Source of the DNA: Lachnospiraceae bacterium
GTDB taxonomy: Bacteria; Bacillota; Clostridia; Lachnospirales; Lachnospiraceae
Direction: 5' to 3'
DNA: 46,545 nt
Assembly (NCBI GenBank): GCA_017620255.1
Contig: JAFZQU010000008.1
Coordinates: 1 to 46,545, forward strand
This document shows, piece by piece, positions 1-46,545 of this stretch. The notes under the pieces are model-generated. The model was not told where the DNA came from and did not search any database. It saw only the letters and a list, made by a program, of their open reading frames with translations. Every line of letters begins with the position of its first letter. Positions within the stretch are counted from its first letter, which is position 1. The translations under genes were made by a program, and so were the position numbers.

Positions 1-202
1 CTTTGACGCAATGTAATCTTAATCATATGTGAATTGTCAAGGTGCTCCGGTCTCGTTTGAGGCCGGGGTATTATTATGGGCAAAGCCCTTTACCACAAAC
101 GACAGGGTTATGCAATACCGCCGAAATATTTAGCGCTTACGATAAAATTACTACATGATTGTCTAATTGTTCTTTGAACAGGAACGGGTAGAGGAATATG
201 TA
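1..202. other. Upstream non-coding stretch
   Basis: No convincing gene is visible. There is an imperfect hairpin at 47-66 (CCGG arms around CTC-GTTT-GAG) without a following T-run, and a short GGGCAAAGCCC stem near 78-92 followed by TTTACC. One of these may belong to the end of a transcript entering from the left, but neither is a clear terminator. Confidence 0.3.
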
Positions 203-805
203 ATGAATAAGAAGAATAACGGAGCATTACCGGTTTTAGCACTTGTTTTTGCGTTTGTTTTCCCTGCAGCTGGTATTATACTGGCAATTGTTTCATTAGC
301 AAAGAAAAATGAAAAAAAGGGTTTGTCGATTGCTGCATTGATCATATCGATCATATGGCAGGGAATTTTGTTTATTATTATTGTGGTTATCGGATCGGGC
401 ACATTACTTGTCAGGAGTTTGGCATCTCATGAACGGGACGAGATAAATAATGTTGATGGAAAAAAACTGACGAATTATTACTATGACAGCCCGATTGTAT
501 CCGCAAGATTTTTTCATAGAGAAGAAACCGGGCTTGTATATCAGGACATACCTGAGGACCGGATAGAAGATCTCATCAAGACACTGGATTCATTAACCAT
601 TGAGCATACAAGCGGAATACATAATGATTATTTCTATGGAATGCAGAAGGGAATTGAATGTACACTTGAAGACGGAACGTTCTTTACATTTGATGGAGAA
701 AAACTGGAATATCATGAAAAGGACGGTGACATCAAAAGCAGATTTTTACATCTGGATAAATCCTTCGAGGAAGTGATGAAGGACTTTTTGTTCCACTGTC
801 TTTAA
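203..805 (+). CDS. Small membrane protein with DUF4190-like N-terminus
   Basis: A 200-residue protein. The first 65 residues hold two hydrophobic segments (about residues 8-27 and 38-62) joined by a short Lys-rich loop (AKKNEKKGLS), the layout of DUF4190-type membrane proteins. The remaining 135 residues are polar and probably face outside; I recognise no domain there. The start was set at 203 because GAGG lies 8 nt upstream; the reading frame extends to 167 without a better ribosome binding site. It stands alone, with 158 bp before the next gene. The function is unknown. Confidence 0.7.
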   Translation: MNKKNNGALPVLALVFAFVFPAAGIILAIVSLAKKNEKKGLSIAALIISIIWQGILFIIIVVIGSGTLLVRSLASHERDEINNVDGKKLTNYYYDSPIVSARFFHREETGLVYQDIPEDRIEDLIKTLDSLTIEHTSGIHNDYFYGMQKGIECTLEDGTFFTFDGEKLEYHEKDGDIKSRFLHLDKSFEEVMKDFLFHCL

Positions 806-883
806 AAATATCGTGAGGGGAATTATTTGAAAATAACCGGCTTCATTTGTCACATCACAATGTAAAAACGATATGGTTTTTCC

Positions 884-913
884 TTGTAAATACAGCATTT
901 GCGGTGCTAAAAT
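884..913 (+). promoter_or_regulatory. Candidate promoter for the lipoprotein gene at 964
   Basis: TTGTAA (884-889), an 18-nt spacer and TAAAAT (908-913) form a plausible sigma-A promoter about 50 bp upstream of the start codon. This is pattern evidence only. Confidence 0.4.
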
Positions 914-963
914 ACACCTTGGGGAATGCCCGGAACAATATATATTTATGAGAGGATTGCATT

Positions 964-2202
964 ATGAAAAGAAAGATCAAAACAACCGCGATCGCGTTAT
1001 GCATGGTACTTGCATTTTCGGTTATAAGCGGATGCGGTGAGGAAGAGCAGGATGTAAGTGTTGACCAGCCTGTGCAGGAGGAAGAAGACGGTAAGGGAGA
1101 CCTTATCACGGATGAAAATCAGTTCGCGGATTCGGATGAAGAGATCCCGATCAACGAACTTGCATTAGTGGGTCCTTCCTATACGGGACTTACGGAACTG
1201 TATACAGTTGACAATGAAGACGGAACCTATATCTATCAGGATATGACTGAAGACGGTCTTACCGTTATTACAAACATGTGCTCACACAATTCGCAAAGAG
1301 ACGGACAGGATCCGGATGCGTATGCGGAGAATTATGTTTGTGCTGTTGTTGATGGCGAAGACAGCGCCAGTATCATAAGTTCAAAGTCCGATGAGACCGT
1401 TTCGGAGACAACCACTTATCCTTCATACAGGGTTTACTGGGAGACGGGATCAAATGAGGACAGCAGACAGAACGTCGGCGTTGTTGTTCTTACGGAGTAT
1501 TTCACATTCTACTACGGTTATGGATGCCCGATAGACTATTATGAAGAGAATGCTGATTTCTACGAGAGTGAACTGGACAGTGTGGAACTGATAGACTTTA
1601 CCGGGGCGGAATCGGGTTCGACAGACGATGCCGGTGATGATTCCGGAGAAGAAGGCGGCTTCGCAATTTATCTTGACAAGATCAATGAACTGAAGGCCGC
1701 AGGACTGGCGGATCAGTTTGAACTTGCATATATCAATGATGACGGTGATGATATTCCCGAACTCATTGCAAGTGATTCCACAGGATCTTATGATCATGAA
1801 AATGCATTTATCTTCACGGTCTACAACGGCGAGGTTGTTGAGGTTGCAAGCGTGATCGCAGGCGTTGACGGAGCAAACCTTGACTATGCGATAGGCGCAA
1901 ACGTTATCCACATAAGCGGATCGGTTGCCGGAATGAGGGATATATTCTCAAGGATAGAAGACGGTAAGCTCGAGGAACTGTTTGTTGCCGAGGTATCAAG
2001 CATGGACGAAAATGCAAAGTATTCCATAAACGGAAGCGATGTTAAGGAAAGCGAATACTATGAGCAGATAAATGCATTTATGGAACCTTACAATCCCCTG
2101 GTCCGTATAGCTTATGACGGATTATATGAAGTTGAATACAAGTATGAAAACGGATACGGAGGATTCGAACAGGGAAGTTCGGAAAGCTACAGTCGCAAAT
2201 AA
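964..2202 (+). CDS. Secreted lipoprotein, unknown function
   Basis: A 412-residue protein with a lipoprotein signal: basic start MKRK, hydrophobic core, lipobox VISGC with Cys24, then an acidic linker. It is therefore expected on the outer face of the membrane. Around residues 235-275 it carries an Asp-rich stretch (INDDGDDIPELIA) like the FG-GAP/dockerin-like D-x-DGD-x-x-PELI segments of many clostridial lipoproteins; a similar stretch occurs in the lipoprotein at 30029. An Asp/Gly/Glu-rich linker near residue 215-228 separates two halves. A second lipoprotein gene follows after 19 bp and is probably cotranscribed. No enzymatic motif was recognised. Confidence 0.75.
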   Translation: MKRKIKTTAIALCMVLAFSVISGCGEEEQDVSVDQPVQEEEDGKGDLITDENQFADSDEEIPINELALVGPSYTGLTELYTVDNEDGTYIYQDMTEDGLTVITNMCSHNSQRDGQDPDAYAENYVCAVVDGEDSASIISSKSDETVSETTTYPSYRVYWETGSNEDSRQNVGVVVLTEYFTFYYGYGCPIDYYEENADFYESELDSVELIDFTGAESGSTDDAGDDSGEEGGFAIYLDKINELKAAGLADQFELAYINDDGDDIPELIASDSTGSYDHENAFIFTVYNGEVVEVASVIAGVDGANLDYAIGANVIHISGSVAGMRDIFSRIEDGKLEELFVAEVSSMDENAKYSINGSDVKESEYYEQINAFMEPYNPLVRIAYDGLYEVEYKYENGYGGFEQGSSESYSRK

Positions 2203-2221
2203 GATGACCGGGAAGGATAAA

Positions 2222-3382
2222 ATGATGAAGAAAGTATTGGGAAAAATCAGCATACTCTTAGTTTTCTGTCTGATCATCGGGCTGGTTGGCTGCGGCTCGG
2301 ACGAAGGAGAGCCGGCAAATACTGCTGAGGCCGAAGCGGAAACAGAAGAGGAGTACGAAGCCGAAGAAGAGGCATGGAGCGATCCTGAGGAAACCGATGG
2401 CGGAAACAGCGATGGTGTGGAATTCAATGGCCACTCATATAAGTACATTGACACAGCTGTTTCATGGACAGAGGCGCATGATCTTTGCAATTCGCTGGGC
2501 GGACATCTGGTGTCGATAAACTCACCCGAGGAACAGGAATTTATCGAGAATGAATTTAACGGACTGATGGTCTGGATCGGTGCATACAATAACGGTGCAT
2601 ATGGCGGCGACAAGAACGATTGGCGCTGGGTCACAGACGAAGAATGGAGTTATACAAACTTTGCCGATGGCGAGCCTTCCAATTCAAGCGGAGAAGAATG
2701 GTTCGGGTGCATCTGGACAGACATGAAGTGGAACGATCTTCGCGAAGGCGATCCGGGCAGCCGCCTGTCAGGCTTTATATGTGAATTTGATGACCGGCCG
2801 GATGTCTTCGAAGGAGGCGAGATCGTAGCAGCCGCTCCTGAGGAGGTAGCAAAGGAAGAGAAGTCGCAGGAGGAAGATCCGTACTTTAAAGATGTCGGAA
2901 AAGGCAGATACAGGATCATGTCCAAAGAAAGAGGAGTCTATATCGAATATCCTTACGATTATTATGCCAATGTGGAAGGCGATGATGCCTTACTCGCCTT
3001 TGATGGTGATGGCGCATATGTGATCGCCAGAAATATCACCACGGAAGCCATGGATTATCAGGGGGATACAAAGGCGTTCTGCAAGGCCAAGATTGAGGAA
3101 CAGCTTCAGAGTGATTTCAAAATGTTATTCGGAAACTCCACGGGTATGGACAACGTGAAGCGTAAAAGCGGCGGTGGTGACCTGGTATGTGAGGTCAGGG
3201 CAAATATATGGAATGGAAAGTATGATATGAACTGCCAGTCGGCGGTAAGAACCTCGAAGGGCGATAACGGCACATATCTGATCCTTACAACCTGTTTCTG
3301 GAAATATAATAATAAGACGAGCGCTCAGCATTCAACCGAGTATATTACGGGAGCTTGCGGCATCGGAACGATGTATCAGTAA
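2222..3382 (+). CDS. Lipoprotein with a C-type-lectin-like domain
   Basis: A 386-residue lipoprotein: MMKK start, hydrophobic core and lipobox GLVGC, then a Glu-rich linker. Residues about 65-190 form a C-type-lectin-like domain, shown by the ordered motifs FNGHSYKY, W-x-EAHDLCNSLGGHLVSI, the WIGAY core (WIGL position), WRWVTDEEW, FADGEP, CIW and FICEFDD. The C-terminal 190 residues are unrecognised. The start is at 2222 or 2225, because GGAAGG lies just upstream (2211-2216); the in-frame ATG at 2114 lies inside the previous gene. It probably binds a glycan or protein ligand at the cell surface; the ligand cannot be read from the sequence. Confidence 0.82.
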   Translation: MMKKVLGKISILLVFCLIIGLVGCGSDEGEPANTAEAEAETEEEYEAEEEAWSDPEETDGGNSDGVEFNGHSYKYIDTAVSWTEAHDLCNSLGGHLVSINSPEEQEFIENEFNGLMVWIGAYNNGAYGGDKNDWRWVTDEEWSYTNFADGEPSNSSGEEWFGCIWTDMKWNDLREGDPGSRLSGFICEFDDRPDVFEGGEIVAAAPEEVAKEEKSQEEDPYFKDVGKGRYRIMSKERGVYIEYPYDYYANVEGDDALLAFDGDGAYVIARNITTEAMDYQGDTKAFCKAKIEEQLQSDFKMLFGNSTGMDNVKRKSGGGDLVCEVRANIWNGKYDMNCQSAVRTSKGDNGTYLILTTCFWKYNNKTSAQHSTEYITGACGIGTMYQ

Positions 3383-3400
3383 AAAGATCCCCGGCGCATA

Positions 3401-3431
3401 AAAAGACCGGCGGCATATGCCGCCGGCCTTT
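3401..3431. terminator. Bidirectional terminator between convergent lipoprotein genes
   Basis: A perfect 20-bp palindrome (3407-3426, CCGGCGGCATATGCCGCCGG) is flanked by AAAAG on the left and CCTTTTA on the right. It lies between the stop codons of the convergent genes ending at 3382 and 3444 and can serve both. Confidence 0.85.
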
Positions 3432-3443
3432 TATGTTCTTTGT

Positions 3444-3839
3444 TCAATTGGTGCAGTGATCGGATCTTACATAGTGCATCTCTCCGTCTTGTCCGCTGTA
3501 CAGTTCGTAGAAATCTTCTTCCTCCGGCTCGTAGAAGCCTATTATGAACTCGCTTCCGTCATAGATACTGTAAAGATATCCGACAGATCCGTCGGGGTTT
3601 TCATATTCTTCCCGTTTTAATTCGCCTTCGTAATTAACAGTGTCTTCATAACTGTACGATTCGACATGACCGTTTGCATCAATGGAAAGATGTCCGTTTT
3701 CTAAGGACCCGTCCACATACCAGTCACCGGCAAATTTCGAAAAGTCGGCATCTTCGCTTTTCTTTCCCTCAGATCCGCATCCGATGGCAAAGACAGATAT
3801 AGCGGCAAAAAGACTGATCAATACGATACTTTTTTTCAT
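3444..3839 (-). CDS. Small secreted lipoprotein, unknown function
   Basis: A 131-residue protein with a signal peptide (MKKSIVLISLFAAISVFAIGC) ending in lipobox AIGC, followed by a Lys/Asp-rich linker. The mature part reads like a short beta-rich fold (W-Y-V-D-G-S, then alternating Tyr/Glu strands) as in small lipocalin-like clostridial lipoproteins; this is only an impression. The start was chosen at the signal peptide; the frame stays open to 3998 but that extension overlaps the promoter. An AGAAGG site lies about 12 nt upstream, a long spacing. Confidence 0.7.
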   Translation of the reverse strand: MKKSIVLISLFAAISVFAIGCGSEGKKSEDADFSKFAGDWYVDGSLENGHLSIDANGHVESYSYEDTVNYEGELKREEYENPDGSVGYLYSIYDGSEFIIGFYEPEEEDFYELYSGQDGEMHYVRSDHCTN

Positions 3840-3906
3840 TATTTGTCCAACCCTTCTTTCCATGTTTGTTTGGAATGGCATGTAAAAATGATTACTTATT
3901 TTTGAA

Positions 3907-3936
3907 ATTGTATCATACAATGTGATAAAAGTGCAA
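3907..3936 (-). promoter_or_regulatory. Candidate promoter for the small lipoprotein
   Basis: On the minus strand TTGCAC (3931-3936) and TACAAT (3907-3912) are separated by 18 nt, about 70 bp upstream of the start codon at 3839. Confidence 0.4.
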
Positions 3937-3981
3937 GTTAGAAAGGAACGTCCGAAACAACGGGGCGGATTCCATTTTTGA

Positions 3982-4010
3982 TTGAAAGAAAGTAGCAAAA
4001 TCGGTACAAT
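3982..4010 (+). promoter_or_regulatory. Promoter for polyphosphate:AMP phosphotransferase
   Basis: TTGAAA (3982-3987), a 17-nt spacer and TACAAT (4005-4010) lie 48 bp upstream of the start at 4058. Confidence 0.55.
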
Positions 4011-4057
4011 AAAGATAGGTAATGTTGCGTAACAGGTGTATCCGAAAGGAGGCAGAC

Positions 4058-5530
4058 ATGTTAAAGGATTTTGTCAGGACAGAGCGTATGACTGAGAAAG
4101 AGCGCAGGGCTAAGATCAGGGAAGAGCGGGATCATTTATTTTCCTCGCAGATGAAGATAAAGGACGCGAAGCTTCCCGTGATGGTCATCTTCGAAGGCTG
4201 GAATACCGCAGGCAAAGGCGAGATCATCGGCAAGGTGATCCGCAACATCGACCCCAGGTTTTTTAAGGTTGCGACGATGGACAGGCAGCCGAGCGAGGAG
4301 GAAAAGAGATACCCGTTTCTCTACAGATTCATAAAGGAGATCCCGGAGACCGGAAAGTTCCGCTTCTTCGACACCTGCTGGATGGAGGAAGTAGTCGACG
4401 GCGTGATCGAGGGGACGCTTTCCGAAGAGGACTACAAAAAGCGTGTACACTCCGTCAATATTCTGGAAAGGCAGCTTTGCGACAACGGATATCTTGTCAT
4501 TAAGTTCTTTTTCCATATTTCCAAAAAGGAGCAGAAAAAGCGTCTGGAAAAGCTGAGTGGCAGCAAGGATACCAAATGGCGCGTGGATAAGGAGGACCTG
4601 TTCCAGAATAAGAACTATGACAGGTTCCTGGATCTGTATGAAAGATATCTCGACGATACCAACGCGTCCAGAACCCCCTGGTATATCATAGATGCCGAAG
4701 ACAAGAAGACGGCCGAACTTCAGGTGCTCAGTTTCCTGAATCAGGGAATCGACATTGCACTTACGAACCAGAAGATGAACGTGCCGATCCTTCAGAATAC
4801 GTTTCCCATGCAGAAACTGCCGAAGCTTTCGGAAATACCGCTTGACGACAAGGTTCTGACCGAAGAGGAATATGATGCCAAACTCGACAGCCTGCAGAAG
4901 GAATTAAAGGATCTCGGTAATAAGATCTACAGGAAAAAGATCCCTGTGATCATCGCATATGAAGGTTGGGATGCCGCCGGAAAGGGCGGGAACATAAAAA
5001 GGATCACGGAGGCACTGGATCCGAGAGATTATGTCGTGGAGCCGATCGCAAGTCCGGAGCCGCATGAAAAGGCAAGACATTATCTCTGGCGTTTCTGGAC
5101 AAGACTTCCCAAGACCGGTCATATCACCATATTTGACCGCACCTGGTACGGCAGGGTCATGGTGGAAAGGCTTGAGGGCTTTTGCTCCGAAAATGACTGG
5201 CAGCGGGCCTACAACGAGATCAATGAGTTTGAAAAAGAACTGTCCGACTGGGGCGCAGTGATCATTAAGTTCTGGGTGCAGATCGACAAGGATACCCAGC
5301 TGGAGCGCTTCAATGACAGACAGAATACACCCGAAAAGCAGTGGAAGATCACCGATGAAGACTGGAGAAACAGGGAGAAATGGGATCTTTATGAGACTGC
5401 CATAGACGAGATGATCGAAAAGACGAGTACAGCCTTTGCACCCTGGCATGTTCTGGAATCCGTGGATAAGAAATACGCCAGGATCAAGGCGCTGAAGATC
5501 GTGATCGAGGAGATTAAAAAGAGACTGTGA
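4058..5530 (+). CDS. pap: Polyphosphate:AMP phosphotransferase (two-domain PPK2)
   Basis: A 490-residue protein with two tandem PPK2-type kinase domains, the architecture of class II PPK2 enzymes that transfer phosphate from polyphosphate to AMP, giving ADP. Domain 1 has Walker A GWNTAGKG (residues 47-54); domain 2 has GWDAAGKG (303-310) and the lid/Walker-B-like FDRTWYGR (359-366). In domain 1 the equivalent is FDTCWMEE (104-111), lacking the usual Arg residues, so only domain 2 is likely catalytic. The start at 4058 has AAAGGAGG 5 nt upstream; the upstream ATG at 4022 has none. It overlaps the following GNAT gene by 4 nt. Expected in the cytoplasm, in nucleotide and phosphate-stress metabolism. 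Confidence 0.93.
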   Translation: MLKDFVRTERMTEKERRAKIREERDHLFSSQMKIKDAKLPVMVIFEGWNTAGKGEIIGKVIRNIDPRFFKVATMDRQPSEEEKRYPFLYRFIKEIPETGKFRFFDTCWMEEVVDGVIEGTLSEEDYKKRVHSVNILERQLCDNGYLVIKFFFHISKKEQKKRLEKLSGSKDTKWRVDKEDLFQNKNYDRFLDLYERYLDDTNASRTPWYIIDAEDKKTAELQVLSFLNQGIDIALTNQKMNVPILQNTFPMQKLPKLSEIPLDDKVLTEEEYDAKLDSLQKELKDLGNKIYRKKIPVIIAYEGWDAAGKGGNIKRITEALDPRDYVVEPIASPEPHEKARHYLWRFWTRLPKTGHITIFDRTWYGRVMVERLEGFCSENDWQRAYNEINEFEKELSDWGAVIIKFWVQIDKDTQLERFNDRQNTPEKQWKITDEDWRNREKWDLYETAIDEMIEKTSTAFAPWHVLESVDKKYARIKALKIVIEEIKKRL

Positions 5531-6081
5531 TAAAAACGTTTACGATCAGCGGCAAAACAGAAAAAGAATTCCGCCTTGTGGAGATTGGGCCTGAACATGT
5601 TGAACAGTATCTGGATTTCATGCATCAGGTATCCTCCGATTCGCACTTTATGAACAGATACGGAGATGAAGTTTTGCTGGATGCAGAAGCTGTTCAGGTT
5701 GAGAGAGAGCGGATCCAAGCGATCAATGATGACGACAGAGAGATCAGGCTGTCTGTTTTTGACGGCGAAAAGATCGTCGGTAATATAGTGGTCAGACGCA
5801 TTTCAAAACACAGGAAAACAGCGCACCGATGCAGTATCGGGATCGGGATCCGCAAAGAATACCACGGCATGGGTCTGGGTACTTTTCTTATGGAACAGGC
5901 GGTCGCCTTTGCAAAAGAGGCGGGCTATACCAACATGGAGCTTGGCGTTTTGTCCGATAATCTGCCGGCGCAGGGCCTCTATAAGAAAATGGGTTTCATT
6001 GAGTGCGGCCGGATCCCGGAAGCCTTCAGACTGGACGATGGCACCACCGCCGATGAGATCGTCATGTACAGAAAGCTGTAA
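5527..6081 (+). CDS. GNAT-family N-acetyltransferase
   Basis: A 184-residue protein of the acetyl-CoA-dependent N-acetyltransferase fold. Motif A is visible as SIGIGIRKEYHGMGLGTFLM (about residues 104-123, with the acetyl-CoA pyrophosphate-binding YHGMGLG), followed by NLPAQGLYKKMGF typical of motif B. It starts with GTG inside the stop codon of pap (GTGA overlap), so the two are translationally coupled. The substrate cannot be told; the RimI/RimJ-like layout would fit a protein, polyamine or small amine acceptor. Confidence 0.85.
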   Translation: MIKTFTISGKTEKEFRLVEIGPEHVEQYLDFMHQVSSDSHFMNRYGDEVLLDAEAVQVERERIQAINDDDREIRLSVFDGEKIVGNIVVRRISKHRKTAHRCSIGIGIRKEYHGMGLGTFLMEQAVAFAKEAGYTNMELGVLSDNLPAQGLYKKMGFIECGRIPEAFRLDDGTTADEIVMYRKL

Positions 6082-6096
6082 GTGGACCGGCAGGGA

Positions 6097-6861
6097 TCAC
6101 TCACTGTATTTTTCATACCTGCACTGCTCATGCACCTGTTTCCCGAGAAGCGTGACAGCCTGTTTCGGACAGGAGCTGATACAGCGGTAGCACATGGTGC
6201 AGGAAGAAGCGGCGACGGCTTTCCCGTCTTTGACCGTGAGATTCCCTGTCGGACAGTTTTTTACGCAGAGACCGCAACCGGTACAGGCATCGCTGATCTT
6301 CAGCTTGCTGCTGTAGCCGGTTGTTTTGTTATAAAACCACAGGCGCTGCCCGAAGAGGCCTGCCAGATGCGCTGCAAAGCCAAGCCCTTCTTTCGGATAC
6401 GTTCCGGATGCAAGGACCTGTTTTGCAGCGTTTTCCAGTTTCCTATCCGCTTCCCGGATGATCTTTTGATTTTCTTCCAAGGTCTTTTTCAGCAGTTTGC
6501 TGTCGCAGACCGAGTCGGGCATTTTCACCTGCAGACCGCCTGTGACCGTAGCTCCGTATTTCTTCAAAAGCCTTGCCGCGCAGCCCGTTCCGTCCCCTGA
6601 AAACATGCCCATGGTCGTCAGGCAGAAGACCGATTTGTTCTTCCAGACCGCACGGTTGGTGTTGATAAAATCCCTGACAAGATACGGGATATTTGAAAAC
6701 TGCGTCGGATAGGCCAGGACGATCCCGTCGTTTTTACGGATCCCTTCCAATGCCCGCTCATCTTCGATCGGGAGCATTTCCGCACCCGGTTCCCATACGG
6801 ATAAGAGTTTTTCGACACAGTGTTTTGTATTTCCCGTTCCGCTTAAATAGATTCCGATCAT
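6097..6861 (-). CDS. EFR1-family flavodoxin/ferredoxin fusion
   Basis: A 254-residue redox protein. The N-terminal part is flavodoxin-like (LSGTGNTKHCV phosphate loop at residues 7-17, then AYPTQFSNIP). The C-terminal part carries two 4Fe-4S motifs, CTGCGLCVKNCP (about 192-203) and CTMCYRCISSCP (about 220-231). This is the EFR1 ferrodoxin pattern common in anaerobes. It is the last gene of a three-gene operon (hydrolase, TetR, EFR1), overlapping the TetR gene by ATGA. It probably moves electrons between flavin and iron-sulfur partners in the cytoplasm; the partner is unknown. Confidence 0.9.
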   Translation of the reverse strand: MIGIYLSGTGNTKHCVEKLLSVWEPGAEMLPIEDERALEGIRKNDGIVLAYPTQFSNIPYLVRDFINTNRAVWKNKSVFCLTTMGMFSGDGTGCAARLLKKYGATVTGGLQVKMPDSVCDSKLLKKTLEENQKIIREADRKLENAAKQVLASGTYPKEGLGFAAHLAGLFGQRLWFYNKTTGYSSKLKISDACTGCGLCVKNCPTGNLTVKDGKAVAASSCTMCYRCISSCPKQAVTLLGKQVHEQCRYEKYSE

Positions 6862-7439
6862 CGTAAAAGTACCTCACCTTCTATTTCTGTTTCCCAGTCA
6901 AATGAAACCGATACGCCGGACATGCAGGCGATCGAAGCCAGGCCGTGCGCGCTGGCCCAAAGCTGCAGGATCTCTATCTCCTGTTCTTTTTTGCTCTTTT
7001 TGATCTTCTTTTCCTTCAGGTATTTCAGGTAGGTTTCCTTGAGCAGCGTAAACGGCGGGTAATCATCCGGATACTGTCTGTCCGTCTGCAAGTGTGCGAT
7101 CAGGTTCTGGCTACTGAAGAGAAACCGGAAATAATCCGGATGGCGGATGAAGAATGAAACATAGCGCCTGCCCATGGCAACGAGTGCGCATTCCGTGTCA
7201 GGCTGATCCTTTGTCGCATCGTTCAGTTCTTCCATGAACCGGTCTGTCACGCTCGCCTTCATGGCTCCGATCAGTGCTTCCTTGTCCCTAAAGTGCGCAT
7301 ACGGCGCCGCATGCGAGACTTCACAGGCTGAAGCGACCTTGCGAAGAGACAGGCCTGCTTCCCCGCTTTCGTTAATGATCTTTATACCGGCATCGATCAG
7401 AGCCTGCCGCAGATTTCCATGATGATAATGATCACTCAT
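6858..7439 (-). CDS. TetR/AcrR-family transcriptional regulator
   Basis: A 193-residue regulator. Residues 5-52 give the TetR N-terminal helix-turn-helix (YHHGNLRQALIDAG, then LSLRKVASACEVSHAAPYAHFRDKEAL). The C-terminal half is the effector/dimerisation domain of the WHG-type TetR group. It overlaps the genes on both sides (8 nt with the hydrolase, 4 nt with EFR1). Two near-identical 19-bp palindromes at 8546-8564 and 8578-8596, in the divergent promoter region upstream of this operon, are the obvious candidate operators, so it probably represses its own operon and possibly the ABC exporter. Confidence 0.92.
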   Translation of the reverse strand: MSDHYHHGNLRQALIDAGIKIINESGEAGLSLRKVASACEVSHAAPYAHFRDKEALIGAMKASVTDRFMEELNDATKDQPDTECALVAMGRRYVSFFIRHPDYFRFLFSSQNLIAHLQTDRQYPDDYPPFTLLKETYLKYLKEKKIKKSKKEQEIEILQLWASAHGLASIACMSGVSVSFDWETEIEGEVLLR

Positions 7440-8535
7440 TTGTTCCCTCCCCGCATTTTTCCTTGATCTCTTTCAGAACGGCACAGGTTTCTGCCGGGTT
7501 TTCCCACAGCGGACTGTGCGCCGCGTTGCTGATCTTATAGAAGCCTTTGTCAGGGGCTTTCAGCATCTCTTCATAGTCTTTTACCAGTTCCCACGGACAG
7601 TTGTAGTCTGACTCCCCGCTGATAAAATAGGCGGGAATGAATAGTTCCGGGATCTCCGTGCGGTAGTCAAAACCTTTAAGCTGCGCCTGCAGCGGTGTCT
7701 TGCGATACATCTTCATGGCCGGTACATATTGCAGTTTTTCTCTTACCGTGTAACAGCGGCAGAAGAGGATCGGCAGAACGATCCCGGTAAATTCGCTCTT
7801 GTCCTTAATAGTGCCGCCGCCTGCTTTATGGAGCAGCGCGATGTATTCATACCAGTCCCTGCAGCGTACCGTATCCTCATCCGTTCTTTCAACCGCTGTC
7901 TCCAGCTTTTTTAGGGACCGGCTGTCGTTCCGGGCTGTGAACACATCTTTCATGAAGTTGTAGATGATCGTATCCTCCTCCGGGGAATCCGTCACGCACT
8001 GTGCCATGCCGATCACGGCGATATAGTCTTCCGGATACATTGCGGCCGCACGCAGCGCGATGTGGCTTCCGCCCGAAAATCCCATGATATAGATCTTTTC
8101 TTTGGCAAAGCGTTCTTTCAGGTACAGGGTGACATCGTGCACATCCTTCAGGATGTTTTCAAGCGTGATCTCTCTCGTGTCATAAGACGCATCGTAAGCG
8201 ATCCCCATATCCCTGTAATCCCAGTAGACGATGGTAAAATCATCCTCGATCTGCATGTCCCCGTATTTGTCGGTAAATACGTAATCGTCTGTGCCGGGTC
8301 CGCTTGAGACAAAGAGCAGGACAGGGTTGTCCGTGTTTTTGCTGTTGATGAAAAAACCGTTCGGCGCGCCGTTTATATCCGTCACGAACTTTTCCGACAG
8401 ACTCTTTTCATCTTCGTATGTCCTTATCTTACCCGGACTCATCAGGACCCATATCACAGGCAGGATCACGAGTAATGCAGCAACTGTCAAAAGAATGATC
8501 ATATGTGTTTTCCCGGCTTTCTTTTTGATCTTCAT
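7432..8535 (-). CDS. Membrane-anchored alpha/beta hydrolase (proline iminopeptidase-like)
   Basis: A 367-residue protein with an N-terminal basic stretch and a membrane segment (about residues 12-33), then an alpha/beta-hydrolase fold outside the membrane. Visible catalytic elements are the oxyanion-type SSGPG, the nucleophile elbow GFSGGS, an Asp in SGESDYNCP and a His in NAAHSPLWENP, matching the prolyl-aminopeptidase-like group. The start at 8535 gives the expected signal anchor; the upstream sequence has only a weak GGGG site. It is the first gene of the operon, directly downstream of the palindrome pair. The substrate is unknown. Confidence 0.85.
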   Translation of the reverse strand: MKIKKKAGKTHMIILLTVAALLVILPVIWVLMSPGKIRTYEDEKSLSEKFVTDINGAPNGFFINSKNTDNPVLLFVSSGPGTDDYVFTDKYGDMQIEDDFTIVYWDYRDMGIAYDASYDTREITLENILKDVHDVTLYLKERFAKEKIYIMGFSGGSHIALRAAAMYPEDYIAVIGMAQCVTDSPEEDTIIYNFMKDVFTARNDSRSLKKLETAVERTDEDTVRCRDWYEYIALLHKAGGGTIKDKSEFTGIVLPILFCRCYTVREKLQYVPAMKMYRKTPLQAQLKGFDYRTEIPELFIPAYFISGESDYNCPWELVKDYEEMLKAPDKGFYKISNAAHSPLWENPAETCAVLKEIKEKCGEGTNE

Positions 8536-8545
8536 ATGTACCCCA

Positions 8546-8596
8546 ATCTTTACACTGTAAAGATAATGATAACACAAATCTTTACATTGTCAAGAT
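8546..8596. promoter_or_regulatory. Twin TetR operator in a divergent promoter
   Basis: ATCTTTACACTGTAAAGAT (8546-8564) is a perfect palindrome with 9-nt arms and one central base. A second copy, ATCTTTACATTGTCAAGAT (8578-8596), differs by one arm mismatch. They start 32 bp apart, about three helical turns. On the minus strand TTGACA (8588-8593), a 16-nt spacer and TATCAT form the hydrolase-operon promoter, so copy two covers the -35 and copy one sits just after the -10. On the plus strand an extended -10, TGTTATAAT (8598-8606), for the ABC genes adjoins copy two. TetR binding is inferred from position and symmetry. Confidence 0.8.
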
Positions 8597-8643
8597 GTGT
8601 TATAATAAATAATAGAAAGTTTTTCTTGGAGGATAGAAGACAA

Positions 8644-9354
8644 ATGCTTGAGATCAGACATTATTCGAAGGCTTACGGAGACGGGAAAAAAGTGGTGGAT
8701 GATATCTCGCTTGAGGTGATGAGCGGGGATATCTACGGTTTTATCGGACATAACGGCGCCGGCAAATCCACAACGATCCGCGCAGTCGTTGGCGTTCTTG
8801 ATTTTGACGAAGGGGAGATCTTTATAGACGGCCATTCCGTGAAGGAGGAGCCGATGGAGTGCAAGAAGATCACCGCTTATATTCCGGACAACCCGGATCT
8901 GTATGAGAACCTGACGGGATTTCAGTATTTGAACTTTGTGGCGGATGTGTTTTCGATCGATGCGGCCGAGCGGGACGCGCGCATCCGGAAATATGCGGAT
9001 CTGTTTGAGATCACGGATGCACTCGGCTCTGTCATCAGTTCCTATTCGCACGGCATGAAGCAGAAAGTCGCGATCATATCGGCCCTGATCCATGAGCCGA
9101 AGCTGCTCGTGCTGGATGAGCCGTTCGTCGGACTCGATCCGAAGGCGACTTTTACGCTGAAAGAGATCATGCATGAGATGTGCCGGCAGGGGACGGCGAT
9201 CTTCTTTTCCACGCATGTTCTGGATGTGGCGGAGAAGCTCTGCAACAAGGTCGCGATCATCAGGCACGGCAAGATCATCGCATCCGGTCTCATGGAGGAA
9301 CTGACGGAAGGTCACTCCCTGGAAGAAACGTTCCTGGAGGCGGACCATGAATAA
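8644..9354 (+). CDS. ABC transporter ATP-binding protein
   Basis: A 236-residue ABC ATPase with Walker A GHNGAGKST (about residues 36-44), signature SYSHGMKQKVA, Walker B LLVLDEPFVGLDP and H-loop STHVL. The order and size match ATPases of ABC-2-type exporters. The start at 8644 is preceded by TTGGAGG (spacing about 11 nt); the longer frame would run through the divergent promoter. The permease gene overlaps its end by 8 nt, so the pair forms one transporter. The promoter adjoins the TetR operators, suggesting efflux of a compound sensed by TetR. Confidence 0.92.
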   Translation: MLEIRHYSKAYGDGKKVVDDISLEVMSGDIYGFIGHNGAGKSTTIRAVVGVLDFDEGEIFIDGHSVKEEPMECKKITAYIPDNPDLYENLTGFQYLNFVADVFSIDAAERDARIRKYADLFEITDALGSVISSYSHGMKQKVAIISALIHEPKLLVLDEPFVGLDPKATFTLKEIMHEMCRQGTAIFFSTHVLDVAEKLCNKVAIIRHGKIIASGLMEELTEGHSLEETFLEADHE

Positions 9355-10945
9355 AAGCATCCTTCTTTTGAAAACGCTGCTGCTGTCCACCAGCCAGCGC
9401 AATATTTACAAATATTCCAACGATAAAAAGAAGAAAAAACGGATCCTCGGTTCGCTGATCGGTGCCGCTTTGCTCTATACCATGCTGATGGCTTACAGCG
9501 TCTTTATGTGTATCGGATACGGCATGGCAGGTCTTATCGACGCCGCGCCGCAGATGTGCGCGCTGATCATCAGTGCACTCGCGTTTGCGTTCACGCTTTT
9601 TAAGACAAACGGCTACCTTTTTAACTTCAGGGAATATGACATGCTGATGTCGCTCCCGTTCGAAGCGCGGACCGTTGCGGCATGCAAATTCCTGTATATG
9701 TATATCAAAAGCATGCCCTGGTACATAAGTATTTCCGTTGCCATGATGATCGGCTACGGTGTTTTTGCGCGCCAGGGCGTATGGGCGTATGTTCTCTGGC
9801 TGATCCTTTCGCTGTTTCTCCCTGTGATCCCCATGCTGGCGGCTTCTTTCCTGGGCTTCCTGATCGCAAGGATCAGTGCGGGATTCAGGCAGACGAAGAT
9901 CGTGCAGACCGTTCTGACTTTTATTTTCATACTGTTCTGCTTTTCGCTCCGTTTCATCATAGAGTACATCGTCCGCAACGATGCGGTGGAGTCCGTTCTG
10001 CAGAAAACATCCGAGTTCACGGGGAAAGCGGCTACGGCTTATCCGCCTGTCGCATGGTTCACAAATGCCGTCACAAAGACCGGTCTGACCGGTGCCCTCT
10101 GCCTGACCGGTATCAGCGTTCTTCTCTTTGCGGTCCTCTTCCGGATCGTCGGACATTCTTACAGGAACATCAATTCTGCGTTAAGATCAAACGCGGCGGC
10201 AAGAAGCATAAGGCTTGGGAAAGGCAAGAAGAGAAGTGTCGTGCAGGCCATTGCTTACAAGGAATTCAAGAGGATGACAGGCTCAACTGTATATATGACA
10301 AATGTTGCGATCGGAGAGATCATGGCGGTGATCTTTGGCATTCTGACGCTGGTGGTCGGTTTCGACAGGATCGTCGCACTGGTCACACAGAACGCACCGG
10401 TCGACACGGCGATCCTGCAGCCTGCGATCCCGTTCATCGTATATTTCTTTATCGGGATGATGGCAACGACGGCCTGTTCCCCGTCCCTGGAAGGAAAGAA
10501 CTACTGGATCCTGCAGAGCCTGCCGGTCGAAAAGAAGACCATCTATCAGGGAAAAATGCTGTTCAACCTGTATCTGACAGTTCCGTTCATGGTCTTTGGT
10601 ATACTGTGCCTGTGCCTGTCCGCGAAGGTACCGGTACTGGATTCGGTCCTGTATCTGATACTCGGAATCGCTGCATGCGCCTTTTCAACGACCTGGGGCT
10701 GTGTCTGCGGCGTGAAGCATATGCGGCTTGACTGGGAGAATGAAGTCGAAGTGATCAAGCAGGGTTCGGCGGTCGTGCTCTATATGCTTCCCAATATGTT
10801 CGTCGTGATGGGACTCACCGTGCTGGTGGTATTTCTCGGCATGTATATGGATCATAAACTTTTGGCGCTTCTCTTTATCCTGCCTGTATCGCTGCTTGCA
10901 GTCTTAAGCTACCGGCGGGTGCTTTCGCTTGCGAAGAAGGAATAG
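9347..10945 (+). CDS. ABC transporter permease (exporter type)
   Basis: A 532-residue polytopic membrane protein with roughly twelve hydrophobic segments and an Arg/Lys-rich cytoplasmic loop about residues 275-305. It has no periplasmic-type EAA loop, which fits an exporter permease rather than an importer. GGAGG lies 7 nt before the ATG, and the gene overlaps the upstream ATPase gene. The substrate cannot be read; the link to a TetR operator points to a toxic or signalling compound. Confidence 0.85.
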   Translation: MNKSILLLKTLLLSTSQRNIYKYSNDKKKKKRILGSLIGAALLYTMLMAYSVFMCIGYGMAGLIDAAPQMCALIISALAFAFTLFKTNGYLFNFREYDMLMSLPFEARTVAACKFLYMYIKSMPWYISISVAMMIGYGVFARQGVWAYVLWLILSLFLPVIPMLAASFLGFLIARISAGFRQTKIVQTVLTFIFILFCFSLRFIIEYIVRNDAVESVLQKTSEFTGKAATAYPPVAWFTNAVTKTGLTGALCLTGISVLLFAVLFRIVGHSYRNINSALRSNAAARSIRLGKGKKRSVVQAIAYKEFKRMTGSTVYMTNVAIGEIMAVIFGILTLVVGFDRIVALVTQNAPVDTAILQPAIPFIVYFFIGMMATTACSPSLEGKNYWILQSLPVEKKTIYQGKMLFNLYLTVPFMVFGILCLCLSAKVPVLDSVLYLILGIAACAFSTTWGCVCGVKHMRLDWENEVEVIKQGSAVVLYMLPNMFVVMGLTVLVVFLGMYMDHKLLALLFILPVSLLAVLSYRRVLSLAKKE

Positions 10946-10975
10946 GCGCCTGGCATTAAAAAAAGGTAAGATCAT

Positions 10976-11449
10976 ATGAACATGGGTGTTTTGACAGGGA
11001 TCATGATCCCGTTTGCCGGAACCGCACTCGGTTCGGCATGTGTGTTTCTGCTGAGAAAGGGACTTGGGACAAGCGTACAGAAAGCCCTTACCGGTTTTGC
11101 AGGCGGTGCGCTGGCACTGTCTCTTGGAATCGCCATCCAGAATTTCCCGGAAGGAGCCATTATCTCCATGCCGCTTTGTGCGGAAGGGAAGAGTAAAGGA
11201 AAAGCGTTTTTCTACGGCGCCTTATCCGGCGCGGTCGAACCTGCCGGGGCCCTGCTCACGATCCTGGCAGCAGGACTGATCGTTCCCGCGATGCCGTATC
11301 TTTTGAGTTTTGCCGCAGGTGCGATGATGTATGTTGTGGTGGAAGAACTGATCCCGGAGATGTCAGCCGGGGAACATTCGAATATCGGCGTGGTCATGTT
11401 TGCGGTCGGGTTCACGCTGATGATGGCATTGGATGTGGCACTTGGATAA
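10976..11449 (+). CDS. ZIP-family metal transporter lacking its central part
   Basis: A 157-residue open frame matching both ends of the ZIP metal-ion permease family, which is usually about 250-270 residues. The N-terminus (TALGSACVFLLRK, LTGFAGG) is the usual first segment. It runs straight into the late metal-site helix AIQNFPEG (about residues 54-61) and the final helices with VVEELIPE. The normal second and third membrane segments and the His-rich loop are absent, so about 90-100 residues appear deleted in frame near 11105. AAAGGTAAG precedes the ATG. The product is probably non-functional, or the assembly lacks sequence. Confidence 0.75.
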   Translation: MNMGVLTGIMIPFAGTALGSACVFLLRKGLGTSVQKALTGFAGGALALSLGIAIQNFPEGAIISMPLCAEGKSKGKAFFYGALSGAVEPAGALLTILAAGLIVPAMPYLLSFAAGAMMYVVVEELIPEMSAGEHSNIGVVMFAVGFTLMMALDVALG

Positions 11450-11452
11450 GAA

Positions 11453-11483
11453 AAAAAGCACGGTGTTATTTACCGTGCTTTTT
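11453..11483. terminator. Terminator after the ZIP gene
   Basis: AAAAAGCACGGT (11453-11464) and ACCGTGCTTTTT (11472-11483) form a 12-bp stem around a 7-nt loop, with A- and T-runs usable on both strands. Its right arm overlaps the last codons of the DtxR remnant on the minus strand. Confidence 0.85.
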
Positions 11484-11537
11484 CATATATGCTTTGATCG
11501 CATCAAAAGTCGTATCACTGATGTAGTGCTCCACGCG
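11466..11537 (-). pseudogene. C-terminal remnant of a DtxR/MntR-family metal regulator
   Basis: The minus-strand translation of this stretch is RVEHYISDTTFDAIKAYMKK followed by HGK and a stop. The RVEHxISDxTFxxIK pattern is the usual C-terminal end of DtxR-type metal-dependent repressors of clostridia. Only 23 codons remain. Upstream on the minus strand the sequence switches abruptly to part of feoB in the opposite orientation. Identification rests on a short motif, but its position beside feo genes and a ZIP gene supports it. Confidence 0.6.
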
Positions 11538-11538
11538 G

Positions 11539-11646
11539 GAGATGAACAATCCGAAATGGACCTGGTTTGCGGCGCTGCTCGTCATGATCTACATGCTCTT
11601 CTTCATGAAATACAAGGAAGCGGAGAAGTTGACGACGATCGCATAA
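11539..11646 (+). pseudogene. feoB: C-terminal remnant of ferrous-iron transporter FeoB
   Basis: The frame reads EMNNPKWTWFAALLVMIYML and ends 15 residues later with KLTTIA and a stop. NNPKWTWFA is characteristic of the last segment of FeoB. The frame is closed by TAG six codons upstream of the junction, so more than 600 residues of FeoB are missing. The FeoB-associated small gene follows 55 bp downstream, as in intact feo operons. A deletion joining an upstream minus-strand dtxR to feoB explains the arrangement. Confidence 0.65.
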
Positions 11647-11701
11647 GCGGTTACATTTATACTGAGAATAAACGAAAAAAGGCGGGAAAGGAGAGGATGG
11701 T

Positions 11702-11875
11702 ATGCTTACCTGGTTCATGACAAATCTCGGAACGATCGTTGTGACGTTCATACTTGTCCTGATCGTGGCATGCATCCTCTTCAAACTCGTCAGGGATAAA
11801 AAGCAGGGCAGATCGTCCTGTGGCGGAAACTGCGCGGGATGCAGTTCGTGCGGATCCTGCAGGTGCGTGAAATGA
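11702..11875 (+). CDS. FeoB-associated Cys-rich membrane protein
   Basis: A 57-residue protein: one membrane segment (about residues 8-29, TIVVTFILVLIVACILF), a basic patch (RDKKQGR) and a tail with CGGNCAGCSSCGSCRC, six or more cysteines in C-x-x-C-like spacing. This is the FeoB-associated Cys-rich protein found after feoB in clostridia, presumed to assist ferrous-iron transport. AAAGGAGAGG lies just before the ATG at 11702. The gene is intact although the feoB before it is reduced to its tail. Confidence 0.85.
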   Translation: MLTWFMTNLGTIVVTFILVLIVACILFKLVRDKKQGRSSCGGNCAGCSSCGSCRCVK

Positions 11876-11964
11876 TCTGCGTAAAGAAATAAAAAAAAGT
11901 ATAAAACGGAATGTTTTATGGTAGAATACAGACAGATCCATGAAGTTTTGCCCGGGAGGTTACC

Positions 11965-12926
11965 ATGTCAGGGATTCGCGAGATCGCAGAGCGCGCGGGC
12001 GTTTCCATTTCTACCGTTTCAAATGTTCTGCACAATAAAAACAGTGCTTCGCCAAAGACGAGGGAAAGATCCTTGCGATCGCGGAGGAACTCGGCTATGA
12101 GATGCCCCTGTCCAGGAAGCGGGGCAATCATACGGTCATCTGTAATCTGAGTGATTTTGACGCCCTGTATTTTCTGGACGTGCTGCACGGCATCAGCGAT
12201 TACACGAGTGCCAAGGGATACAGCATGCTGATCTGCAGCGGGGAAAACATCTCCTATTATGCGGATCCGGAAATGGTCTGCGGCTGCATCGTGAACGATG
12301 TCAACACGGCGGATGCGGACCTTTTGAAGATCGCGGACAAGGGGATCCCGGTCATCGTGCTCGACCGTGAGATCGACAGTTCCCGGATCAAGAGTATCGT
12401 CGTGAACAATTACGCGGCGGAAAAGCAGCTGATCGAAGGGTTGGTCGAGGCCGGCTACAAGCGGTTTGCGTTCCTTGCGGGCAAAAACACCGATGATAAT
12501 AAGGAAAGATATGCCGCGTTCCGCGACACCCTGAAGGAACACGGCATCCCGTTCAGGCGGAACGACTACTTCGAGGGGGACTGGCGGGAAAAGAGCGGAG
12601 CCCAGGCGGCGCGCCTCCTGATGCTTTCGGAAGAGATGCCGGAGATCCTGGTGTGTGCCAACGACATGATGGCGCTTGGCGCGATCCGGCTGCTTGCGGG
12701 CAACGGGATCCGGGTGCCGGAGGACATCGCGGTCGTCGGGTTTGACGATATCATCATCTCGAAATACACGGAACTGACAACTGTCACAGTGCCTGACTAT
12801 GAGCGCGGATACCTCGCTGCACAGGCGCTGATCGACATCCTCGAGGGCAAGGGTGATTTTGACACCGTGCGCATTGGCGCAAGGGTAAAATGGAGGAAGA
12901 CGACGAAGGATTTTCGTAAAAAATAA
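11965..12926 (+). pseudogene. LacI-family transcriptional regulator, frameshifted
   Basis: Frame one (from ATG 11965) gives the LacI helix-turn-helix, IREIAERAGVSISTVSNVLH, then KTRER. After about 12067 the correct continuation ILAIAEELGYEMPLSRKR lies in another frame, through the full periplasmic-binding-like sugar domain to 12926 (ending VKWRKTTKDFRKK). One missing base in GAAAGATCC explains this. The domain has the usual ANDMMALGAIRLL and VVGFDD motifs. It sits upstream of the alpha-glucoside operon and is the likely local regulator. The GGGAGG site before 11965 is good. It is either a true frameshift or a sequencing error. Confidence 0.85.
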
Positions 12927-12943
12927 GTAAAATCATCAGTTGA

Positions 12944-12974
12944 TTTTACTAAAATATTGTTCGTTTTACTAAAA
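12944..12974. promoter_or_regulatory. Pair of 11-bp palindromes, candidate operator
   Basis: TTTTACTAAAA occurs at 12944-12954 and 12964-12974, a 20-bp step (about two helical turns). Each is a perfect dyad around one base. A longer dyad, GTAAAATCA with TGATTTTAC, overlaps the first. They could bind the adjacent LacI-type protein, but they lie before a terminator and not over the operon promoter, so the role is uncertain. Confidence 0.35.
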
Positions 12975-12978
12975 CAGG

Positions 12979-13020
12979 GACACGGGTTGGTTAATAACCA
13001 TAAACCACCGTGTCTTTTTT
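12979..13020 (+). terminator. Terminator of the LacI gene
   Basis: GACACGG (12979-12985) pairs with CCGTGTC (13008-13014), an inner GGTT/AACC stem strengthens it, and TTTTTT follows. Confidence 0.75.
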
Positions 13021-13050
13021 GTTCAGTTCCCACGAAAAAAATCGTAGGGA

Positions 13051-13080
13051 TTGTAATCATTCTTGCGAACATCTGATAAT
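13051..13080 (+). promoter_or_regulatory. Candidate promoter of the alpha-glucoside operon
   Basis: TTGTAA (13051-13056), an 18-nt spacer and GATAAT (13075-13080) lie 56 bp upstream of the binding-protein start, after the LacI terminator. Confidence 0.4.
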
Positions 13081-13136
13081 GAAGCCATAAGGCAAACACA
13101 ACCCCGGTTATGGGGAAGATCAAAGGAGGAAGAATC

Positions 13137-14468
13137 ATGAAAAAGAAAGTTTTAGCGGTGATACTTGCAGCGTCTATGGTATGTGCAGCGCTGGCAGGTT
13201 GCGGAGGAACCGCTGCAGCGCCCGCAGGTGATGCGGCAGCAACAGACGCAGGTGATGCGGCAGTTAAAACGCCGGAAGGCGGCATCAGACTGGTCAACAA
13301 CAAGGTTGAGGTTGACGAAGGCCTGAAGAAACTGGCAAAAGCATATGAAGAGAAGACGGGCGTTCCCGTTGTCATCGAATCTCTCGGCGGCGGTATCGAC
13401 ACGCAGGCAACCCTGAAGGGTTACTACCAGGCAGACAACATGCCGGACATCTTCGTATTTGAAGGTGACATCCACTATCCGACATGGGAAGGACTTCTGG
13501 CAGATCTTTCCGGCGAAGCGTGGGTAAACGACACGGAAGCGGAATATGTCCGCGACGGTAAGGTTTACGGCTTCCCGACCACAACAGAAGCGATCGGCCT
13601 TGCATACAATGCGGACATCCTGGCAAAAGCAGGCGTGGATCCCAAGAGCATCACAGGTCCCGAGAGCATGAGAAAAGCATTCGAGACGATCGATGCGAAG
13701 AAGGATGAGCTGGGTCTTACTTCCGTACTCGGTTACTATACGGAATCCTCACAGCTCTGGTGGTCACCCGGCCAGCACGTATTCGGTACCTACTTTGACT
13801 CCGGCTTAAGCCGTGACGATACCACATACATCGACCTGTTCAAGGATGGCGGCAAGCTCGATATGGACCGCGCCACACCGTGGGCTGAGATGGTTGCACT
13901 GTTCAACCAGTACACGGATCCGGCAGGTGTTTCCGGCACATATGATGCACAGGTTCTCGGTTTTGCTTCCGGTAAATATGCATTCGTAACACAGGGTTCC
14001 TGGATCGGTGCAACCCTTGTGAACGACGACAAGGATGCTTATGCGGCAGCAGGCAACTTTGAGATCGGCATGATCCCTTATGCTTTCATCGAAGGACAGG
14101 ACACGATCTTAACAAACTCCCCGAACTGGTGGGGCGTATTCAAAGACGGCAACGTTGAAGAAGCAAAGAAATTCCTTGCATGGTGTGCAGCTGATGACGG
14201 CGGACAGGAGATCCTCGCAAAAGACTGCGGCTTCATCTCCCCTTACGCTTCCAATACACATGCGCCGGATGATCCGTTCGCAAAGACGATCGCGGAATAT
14301 ACGGCAGCAGGCAAGACCTCTTCCTGGCACTGGCTGTCCATGAAGGAAGGTATCGGCCAGAACGCTACAGGCGTGGTATTCCAGGACTTCGCAATGGGTA
14401 ACTTCCCTGACGCCAAGACATTCCTTGATACACTGCAGCAGGTATGCGAAAACTACTATGCAAACTAA
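13137..14468 (+). CDS. Sugar ABC transporter substrate-binding lipoprotein
   Basis: A 443-residue extracellular binding protein of the family-1 (maltose/multiple sugar) type. Signal peptide MKKKVLAVILAASMVCAALAGC ends in lipobox LAGC, followed by an Ala-rich linker. The mature part has YEEKTGVPVVIE, MPDIFVFEGD and Trp-rich segments (SQLWWSPG, SPNWWGV, SSWHWLS) usual for sugar binding. AAAGGAGGAA precedes the ATG at 13137. It is the first gene of an operon with a GH65 phosphorylase, beta-phosphoglucomutase and two permeases, so an alpha-linked disaccharide such as maltose, nigerose, kojibiose or trehalose is the probable ligand. Confidence 0.92.
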   Translation: MKKKVLAVILAASMVCAALAGCGGTAAAPAGDAAATDAGDAAVKTPEGGIRLVNNKVEVDEGLKKLAKAYEEKTGVPVVIESLGGGIDTQATLKGYYQADNMPDIFVFEGDIHYPTWEGLLADLSGEAWVNDTEAEYVRDGKVYGFPTTTEAIGLAYNADILAKAGVDPKSITGPESMRKAFETIDAKKDELGLTSVLGYYTESSQLWWSPGQHVFGTYFDSGLSRDDTTYIDLFKDGGKLDMDRATPWAEMVALFNQYTDPAGVSGTYDAQVLGFASGKYAFVTQGSWIGATLVNDDKDAYAAAGNFEIGMIPYAFIEGQDTILTNSPNWWGVFKDGNVEEAKKFLAWCAADDGGQEILAKDCGFISPYASNTHAPDDPFAKTIAEYTAAGKTSSWHWLSMKEGIGQNATGVVFQDFAMGNFPDAKTFLDTLQQVCENYYAN

Positions 14469-16746
14469 CACAAGACTGATCAGAAAAGAGAATTATGAGC
14501 CGAAGGAGTTAAATCTCCATGAAACGCTGTTTCATAACGCAAACGGCTATATCGGGATCCGGGGCACGCTTGAAGAAGGCGTGCCCACGGATTATCCGAC
14601 CATGCGCGGTCAGTATATCGCAGGGACCTACGAGATCATCCCGATGAAGCAGGCGGAGAGCCTTTGCAACCTGGTGGAAGAGAAGCAGACCATGATCAAC
14701 GTCTGCGACACCCAGACGATCCGGCTTTCCGTGAACGGTGAAGAGTTTGCACCGGTAAAAGGCGGCGTCAAAGACGCAAGCCGCGTGCTCGACATGGAAG
14801 AGGGCTACACGGAGCGCACCACGGTATGGAAGAGCCCTGCAGGAAACGAGATCCGCGTCAGGATCCGCCGCATGGCACACTTTGGGATCAAAGAGCTCTT
14901 CACGATCGAATACGAAGTGGAAGCGCTGAATTTCTCGGGAGAAGCCGTGTTTGATTCCGTGCACATGCCGGAAGTCGCAAATTACTCGGACCCGGATGAC
15001 CCGCGGCTTGCCGATGAGAGCCCCTGCTATTTAAAGAGCGTGGAGAAGGGATTTTCGGGGAACCGTTCCTTCTCGGTCGCAGAGACCGCAAAGAGCGGCG
15101 TACGCATCGCAGTCGCGACCGATCACACGGTGGTTTCCGAATCCAGATCCGACAGCATGATCCGCGAGGAAGGCAATGCGCTGATCACAAGGCTCCGCGT
15201 TCCGCTCAAGCAGAACGAAAAGATCGCCGTGATCAAATATGCGGCCTTTTCCGATTCGATCAGGGAAAGCGATCCCAAAGGAAAAGTCATGCAGGTCTTA
15301 AAGGATGCGATGAAACGGCCCCTGTCCGAACTGTATCTGGCACAGAAAGAGTACCTTTCTGATTTTCATGCACATTCCCGCATGGAGATCGAAGGAGATG
15401 CGGAATTAAACGATGCGGTCTTATTCAACACGTACCAGCTGCTCTGCGCGGCACCGCATGACGCACATTCCGGGATCGCCGCCAAGGGCTTGTCCGGCGA
15501 AGGCTACGAAGGCCACTTCTTCTGGGATACGGAAATGTATGTGGTCCCGTTCTTTGTCTTAACGGATCCCACCCTTGCGAAAAACATCTTATCGTTCCGC
15601 TATGCGACCCTGCCTGCGGCCAGAGAAAACGCGACATTGCTCGGACATAAAAAAGGCGCGCTCTATCCGTGGCGTACGATCACGGGCGTGGAGTGTTCCG
15701 GCTATTTCCCGAGCGGAAGTGCGGCTTACCACATCAACGGTGCCGTCGCCTACGCCGTGATCCAGTACTACCTGGCTACCGGCGATGCGGATTTTATGGT
15801 CACGATGGGGCTTGAGATCCTGCTCGAGACCGCAAGACTGTGGCTGGATACGGGCGTTTACGACAGGGAAGGCCGCTTCTGTATTCAGGAGGTCACGGGA
15901 CCTGATGAATACACATGCATGGTCAACAACAATTACTACACCAATGCTTCGGCCAAAAACAATCTGCGCTTTGCGGCAGATCTCTACGAGCAGTTCAGGG
16001 ACAGGGCAGAGGTCAAAAAACTGGCCGCACGTCTGAAACTGGATAAGACAGAGATCGCCGATATGAAAAAGGCGGCAGAGAAGATGTATCTTCCCTATGA
16101 CGAAGCGTACGGGATCAATCCGCAGGATGATTCGTTCCTGGACAAGCCGGTCTGGGATCTTGCAAATACGCCAAAGGATGTTTATCCGCTGCTGCTGCAT
16201 TACCATCCGCTGCATCTTTACCGCTACCAGGTTTGCAAGCAGGCAGACACCGTGCTTTCCCACTTCCTGTTCCCCGATCTGCAGTCCAAAGAGACGATGG
16301 AGAACAGTTTCCGCTACTACGAGAAGATCACGACGCACGACTCGTCGCTGTCCACCTGCGTATTCAGCATGACAGCGTCCATGCTCGGGCTCAAGGAGGA
16401 AGCGCTTGCCTATTTCGGTGATTCGGCCAAGCTCGATCTCATGAACCGTCACGAGAACACCAAAGACGGCGTGCATACCGCAAATATGGGCGGCTGCTAC
16501 ATGGCGATCGTGAGCGGGTTCGCGGGACTGCGCATTACGGATGAGGGTCTGTCGGTCAACCCGTATGTACCAAAGGGCTTATCGCGTTATTCGTTCCCGT
16601 TTGCATACAGGGGAAGACGGCTGAAACTGACGGTTGAAAAAAACAGCGCGAAACTGGAACTTGTTTCGGGCGATGCATTGGAATTCGGATTCCGCGATAC
16701 GAGGGCGGAACTTGGAAAGGAGGAGCCATGGGTTGTGAAGCTGTGA
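14458..16746 (+). CDS. GH65-family alpha-glucoside phosphorylase
   Basis: A 762-residue protein of glycoside hydrolase family 65, which splits alpha-glucosides with phosphate, giving beta-glucose 1-phosphate. Visible family marks: HNANGYIGIRGTLEEG near the N-terminus, GHFFWDTEMYVVPFF, and VTGPDEY (about residues 479-485), whose Glu aligns with the general acid, followed by VNNNYYTN; then KQADTVLSHF and THDSSLSTCVFSM, which belong to the phosphate and sugar site. The start at 14458 overlaps the previous gene by 11 nt. Beta-phosphoglucomutase downstream fits the beta-anomer product. Maltose, nigerose, kojibiose and trehalose phosphorylases cannot be told apart here. Confidence 0.92.
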   Translation: MQTNTRLIRKENYEPKELNLHETLFHNANGYIGIRGTLEEGVPTDYPTMRGQYIAGTYEIIPMKQAESLCNLVEEKQTMINVCDTQTIRLSVNGEEFAPVKGGVKDASRVLDMEEGYTERTTVWKSPAGNEIRVRIRRMAHFGIKELFTIEYEVEALNFSGEAVFDSVHMPEVANYSDPDDPRLADESPCYLKSVEKGFSGNRSFSVAETAKSGVRIAVATDHTVVSESRSDSMIREEGNALITRLRVPLKQNEKIAVIKYAAFSDSIRESDPKGKVMQVLKDAMKRPLSELYLAQKEYLSDFHAHSRMEIEGDAELNDAVLFNTYQLLCAAPHDAHSGIAAKGLSGEGYEGHFFWDTEMYVVPFFVLTDPTLAKNILSFRYATLPAARENATLLGHKKGALYPWRTITGVECSGYFPSGSAAYHINGAVAYAVIQYYLATGDADFMVTMGLEILLETARLWLDTGVYDREGRFCIQEVTGPDEYTCMVNNNYYTNASAKNNLRFAADLYEQFRDRAEVKKLAARLKLDKTEIADMKKAAEKMYLPYDEAYGINPQDDSFLDKPVWDLANTPKDVYPLLLHYHPLHLYRYQVCKQADTVLSHFLFPDLQSKETMENSFRYYEKITTHDSSLSTCVFSMTASMLGLKEEALAYFGDSAKLDLMNRHENTKDGVHTANMGGCYMAIVSGFAGLRITDEGLSVNPYVPKGLSRYSFPFAYRGRRLKLTVEKNSAKLELVSGDALEFGFRDTRAELGKEEPWVVKL

Positions 16747-17390
16747 TCTTTGATCTGGACGGCGTGCTGGTGCACACGGACCGGTTTCATTATCTGGCGT
16801 GGAAACAGTTAAGCGATGAACGGGGCATCTATTTTGATGAAGAGATCAACAGGAGACTGCGCGGCGTCAGCCGTGACGAAAGTCTGGAGATCATTCTCGA
16901 ACGCTACGACGGCCCTGCGCTCACGCCGGAAGAGAAAAAAGAAATGACGGAGAAGAAGAACGTGATCTACCGTGGATTCCTATCACAGATGACACCTGCG
17001 GACGTGACGGATGAGGTACGCGATACGGTAAGACGGATCCGCAAAGCAGGCTACAGGCTGGCAGTCGGATCCTCGAGCAAAAACACCGCCTTCATCCTTG
17101 ACAAAACAGGGCTTACGGGTTATTTTGACGAAGTCGCGGACGGTACCATGATCACGAAGACAAAGCCGGACCCGGAGGTCTTCCTCCTGGCGGCGGAACA
17201 GCTGGCGGTAAGACCGGAGAATTGCCTGATCGTGGAGGATGCGGCGGCAGGGATCGAGGCCGGGAAACGTGCCGGCATGAAGACGGCGGCATACGGCGAT
17301 GCCGCAAAAGACAGGATCGCCGATTATGATCTGGAACAATTCACGGATCTTTTGCAGATCCTGACTATCGACACGGGGGTAAATGTATGA
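16728..17390 (+). CDS. pgmB: Beta-phosphoglucomutase
   Basis: A 220-residue HAD-superfamily protein converting beta-glucose 1-phosphate to glucose 6-phosphate. The active-site motif is FDLDGVLVHTD, with Asp9 as phosphorylated nucleophile and Asp11 as acid/base; FHYLAWK follows at the cap as in beta-phosphoglucomutases. Motif II is VGSSSKN, with KPDPEVFLLAA and VEDAAAGIEAGK completing the site. AAAGGAGG precedes the ATG, and the gene overlaps the GH65 gene by 19 nt and the permease gene by 4 nt. It takes the phosphorylase product into glycolysis. Confidence 0.93.
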   Translation: MGCEAVIFDLDGVLVHTDRFHYLAWKQLSDERGIYFDEEINRRLRGVSRDESLEIILERYDGPALTPEEKKEMTEKKNVIYRGFLSQMTPADVTDEVRDTVRRIRKAGYRLAVGSSSKNTAFILDKTGLTGYFDEVADGTMITKTKPDPEVFLLAAEQLAVRPENCLIVEDAAAGIEAGKRAGMKTAAYGDAAKDRIADYDLEQFTDLLQILTIDTGVNV

Positions 17391-18433
17391 ATACAGCTAT
17401 CAACAAACTGCTTTCACCGGTCCTTCTGGCAGGCGGGGCGGCACTTGTGATCATTTCGCTGATCATGGACATCAGTGGAAGCACATCGTCGTTTAGAGGC
17501 CCCATGCTGGTTCTCGGGATCGTGTTCTTTTTCGTCGGACTCTATCTGGTCCCGACGCAGAAGCACCACCGGAAGATCGTGCATATCATCTTCCTGTTCC
17601 CGCTTCTGTTCACGTTTGCCGTAACGGTGATCATTCCGCTGGTCCTCGGTATCTGCTATTCCTTTACGGACTGGACCGGCATCCGTTTCACACAGGTGGT
17701 CGGATTGCAGAATTATCTGACGATGTTTAAGGACCCGGCTTTTATCTGGTCCATTCTGATCACGTTCATCTTTGTGGCCCTGAACATGGTCATGATCAAT
17801 CTGGTAGGGTTCCTGCTGGCGCTGCTCTGCACGTCGGGACTCAAAGGCGGCGGATTCTTCCGTGCCTCCTACTTCCTGCCGAACCTGATCGGCGGTATCG
17901 TACTCGGCTACATCTGGCAGTTCGTGTTCAATAACGTACTCATCGGGATGACGAATAACATCTCATGGCTGGCAAAATCCAAGACCGCCCTGTTTGCGAT
18001 CGTTATCGTATACATCTGGCAGTACGCGGGCTACATCATGCTGATCTATATCACGGGTCTGACGCAGATCCCGGGCGATGTGCTCGAAGCTGCAAGGATC
18101 GACGGGGCGAGCCCGGTACAGACGCTGTTCAGGATCAAGATCCCGATGATCGCTTCCACGATCACGATCTGTACATTCCTGACTTTGACGAGTGCGTTCA
18201 AACAGTTTGATGTCAATATGGCCCTGACCAACGGCGCGGGCTCGGTTGCAAGCTTCATGGGCAACTACTTATCCAACGGTACGCAGATGCTCGCACTCAA
18301 TATCTATAACACGGCGATCTCGAAAAACAATTACGCACTCGGGCAGGCCAAGGCTGTATTCTTCTTCATCATCCTGGCCGTTGTATCACTGATCCAGGTG
18401 CGCATATCCAATAAGAAGGAGGTGGAACTGTAA
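17387..18433 (+). CDS. Sugar ABC transporter permease, MalF/UgpA type
   Basis: A 348-residue membrane protein with about eight hydrophobic segments. The EAA loop that contacts the ATPase is EAARIDGASPVQTLFRIKIP (about residues 236-255). It is longer than the usual 290 residues because two extra membrane segments (residues 11-58) precede the common LFPLLFTFAVTVIIPLVLG helix. ATGA overlap with pgmB and TAATG overlap with the next permease show a tightly coupled operon. It forms the membrane channel with the following gene. Confidence 0.93.
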   Translation: MNTAINKLLSPVLLAGGAALVIISLIMDISGSTSSFRGPMLVLGIVFFFVGLYLVPTQKHHRKIVHIIFLFPLLFTFAVTVIIPLVLGICYSFTDWTGIRFTQVVGLQNYLTMFKDPAFIWSILITFIFVALNMVMINLVGFLLALLCTSGLKGGGFFRASYFLPNLIGGIVLGYIWQFVFNNVLIGMTNNISWLAKSKTALFAIVIVYIWQYAGYIMLIYITGLTQIPGDVLEAARIDGASPVQTLFRIKIPMIASTITICTFLTLTSAFKQFDVNMALTNGAGSVASFMGNYLSNGTQMLALNIYNTAISKNNYALGQAKAVFFFIILAVVSLIQVRISNKKEVEL

Positions 18434-19320
18434 TGGGTGAAGGACGTCAGGTCGGAAAAGGCACAAAGATCCGTGCAATGATCTGCACGGTTGTCGGCAC
18501 GATCGTTGCCGCATACGTTCTGTTTCCGTTTTATCTTGTTCTGCTGAATGCGTTCAAAAACCAGTCCTCGATCGTTGCCAACCCGATCGGTTTTGCCGGA
18601 ACTTCTTTTTCACAGCTTAAGACAAATCTGGTCTCGGTCGTGAACAACACGAACTTTAATTTCTGGTATGCGTTCGGAACATCGGCTGTCATTACGGTGA
18701 TCTCCCTGTTCCTGCTGGCACTCTTAGGCTCCATGGCCGCATGGGTCATCACACGCAACAACAAAAAGAAATGGGCAGTGGCGATCTATCTGGTGTTCAT
18801 CGCTTCCATGATCATTCCGTTCCAGGTGGTCATGCTCCCGCTGATCAGCACCTTCCGTGATGTCGGCAAGTTTGTCGGGATCAACATGCTGCAGTCCATT
18901 CCGGGTATCGTTTTCGCTTACTGCGGTTTCGGCGGTGCCATGACCGTGTTCATCCTGGCCGGCTTTATCAAAGGCGTGCCCTACGACCTTGAAGAGGCCG
19001 CCGCGATCGACGGCTGCTCCCCGGAAGGAACTTTCTTCCGCATCATCTTCCCGCTGCTTAAGCCCGTCATCACAACGGTCACCATCTTAAACGGCATGTG
19101 GATCTGGAACGATTATCTTCTTCCTTCCCTCATGCTCGGGCAGAACGGCAAGGTCAAGACCCTTCCCGTTGCAGTGCAGGCCTTCGTCGGTTCCTACGTC
19201 AAGCAGTGGGACCTGATCCTCACGGCCGCCCTGCTCGCGATCCTGCCCATGATCGTTCTTTTCCTGATCGCCCAGAAGCAGATCATGAACGGAATGATCG
19301 AAGGTGCGGTGAAGGGGTGA
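18433..19320 (+). CDS. Sugar ABC transporter permease, MalG/AraQ type
   Basis: A 295-residue membrane protein with six hydrophobic segments and the EAA loop EEAAAIDGCSPEGTFFRIIF (about residues 190-209), the second subunit of carbohydrate uptake ABC transporters. It overlaps the previous gene by one base and is the last gene of the operon, which has no ATP-binding subunit. The energising ATPase must be encoded elsewhere, as with the shared MsmK-type ATPases of other Firmicutes. Confidence 0.93.
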   Translation: MGEGRQVGKGTKIRAMICTVVGTIVAAYVLFPFYLVLLNAFKNQSSIVANPIGFAGTSFSQLKTNLVSVVNNTNFNFWYAFGTSAVITVISLFLLALLGSMAAWVITRNNKKKWAVAIYLVFIASMIIPFQVVMLPLISTFRDVGKFVGINMLQSIPGIVFAYCGFGGAMTVFILAGFIKGVPYDLEEAAAIDGCSPEGTFFRIIFPLLKPVITTVTILNGMWIWNDYLLPSLMLGQNGKVKTLPVAVQAFVGSYVKQWDLILTAALLAILPMIVLFLIAQKQIMNGMIEGAVKG

Positions 19321-19325
19321 GATGC

Positions 19326-19372
19326 GTGGCAAGATGCGAGGCAAAAATAGTGGCAAGATGAGTGGCAAGATG
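19326..19372 (+). repeat. Three copies of GTGGCAAGATG after the operon
   Basis: Exact copies of GTGGCAAGATG lie at 19326-19336, 19350-19360 and 19362-19372, between the last permease stop codon and the operon terminator. Two are followed by CGAGGC. No gene is seen here. Confidence 0.7.
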
Positions 19373-19400
19373 CGAGGCGCTTTCATAGAATAGTCCGATC

Positions 19401-19430
19401 GGGCCGGGTTTTCCCGGCCCGCTTTCTTTT
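19401..19430 (+). terminator. Terminator of the alpha-glucoside operon
   Basis: GGGCCGGG (19401-19408) and CCCGGCCC (19413-19420) form a perfect stem with a TTTT loop, followed by GCTTTCTTTT. Confidence 0.93.
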
Positions 19431-19495
19431 GGCGGAAGAAATCGTTGGATTTTTAGCTTTGAAAGGCCTTGATCATCTCCCGGAAACACGAAAAA

Positions 19496-19869
19496 TGCAT
19501 CCTGAAAAGCGAAAGTGCGGTAGCAGGGTGCAATTTTTTGTCATGAAAGGAGCCAATCACCTTCCGGAAATGCGAAAACTGCATCCTGCGAGGCGAAAGT
19601 GCGGTAGCAGGGTGAATTCTCTTCACCCTGAAAGGCAGAAATCACTGTCCGGGTGCACGAAAACTGCATCCTGCGAGGCGAAAACATGGTAGCAGGGTGA
19701 ATTTTCAAGCCTTGGAAGGGAGAAATCACTGAGCGGGAGTACGAAAACTGCATCCTGCGAGGCGAAAACACGGTGGCGGGGTGCAATTTCAAGCCATGGA
19801 AGGGAGAAATCACTGTCCGGGTGCACGAAAACTGCATCCTGCGACACGAAAGTGCGGTAGCAGGGTGAA
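19496..19869. repeat. Family A inverted-repeat array, five elements (A1)
   Basis: Five 37-nt elements start at 19496, 19580, 19665, 19749 and 19833. Each is TGCATCCTG, exactly 19 nt, then CAGGGTGMA (one copy CGGGGTGCA); arms pair with one G-T. The interior consensus is close to CGAGGCGAAAGTGCGGTAG. Starts are 84-85 bp apart (eight helical turns), and the 47-48 nt spacers resemble one another, ending in CACGAAAAC. A weaker element (TTCACCCTG at 19622) lies midway, 42 bp on. Open frames that cross the array on the minus strand merely translate the repeats. Confidence 0.85.
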
Positions 19870-19882
19870 TTTTTGCTTCTTC

Positions 19883-20207
19883 TTACCTACTAAAATGGCT
19901 CGATCAAGCTGCCGGTAGGCAGGCCGAAATTTTCCTTCGGAACAAATGCATACCAAAACGCGCCGGAGCGTACCCTGGTAGGCATTTTTTCATTCTGAAA
20001 ACGGATCCGCGACTCGGTTTCTAAGAAATCCGGTCTTTTTCTACCTACCAACGAAGAAGAATTGTCGGTGCGGTAGGTATTATGGATTTTTCGGTTCGCA
20101 TTCGATACCTACGGGCGGAGTTGTTTTTCCTCTGTGGTAGGTATGCGCGCGATTTGCTTCCTTGACGATACCTACCGGTCACGTGATCCTGCGCATCCGG
20201 CAGGTAG
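19883..20207. repeat. Family B inverted-repeat array, five elements
   Basis: Elements of 40 nt start at 19883, 19946, 20041, 20105 and 20168. Left arms resemble ATACCTACC and right arms GGTAGGTAT, always separated by exactly 22 nt of unrelated sequence; the left arm of the second and right arm of the fifth match the consensus at 7 of 9 positions. Starts are 63, 95, 64 and 63 bp apart. The array directly follows array A1 in an 850-bp gap with no gene. Confidence 0.8.
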
Positions 20208-20280
20208 ACGAAAGCGGATTTGAAGTGTATATTGTATGAGTGGTCTAAGCGGCCATAAGAAACATGAGAGGAGTACACAC

Positions 20281-20970
20281 ATGAAAACACAAAGCAGAAA
20301 TGAATTGAAAAAGCGCATCGCCCTTTTGTGCGTAACGGCGCTGTCCGGCACATTGCTTGCAGGCTGTGGTGCTTCGAATGTTCAGGAGGCTCCGGCAATA
20401 TCCATCGACCAGACAGAGGAAGCCGGTGCGCAGGAGGCAGGCGTAGAACCGGAAGCATCCACCGGTGCGCAGGAAGAAGAACCGCAGGTCGGGATGGCCA
20501 ATCCCTGGGTGGAGATCACGGAAGACGAGGCAAAAGCGGAATGCACGCGGCTGTTTAAGGCACCGGATGGCGCAACGGATCCGGTGTGGCGTAAATGTGA
20601 TTCGCTCGGGGATCCGGAAAACTTCGTGGGACCGCTTGTGCAGCTGAATTTCACGCTGGATGGAATGGACTTTACCGCAAGGGCGCAGCAGGGAGCTTCC
20701 GAAGAAGATGACATCTCCGGGATCTACGCCGAATGGGCAGCAGGGCCGGATGATGTGACCCTGGCAAACTGGGGTGAAGGACATATGAGCGGCAAGACTT
20801 ACCGCGCGATCGACGAAACGGAATACACGGATCTCATCACATGGTATGACATAGAGATCGGGATCAAGTATTCGCTCTCCGTATCGGCACCGGATCTCGA
20901 TGGATTCGATATCCAGGCAATCGCCGAGCAAATGTATGATCCCGATAATGAGCCCTACACCGGGCCCTGA
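20281..20970 (+). CDS. Secreted lipoprotein, unknown function
   Basis: A 229-residue protein with a lipoprotein signal ending in lipobox LLAGC (Cys at residue 24) and an acidic, Ala/Glu-rich linker. The mature part begins at NPWVEITEDEAKAECTRLFK and has no domain I can name; it lacks the Asp-rich D-x-DGD pattern of the other lipoproteins. The start at 20281 has GAGAGGAG about 9 nt upstream and gives the signal peptide; the earlier in-frame ATG at 20236 does not. It runs convergently to the large CAP protein gene with only 18 bp between the stop codons. Confidence 0.75.
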   Translation: MKTQSRNELKKRIALLCVTALSGTLLAGCGASNVQEAPAISIDQTEEAGAQEAGVEPEASTGAQEEEPQVGMANPWVEITEDEAKAECTRLFKAPDGATDPVWRKCDSLGDPENFVGPLVQLNFTLDGMDFTARAQQGASEEDDISGIYAEWAAGPDDVTLANWGEGHMSGKTYRAIDETEYTDLITWYDIEIGIKYSLSVSAPDLDGFDIQAIAEQMYDPDNEPYTGP

Positions 20971-20988
20971 TCTCAATTCACACAAACC

Positions 20989-23900
20989 CTAGTGAAACAG
21001 CAGCTTCAACAGCGAAAGGATCCTGCCCCCGATGCGGAAGGTGACTTTCGCTGTTCCTGCATAATCGCCAAGGCCGCGGATCATGACGGAGGCATTGCCC
21101 ATGTTGACATTGCTTACGTAGGTGCCTTCGATGATCTCGTAGTCGGTCCCGTACGTGAGCGGAACCGCATTCCTTCCGGCGCCGGCCGTAACGATGGAAA
21201 CCGTTTCACCGTTTTTCACTGCGTAAAAATCACTCTCCGAAAGGTATACCGCCTCCCCTGTATATTCCTTCAGAATGGAACCGACCTTAACACTGCTGAG
21301 AGGTGTTTTGCCGATCAGATAATTGGAAAGCCGCGCTGCGCCGCCATCGTAAACGCCAAGGCCACGGATCTTCACTTCGATCACGGTGCCGGGCGTATTC
21401 ACAACACTCTTTTTATCCAGCATCTGCGAGGTTTTGTCCGGGTAATAAGCTTTGTAGGAAACGACCGCATAGTCCTTTCCTTCCTTGAGCGTCTTGCCGT
21501 TCGTATCGTATAAAACAGGCTTGGAAATGTAAGCGCCGGCTTTGGCCGAAGCGGTCTTGTCCGGGATCACGATCTTGACGTTATTCAGGGAAGAAGGCAG
21601 TATCTTAAATTCCTTTGTGATGCTGCCCTTGAAATCTCCTTTGCCGGTGATCGTGAAAGACGGGTTTTTCTTTACGGATGCAGTGGTCACAACTGTATTT
21701 GCCGCATATTTTACGGCAAGATCGCTTCCTTCATACATTCTCCGTCCATTCCAAAATGCTTTCACGGAAGGCGTTGTGCCGCCTGCCGTGTAAACTGCTT
21801 CAACCGTATTCGCATCATTCTTCAGGGCCGCAGTCGATTCAAATGCGGTCTCATTCACGCGATAGCTCATGAGCAGATCCGTAGAAATATCCACCGGAAG
21901 GATCTTAAAAGTCTTCTTTATACTTCCCGTGTATCCGCCGGCTCCCGTGATGGTCACGGCTGCCGTGCCGGCGTGGAAGTTATTGCTGTAGTTGACGGTA
22001 TAGTCCGTGCCACTCGTCAAAGGCGCGCTCTCCGGGGTCAGCCTTACGCTGAAATTCTGCGTTATGGCAGATCCGCTGAAATTCCTGTCCTGAATGCCGT
22101 CCACGAGCGCCTTGTTCAGCGCCGTACCCGTGATCTTAAACGTGACGCTCTTGCGGCCGCGGCTCTTGCCGTCGACCCCGCTGATCGTGACCGTAGCCGT
22201 GCCGACTTCTTTGTTGGCGGCGTAGGAAACAGCATAGTCCGTCCCGGGCGTCAGCGTTTCCGTTATGCCGTTCCGCTTCGCCGTGACTTTTAGCTGCTCC
22301 GAAGTAAGCGTGATCTCACTTCCCGTATAAGGTATGTTTGCGATCTTTGCGACCGTCGCCCGGCTCAGATCGACCAGCGTACTGTCATCGTAAATACGGA
22401 TCCGCGAGATCTTGGTGCCGGTATAATTGCCGGTACCTGTCAAAACGGCCTTGTAATCACCGGCCAGCCTGTAGGCACCGTCCACCGTATCCGGGAACGT
22501 GCAGGTAAAATCACGCCCCGATACAAGTTTGGTCTTTCCATCCATCACAGCCGGAATGCTCTGATGCAGCTTGTCATCTACCGCAAACCATTGGTCCGGC
22601 GCGTCCACGTCCGCAAGATCCACGGGAGCGATCGTGAAGAACAGGTTTGCCGTTCCGTTGTATTTCCCTTTTCCGGTCACCGTGACAAGCGGTGCCAGGG
22701 AAGCGTCAAATGCAGGATCTTCTTCTGTGTAGGTGTAAGCTTTCACATTGTTTTTGAAGGTGAGCGTATAGTCCGTTTTCTCTTTCAGCGGTACGCCGCC
22801 TGCAAAAACGCGGATCTCCGGTTTCACAGCCTTGCCCGTGAATACCGGTTCGGAAGTGGTCTCTGCGGAAAAATCAACCGCCGTGTCCGCCTTTGCCCGG
22901 TAATAAGCGTATATATCGAACTGATTGGTCGCGATGGTACTCTGCGTGACTTTATCACCCTTACCGTCAGGGAGCGTGTACCAGCCGACGAAAGAGAGTC
23001 CGCCGGGGACGTCAGGCGTATACAGATGGGTACCAAACGGCTCGCCATATGTAGCAGAGATATCGCTACCCACATCTGATCCGTTCATGATCTTATGGTG
23101 CAGTTTGGCTGTTGAGAAAATACGAACGGGGATCTCTTTTGTGATCCCGTCGGCCGTGAGCGTAACGCTTGTTGTGCCTGGGACTTTTGCCGTGAGCGCG
23201 ATGCGGCCGTCTTCATCTGTAGCCGAAAGCATAGCCGCATTGTTGCTTTTTACGGTAAGCGATTCGATCCTGGCATCTGCCGGGATCAGCGTATATCCGA
23301 TCTCTGCCGTCTGGTTCAGGAACAGGCGGACCTCTGTCTCGGAAAGGGTTATATCAGACAGTTTGTTAAAGACAGTCACCTTGCAGGTCGCGCTCAGTTT
23401 GTCTGCTTTGGCTGTGATCGTGGCTGTGCCTTTGGCGTTCGCCGTGATCTTTCCTTCCTGATCTACGGAAGCGATGTTTGCGTTGCTGCTGCTCCAGATG
23501 ATCTCCGGACGCACGGTCGCATCCAGAGGCTCAAACGAAGGATGCAGGGCCAGCTCTTTGCCAACGATCATCTCGGCAGTGGTCCGGTCGAGTCTGATGG
23601 CCGTGACGGGAATGGATTTTGTGATCTGATCGACTTTGAAGCCGTATCCGCCGCCGGTCACGGAGATGAGACGGATCTGGACCGTCCTGCCGCTTACGGT
23701 CAAGGTCTTGCCGGAAAGCTGGTCAGAGGTGTATTCGCCGATCATTTTGCTTTTGCCGTCATAGACGCGGATCTTGTCGGAACCGCTTAACATCGTGTCA
23801 GTGGAAAAAGCAATGTCAATGCCCTGCGCATTTTCAGGGCATGTGTAGACCCAGCTCAGATCCTTCCCGGCTTCGTACGGATGTGCGGACTGCAGGTCTT

Positions 23901-25245
23901 CCACGGATGTGACCACGTTGGTAAAATCAGGCGCGCTCGCAGCAGCCGCCGCGGTTTCAAAAACGACCGGATAGCGGATGGAAGTCGCATTGCCGCTACT
24001 GTCTTTGATACCGGTGATCGTAACGAGGTAAACGCCTCTGTAAGAGCCTGCGTTTGACGGGCGGAAGATGATACAGTTACTGATCCCGTATGACTGATTA
24101 TCAACATGAAAATATCCGGCATTTGAACCGGAATAGAGATTCCATACCTTCCCGCTCGTCAGGCTTTCCAGGGTAACCTTCACAGCTGCCGCGGACGGAC
24201 TCTGGTACATGTTGGGGTTCAGGGTAACAGACCAGGGGATACTGGCCGTGAAGCGGTTCGAAAGGTTGTTGCCGGAAGCAGGCCATGCGATAAAATCATA
24301 ATCATTGAGGGTTTCATCTTGGGCGGTATTCAGCCCGAACACCTTTACATCCGTGTAACTTTGGCCGGCACTGTCCGTGGCGGAGCCGACACCGAACGTG
24401 GTCTTCCAAGGATGCAAAAGCCATCGTCTGTGCCCTAAGCAGGAGAGGTTGTTGCCGCTCTCATCCGCCATCTGACCGGTGATGGCAAGACCCAGGATCG
24501 TGCTTTCTTCGTATCCCCAGCAGTAGGAAATGTTGCTGGTGCGTGTGGCCTCACGTCCTCTTTCATAATCTACATCAGAGATATAGGCCGGCCTGTTGGG
24601 GTAGTGGCTGAAATGCTGCGCCATTGCCATGACCAGCGCCCCGTAGGCAGCGTCTGTGTTGGCATCACTGCCCAGTGTGATATTGCCAAGACCGGCATTG
24701 GTCCTATAGTAATTGATCAGCCGCGTCATATATGCATAGGCGTTGTCAGTCAGTTTGCCCGGTCTGTAGTTCTGGCCAAGGACCGGTGAGACACTGAATC
24801 TTGAAGAATAGCTGCCGATCGCCGCGTTCAGTGCTGCCAGTTCCTTCATGGAAAGCTTCGCGATGGAATCCCTTCCGGACCGGGTGCTGCTGACCGGAAC
24901 ATCCCCGTAAAGTTCCGGATCGAAAAATGTGTCCTCAACCGGCTCTTCTCCTGTCAGATAGGCATTGTCTCCGTCTTCACAAAGTGCCGGATCACCGTAT
25001 TCATAGAAGGGGTCGCCGTCGTACGTGTAACTGTATTCATCGTCATAGTTATATTCATTATCGTAGCCGTCAGCTCTATCGGAGCTGTCATGCAGATCCG
25101 CATCGGCAGCAGGCTCTTCCGGCTCCTCGTAAGATACGAAAGATGCATCGGCGGCTTCCTCCGCATAGACCGGAAGCATTCCGCCAAAGACGCTTGTTGC
25201 GAAAACGGCAGTGATGAGTGCGATACTGACGATCCGTTTCTTCAT
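20989..25245 (-). CDS. Large secreted CAP/CUB/Big repeat protein
   Basis: A 1418-residue exported protein. It has a Sec signal peptide (residues 1-29, ending MLPVYA), then a Tyr/Asp/Glu-rich low-complexity stretch to about 115. Residues about 165-320 are a CAP/SCP domain (AYMTRLINYYRTNAGL, AMAQHFSHYP, CLGHRRWLLHP). About 445-540 resembles a CUB domain (WVYTCPENAQGIDIAF, IRVYDG, SVTGGGYGFKV). Two Big-2-like immunoglobulin domains follow (ITWSSSN-type IIWSSSNANIASVD), then an InlB/Listeria-Bacteroides-type repeat (FVGWYTLPDGKGDKV), then about five 100-residue beta repeats containing VTGKGKYNGT-like motifs. There is no LPXTG or membrane anchor at the C-terminus. Strong AGAAGGAGAA precedes the start. 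It is probably a surface or matrix adhesin. Confidence 0.85.
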   Translation of the reverse strand: MKKRIVSIALITAVFATSVFGGMLPVYAEEAADASFVSYEEPEEPAADADLHDSSDRADGYDNEYNYDDEYSYTYDGDPFYEYGDPALCEDGDNAYLTGEEPVEDTFFDPELYGDVPVSSTRSGRDSIAKLSMKELAALNAAIGSYSSRFSVSPVLGQNYRPGKLTDNAYAYMTRLINYYRTNAGLGNITLGSDANTDAAYGALVMAMAQHFSHYPNRPAYISDVDYERGREATRTSNISYCWGYEESTILGLAITGQMADESGNNLSCLGHRRWLLHPWKTTFGVGSATDSAGQSYTDVKVFGLNTAQDETLNDYDFIAWPASGNNLSNRFTASIPWSVTLNPNMYQSPSAAAVKVTLESLTSGKVWNLYSGSNAGYFHVDNQSYGISNCIIFRPSNAGSYRGVYLVTITGIKDSSGNATSIRYPVVFETAAAAASAPDFTNVVTSVEDLQSAHPYEAGKDLSWVYTCPENAQGIDIAFSTDTMLSGSDKIRVYDGKSKMIGEYTSDQLSGKTLTVSGRTVQIRLISVTGGGYGFKVDQITKSIPVTAIRLDRTTAEMIVGKELALHPSFEPLDATVRPEIIWSSSNANIASVDQEGKITANAKGTATITAKADKLSATCKVTVFNKLSDITLSETEVRLFLNQTAEIGYTLIPADARIESLTVKSNNAAMLSATDEDGRIALTAKVPGTTSVTLTADGITKEIPVRIFSTAKLHHKIMNGSDVGSDISATYGEPFGTHLYTPDVPGGLSFVGWYTLPDGKGDKVTQSTIATNQFDIYAYYRAKADTAVDFSAETTSEPVFTGKAVKPEIRVFAGGVPLKEKTDYTLTFKNNVKAYTYTEEDPAFDASLAPLVTVTGKGKYNGTANLFFTIAPVDLADVDAPDQWFAVDDKLHQSIPAVMDGKTKLVSGRDFTCTFPDTVDGAYRLAGDYKAVLTGTGNYTGTKISRIRIYDDSTLVDLSRATVAKIANIPYTGSEITLTSEQLKVTAKRNGITETLTPGTDYAVSYAANKEVGTATVTISGVDGKSRGRKSVTFKITGTALNKALVDGIQDRNFSGSAITQNFSVRLTPESAPLTSGTDYTVNYSNNFHAGTAAVTITGAGGYTGSIKKTFKILPVDISTDLLMSYRVNETAFESTAALKNDANTVEAVYTAGGTTPSVKAFWNGRRMYEGSDLAVKYAANTVVTTASVKKNPSFTITGKGDFKGSITKEFKILPSSLNNVKIVIPDKTASAKAGAYISKPVLYDTNGKTLKEGKDYAVVSYKAYYPDKTSQMLDKKSVVNTPGTVIEVKIRGLGVYDGGAARLSNYLIGKTPLSSVKVGSILKEYTGEAVYLSESDFYAVKNGETVSIVTAGAGRNAVPLTYGTDYEIIEGTYVSNVNMGNASVMIRGLGDYAGTAKVTFRIGGRILSLLKLLFH

Positions 25246-25312
25246 ATCTGGTTCTCCTTCTGCATATTATTAAGATATTTTACCACAAAGCGGGCAAAGG
25301 GGGCAAAATGGG

Positions 25313-25346
25313 TGTGACATGCGCGTTTATGTGATATACTGTCGAT
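25313..25346 (+). promoter_or_regulatory. Promoter placing the start codon at the predicted transcript start
   Basis: TATACT (25335-25340) ends 6 nt before the ATG at 25347, with a TGTGAC/GTGACA -35-like hexamer at 25313-25319. No Shine-Dalgarno sequence exists between them, so the mRNA is probably leaderless. Confidence 0.5.
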
Positions 25347-27197
25347 ATGTATTACAATATTTCCTTTGACATTGCAGCGATCCTGTTACTCATCGTGATC
25401 GCGGTCGGCATGAAAACCGTTCTGTATACGGATACGCCGGGGCACAAGCTCGTGCGCCGCTATGTGTATGTCGTGATCGGGTATGCCGTGATCGACATGA
25501 TCACTGCCTACACGATCAGTTACGCGGAAATGGTGCCGGATCCGCTCAATCTCATATTGAATTCGCTCTATCAGTATTCGGCGGTCTTTACGGTGGCTGT
25601 GGCCATGCGGACGATCCTGAATTATTATCCGAGTGCGTCCAAAACCTCCGTGATGATCAACAGGATCCTGATATATCTGCAGGCCCTGCTTGTAACGGTA
25701 AACCTGTTTACCGGCTGTCTGTTCCGGTTTGAAAACGGTGTCTACCTGCACGGCCCCATCTTCTATGTAGCTTATGCATTGCCGCTCGCGACGGTTTTCC
25801 ATATGCTCTACGTTGCGATCGTAAACCGCGGCGACAGACCGGGAGTCATATCGAGGATCATCCTTTTGTTCCTGTTTTTGCCGACGATCTTTACGGGGAT
25901 CCAGATGATCCTGGGAAATGTTCTGCTCATCGCATTTGGTGAAGCGTTTTCCGCGCTCATCATGCTCTTCGCGCTTGAAACGCCCGACTACCGCAAACTC
26001 ATGAAGACGATGAACGAACTCGAGATCGCCCGGGAAGAAGCGAATATCGCCAATCGGACGAAGAGTGATTTTCTCGCAAGTATGTCCCATGAGATCCGGA
26101 CGCCGATCAACGGCATCCTCGGGATGAACACGATGATCCTGCGCGACAGCAAAGATCCGCAGATCGTCGAATATGCCGAAAATATAAGGATCGCGGGCAA
26201 CGGCCTGCTGTCGATCATCAATGATATCCTGGATCTTTCCAAGATCGAATCCGGCAGGACGGAACTCCTGCCCGCCAATTACGAACTGTTCTCGATCCTG
26301 AACGACTGCTATCAGATGAACCGGATGCGCGCGACGGAAAAAGGGCTTTCGTTCCTGATCGAAAACGATCCGGACATGCCGGCCGGCTACTATGGCGACG
26401 AGGTCCGCATCCGCCAGATCATGAACAACCTGGTCTCAAACGGCATCAAGTACACGAAGGAGGGCAGCGTTACGCTGCAAGTCGGGTTTGCAGCCGGCAC
26501 CCTTACGATCTCCGTCACGGACACCGGCATCGGTATCAAAGACGAGGACCTCGACAATCTCTTCAAGAGTTTCACGCGTCTCGAAGAGAGCAGGAACCGC
26601 CACATCGAAGGGACCGGGCTAGGCCTGCATATCACGAAGCAGCTCGTGAACATGATGAACGGCACGATCGAAGTGGAAAGCGAGTACGGCAAAGGTTCGA
26701 CCTTCACGGTCAGAATTCCGCAGAAGGTCACGGATCAAAGGCCCATGGGTGATTTTGCCGCAAGACAGAAAGAACATGTCAACCTCGAAGCGGGCCGGAC
26801 GAGCACTTTCAAGGCGCCCGGCAGAAAGGTGCTCATTGTCGACGACGTGAAGATGAACGTGCTCGTGTTCAAGGGGCTGCTGCGCGGGACGGAGATGACG
26901 ATCGACAGCGCACTTTCCGGCGCCGAAGGGATCGAAATGACGCAAAGATCCAAATACGACATCATCTTCATGGATCATCTCATGCCTGAAATGGACGGGA
27001 TCGAGGCGTTCCACAGGATCAGGGAAGATAAGGACAATCCGAACCACGATACGCCGGTCGTCGTGCTGACGGCGAACGCGATCGTGGGCATGCGCAATAC
27101 ATATCTGGAAGAAGGGTTTGCCGAGTATATCAGCAAGCCGGTCGAGCAGCAGGAACTGCTGACGGTGACCGGGAAACTGCTGGGAGATACGGATTAG
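25347..27197 (+). CDS. Hybrid sensor histidine kinase with response receiver
   Basis: A 616-residue membrane kinase. About six or seven hydrophobic segments fill residues 1-210, without a large outside domain. A short coiled linker (ELEIAREEANIANRTKSDFLA) leads to the phosphoacceptor MSHEIRTPINGILG (His about 249). The ATPase domain shows the N box QIMNNLVSNGIKYT, G1 DTGIGI and G2 GTGLGLHI. The receiver (about 495-615) has VDD, phosphoacceptor Asp in FMDHLMPEMDG, LTANA and SKP. It has no DNA-binding output, so phosphate must pass to an Hpt or regulator elsewhere. It lacks a ribosome binding site. A paralogous kinase follows after 54 bp. Confidence 0.92.
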   Translation: MYYNISFDIAAILLLIVIAVGMKTVLYTDTPGHKLVRRYVYVVIGYAVIDMITAYTISYAEMVPDPLNLILNSLYQYSAVFTVAVAMRTILNYYPSASKTSVMINRILIYLQALLVTVNLFTGCLFRFENGVYLHGPIFYVAYALPLATVFHMLYVAIVNRGDRPGVISRIILLFLFLPTIFTGIQMILGNVLLIAFGEAFSALIMLFALETPDYRKLMKTMNELEIAREEANIANRTKSDFLASMSHEIRTPINGILGMNTMILRDSKDPQIVEYAENIRIAGNGLLSIINDILDLSKIESGRTELLPANYELFSILNDCYQMNRMRATEKGLSFLIENDPDMPAGYYGDEVRIRQIMNNLVSNGIKYTKEGSVTLQVGFAAGTLTISVTDTGIGIKDEDLDNLFKSFTRLEESRNRHIEGTGLGLHITKQLVNMMNGTIEVESEYGKGSTFTVRIPQKVTDQRPMGDFAARQKEHVNLEAGRTSTFKAPGRKVLIVDDVKMNVLVFKGLLRGTEMTIDSALSGAEGIEMTQRSKYDIIFMDHLMPEMDGIEAFHRIREDKDNPNHDTPVVVLTANAIVGMRNTYLEEGFAEYISKPVEQQELLTVTGKLLGDTD

Positions 27198-27251
27198 GAA
27201 GACACAGGTTCTTGGATCTTCAACATATAGACAGAACACAGGGAGGAGATA

Positions 27252-29108
27252 ATGTCATCCAGTTTTATCTATGCGGAATTTGATTTTATCTGTATCGTGA
27301 TCATGACCATGCTTTTACTCAAAAGCGTGAACATGACCCGCTCACTCGCGCTGAAGCGATCGTATCTTGTCATGTTCATCTGTGCGATGGTCATCGTGTT
27401 GACGGATTTCCTCTATGAGATCACGGATGCGGGTGTGCTCCCGTCGTCGATCGTCCTGCTCTATATTTATAATTCCGTCTACTTTATCGCGGCGATCGCC
27501 ACGGCCTGGTTCTGGTACCGCTATACGCTGATGAGCATCCATTCGCCACTGATGAAAAGCCGCGCATTCCGTGTGATCACGGGCATTCCGGCCTGGATCC
27601 TTGCGCTGATGGCGGTCTTTTCTTTCAAGACCCACTGGGCGTTTTATTTTGAAGGAACGACATACCGCAGGGGCAATCTGAACACGCTGTATCTTGTGAT
27701 GCCGCTGATCTATTTCATATCGGCAGCAGGGATCGCGACCTATTTCCACCTGAAGCACAAGGACGAGCAGAGCAGGGAACGGCTCCAGCAGACGATCACG
27801 TTTGCGGCGTTTCCGCTGGTGTCCGTCTGGCTGCAGTTTTTCTTCATCGGGTTTCCGGCTGTGTGTATCGGTGCGACGCTCGGTGCCCTGCAGGTTTTCC
27901 TGAACAATATCGCAAGAGACCGCGAAAACCTGCTGGTGCAGGAAGCCGCGATCAAATCCAAGAACGAATTCTTCGCGGGCATGTCCCATGAGATCCGCAC
28001 GCCGATCAATGCGATCATCGGTATGGACACGATGATCCTGCGTGAAGCGACGGACGAGACGATCCGCGACTACGCAAAAACGATCGAGAATTCAAGCCGG
28101 ATCCTGCTGACGCTTGTCAACGATATCCTGGACATCTCCAAGATCGAGGCCGGAAAGATGCGGCTTCTGCCCGTGGACTATGAGGTCAAGGGCGTGCTTC
28201 ACGACCTGATCTCGATGTTCGCATCGGAAGCGGAAAAGAAAAAACTCGAGTTCATCTATGAGATCGATCCGAAGCTTCCTTCCAAACTGCACGGCGATGA
28301 GGTGCGGCTGAAACAGATCGTCATCAACATGCTTTCGAACGCGCTCAAATACACGAACGAAGGTACCGTGAAACTGACCATGGAAAAAGTCGGAGGGGAC
28401 GAAAAGAGCATCACGATGCACGTTTCCGTCGCGGACACGGGCTGCGGCATGAAAAAAGAGCAGCTTGGGAACATCTTTTCCCCGTACGAGCGGTTCGACG
28501 AGCAGTCCAACCGGAAGACGGAAGGCAGCGGCCTCGGCATGAGTATTTCCAAGCAGCTTTTGACCATGATGGATTCCGACATGCAGGTCGAGAGCGTGTA
28601 CGGATCGGGTTCGACTTTTTCGTTCGTGGTGGTACAGCAGGTCGTGGATCCGGAGCCCATCGGCGTCTGGAAGCTGAACGAGGATGTGTCTGACGCGAAA
28701 GACGAATACAAGCAGCACCTGCATCTGGCGGGCAAACGCCTGCTCTGCGTGGACGATACACCGGTGAACCTGCGCGTGTTCAAGGCTTTGTTAAAAGGCA
28801 GCGATGCGCAGACAGACTGCGTACTGACCGGCAAGGAAGCCCTGCAGATGGTGAAGGATCATCAGTATGATGTGATCTTTATTGATATCATGATGCCGGA
28901 AATGGACGGCGTCGAGACCCTGCATGCGATCAGGGCGGATGAAAATCAGGTAAGACCGGATACGCCGATCATCGCATTTACGGCAAATGCACTTTCCGGC
29001 GTAAAGGAAAAATATATCGCGGAAGGCTTTACGGATTATCTGTCCAAGCCGCTCCGTGCAAAAGACCTGGAGAAGATGCTGCAGCTTTATCTTCCGCAGG
29101 ATGTGTGA
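27252..29108 (+). CDS. Hybrid sensor histidine kinase with response receiver
   Basis: A 618-residue paralogue of the preceding kinase with the same plan: about seven membrane segments in residues 1-220, phosphoacceptor MSHEIRTPINAIIG, N box QIVINMLSNALKYT, G1 DTGCGM, G2 GSGLGMSI, and a C-terminal receiver with VDD, FIDIMMPEMDG, FTANA and SKP. GGGAGGAGATA precedes the ATG. The two tandem kinases may sense related signals or form a heterodimer; neither has an output domain. Confidence 0.92.
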   Translation: MSSSFIYAEFDFICIVIMTMLLLKSVNMTRSLALKRSYLVMFICAMVIVLTDFLYEITDAGVLPSSIVLLYIYNSVYFIAAIATAWFWYRYTLMSIHSPLMKSRAFRVITGIPAWILALMAVFSFKTHWAFYFEGTTYRRGNLNTLYLVMPLIYFISAAGIATYFHLKHKDEQSRERLQQTITFAAFPLVSVWLQFFFIGFPAVCIGATLGALQVFLNNIARDRENLLVQEAAIKSKNEFFAGMSHEIRTPINAIIGMDTMILREATDETIRDYAKTIENSSRILLTLVNDILDISKIEAGKMRLLPVDYEVKGVLHDLISMFASEAEKKKLEFIYEIDPKLPSKLHGDEVRLKQIVINMLSNALKYTNEGTVKLTMEKVGGDEKSITMHVSVADTGCGMKKEQLGNIFSPYERFDEQSNRKTEGSGLGMSISKQLLTMMDSDMQVESVYGSGSTFSFVVVQQVVDPEPIGVWKLNEDVSDAKDEYKQHLHLAGKRLLCVDDTPVNLRVFKALLKGSDAQTDCVLTGKEALQMVKDHQYDVIFIDIMMPEMDGVETLHAIRADENQVRPDTPIIAFTANALSGVKEKYIAEGFTDYLSKPLRAKDLEKMLQLYLPQDV

Positions 29109-29156
29109 GATGCGCACAGGTACCCGGGAATGCATTGACCTTCGGAGAGAAATCGT

Positions 29157-29987
29157 ATGAAAAACCTGATCAAACTGACGGATCTTTCGGTCGGAGAGAT
29201 TGAGAAACTGTATACACTGGTTGACGGGATCAAAGCGGGAGAGTACCGCGATCTTCTCAAAGACAAAACCGTGGTCCTTTTCTTTCCGGAAAGCAGCATC
29301 CGGACCAGAGTGACTTTTGAAAAAGGCGTCCGTCTGCTTGGCGGACAGACGATTTTGTTCCCGCCGGAAACGCTGGATAAACGGGAAGATCCCGCCGATG
29401 TGATGGGATATCTGAACAACTGGGCTGACCTGGTCATTGTGCGCCACAAAAAGATCGAAGTGATCGAAGCGCTCGCAGAATCCGCACACGTCCCCGTCAT
29501 CAACGCCATGACGTCGATCAATCATCCGTGTGAGATCTTAACGGACCTTTATGCACTCTCAAAGATCCGTAAGGATTTTAAGAAGGATAACTTCCTCTTT
29601 GTCGGCACAGACGGAAACATCGGCAGGACCTGGGCAGAAGCCTCTGCGTTGTTCGGCTTTTCGCTCGAGCAGTGCTGTGCAAAGGGATACGAACTCCCGG
29701 GGATCAAAACCTATGACAATATAGAAGAAGCGATCGCAGGCAAGGACATTGTCTGTACGGATTCCCTGCCGTCTGAGGCGCTTGCGGTGTTTGAAAAATG
29801 CCGGGTGACGAAAGAGATCATGGACAAAGCCAATGACGGCGCCATCTTAAATCCCTGCCCGCCGTTCTACCGCGGCGAGGAAGTGTCGGCCGATGTGATC
29901 GCATCGGATTATTTTGCCGGCTACGGATTCAAGAAGCACCTGCTCGAAGTGCAGCAGGCGATCATGGCTTATTGCCTGATGGAATAA
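29157..29987 (+). CDS. Atypical ornithine/aspartate carbamoyltransferase-family protein
   Basis: A 276-residue member of the carbamoyltransferase superfamily, shorter than the usual 300-330. The carbamoyl-phosphate site is intact: SSIRTR (residues 46-51), RHKKIE (96-101) and HPCEILTDL (123-131). The second-substrate site differs from ornithine transcarbamylase: the usual DxxxSMG loop is replaced by TDSLPSEA (201-208), and the HCLP motif by NPCPPFYRGEEV (232-243), keeping only the Cys and the RGxEV tail. The acceptor amine is therefore unlikely to be ornithine. GGAGAG precedes the ATG. It follows the second kinase by 48 bp and is not near arginine or pyrimidine genes. Confidence 0.8.
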   Translation: MKNLIKLTDLSVGEIEKLYTLVDGIKAGEYRDLLKDKTVVLFFPESSIRTRVTFEKGVRLLGGQTILFPPETLDKREDPADVMGYLNNWADLVIVRHKKIEVIEALAESAHVPVINAMTSINHPCEILTDLYALSKIRKDFKKDNFLFVGTDGNIGRTWAEASALFGFSLEQCCAKGYELPGIKTYDNIEEAIAGKDIVCTDSLPSEALAVFEKCRVTKEIMDKANDGAILNPCPPFYRGEEVSADVIASDYFAGYGFKKHLLEVQQAIMAYCLME

Positions 29988-30028
29988 GTTTTGCCTGATG
30001 GAAACGAACGCAGACAGGAAGGATAAAT

Positions 30029-31570
30029 ATGAAAAAAACAGTCATGATCGGGATGGCCCTGATCGGTTCTTGTGTGATCTTAACGGCGTGCTCCGGAAAG
30101 AATATGCCGGAAACAGATGATGTCTCGACCGAAACCGTGCAGGAGGAAGCACCGGAAAAATCAAAGCCGTCCAAACCGACCGCGAAACGCCCGGAACTGA
30201 AAAAGCCGGAAGCTGCAGAAGCGGTTCCTAAGGAACCTGCTGCGCCGAAAGACCGGTACGACCTCTATCTGGAAGTCCTTGCCAAGTACAAGGAGGCGCA
30301 GGATCAGAAGTATACCGCAGATCAGGCCATGGAAATGGGGATCTACAGCGAACTGGTGCAGTACGGATGGCCGGATGCGGTCGATCCGGATGCGGTGAAA
30401 TACCTGTATTATGACGTGGATTCTGACGGCTACGATGAACTGATCATTACATATTACGACGATATCGTGGATATTTACGGTTACGACGGCGAGAAGGTAC
30501 GGTTAGCGTATTCGACGCCCTATCGCGGTATCACGGAACTGTATCCGGACGGGATGCTGCTGATGCTCTTTTCGCTGAACGCGAGTGATTACAGGGCGGA
30601 GTGGTATCAGTATGATGCGGCACTCGGAGATTATCTGACTGTCTTTGAGAAACTGCATACCGATGAGAGCGGCGATGAATATTATCTGTTCTGCGCCTAC
30701 GGTATGACGGATGAAGAACATGCGGAAGTGGAAGAATGCTACCGCGCAAACGGTGATTACCCTGTCTGGCTGCACGAATGGGCGGACATGCTGGATCAGG
30801 CGGCATACGAAAAGCTCGCACCAAAGTCAGATCCGCTCAAGCTGCCGGAAGGAGAGCGCATTTCCGATCTGGATCTGTCGGCATCTCCCAAACCGCAGAA
30901 TGCAGGTGCACCCGATAAGCAGAATGCTGCAGATGCATCCGGTGATCAGGGCGCTGGGGTGAAGGTCACGATTACGAAGGATATGCAGAAGAAACTGAAC
31001 GTGTTCCTGTCCAATTTCGCAGAGCAGGGCATGTGCAAGTACGACTACGGGCATCCGGACATACCGGCCTTAGGCTATTTTGCCTTCCGCTGGAGTTATC
31101 TCAACAAGTACAAAGACGTACAGGTGCAGGGGAATTATTACACGGTCAGCTATGACGTTGTGAAAAAACTGGTGGATAAATATATGGGCTACAGTGTCAG
31201 CAAAGAAGAACTGGCGAACTATGGCCGGCCGGACGAGCTCCATCAGGGTTTCTTTCAAAACGGCGATTATTACATTCCGGCAGCTGACGGTGAGAGTTAC
31301 ACGGCGTTTGCCGTGGTGGAGTCGGCGGAAGATGTCGGCGGGGACAACCTGCGGCTCACGTTTGTCGTCTATGATCTGGATCTGGATATCTACTGGGACT
31401 GCAATGAGGGAATCCCTTCCAAATACTATACGCTGAGCGGTAAGGAAGCAGCGGATCTCGCCACTCCCGCTGAGGGCGGCTTCAGTGAGATCACCGAAAG
31501 CACGCGCGGCTTCGCGATCGTGCACAAGGACGGCGATTCCTATAAACTGCGGTATTATGAGGTGAGATAA
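30029..31570 (+). CDS. Secreted lipoprotein with FG-GAP-like Asp-rich segment
   Basis: A 513-residue lipoprotein: signal peptide with lipobox LTAC, then a Lys/Pro/Glu-rich linker (PSKPTAKRPELKKPE) of the cell-wall-spanning kind. Residues about 125-150 (YYDVDSDGYDELIITYYDD) resemble calcium-binding FG-GAP/dockerin-like segments and the lipoprotein at 964. A Gln/Asn/Ala-rich linker near residue 290-310 separates a C-terminal domain of 200 residues that I do not recognise. AGGAAGG precedes the ATG. A 13-bp direct repeat, TTGCCTGATGGAA, spans the end of the previous gene and its leader (29972-30003). Confidence 0.75.
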   Translation: MKKTVMIGMALIGSCVILTACSGKNMPETDDVSTETVQEEAPEKSKPSKPTAKRPELKKPEAAEAVPKEPAAPKDRYDLYLEVLAKYKEAQDQKYTADQAMEMGIYSELVQYGWPDAVDPDAVKYLYYDVDSDGYDELIITYYDDIVDIYGYDGEKVRLAYSTPYRGITELYPDGMLLMLFSLNASDYRAEWYQYDAALGDYLTVFEKLHTDESGDEYYLFCAYGMTDEEHAEVEECYRANGDYPVWLHEWADMLDQAAYEKLAPKSDPLKLPEGERISDLDLSASPKPQNAGAPDKQNAADASGDQGAGVKVTITKDMQKKLNVFLSNFAEQGMCKYDYGHPDIPALGYFAFRWSYLNKYKDVQVQGNYYTVSYDVVKKLVDKYMGYSVSKEELANYGRPDELHQGFFQNGDYYIPAADGESYTAFAVVESAEDVGGDNLRLTFVVYDLDLDIYWDCNEGIPSKYYTLSGKEAADLATPAEGGFSEITESTRGFAIVHKDGDSYKLRYYEVR

Positions 31571-31654
31571 GGATAGGAAGAAAGTTAAGCTTTGGTATTA
31601 TGAAGTGAGACAAGCACCGTCAATTTTCTGTTTTGGAAGGTTTACGGACCGGAA

Positions 31655-32122
31655 TGCACCCTGCGAGATGAAAATGTAGCGTCGGGGTGCATTTTTGGTT
31701 CATTGTGGGAGAGCGCGAAGGCGTAAGTGCATCCCGATGAGTGAAAGTGCAACTCCAGGGTGAAGCGTGCGTGGGGATATTTCACCCTGAGAGGCGAAAA
31801 TGTGATGCCGGGGTGAACGATCTTGATGGGGTGAGTGAGCAATTTCACCCTGAGAGGCGAAAATGAAGCGTCAGGGTGAAAAATAAGATCGGAGCAAACG
31901 GGAGATTTCATCCTGAAGGGCTAAAGTGTGTCAGCAGGGTGAAAGTGGGGAAAAATGAATGCACCCTGAGAAGCGAAAATGCGGTGTCAGGGTGAAAAAA
32001 CTGAACGCGGCAAAAGAGAAGTTTCACCCCGGGACGGAAAAATGCGGCATTAGGGTGAAAAGTGCGGGAGGAGCGAGTGAAAGAGTTCACCCCAGGAAGC
32101 GAAAACATGAATCCAGGGTGCA
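31655..32122. repeat. Family A inverted-repeat array, eight elements (A2)
   Basis: Eight 37-nt elements start at 31655, 31728, 31781, 31844, 31907, 31960, 32023 and 32086. Each is TKCAYCCYG (one copy ends CCCA), exactly 19 nt, then NRGGGTGMA. The interior consensus is AGAGGCGAAAATGNNGNNN, with GAAA conserved in most. Start-to-start steps are 73, 53, 63, 63, 53, 63 and 63 bp; the spacers between elements are 36, 16, 26, 26, 16, 26 and 26 nt. The 654-bp gap between genes at 31570 and 32225 holds nothing else recognisable. Confidence 0.88.
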
Positions 32123-32224
32123 TTTTTGGTTCATTCGCACTTTCAATTTGAGATATATCCATGATAGAATATATAGAATAGTTATTAAAAAATGATCGCG
32201 CGTATTCATGAAGGGGTGAAACGC

Positions 32225-32881
32225 ATGGAAATATATGATATTTCACAGGAAGTGTTCGGATGCAATGTATATCCCGGGGATCCGAGCCCGAAACGGGAAA
32301 AACTGCTCAGTATCAGTGAGGGTGCGGTGTGCAATCTGACAGCGTTTCAGATGTGTGCGCACAACGGGACACATGTGGATGCGCCGTATCATTTCTATGA
32401 TGACGGAAAAACGATCGATCAGGTCGGTCTCGACCGCTTTGTCGGGTATGCGTACGTGGCGGCACATGAGGGAGAGATCACGGCTTCGGACGCGGAAGAT
32501 ATCCTGCGGGCGGCCACGCAGCAGGCGGGAGAAGCCGTTTTAGCGCAAGGAAAGGATGCGGCCACGCAGCAGGCGGTCGCTGAAGCTGCGCAAAGCGCAG
32601 CGGAACGAATTCTGATCAAGGGAAAGGCGACACTTACGAAAGAGGGTGCGGAAGTATTCGCGAAGGCCGGCATCAAACTTTTCGGGAATGAGTCGCAGAC
32701 GGTGGGCCCTGAGGATGCGCCGATGGAAGTACATCTGATCATGCTTTCGGCACAGATCGTACTGTTGGAAGGAATCCGGCTGCAGGCAGTCCCGGAAGGG
32801 ATTTACCTATTAAATGCGGCGCCGTTGAATCTGGGCGGTGCGGATGGTGCGCCTTGCCGGGCGGTCCTTATGAAACCGTAA
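32225..32881 (+). CDS. Cyclase-family metal hydrolase (kynurenine-formamidase-like)
   Basis: A 218-residue protein of the cyclase family (metal-dependent hydrolases such as bacterial kynurenine formamidase). The metal site HNGTHVDAPYHF (about residues 43-54) is intact, and the C-terminal EGIRLQAVPEGIYLLNAAPLN is typical. The middle is expanded by an Ala/Gln-rich segment (residues about 95-127) containing a duplicated 19-bp block (32510-32528 and 32558-32576, 48 bp apart, 16 codons). The start at 32225 is preceded by AAGGGGTG. The substrate is unknown; no tryptophan catabolism genes lie nearby. Confidence 0.85.
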   Translation: MEIYDISQEVFGCNVYPGDPSPKREKLLSISEGAVCNLTAFQMCAHNGTHVDAPYHFYDDGKTIDQVGLDRFVGYAYVAAHEGEITASDAEDILRAATQQAGEAVLAQGKDAATQQAVAEAAQSAAERILIKGKATLTKEGAEVFAKAGIKLFGNESQTVGPEDAPMEVHLIMLSAQIVLLEGIRLQAVPEGIYLLNAAPLNLGGADGAPCRAVLMKP

Positions 32882-32890
32882 TTCCGTAAT

Positions 32891-32950
32891 ACAGAAGGCA
32901 GTGCCACAGAAGACAACACTACAGAAGACAATAATACAGAAAACAAACAT
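32891..32950 (+). repeat. 15-bp tandem repeat in frame after the cyclase stop codon
   Basis: Four 15-bp units begin with ACAGAA (32891, 32906, 32921, 32936). They lie in the same frame as the cyclase gene, three codons past its TAA, and would encode TEGSA-TEDNT-TEDNN-TENKH; the frame stays open to TAA at 32996-32998. Confidence 0.8.
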
Positions 32951-32998
32951 GTCAGAAAGCGGAAACAAAACGACACCTGCAGGGAAGGAGCTTCATAA

Positions 32999-35227
32999 AT
33001 GATCCTGGATTACCTGGACAGTATGGTGGAATTGACGGCAACGCTTGCGGCGTTGTCCATTTGCTTGTTCCATTATATCAGTCATAAAAGCAAAGAACTG
33101 GTCTACGTGATCGCGCTCTTCCTGTGCGGATTTATGAGCGGATATTACTGGACGGTCTATCTGCTCGTCGTCGGTAATACGCCAAATGTCTCCAACCTGT
33201 TCTATTACTTCGGCTGGAATGTCGGATACCTGATCCTGCTTTTGCTGATCTTACGGATCAAAAGCAGGGAAGAGAGAAGGTATTTCCATCCGCTGATGCT
33301 GCTGCCCATCCCGCTCAACATCTGGCAGCTTACGCTGTACCTTCCGTTTGGCGGCTCCCTGAACTCTGTCTATCAGGTCAGCATTCTGACGGCCGTTGCA
33401 GTCTTTAGCATCCAGAGCATTCTCTGGCAGTTCAAGCAGAAAGAACGGGATACGGGAAAATTGCGTCTTGCCGTGGCGATCCTTCTGTTCACGGTCTTTT
33501 CGTTTGCAATGTGGACCTTCTCCTGCTATGACTATCCGGTCTATTATCTGTATTATCCGGCCGCCGTTCTGCTCAGCCTCAATTATTTCTTTATCGTATA
33601 TGCCGCCATCCGCGCATTCACGCCGGCAGCAAGCCTGCGCCGCGACAAGCGGGAAGCGGCAGAGACAACAACCCTTCGACAGGACCTGAAGGGAGCGTCG
33701 GAGGAAGACATTTCCCTGGGTGCAAAGTACGCAAGGATCTTAAAGAGCATCTATCTGATCGCCCTGGTGGTCTGCTCGACCGGCGGTCTAATTCTTGGAA
33801 GATGGATCCGCAACACCCTCGAAACAGGCCTGGTTCCTGCGGAGGGAAGCAATATCTACGATATCATCATGGTCGTGCTCTTCATCATTTCCCTGTTTTT
33901 GACGGCCTTTGTCGTCGTGATCATCTTCATGGTCAACCTGATGGAAAAATCAATCGAGAACCAGCAGCTTCGGGAAGCCAGGCTCGTGGCCGACCGGGCC
34001 AACGAGGCCAAAAGCGAATTCCTTGCGAACATGTCGCATGAGATCCGCACGCCGATCAACGCCATCATGGGCATGAACGAGATCATCCTGCGCGAAAGCA
34101 CGCAGGCCGGTAACGACACGCCAAGCGATCCGAAAGAAGCAAGCGGCATCTTTCAGGAGATCACGGGCTATGCCGGAAACGTGGAAAGAGCCGGTAAGAA
34201 TCTGCTTGCGATCATCAACGATATCCTTGATTTTTCCAAGATAGAAGCAGGAAAACTGGAGCTTGCGAATGCGGAATACCGCTTCGGCGCGGTCTTAAAC
34301 GACGTCACCAACATGATCGCTTTTCCGGCGAAATCAAAAGGCCTTGTGTTCCGTGTCAGTGTCGCCAAAGCCATCCCTGACGGGCTTTACGGTGATGCGG
34401 TGCGGCTGCGCCAGATCATGACAAACCTTTTGAACAATGCGGTTAAGTATACGGAGACGGGAAGCGTGAAACTGTCCGTTTCGTGCGAGCCCAAAACAGG
34501 GTTTGAAAAAGGCGGGACGGTGCGGCTTGTCATCGCGGTATCCGACACAGGCGTCGGGATCCGTGAAGAGGAACTGAACAACCTGTTCAACAAGTTTGAG
34601 CGGGCGGATCTGGAACATAACAGCACGATCGAAGGCACGGGACTCGGACTTGCCATCACCAAGGAACTGCTTGACCTCATGGGCGGAACCATCAAGGTGG
34701 AGAGCGTTTACGGTGAAGGGTCGACCTTTACGGCGGTGATCCCCCAGCAGATCGTATCAACGGAACCCGTAGGCAATTACAGGGAAGAGATCGAACAGAA
34801 CGCACGCCCGACCAACGGTCAGGGTGCGCTCGTGGTTGCGCCGGGAGCAAAGATCCTGCTTGTGGATGATACGACCGTGAACCTGACGGTGGTCTCGGGA
34901 CTTCTGAAAAAATCAGGCATGCAGATCGATACCGCCAAGAGCGGAAAAGAAGCGGTACGCATGGCTGCGGATAAACCCTATGATATGATTTTGATGGATC
35001 AGCGTATGCCTGAAATGGACGGCACGCAGGCCCTGCATCTCATCCGTGAGCAGGCCGGTGGCGCCAATACCGGTACGCCTGTGATCTGCCTGACGGCGGA
35101 TGCCGTGGGCGGTGCCAGGGAAAAGTATATTGCGGAAGGCTTTACGGACTACCTGACAAAGCCCGTGGACGGCAGGTCGCTTAGGGAGATCCTCGTGAAA
35201 TACCTACCCAAAAACAGGATACAATAA
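32999..35227 (+). CDS. Hybrid sensor histidine kinase, 7TM type
   Basis: A 742-residue kinase with about seven membrane segments in residues 1-205, a soluble loop, two further membrane segments (about 245-265 and 287-315), then a short coil leading to phosphoacceptor MSHEIRTPINAIMG. ATPase motifs are QIMTNLLNNAVKYT, DTGVGI and GTGLGLAI. The C-terminal receiver shows VDD, LMDQRMPEMDG, LTADA and TKP. An AAGGAG site precedes the ATG. It resembles the two kinases at 25.3-29.1 kb but is longer by the extra membrane pair. No output regulator adjoins it, although a LytTR gene follows 73 bp downstream. Confidence 0.92.
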   Translation: MILDYLDSMVELTATLAALSICLFHYISHKSKELVYVIALFLCGFMSGYYWTVYLLVVGNTPNVSNLFYYFGWNVGYLILLLLILRIKSREERRYFHPLMLLPIPLNIWQLTLYLPFGGSLNSVYQVSILTAVAVFSIQSILWQFKQKERDTGKLRLAVAILLFTVFSFAMWTFSCYDYPVYYLYYPAAVLLSLNYFFIVYAAIRAFTPAASLRRDKREAAETTTLRQDLKGASEEDISLGAKYARILKSIYLIALVVCSTGGLILGRWIRNTLETGLVPAEGSNIYDIIMVVLFIISLFLTAFVVVIIFMVNLMEKSIENQQLREARLVADRANEAKSEFLANMSHEIRTPINAIMGMNEIILRESTQAGNDTPSDPKEASGIFQEITGYAGNVERAGKNLLAIINDILDFSKIEAGKLELANAEYRFGAVLNDVTNMIAFPAKSKGLVFRVSVAKAIPDGLYGDAVRLRQIMTNLLNNAVKYTETGSVKLSVSCEPKTGFEKGGTVRLVIAVSDTGVGIREEELNNLFNKFERADLEHNSTIEGTGLGLAITKELLDLMGGTIKVESVYGEGSTFTAVIPQQIVSTEPVGNYREEIEQNARPTNGQGALVVAPGAKILLVDDTTVNLTVVSGLLKKSGMQIDTAKSGKEAVRMAADKPYDMILMDQRMPEMDGTQALHLIREQAGGANTGTPVICLTADAVGGAREKYIAEGFTDYLTKPVDGRSLREILVKYLPKNRIQ

Positions 35228-35266
35228 CCTGTCACCTCTGATTTTCAACCTCTTAGCCAAATCCCC

Positions 35267-35300
35267 TTTTCACGCGGTTTTTTTGATGTATAATACAGCC
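35267..35300 (+). promoter_or_regulatory. Promoter of a probably leaderless LytTR gene
   Basis: TATAAT (35289-35294) ends 6 nt before the ATG at 35301, with TTTTCA (35267-35272) at 16 nt spacing. There is no Shine-Dalgarno sequence, so transcription should begin at or next to the start codon. Confidence 0.55.
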
Positions 35301-35756
35301 ATGAACAACTTGAAGGTCAAAATTGAGATCGACCCCGCGGCAACGGATTGTGAAGTCACGATCAGATGCGCGGGCGTCAACGAAGAAGTGGTGAGGATCC
35401 AGAAGCTGCTGTCCGAAAGTGCTGCAGAGCTCTCGCACATCAGTTTCTATAAAGAGGACTCCGAGTATTTCCTGCCGCTTGGCGAGATCTTGTTTTTCGA
35501 AACGGATGGCGGTCTGATCAGGGCCCATACCGCAACGGACGAATTCGAGACAAAATACAAGCTGTACGAGCTGGAGGAAAGACTTCCGTCCTATTTCTTA
35601 AGGATCTCCAAATCCACGATCCTCAATACCCACAAACTCTATTCCATCACCAAAAACCTGGCGGGTGCCAGCAAGGTGGAGTTTCAGGGGACCTACAAAA
35701 CGGTATATTGTTCGCGAAACTACTATAAAGCACTGAAAGAAATACTGGCGCCCTGA
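35301..35756 (+). CDS. LytTR-family DNA-binding regulator
   Basis: A 151-residue protein with a free-standing LytTR DNA-binding domain in residues about 48-148 (PLGEILFFETDGG, YKLYELEERLPSYFLRISKSTILNTHKL, and the C-terminal RNYYKALKEIL). The first 45 residues form a small domain without a receiver, so it is not a two-component response regulator. It precedes a LiaF-like membrane protein by 22 bp, a pairing often seen in Firmicutes, where the regulator controls the membrane partner and envelope stress genes. The start at 35301 is the ATG right after the -10 element. Confidence 0.9.
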   Translation: MNNLKVKIEIDPAATDCEVTIRCAGVNEEVVRIQKLLSESAAELSHISFYKEDSEYFLPLGEILFFETDGGLIRAHTATDEFETKYKLYELEERLPSYFLRISKSTILNTHKLYSITKNLAGASKVEFQGTYKTVYCSRNYYKALKEILAP

Positions 35757-35778
35757 CGCGTCATAGAGGAGAGATAAG

Positions 35779-36531
35779 ATGAACAGAAAAAGAAATGTGT
35801 TATACGCGATCCTGCTGATCGTACTGGCTGTATGCCTCATTCTTTGGAAACTCAACGTATTTAACCTGCCGGCCTCGGTCGCCGGTGTCAGCACCTGGGG
35901 CCTGATCGTATCCGTGATCATGCTGCTCATCATCATTCACAGTGTCCTGGACCTGAATTTTGCAGGGGTTTTCATTCCCCTTGCGGTGATCGGCATCGTG
36001 TTTGACAAACCGCTCGGCATCACGGCCATTTCACCGGGGATCCTGATCATTTCCGCGGTCTTGCTCACGATCGCGTTTGAGATGCTTTTTTCAAAGCACA
36101 AACATTTCCGCCGCCACCGTTTCCACGGCGAAGAGGAAGAAAATGCATTCCGCTCGGAGAAATATTTCGAAAGCACCAGCGTGGATGATGAGATGGGACA
36201 TATCGTGCACACGGCAAAATTCGGTTCCGCGACCAAATATGTGCGCACTTCGAACCTGATCAGCGCGGATCTGTCCACCCAGTTCGGTGAGATGAGCGTT
36301 TTCTTTGACGGGGCACAGGCACCCGGCGGACGTGTGAACATTCACAGTCAGGTATCGTTTGGCGAGATGGACCTCTATATTCCGAAAGACTGGCATGTGG
36401 AGAACAGGGTTTCCGTCACGCTCGGTCACTGTGATGACCGCTGCAGGAACGATGAGACGCCTGAGCGCACCGTAACCTGCGTGATTGACGGCAGCGTAGC
36501 GTTTGGCGAATTGAAACTGATCAGAGTATAA
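35779..36531 (+). CDS. LiaF-like membrane protein (cell-wall stress response type)
   Basis: A 250-residue protein. Residues 1-100 hold four hydrophobic segments (VLYAILLIVLAVCLILW, WGLIVSVIMLLIII, FAGVFIPLAVIGIVF, GILIISAVLLTIAFEML) as in LiaF/DUF5668 proteins. A His/Arg-rich linker (KHKHFRRHRFHGEEEE) follows, then a beta-rich C-terminal domain with repeated F-G-x-M/A patterns (AKFGSATKYV, TQFGEMSVFFDGA, VSFGEMDLYIP, VAFGELKLI). GAGGAGA precedes the ATG. It forms an operon with the LytTR gene and probably modulates it at the membrane. Confidence 0.85.
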   Translation: MNRKRNVLYAILLIVLAVCLILWKLNVFNLPASVAGVSTWGLIVSVIMLLIIIHSVLDLNFAGVFIPLAVIGIVFDKPLGITAISPGILIISAVLLTIAFEMLFSKHKHFRRHRFHGEEEENAFRSEKYFESTSVDDEMGHIVHTAKFGSATKYVRTSNLISADLSTQFGEMSVFFDGAQAPGGRVNIHSQVSFGEMDLYIPKDWHVENRVSVTLGHCDDRCRNDETPERTVTCVIDGSVAFGELKLIRV

Positions 36532-36538
36532 GAAAAAA

Positions 36539-37927
36539 TCATTCCCCCGCCGCTTCTGCATCCAGGATCCGCTGATGCAGATCGCGCCAGAACGGAATAA
36601 AACAGATGATCGCGACGGTCATGGAAACTATGTCGGCGATGGGCGTTGCCCATGCGATCCCGGTGATACCAACGAGATGGTTCATCAGGAACATCGCAGG
36701 TACGTCCACGCCGCCTTTTCTTAATACGGAAAGAATGAGCGGCGTCATCTTCCGGCCCGTGGACTGGAACATCGTGATGATGACCATGGAAACGGGGATG
36801 AAAGGACCCGTCACACAGATGATGCGCTGGAACAGACTGCCGTAAACGACGGTCTTCTGGTCGTTGATGAACGCCCTTACGATCATCGGTGCCTGTGTCA
36901 GCAGGAAAGCCGTGCTGACAACGGCAATGGCAATGCTGATGACAACGGTGGTCTTTACCGCGGACATCATGCGTTTGTAGTTTTTGGAAGAATAGTTGTA
37001 GCCGATCAGCGGGATCACACCCTGCGACATACCGGTCGCCACGGCGTAGGTCAGAAGGTCGACTTTCTTGGCGATCCCGATCCCTGCGACCGCCGCATTG
37101 CTGTAAGAAGACATCAGGCGGTTCATGAAGATGTTGGAAAGAACGCCCGAGAGATTCATGACGGCGCTCGGCAGCCCGACAAGCATGATCTCGGAAGGCA
37201 GCCCGCTACGCAGTGTGAAATATCGCGGATGCATGGACAGCACCATATGCGCGCGTTTCCGGTAGATCAGAATGATAAAATACAGGGTAGCTGCGATGTT
37301 TGACAGCAGGGTTGCGACCGCAGCGCCCGTGATCTCCATATGCAGACCGGAAATGAAGAGCGGATCCAGCAGGATGTTCAGGATCCCGCCCATGGCCACG
37401 CCAAAGCTGGCCTGTTTGGAATAACCTTCCGCCCTGACCAGATGCGCAAACGTACCGCTTAAGACTGTCGGGATCGCACCGCAGGTGATCACCCAGAGTG
37501 AATACCGGTTGCAAAGATCGATCGTTGCCTTGTCGGCTCCCACCAGAGGGAAAAGACGGAACCGGAAAAGATACACCAGAACACCATAGAGAAGTGCGAT
37601 AAAGCCGCCCGCCCAGATACTGAACGCGGAGGCTTTTTTTGCCTGTTCCGTATCACCCTTCCCGAGCGAGCGGGAGATCAGGCTGGCGCCGCCGATGCCG
37701 AACAGGTTAGCCATGCCGGTGAGCAGCATGAAAACAGGCAGGCAGATCGAAGTTGCCGCCACCTGATCCGGATCACCGACCTGCCCGATAAAGTAGGTGT
37801 CGGCCATATTGTATACGACTGTGATCAGCTGGCTGATGACAGTGGGGATCTCCAAAGCAAGCACGGCCTTTAAGACCGGCGCGGATTCAAACAGTTGTTT
37901 CTTATCTTCATTGACGAATGTTTTCAT
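36539..37927 (-). CDS. MATE-family multidrug/Na+ efflux transporter
   Basis: A 462-residue protein with twelve hydrophobic segments and family motifs (PTVISQLITVVYNMADTYFI, GIGGASLISRSLGKGD, GVIPLIGYNYSSKN), a cation-coupled exporter of the MATE family (MepA/DinF type). The start at 37927 (MKTFVNEDKK) was chosen because it gives the normal N-terminus; the open frame continues to 38053 without one. No Shine-Dalgarno sequence lies upstream, but TTGACA (37959-37964, minus strand) does. It converges with the LiaF-like gene, only 7 bp apart, with no visible terminator. Confidence 0.92.
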   Translation of the reverse strand: MKTFVNEDKKQLFESAPVLKAVLALEIPTVISQLITVVYNMADTYFIGQVGDPDQVAATSICLPVFMLLTGMANLFGIGGASLISRSLGKGDTEQAKKASAFSIWAGGFIALLYGVLVYLFRFRLFPLVGADKATIDLCNRYSLWVITCGAIPTVLSGTFAHLVRAEGYSKQASFGVAMGGILNILLDPLFISGLHMEITGAAVATLLSNIAATLYFIILIYRKRAHMVLSMHPRYFTLRSGLPSEIMLVGLPSAVMNLSGVLSNIFMNRLMSSYSNAAVAGIGIAKKVDLLTYAVATGMSQGVIPLIGYNYSSKNYKRMMSAVKTTVVISIAIAVVSTAFLLTQAPMIVRAFINDQKTVVYGSLFQRIICVTGPFIPVSMVIITMFQSTGRKMTPLILSVLRKGGVDVPAMFLMNHLVGITGIAWATPIADIVSMTVAIICFIPFWRDLHQRILDAEAAGE

Positions 37928-38058
37928 ATTAAAAGTTTTAATCTGTATTGATGCGGCTGTCAAGTTTGTGACAGCCCATCCGGCGCCTGCGGTCCGCACA
38001 TTGAATCCGGGGAGCGTCATACGGTATAATGTGTATGGTATATGAAGGTTCACTCCAT

Positions 38059-38359
38059 TTTACATGTAGTTTTAGAAGGAAATCGCTGAGCGATTACGTG
38101 TAAAAATCCGATAGCCGGCAATTTCACACGTAGTTTTAGAAGGAAATCGCTGAGCGACTACGTGAAAAAACCCGATAGCCGACCATTTTACACGTAGTGT
38201 CAAGCTGAAAATAAGAAATAACTACGTGTGAAATCATGGATTCCGTCAAATCTACACGTAGTCGATCAGAAAAATGGTCAGAATACTACGTGTAAAAAAT
38301 GCAAAAAGCCGGATCTTACACGTAAGCAGGAAATAAGATCAGAAGCAGCCATGTGAAAA
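38059..38359. repeat. Family C inverted-repeat array, five elements (C1)
   Basis: Elements start at 38059, 38123, 38187, 38251 and 38315, a constant 64 bp. Each is an arm like TTTACACGTAG, 24 nt, then an arm like CTACGTGTAAA (46 nt in all; the fifth is degenerate with 23 nt), separated by 18-nt spacers. Interiors of elements one and two are almost identical; those of three to five are unrelated. The array fills most of the 496-bp gap between the MATE and hydrolase genes. Confidence 0.9.
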
Positions 38360-38423
38360 GGAATACATTTAACATATAGAATATAGAATATAGAATATGC
38401 AAGGATAAGGGAGGCTTGTTTCC

Positions 38424-39227
38424 ATGCAGATCACGATCGAAAAGGTTCATACGGAGACATTTTCCATGCCGTTTTTCCGCTTCGGACACGGTAACAGGAC
38501 GCTTGTGATGTTACCGGGGCTAAGTGTGCAGAGCGTGATGGGCGCGGCGTCTGCCGTGGAAAGCGCCTACAAAATACTGGAGGATGATTTTACCGTTTAT
38601 CTGTTTGAATACCGCGAAGAACTGCCGTACCCTTACAGTATCCGGGACATGGCAAAGGACGCAGCCACGGCGATGCAGACGCTGGGGCTTTCCGATGTCT
38701 GCCTGTTTGGCGTATCTCTTGGCGGCATGGTTGCCATGGAAGTCGCGCTCCTTTATCCGGAACTGGTAAAAACCATGGTGCTTGGGTCCACATCGGCCAA
38801 TGTAGAGGGACGGTATAGCGTTCTGGAACACTGGATCAGGCTTGCAAAGCAGAATGATGCAACGGGACTGTATCTTGACTTCGGGGAAAAAGTCTATCCG
38901 CCCGCCGTATTTAAACAGTGCCGTGACATGCTGGTCTCTGCCGCGGAAACGGTTACGGAAGAGGAACTCGCGCATTTTGTCGTGTTGGCGGAAGGAGCGC
39001 ACGGATTTAACGTGCTCGATGAGCTGGACGGGATCCATTGCCCGGTCCTGACGATCGGTGACAAAACGGACGCGGTGCTTGGCAAAGAGGCATCCGAAAA
39101 GATCGCGGAAAAACTGAAAGACAAGCCCGGCTGCAGTCTGTACATGTATGACGGATACGGGCATGCGGCCTACGATACGGCACCGGATTACAAAGAAAGG
39201 ATTCGGGAGTTCTTTTGTAAGTACTGA
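38424..39227 (+). CDS. Alpha/beta-fold hydrolase
   Basis: A 267-residue cytoplasmic hydrolase with the full catalytic set: nucleophile elbow GVSLGG (Ser about 97), Asp in GDKTDAVLG (about 212) and His in GYGHAAYD (about 243); the early LPGLSVQS provides the oxyanion hole. The length matches simple esterase/lipase-like members. A GGGAGG site lies upstream. It heads a run of three plus-strand genes with pgeF and surE; the substrate is unknown. Confidence 0.85.
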   Translation: MQITIEKVHTETFSMPFFRFGHGNRTLVMLPGLSVQSVMGAASAVESAYKILEDDFTVYLFEYREELPYPYSIRDMAKDAATAMQTLGLSDVCLFGVSLGGMVAMEVALLYPELVKTMVLGSTSANVEGRYSVLEHWIRLAKQNDATGLYLDFGEKVYPPAVFKQCRDMLVSAAETVTEEELAHFVVLAEGAHGFNVLDELDGIHCPVLTIGDKTDAVLGKEASEKIAEKLKDKPGCSLYMYDGYGHAAYDTAPDYKERIREFFCKY

Positions 39228-39272
39228 CGGCGGTGCGGATCCGGTGACCTGTTTTGAAGAAGGGGCAACAGT

Positions 39273-40079
39273 ATGGCTGTAGAAGATAAGAGCGTAAAAA
39301 GTGCATATGAGAAAGTTGAGCCGGTAAGATCAGCACTGATCCGCTGTCCGCACGGGTTCTCGACGAGGACCGGCGGCGTGAGCGAGGGGATCTATGCTTC
39401 GCTGAATCTTGGCATGAACCGCGGCGACGATCCGGAAAAGGTCAGGGAAAACTTCCGCAGATTCCTGGATGCCTGCGGGATCAGGGAAACTGCGTTTGTC
39501 TGCGGGAAGCAGGTACATGAAAATCACGTGATGACGGTTGGCAGGGAACACGCCGGAGAACCCTACGGCTACGAGGAACTTTTCGTCGCGGACGGATACG
39601 TGACGGCGGAAAAGAACGTGCCGCTTGTGATCTTTACGGCGGATTGTATTCCGCTGCTGATGGCGGACGAACAGGCGGGTGTTGTGGCTGCGGTGCACAG
39701 CGGCTGGCGGAGCACCGTCCTTGATATCGAGAAAAATGCGGTAGAGGCCATGACGGCGCTTGGCGCCAAGCGGGAAAACATCAAAGCCTGTATCGGGCCT
39801 GCGATCGGGCAGTGCTGTTTTGAAGTGGGGCCTGAGGTCATCGAAGGCGTGGATGCGCTGCTTGACGGCAACGCAGCAGACCTTTACAGGGGCAAGGCAA
39901 ACGGAAAATTCATGCTGGACTTAAAAGGCGTTGTGAAGCGCAGCATGATCAGAACCGGGCTTCTCGAACACAATATTGATGTGATCGCTGACTGCACGAT
40001 GTGCATGCCGGAAAAATACTGGTCGCACCGCATGATCGGAAGCGGGCGCGGAAGCCAGGCGGCCGTGATCATGTTGTAG
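39273..40079 (+). CDS. pgeF: Peptidoglycan editing factor PgeF (YfiH/laccase-domain family)
   Basis: A 268-residue member of the multicopper-polyphenol-oxidase-like (DUF152/YfiH) family, now known to remove misplaced serine from UDP-MurNAc peptides or to act on purine nucleosides. Marks include HGFSTRTGGVSEGIYASLNLG, QVHENHV (metal His), TADCIPLL (Cys) and VAAVHSGWRST (His), plus IGPAIGQCCFEVG and the closing GSGRGSQA. The ATG at 39273 follows AGAAGGGG. The next small gene starts 105 bp further on from its own promoter. Confidence 0.92.
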   Translation: MAVEDKSVKSAYEKVEPVRSALIRCPHGFSTRTGGVSEGIYASLNLGMNRGDDPEKVRENFRRFLDACGIRETAFVCGKQVHENHVMTVGREHAGEPYGYEELFVADGYVTAEKNVPLVIFTADCIPLLMADEQAGVVAAVHSGWRSTVLDIEKNAVEAMTALGAKRENIKACIGPAIGQCCFEVGPEVIEGVDALLDGNAADLYRGKANGKFMLDLKGVVKRSMIRTGLLEHNIDVIADCTMCMPEKYWSHRMIGSGRGSQAAVIML

Positions 40080-40112
40080 AAACAGTTTGGTGAAAAGAAA
40101 AAATTATTTAGG

Positions 40113-40141
40113 TTTCAGATAAGGAGGAAGCGTGCTATAAT
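40113..40141 (+). promoter_or_regulatory. Candidate promoter of the small gene/surE operon
   Basis: TATAAT (40136-40141) is a consensus -10; TTTCAG (40113-40118) at 17 nt is a weak -35. It lies 43 bp before the start at 40185. An AAGGAGGAAG upstream of it at 40121-40130 has no following gene. Confidence 0.5.
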
Positions 40142-40184
40142 AAATTTGCAGGGCAGTAAATGCACTGCAAGGTGGGAGGAGAGT

Positions 40185-40358
40185 ATGAGTAATCAGGACA
40201 AAAGAGCTGTGGAATCCATGTGCAGGTGCGGACTTGATTTTGACGGAGTCTGTGCCTGTTTTTCTTCATTCCCGAAGGAGGACATCCTGGAGATCTACAC
40301 GCGGATCCAGAAATATCTGCCGAAGCGCAGGGAAAATTCCACAAAGGGTAACGCATGA
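40185..40358 (+). CDS. Small Cys-containing protein, unknown function
   Basis: A 57-residue protein with CRCGLDFDGVCACF (three or four Cys near residue 12-24), then a short helix (EDILEIYTRIQKYL) and a basic tail. GGGAGGAG lies just before the ATG, and the gene overlaps surE by ATGA, so it is very likely translated. The cysteine cluster could bind a metal; no family was recognised. Confidence 0.75.
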   Translation: MSNQDKRAVESMCRCGLDFDGVCACFSSFPKEDILEIYTRIQKYLPKRRENSTKGNA

Positions 40359-41065
40359 GAATTCTTTTAACGAATGATGACGGGATCGGTGCAGACGGGC
40401 TGGTCCGGCTTGCAGCGGCCGCAAAGGCTTTGGGTGAAGTCTATGTGGTGGCGCCGGATGTCCAGCGAAGCGCTGCTTCCCATAGTGTGACACTCAGGCA
40501 TCCGGTGGAAGCCTGGGAGGTTGATTTTCCCGTAGAAAATGTACATGCGTATGCAACGACCGGTCTGCCGGCTGACTGCGTGCGGGTTGGCGTGCTGAAC
40601 ATCATGCGCGGCAAGGTTGACCATGTTTTCACGGGGATCAATGACGGGTACAATGTCGCGACGGACCTGCAGTATTCTGCCACGGCCGGGGCGGCTTTTG
40701 AAGCGTCTTTTCAGAAGATCCATACGATCGCTTTTTCCGAGGACAAGGCAACGAGGCACGCGGTCACGGACCGGTACCTGTTTGAGATCATGCAGAATCT
40801 GCTGGATAAGCCACTCGGATACGGGCAGATCTGGAATGTGAATTTCCCAAGCTGCGAACTATCCGACTGCAAAGGCGTTCTCTACGACCGCACAGTCTCG
40901 CGCGACGAATTCTATACGGACCGCTACACCGAGACAAAGCTGCCAAACGGGCGCATGTCCTACATGGTGGACGGGCGGCGGATCTTTTCCGGCACCGAAG
41001 GGACGGACCTGCACGCCGTGATAAACAATTATGTGTCCGTCGGGATCGCAACGAATATATCATAA
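40355..41065 (+). CDS. surE: 5'-nucleotidase SurE
   Basis: A 236-residue metal-dependent nucleotidase acting on nucleoside monophosphates. The N-terminus MRILLTNDDGIGADGL gives the two metal-binding Asp residues (8 and 9), ASHSVTL the metal-binding Ser, and FTGINDGYNV the Asn/Asp ligand. Length is within the family range (about 230-260). It is translationally coupled to the small gene before it and is followed by a strong terminator. Confidence 0.95.
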   Translation: MRILLTNDDGIGADGLVRLAAAAKALGEVYVVAPDVQRSAASHSVTLRHPVEAWEVDFPVENVHAYATTGLPADCVRVGVLNIMRGKVDHVFTGINDGYNVATDLQYSATAGAAFEASFQKIHTIAFSEDKATRHAVTDRYLFEIMQNLLDKPLGYGQIWNVNFPSCELSDCKGVLYDRTVSRDEFYTDRYTETKLPNGRMSYMVDGRRIFSGTEGTDLHAVINNYVSVGIATNIS

Positions 41066-41070
41066 AAAAT

Positions 41071-41097
41071 GAGGTCACCTCAGAAGGTGACCTCTTT
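41071..41097. terminator. Bidirectional terminator after surE
   Basis: GAGGTCACCT (41071-41080) and AGGTGACCTC (41085-41094) form a perfect 10-bp stem with a CAGA loop, flanked by AAAAAAT on the left and TTTCATTATTTTATTT on the right. It serves surE and the minus-strand gene ending at 41119. Confidence 0.92.
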
Positions 41098-41118
41098 CAT
41101 TATTTTATTTCTGTGATC

Positions 41119-41376
41119 TTACAGGCTGGGATCCTTCAGAACATGAAGCAGATCCTCAAGCGGAACATCCTTGAAGTATGCTTCCGGATTCGGGCCCGTG
41201 TAACTCCACTTGTTACGGAACACCTGCCACTGTGCAGCAGTAAAGGTGTAGCTCTTACCGTTCTTGTCGGTGAAATAAACGTTTCCTGCCTGATCGGTAG
41301 GAAAACCGGCGTCGGTCGCACCACCACTTACTTTTGTGAGTTCGTCATCGTTTAATAAATTCTTCTGATCAGCCAT
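41119..41376 (-). CDS. Double-glycine-leader secreted peptide precursor
   Basis: An 85-residue peptide. The first 19 residues, MADQKNLLNDDELTKVSGG, form a bacteriocin-type leader with the E-L-x-x-V-x-G-G cleavage motif used by peptidase-containing ABC exporters. The remaining 66 residues are acidic and aromatic (TDAGFPTDQAGNVYFTD, WQVFRNKWSY) with no Cys, so this is not a lanthipeptide core. AAAAGGAGAGG is a strong ribosome binding site. No exporter, maturation enzyme or immunity gene adjoins it, so export must rely on genes elsewhere. It could be a class II bacteriocin-like, signalling or RiPP-type peptide. Confidence 0.8.
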   Translation of the reverse strand: MADQKNLLNDDELTKVSGGATDAGFPTDQAGNVYFTDKNGKSYTFTAAQWQVFRNKWSYTGPNPEAYFKDVPLEDLLHVLKDPSL

Positions 41377-41477
41377 GATTCCTCTCCTTTTTATATGCTA
41401 TGTGTTTGGCCACGAACGGCTCTATTTATTTATACGAAAAAATCGGAAAAAAGACAACTTTTTTTTCAATCATTCGA

Positions 41478-42281
41478 TCAGAGCAGTAATTTCTCTATCA
41501 GGATACGTATTTCTTTCGTATGGATGGCTTCCTGCGCGGATTCAAATGTCATGATCAGGTTTTCTCCCGCAATGTACCCGTTCTGCTGATAACAGTGGAT
41601 CTTGGCAATGCACTTATTGACATAGCCCATTTGATCCATCATTCCAAAGTGTTCCCAGACGAATTCCTTACCTGTCCTTACGTTCAGGCAAGTGAAATCA
41701 GGCCGGATCTGACCTAAACCATCTAAATAGAGCGGTTTTTCATATTTGAAAGGAATATGATACTTTTCCAGCTGGTTAGCGATCAGGATCTCTGATTTTG
41801 ACCTGACCCGGATCCCTCCATCTGAATAAAACTCCGAATTTTCATAAAACGGCATCGGCTCGTAGACTGCTTCCATCCATTTCTCCGCATACAGTTCTCC
41901 CGGTAAAACAACCGGGTTGATAAGCGTTTTCCTTGCCTGTGCCATCTTCGCGTATTCCTGCGCGATCCCCCCGATATCATAATGCGATAGAAACAGATGA
42001 AGATTCTCCCGAAGACGGGTGAGTTTTCTTAGCAGATCCCGCTCATACTCCCGCTGTGCGACCCTGCGAAGCGTATCTGTTTCCTTTTTCTTTACATAGC
42101 TGCGTTTCTTCGTTACCCTGTCGACCCAATAATACTGATCACATCCGTTGCTCCTGCTAACATGGATCCCGCAGTCCGGCAGACCTTTCGTCTTCGCGGC
42201 CCGGGTATTTAATTTGGCGATCAGTTCGTCAACCTGCTTTAATTGTGCTTCCAACTTTTCCCGATGATCTTCAAAAAACAT
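41478..42281 (-). CDS. PD-(D/E)XK nuclease-like protein
   Basis: A 267-residue protein. Residues 1-30 and 75-105 look helical (coiled-coil-like); residues about 155-235 carry a restriction-endonuclease-like pattern, RSKSEILIANQLE, then RPDFTCLNV and EFVWEHFGMMD, with the Glu, Asp and Glu expected for the metal site, followed by IHCYQQNGYIAGENLIMTFES. Similar stand-alone proteins are common in Lachnospiraceae, with unknown roles. AGAAGGAGG precedes the start. Upstream, only 12 bp from its start (42294 onward), begins the expected frame of family C array C2. Confidence 0.6.
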   Translation of the reverse strand: MFFEDHREKLEAQLKQVDELIAKLNTRAAKTKGLPDCGIHVSRSNGCDQYYWVDRVTKKRSYVKKKETDTLRRVAQREYERDLLRKLTRLRENLHLFLSHYDIGGIAQEYAKMAQARKTLINPVVLPGELYAEKWMEAVYEPMPFYENSEFYSDGGIRVRSKSEILIANQLEKYHIPFKYEKPLYLDGLGQIRPDFTCLNVRTGKEFVWEHFGMMDQMGYVNKCIAKIHCYQQNGYIAGENLIMTFESAQEAIHTKEIRILIEKLLL

Positions 42282-42328
42282 TTTTCCTCCTTCTGCTTTT
42301 TTGCAACACCATTACCTGTTTCAACAAT

Positions 42329-42622
42329 TTACGTGTACCTTCAGTAAAAATCACGGAAACACACGTAGTTTTTCGTAGTTTCGCGCGTGCGGCTACGTGT
42401 GAATCTTTCATGGATTTCAATTTACACGTAGTTTTCCGTAGCTTCGCGTATGCGGCTACGTGTAAAAATGACTTATCTTATTTGTTTACACGTAGGACAT
42501 GACGATAATGCATCAAAAACTACGTGTAAAATTGACGTATCTTATTTGTTCACACGTAGGCCATTGCAGTGGTACGTTAAAAACTACGTGTGAAATGACT
42601 TACGCTGTCTGTTTACACGTAG
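42329..42622. repeat. Family C inverted-repeat array, four whole elements and two halves (C2)
   Basis: Complete 46-nt elements start at 42358, 42421, 42485 and 42549; each has arms like TTTACACGTAG and CTACGTGTAAA exactly 24 nt apart. A lone left arm at 42612 and a lone right arm at 42329 (TTACGTGTACC) sit where the 63-64 bp period predicts. Spacers are 17-18 nt. Interiors of the first two are related (TTTTCGTAG-like), the others not. The 576-bp gap between the nuclease-like gene and tRNA-Arg holds only this array and the tRNA promoter. Confidence 0.9.
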
Positions 42623-42811
42623 GAAACAGCAACAGATACCTGATAAAGAATGGAAATCACGGCGAAATAACGTGCTGTGTAGCACTGCCGTAAAAAAGAT
42701 GGTTCATTTAGAAACCGCAATTAATATACTTCCAAGAAGGCGCTTTGTCAAGATTTAGCACATCGAGAATAAAACGATTTTTCGACGTTTTTTCCAACTA
42801 TGTTTTTTTGC

Positions 42812-42840
42812 TTGAATTATTTTGAAAAATACCTTATAAT
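42812..42840 (+). promoter_or_regulatory. tRNA operon promoter
   Basis: TTGAAT (42812-42817), a 17-nt spacer and TATAAT (42835-42840) lie 17 bp before tRNA-Arg, in AT-rich DNA. Confidence 0.8.
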
Positions 42841-42857
42841 ATGTGACGTTGACTTCT

Positions 42858-42931
<74 letters not shown>

Positions 42932-42965
42932 TTCCATCACACATCTGTGATGTGCGATAAATTAT

Positions 42966-43040
<75 letters not shown>

Positions 43041-43099
43041 CTGGACTTAAGCAGAGTTCACAAGAGATCAGGCTGACTGCGAGAGGCCATGTGTATTTT

Positions 43100-43171
43100 A
43101 GGGCTATCGCCAAGCGGTAAGGCACAGGGTTTTGATCCCTGCATTCGCTGGTTCGAATCCAGTTAGCCCTG
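43100..43171 (+). tRNA. tRNA-Gln (anticodon TTG)
   Basis: Acceptor AGGGCTA/TAGCCCT, anticodon stem CAGGG/CCCTG around TTTTGAT, T loop TTCGAAT. CCA is not encoded. Confidence 0.95.
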
Positions 43172-43177
43172 TTATTT

Positions 43178-43281
43178 ATCCTGTATCGCAGATACAGGAT
43201 GGTCACGAAGCGTTTTCGCGGCTTGCCGCGAATCTAATACGCTGAGTCAAATCGATTTATCCTGTATCGCAGATACAGGAT
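43178..43281 (+). repeat. Duplicated 23-nt hairpin between tRNA-Gln and tRNA-Lys
   Basis: ATCCTGTATC-GCA-GATACAGGAT occurs at 43178-43200 and 43259-43281 as an exact 81-bp direct repeat, each a perfect 10-bp stem with a 3-nt loop. Both include TTT before and TG after. They may guide tRNA processing or be a small dispersed repeat. Confidence 0.85.
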
Positions 43282-43290
43282 GAGAAATAT

Positions 43291-43363
43291 GGGCCACTAG
43301 CTCAGGTGGTAGAGCACTTGACTTTTAATCAAGTTGTCCGGGGTTCGAGTCCCCGGTGGCTCA
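43291..43363 (+). tRNA. tRNA-Lys (anticodon TTT)
   Basis: Acceptor GGGCCAC/GTGGCTC (one G-T), D arm TAGCTCAGGTGGTAGAGC, anticodon stem CTTGA/TCAAG around CTTTTAA, T arm CGGGG/CCCCG. CCA is not encoded. Confidence 0.95.
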
Positions 43364-43368
43364 CGAAC

Positions 43369-43455
43369 GAAGAACCCCAGGTAACACATGTTGCCCGGGG
43401 TTCTTCATATGTAAATAGCCGCCCCGACTTTGGCGAGAGGACGGCTATTTCTTTT
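43369..43455 (+). terminator. Two hairpins ending the tRNA operon
   Basis: GAAGAACCCC (43369-43378) with GGGGTTCTTC (43397-43406) forms a strong stem without a T-run. AAATAGCCG (43413-43421) with CGGCTATTT (43442-43450) follows, with CTTTT after it, and is the more likely terminator. Confidence 0.65.
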
Positions 43456-43520
43456 AGCTATTTAATTTATTTCTTTTAGCTATTTAATCTATTTCTTTCA
43501 GCTATTTAACCTATTTCTTT
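43445..43520. repeat. 22-bp tandem repeat at the symporter 3' end
   Basis: Units like CTATTTCTTTTAGCTATTTAAT occupy 43445-43466, 43467-43488 and 43489-43510, and a partial fourth (43511-43520) forms the last codons and stop of the minus-strand symporter gene. Confidence 0.85.
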
Positions 43521-45160
43521 TTATATACATCCATATTCATTTCGCCGGATGATTTCGCGACGATGGAAGTGACGACGACATCGCCGACGCAGTTGCTCAT
43601 GCAAAGGAACATGCCGAGCAGGGGACCGATCCCCATGACAAGGCCGACGGCTTCGGTTGGTACATGCAGCTGCTCCAAGAGCACGGAGAGACAGATCACA
43701 ACGCCGCCGGGCATCCCGGGTGCGCCCATCGAAAGGATGATGATGGTGACTGCCATCGTGATCAGGCTGCCGGTGGATACCGGAACGCCGTAGACTTTGG
43801 CGAGAGCGAGCGAGAAGATCGCAAGCTGTACGCAGGTGCCGTCCATGTTCAGCGTGGATCCGAGCGGGATCGAAAGACTGCAGATCTTGGGGCTGATGCC
43901 GAGTTTTTTCTGGCAGGCGCTCATGTTGACCGGGATCGCCGCATTCGAGGATGCCATGGAGAAAACCTGCAGCATCGTAGGTGTGTATTTACGGATCAGC
44001 GGCCTGGGATCCAGACGGCCGACGACCATGACCAGAAGAATGTAGAAGATCATCATGCACAGCAGTGCAAAAATGAAGGAACCGAACATGCCGAGAATGG
44101 ACAGCAGTGTTTCCGCGCCTGTTGCAAGGATCATGGAAGCTGCGGAGCAGAAGATCGCGAGCGGCATGAAACGGATGATCATGGCAGCGATTTTCATGAA
44201 AAGTTCGTTGCAGGCGGTAAACAGGGACTTTAAGACAACCGAATATTCACCGATCAGACCCGTGGCGATCCCGCAGAGGATCGCAAGGAAGATCAGCTGC
44301 GGCATGTTGTCGTTCAGGAACGGCTTGATGAAATTGGAAGGAGCCATGTCGATCAGCATGTCTTTGATGGAAAGCGTGGCGGACTGGGCGGTCGCAGCTT
44401 CTTCAGCAGCAACTGACGCAAGCGAGGCCTGTCCCGGCTGGAACAGATAGAACACGCCGATGCCGACCGATACGGCAACAATGGTCGTGAATGTGTAAAG
44501 CATGATCGTTTTGCCGCCGACTTTACCGAGTTCGCGCAGGTTGGTGAAACTGCCCACGCACGTCACAATGGAAAAGAACACGACAGGCGCCACGATCAGG
44601 CGCAGAATGTTCAGGTATACGGTTTTGATCGGCGAGAGCACGAACTCGTTCAGGCCGTTGTTGAAACTCTCCGGTGAAAAAGCCGAAAGCAGCAGTGCGA
44701 TCGCGATCCCCAAAAACAGTGCAGCCAGGGTTTCGTAGAGGAACATGCGCTTGGATTTGATCAAAGTCATGCGGATAAAGTTGTATCCGTTCTTATGCCT
44801 GTATTTCAGATCGTCCGCAAACGAACGCAGCATTATGTTGCGGATGACATCGAGCGCTTCCCGTCCGACTTCCTCATCCTGCGGCAAAACCGCGGATTCC
44901 ATGTTGTCCTGCAACGGATACTCGCTGCCCGGTGCGCTCATTTCGATCGTGATCTTACCGAATCCCTTATGCACGTTCAGCTGCAGTTCTCCCTGCTCCG
45001 CCGCGTGCGTGACCAGACTGCCGATCGCTTCTTCCGCGACCAGTGTTCCCTTCATGCGCTCGCTCGGATTGATGCCGAATTCCTCCAGACAGTTCTGGAC
45101 AAATTCCGCCGCATTTCCGATCTCTTTTTCCTGCAATGCAAATTGTGCCGTTTTTCTCAT
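43511..45160 (-). CDS. Dicarboxylate/amino acid:cation symporter with ATPase-like N-terminus
   Basis: A 549-residue protein. Residues about 140-545 are a full SLC1/DAACS symporter (eight membrane segments plus re-entrant loops; SSNAAIPVNMS and LGSTLNMDGTCVQL are the substrate/cation motifs), importing glutamate, aspartate or C4-dicarboxylates with Na+ or H+. Residues 1-135 resemble an RsbW-type HATPase: LVAEEAIGSLVTHA is like the N box, but the key Asn is Ser, and the G box is degenerate (EEVGREALDVIRNI). The N-terminal part may be a regulatory relic. GAAGGAG precedes the start. Its 3' end borders a 22-bp tandem repeat. Confidence 0.88.
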   Translation of the reverse strand: MRKTAQFALQEKEIGNAAEFVQNCLEEFGINPSERMKGTLVAEEAIGSLVTHAAEQGELQLNVHKGFGKITIEMSAPGSEYPLQDNMESAVLPQDEEVGREALDVIRNIMLRSFADDLKYRHKNGYNFIRMTLIKSKRMFLYETLAALFLGIAIALLLSAFSPESFNNGLNEFVLSPIKTVYLNILRLIVAPVVFFSIVTCVGSFTNLRELGKVGGKTIMLYTFTTIVAVSVGIGVFYLFQPGQASLASVAAEEAATAQSATLSIKDMLIDMAPSNFIKPFLNDNMPQLIFLAILCGIATGLIGEYSVVLKSLFTACNELFMKIAAMIIRFMPLAIFCSAASMILATGAETLLSILGMFGSFIFALLCMMIFYILLVMVVGRLDPRPLIRKYTPTMLQVFSMASSNAAIPVNMSACQKKLGISPKICSLSIPLGSTLNMDGTCVQLAIFSLALAKVYGVPVSTGSLITMAVTIIILSMGAPGMPGGVVICLSVLLEQLHVPTEAVGLVMGIGPLLGMFLCMSNCVGDVVVTSIVAKSSGEMNMDVYKKK

Positions 45161-45359
45161 CTATCCCGCTCCTTCGCGTTATTATGCGCTGCCTTCGCGC
45201 TTTATGACTCGAGGTGAAATTTCGCATAAATTAGTATAATCGATTCTATAAAAAACAACAACCTGCGCAGGAGAAAACAAAGGTGGACGAAACGCGCGCT
45301 TTTGTCTATGATATTCTTAAGTGCTGTGAAACAGGGAGAGGAAGGAGATTGTCCGGAAC

Positions 45360-46322
45360 ATGATACGATGCATAATACTGATGCTTTGCCTGCTTGGCTA
45401 CCTGTGCATGGGCTGTAGCAGGGGAACGGAGGCAAACGTGACAAACGGATATGAAGACGAGCCGGTTTGCGGCGGGATCACGGATCTGACGGATCATGAC
45501 GCGCCAAAGGAGATCCAATCCGATGAGATCAATGACTATTACGCGCGGTTTTACTCAAGCTGGCGCTGGATGGGCGAGGATGATCATTTTTTTGAATTCT
45601 CGGTCAAACACGATGAGAACGGCCAGCTGACCGTGTATGAAAACTATTCGGGAAATCACGTTCCGGCAGATGAGGAACTGCTTTCTTCGCTGCAGGCCGT
45701 GATCCGGAAATACAAACTGACTTCGTGGAACGGCTACTACAAGACAACGGCCGGACTGCCGCCGGAATTCCAGCCCTGCAATCTGAACGTGAACTACGTA
45801 TCCGGTGAACACCTGAGATTCACGATGGACAACGATCCGGATGCAGAGTGGGTTGAAGATACATATACAATCATGGCGGACTGGTTTGCCGCGCACGGCA
45901 ATGACGCACTTCGTCCGACAAGACCGGCTTCTGTTGTTACGCGCCTGAACTTTGATTATCAGGATCCGGAAACGGATTATTCTTTTCATACGGGAATGCC
46001 GGACAGCGAGGAATACGGTAAGCTGCCGCCCGATCTGCTAAAGAATGTCACGGCGGTTTTTGACAAATACGATGTGCTCATCAAGTACGATTTCAGTATC
46101 TATAACCATGATTCCGGGCGGATTGACAACCATGAGGAGGGCTTTTACGGGTTTGGCGGTGATCATCCGGACCACAGCGAGCAGAACCTTCCGGACACTC
46201 ACCTCGATATATATGCCGAATTCGACGATGGTGACCGCATTAACATTATGACTTCCAAAGCCAGTGAACTTGAGCAGATGCGGCCCATGATCGAGGAACT
46301 GATGGACGTGTGCGGGCGGTGA
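45360..46322 (+). CDS. Secreted lipoprotein, unknown function
   Basis: A 320-residue protein with a short signal peptide and lipobox CMGC (Cys19), then Asn/Glu-rich linker. The mature part is rich in Tyr, Asp and Trp (YYARFYSSWRWMGEDDHFFEF, with later DHPDHSEQNLPD) and has no motif I can name. AGGAAGGAGA lies about 11 nt before the ATG. It is divergent to the symporter gene and followed by the tRNA-Leu promoter. Confidence 0.7.
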   Translation: MIRCIILMLCLLGYLCMGCSRGTEANVTNGYEDEPVCGGITDLTDHDAPKEIQSDEINDYYARFYSSWRWMGEDDHFFEFSVKHDENGQLTVYENYSGNHVPADEELLSSLQAVIRKYKLTSWNGYYKTTAGLPPEFQPCNLNVNYVSGEHLRFTMDNDPDAEWVEDTYTIMADWFAAHGNDALRPTRPASVVTRLNFDYQDPETDYSFHTGMPDSEEYGKLPPDLLKNVTAVFDKYDVLIKYDFSIYNHDSGRIDNHEEGFYGFGGDHPDHSEQNLPDTHLDIYAEFDDGDRINIMTSKASELEQMRPMIEELMDVCGR

Positions 46323-46351
46323 TGCACGAAAGTGAAAAAGGCCCCTTTGTA

Positions 46352-46380
46352 TTGTCAAAACAGCGTAAAAGAGATATGAT
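46352..46380 (+). promoter_or_regulatory. tRNA-Leu promoter
   Basis: TTGTCA (46352-46357), a 17-nt spacer and TATGAT (46375-46380) lie 25 bp before the truncated tRNA-Leu. Confidence 0.7.
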
Positions 46381-46405
46381 ATTCGAGTGTTGTGTGTAAG
46401 AACAA

Positions 46406-46453
<48 letters not shown>

Positions 46454-46460
46454 CGATTAT

Positions 46461-46541
46461 GCGGATGTGGCGGAATTGGCAGACGCGATAGATTTAGGTT
46501 CTATTGCCCAAGGCGTGCAGGTTCAAGTCCTGTCATCCGCA
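46461..46541 (+). tRNA. tRNA-Leu (anticodon TAG)
   Basis: Acceptor GCGGATG/CATCCGC, D arm TGGCGGAATTGGCAGACGC, anticodon stem ATAGA/TCTAT around TTTAGGT, a class II variable arm (GCCCAAGGC) and T loop TTCAAGT. CCA is not encoded. It lies at the very end of the window. Confidence 0.93.
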
Positions 46542-46545
46542 CTAA

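Follow-up and report, generated by a model that had tools for sequence, protein, structure and literature searches.

Relationship to described repeat systems

In RAYT (TnpA-REP) systems, one gene adjoins extragenic repeats of alternating orientation (REP, BIME, or REPIN), and the cognate repeats are dispersed, covary with the protein, and evolve fast, according to published reports (PMC2817692, PMC3116915, PMC8049555, PMC3733652, PMC8266576). The window analyzed here, 46,545 nucleotides of contig JAFZQU010000008.1 from a Lachnospiraceae bacterium, resembles those accounts in that a gene adjoins cognate, alternately oriented repeats that are also dispersed, covary with the protein, and evolve fast, but the enzyme half of its protein is PD-(D/E)XK-like rather than Y1. 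REPs are palindromes of 20 to 40 bp processed as single strands, whereas the half-sites here are ~9 bp, with gaps of ~10 to 50 bp in B-DNA phase. A GTAG (or CGTC) tag adjoins the palindrome in REPs, but no constant GTAG tag is present here: GTAG/CTAC occurs in 4 of 48 half-site consensuses, against 1.5 expected from shuffles, and in the window the B and C half-sites contain GTAG while A does not. Membership of REP/RAYT was rejected because no Y1 (HUH) transposase (PF01797) was found in the genome at an E value of ≤0.001 by a search that was positive in 5/14 control genomes.

Two other comparisons are relevant. The PADLOC candidate PDC-S68 (~1200 aa) has a homologous nuclease half (best E value of 8e-27 for the window protein), whereas the family described here has members of ~270 aa with another N-terminal half and a link to arrays. 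Iterons, parS/parC sites, and operator arrays are phased arrays of protein sites adjoining the gene of the binding protein, but the sites here alternate in orientation and are dispersed, and one half of the protein is nuclease-like. The literature searched contained no paper describing an array and protein system of this kind.

Architecture of the arrays

A pattern scan of the window recovered 13 A elements (arms of 9, a gap of exactly 19, and ≤2 arm mismatches), four B elements, and seven C elements (≤3 mismatches). Inspection located a further B element at 19883, the first C2 element at ~42358, a degenerate fifth C1 element at ~38315-38359, and a C2 half element at 42612. With these B and C elements added to the scan matches, the original prediction's totals of 13 (A), 5 (B), and 9 (C) are correct, and the start-to-start distances that it gave were recovered by the scan (Table 1). 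No gene called by a simple custom script overlaps any of the five arrays. A finder of alternating inverted 9-mers, with the arm sequence left free, detected every array, with chain lengths of 10, 6, 11, 9, and 10, and one further chain (length 4, at 4461) that is at background level; the longest chain in 100 Markov-shuffled chunks was also of length 4, found once. Rfam covariance models at gathering score matched only five tRNAs in the window and nothing over any array, and the arrays were rejected as a known Rfam RNA on this basis.

Table 1. Arrays and associated features in the window
Feature	Position	Strand	Description
A1 array, dispersed copy of A system	19496..19869		5 elements, period 84-85
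B array	19883..20207		Half-site ATACCTACC/GGTAGGTAT; 5 elements with partial decay; partner gene not found; possible relic
A2 array, dispersed copy of A system	31655..32122		8 elements, start distances 73, 53, 63, 63, 53, 63, 63
C1 array, dispersed copy	38059..38359		5 elements (fifth degenerate); flanked by divergent MatE and alpha/beta-hydrolase genes
267-aa protein of C system	41478..42281	-	Weak DUF6788-like stretch in N-terminal half (sub-threshold); PD-(D/E)XK-like C-terminal half
C2 array (home array)	42329..42623		10 half-sites (ACACGTAG/CTACGTGT) in alternation at intervals of 31-32 bp; lies 47 bp upstream of start codon of gene 41478-42281(-)
Promoter-like site TTGACA-17-TATATT	42723..42751	-	11/12 match, upstream of C2 array

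The elements had been described as three families of fixed-geometry palindromes. The elements themselves stand, but isolated palindromes are not the unit: the gap between C elements is also ~24 bp, and the C array is therefore a regular alternation of half-sites. Isolated palindromes 64 bp apart were rejected as the unit of C, the 8-mers ACACGTAG/CTACGTGT alternating every 31-33 bp. Half-sites in A are 28 bp apart within an element and 25, 35, 45, or 56 bp apart between elements. The arrays are better described as half-sites of 8-9 bp whose orientation alternates approximately every three helical turns. There are three half-site types but not of equal standing, as a partner gene adjoins one A and one C array and none was found for B, whose array may be a relic.

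Helical phasing

Among 48 distinct half-sites, the modal period deviated from a multiple of 10.5 by no more than 1.5 bp in 45 and by no more than 1.0 bp in 35 (Rayleigh P of ~5e-15 for the phase of the 48 modal periods), and array periods were mostly 5, 6, 7, or 8 turns of B-DNA. Ten arrays contained several periods, which were whole turns apart in nine. The best repeat was 10.55 bp when whole turns were required (mean cosine of 0.83, with 0.82 at 10.5 and 0.05 at 11.0); when this condition was dropped, the period vector peaked flatly at 10.75-11.0 (0.85), versus 0.83 at 10.5. Gaps between elements were phased as well as those within elements. The predicted helical phasing is thus borne out across different half-sites, with a fit to B-DNA if whole turns are required, and such phasing implies that the sites are probably read as double-stranded DNA on one face of the helix.

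A role at the RNA level, in which a transcribed leader array would fold into hairpins bound or processed by the protein, is very improbable. Home arrays do lie in a likely leader, and spacer self-complementarity is slightly above that of shuffles (means of -0.44 ± 0.13 kcal/mol for 47 spacer classes and -0.29 ± 0.17 kcal/mol for 38), which would also suit a folded strand. Against it, a whole-turn requirement makes the periods agree with B-DNA rather than with 11 bp per turn, phasing extends to the gaps between elements, and dispersed arrays sit between divergent, convergent, and co-directional genes.

Association of arrays with one gene family

In the genomes compared, arrays are strongly concentrated beside genes of one protein family relative to other places, usually immediately 5' of the gene. 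Arrays of five or more half-sites were present at 75 of 125 homolog loci, compared with 2/80 control windows from six of the same genomes and 0/250 shuffles (Fisher P = 2e-19), and in both array-positive control windows the half-site resembled one from a gene-side array of the same genome. The array was 5' of the gene in 63 of the 75 array-bearing loci, and such loci came from 34 of 43 genomes. By the same criterion, 50 loci lacked an array, including 7 of the 8 in one genome (G031). The 125 loci represent 123 genes (two G031 genes were seen twice). Of at least ~150 homolog matches, 30 loci and 80 more from the upper part of the list were used, and 15 loci came from another search; the selection omitted hits already included, two that had internal stops, a small number of others, and matches scoring lower. 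L071, with an internal stop, and L082, which is short, were dropped from the array-bearing loci in the analysis that gave this Fisher test and the comparison of N-terminal halves with half-sites. C-type arrays also occurred on six named MAG contigs: two stretches (L059 and L057) contain the gene beside or between arrays, and the other four show no gene, the stretches being short.

This association, together with the phasing, led to rejection of tandem duplication as the sole cause. Passive duplication of unrelated palindromes and nothing else would agree with adjacent units often being near-identical, but the geometry is of one kind across 48 distinct half-sites adjoining a single gene family, and neither the one-turn jumps nor the excess at homolog loci is explained by it. 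We give it almost no credence, and the original prediction had likewise considered simple tandem duplication insufficient for the mixed A2 spacings.

Promoter-like sites of the kind listed in Table 1 numbered three in the stretch, against 1.7 expected. The one upstream of C2 would place that array in the leader of the gene, and the order promoter-like site, array, gene was found in 14 of the 18 loci having such a site (63 loci examined).

Partner protein and half-site specificity

One paralog of the window protein was found in the genome, adjoining an A array, and both seem to belong to a single, apparently undescribed family with a variable N-terminal half and a PD-(D/E)XK-like C-terminal half. 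The original prediction had overlooked the partner gene adjoining the array. Alignment places SKSE164, PDF194-196, EH210-211, and K227 in the C-terminal half of the window protein, and SKSE, PDF, and EHxG are jointly present in 116/124 homologs. The K of (D/E)xK is off its usual +2 place in the family alignment and may be replaced by the invariant K227. PDB sequences gave no convincing match to the protein, and the N-terminal half had no significant family match in Pfam, NCBIfam, PHROGs, or PDB sequences. The window protein falls outside DUF6788 (PF20586), scoring 14.1 bits against a Pfam cut-off of 27.2; weak likeness of the N-terminal half was seen in 3/16 members (best E value of 0.053, below the cut-off), and a literature search found no paper mentioning DUF6788.

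Relatives on viral contigs (L198-L205) have the nuclease half alone in common, most of them lying in long frames where a P-loop was recognized by eye, and plasmid relatives carry the annotation AAA family ATPase. Seven viral loci carry one A-like match each, which may be due to chance.

Among close relatives, the half-site tracks the N-terminal half and not the C-terminal half. All nine pairs with N-terminal identity of ≥0.7 have a common half-site, and a Mantel test of N-terminal identity versus half-site gave 0 of 1000; the overall correlation is weak (Spearman coefficient of 0.11) and visible among close pairs only. L057 and L059 have the C half-site in common with the window protein at only ~36% protein identity. 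At one syntenic locus (L098/L101), the array and N-terminal half were exchanged jointly: the half-sites are unrelated and N-terminal identity is 0.51, with C-terminal identity at 0.97. Because the array and N-terminal half are adjacent, a single recombination event could have exchanged them with no functional link between them.

Such a specificity swap would also be expected of a defense or competition system, in which a sequence-specific nuclease is sequestered or gated by chromosomal arrays and its specificity diversifies through exchange of cassettes, as happens with restriction specificity subunits. The many paralogs per genome with different half-sites point the same way, as do matches of the C-terminal half to the PADLOC candidates PDC-S68 and HEAT_CxxC_PDDEXK (4/4 proteins scanned) and PDC-S69 (3/4). 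These matches, however, cover the nuclease half, the sites are accumulated rather than avoided, and the C array pattern had no match in viral contigs, with no sign, as judged from that pattern, of a phage origin. We consider a defensive role improbable.

Dispersal, turnover, and conservation

Copies of the arrays are scattered through intergenic DNA of the same genome. C elements numbered 52 (≤2 mismatches) at ≥16 loci and A elements 36 (≤3 mismatches) at 7 loci among the places listed; a strict B pattern had a single match, which lies in the window. None of 17 dispersed-array stretches examined contains a homolog of the gene. Neither gene nor arrays were found in a sister species (G010), where the corresponding operon junction has no array and shows no clean boundary or target duplication; a further search for a clean insertion boundary, which had no positive control, found nothing. 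Array length can differ greatly, with 12 versus 38 half-sites at one orthologous locus.

Arms were unchanged in the home array (0/144, compared with 22/253 changed spacer positions), whereas dispersed arms were no better conserved than spacers (5/113 versus 9/189; two cases compared). These figures use array registers alone and replace a count including stray sites, which showed no difference (36/419 versus 337/4547; P = 0.38). C loci were clustered (28 same-contig pairs versus 3.3 expected with contig sizes averaged), but A loci were not, and the near-complete genome G290 has three scattered loci of the tested system by the strict pattern. A macrodomain or partition site was rejected on this distribution, and the nucleoid or partition role originally suggested is not supported, given the few G290 loci and the lack of extra conservation in dispersed arms.

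An autoregulated DNA-binding regulator or nucleoid factor, with arrays as operators or silencing tracts, a nuclease fold used for binding only, and dispersed arrays kept for control of neighboring genes, is the strongest of the alternatives, although we regard it as unlikely. It would account for phase-locked sites, home arrays behind a promoter-like site, the conservation of home-array arms, and the position of C1 between divergent genes. It fits poorly with the lack of extra conservation in dispersed arms, the retention of catalytic-type residues in most homologs, and the fast turnover in array length, and the neighbors examined show no apparent common function (the Pfam search covered the window's neighbors only).

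Proposed mechanism

The explanation that we favor, and consider reasonably probable, is that the palindromes are cognate DNA sites of the protein family and that the system operates in the manner of a RAYT/REP-BIME pair but with another enzyme. The N-terminal half would bind the half-site, and proteins bound along an array would lie on the same side of the helix and form pairs or oligomers. Binding to the home array, between promoter and gene, would limit the protein's own expression, and the nuclease-like C-terminal half would nick or cut at arrays, repair of the breaks lengthening, shortening, or copying them to other intergenic positions. The dispersed arrays would be passengers without autonomy and would decay after loss of the gene, a fate that seems to have befallen B.

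More tentatively, these may be a new class of genome-shaping element: diversifying nucleases that each read their own phased array, swap array and reading domain as a cassette, and copy the array intergenically, a REP-like system reinvented with a PD-(D/E)XK enzyme and double-stranded, face-of-helix recognition. The association ties an unexplained repeat class of gut and rumen bacteria to a single protein family that lacks annotation. The natural protein/half-site pairs, of which there are dozens, and a natural swap provide a ready-made recognition code. The system also adds a second, unrelated case of how bacterial genomes gain populations of extragenic palindromes.

Spacers and array ends

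Inner spacers were alike across loci, with 44/1155 pairs at ≥70% identity and none in shuffled sequences, which favors dispersal; this likeness could also reflect functional constraint. A central A-tract in spacers reached P ≤ 0.05 in 13/48 arrays (better of two classes) and is suggestive only. A distinct end unit was found in 10/16 terminal versus 1/36 internal positions, in a test chosen after inspection.

Arrays of alternating half-sites

The 27 palindromic elements of the original prediction, assigned to families A, B, and C, are real. None lies inside a called gene, and an alternating-repeat finder with shuffled controls indicated that they are not due to chance. Along the C arrays, two 8-mers, ACACGTAG and CTACGTGT, follow each other in alternation, one every 31 to 33 bp, and this step is the same within and between the elements first delimited, making an array of alternately inverted half-sites the natural unit. 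The window is contig C11 of a 2.93-Mb genome (G000) containing 52 C elements (≤2 mismatches; 16 loci among the places listed) and 36 A elements (≤3 mismatches; 7 loci among the places listed); the strict B pattern has a single match, inside the window. C-array loci are bunched on few contigs (C25, C27, and C11 noted), with 28 same-contig pairs versus 3.3 expected, and A-array loci show no such bunching. Contigs C7, C25, and C33 begin within or shortly before arrays, which may therefore break assembly.

The same C arrays occur on six further named contigs, from five Lachnospiraceae MAGs and one Pseudobutyrivibrio MAG; 40 relatives contained no exact C match. These relatives gave 22 A-like matches, each with three mismatches and spread over 13 genomes, versus nine for a reversed control of the A pattern, with no array among the places listed.

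A protein family adjoining the arrays

Listing the genes that adjoin arrays identified a partner gene beside C2 (see table). Similar proteins of ~270 aa without a Pfam family are encoded next to an A array on contig C33 of the same genome and, in a different species, next to a C array (L059); in L057, also from another species, the partner gene sits between two C arrays. The members beside C2 and on C33 were the only two found in the window genome, and the gene was not seen in the other four named C-array stretches (1.8 to 8 kb long). In an alignment of 16 homologs, the N-terminal half is variable and the C-terminal half carries invariant or nearly invariant SKSE, PDF, and EHxG motifs, found together in 116 of 124 homologs. 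The C-terminal half matches the PADLOC candidate PDC-S68 (E = 8e-27) and is the only part held in common with relatives on viral contigs and with three plasmid proteins annotated as AAA family ATPases. Most PDC-S68 relatives on viral contigs (L198 to L205) are long frames with a P-loop, ending in the same nuclease-like half. An unverified 4.2-kb faecal scaffold filed under phages bears a nearly full-length homolog and no array.

Coordinates of the partner gene and of additional repeats
Feature	Stretch	Position	Strand	Context
Partner protein, ~270 aa, no Pfam family	Window	41478–42281	Minus	Adjoins C2
Palindromic stretch ATCCTGTATCGCAGATACAGGAT, present twice	Window	43178–43281		Between tRNA genes
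Short tandem repeat (GTTCTATTCCGTTTG-like)	L193	1021–1080		Adjoins C array in dpp operon
Second, unrelated array, half-site ATTACCACG	L056	3986–4328		Spacings 32/41 and 32/51; MAG also carries a C-type array

In an order sample with up to eight candidates scored per genome, the family was present in 50 of 295 genomes (E ≤ 1e-15), often as several paralogs. A phylum sample (398 genomes; E ≤ 1e-30) contained full-length members in five genomes, all from the window's own bacterial family, and two further matches to the C-terminal half within longer frames. An arm-agnostic finder (alternating 9-mers, one mismatch, 18 to 62 bp apart) was applied to 125 homolog loci, representing 123 genes from 43 genomes, and detected arrays of at least five half-sites at 75 of them, in 34 genomes. 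Two Markov shuffles per locus yielded 10 chains of four and none of five. Eighty control windows (20 stretches, six of the same genomes) contained two arrays, both with a half-site resembling that of a gene-side array in their own genome. Arrays lie 5′ of the gene in 63 of 75 cases, mostly at <300 bp, and on the 3′ side in 12. The other 50 loci, including seven of eight in G031 (a genome from another family), have no array of at least five half-sites; array-less G031 paralogs may have lost the array or use another geometry. Five of six G031 paralogs noted individually (L074, L077, L079 to L081, and L082) are without a detectable array.

A promoter-like site (11/12) is located upstream of C2, where such scans would return 1.7 sites by chance, and would place the array in the leader of the partner gene. 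Among the 63 loci with upstream arrays, 18 have a site scoring at least 10/12; the best site precedes the array at 14 of these loci, falls within it at three, and lies between array and gene at one. The natural reading is autoregulation through a bound array.

Helical phase

The proposed 10.5-bp phasing of element spacings extends to the wider collection. The 75 arrays collapse to 48 nonredundant half-sites, with modal periods of 51 to 54, 62 to 65, 73 to 75, and 83 to 85 bp (44 and 108 stand apart). Forty-five of the 48 deviate from a whole multiple of 10.5 bp by no more than 1.5 bp (29% expected), the exceptions being 44, 65, and 108, and 35 by no more than 1.0 bp; among periods of >56 bp, 23 of 25 are within 1.5 bp. 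When whole turns are required, the fit is best at a helical repeat of 10.55 bp (mean cosine, 0.83, versus at most 0.47 in 2,000 null draws) and falls to 0.05 at 11.0 bp; when this condition is dropped, vector length peaks flatly at 10.75 to 11.0 bp (0.85 versus 0.83 at 10.5 bp). Ten arrays have several periods, differing by approximately whole turns in all except L147 (69 and 108). Of all the evidence, phase points most strongly to sites that are read as double-stranded DNA from one face; a slightly higher self-complementarity of spacers than of shuffled sequences argues against it.

Putative specificity of half-site reading

Among 73 array-bearing proteins, all nine pairs with N-terminal identity of ≥0.7 have a common half-site, compared with at most ~1% of pairs in any band below 0.5. 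Spearman correlations were 0.11 for the N-terminal and −0.02 for the C-terminal half, the latter without signal, and a Mantel test of the N-terminal half gave 0 of 1,000 permutations. Loci L098 and L101 have retained ~870 bp of upstream sequence (93%) and the gene from approximately residue 120 onward, while residues 1 to 119 and the intervening array are replaced. This pair is a natural exchange of the putative reading domain together with its array, but close linkage by itself could move both. Contrary to such specificity, L057 and L059 have the C half-site of the window protein at only ~36% identity.

Comparison with RAYT/REP

The nearest known system is RAYT with REP/BIME, for which published work describes alternating, regularly spaced repeats, flanking of the gene, covariation, and dispersal (PMC2817692, PMC3116915, and PMC8049555; further sources are PMC3733652 and PMC8266576). 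The array/protein system probably works like RAYT/REP, but membership was rejected: no Y1 transposase was found in the window genome, the putative enzyme half belongs to a different type, recognition would involve phased half-sites, and the GTAG tag of RAYT/REP is not general (4 of 48 half-sites). No description of the array/protein system was found in full-text literature whose coverage excludes most subscription papers and preprints.

Dispersed copies and array turnover

Arrays of one subfamily half-site, TTACTATCT (≤2 mismatches), occur at several places in G290, G211, G254, G142, and G182 and at a single place in G229, with none found in G242; 17 dispersed-array stretches contained no homolog of the six proteins tried. 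C arrays in the window genome share spacers between loci (44 of 1,155 pairs), and the end unit is distinct (10/16 versus 1/36, in a test chosen after inspection); both observations agree with a model in which whole arrays are copied and then undergo duplications within them. Between dppC and dppD, the window genome carries a 10-half-site array in a gap of ~510 bp, versus ~50 bp in the sister species (G010), where neither partner gene nor arrays were found; the edges of the putative insertion are not clean.

A comparison of G211 with G290 counted 0/144 arm and 22/253 spacer changes in the gene-side array, versus 5/113 and 9/189, respectively, in two dispersed arrays. By these small numbers, only the home array shows selection. 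The number of half-sites at one orthologous locus differs between the two species, at 12 versus 38. Composite arrays at orthologous places (L226, G211 contig C11; L227, G290 contig C1) join the related half-sites TTACTATCT and CTACTGCCT, with CTACTGCCT runs of 12 versus 38 half-sites.
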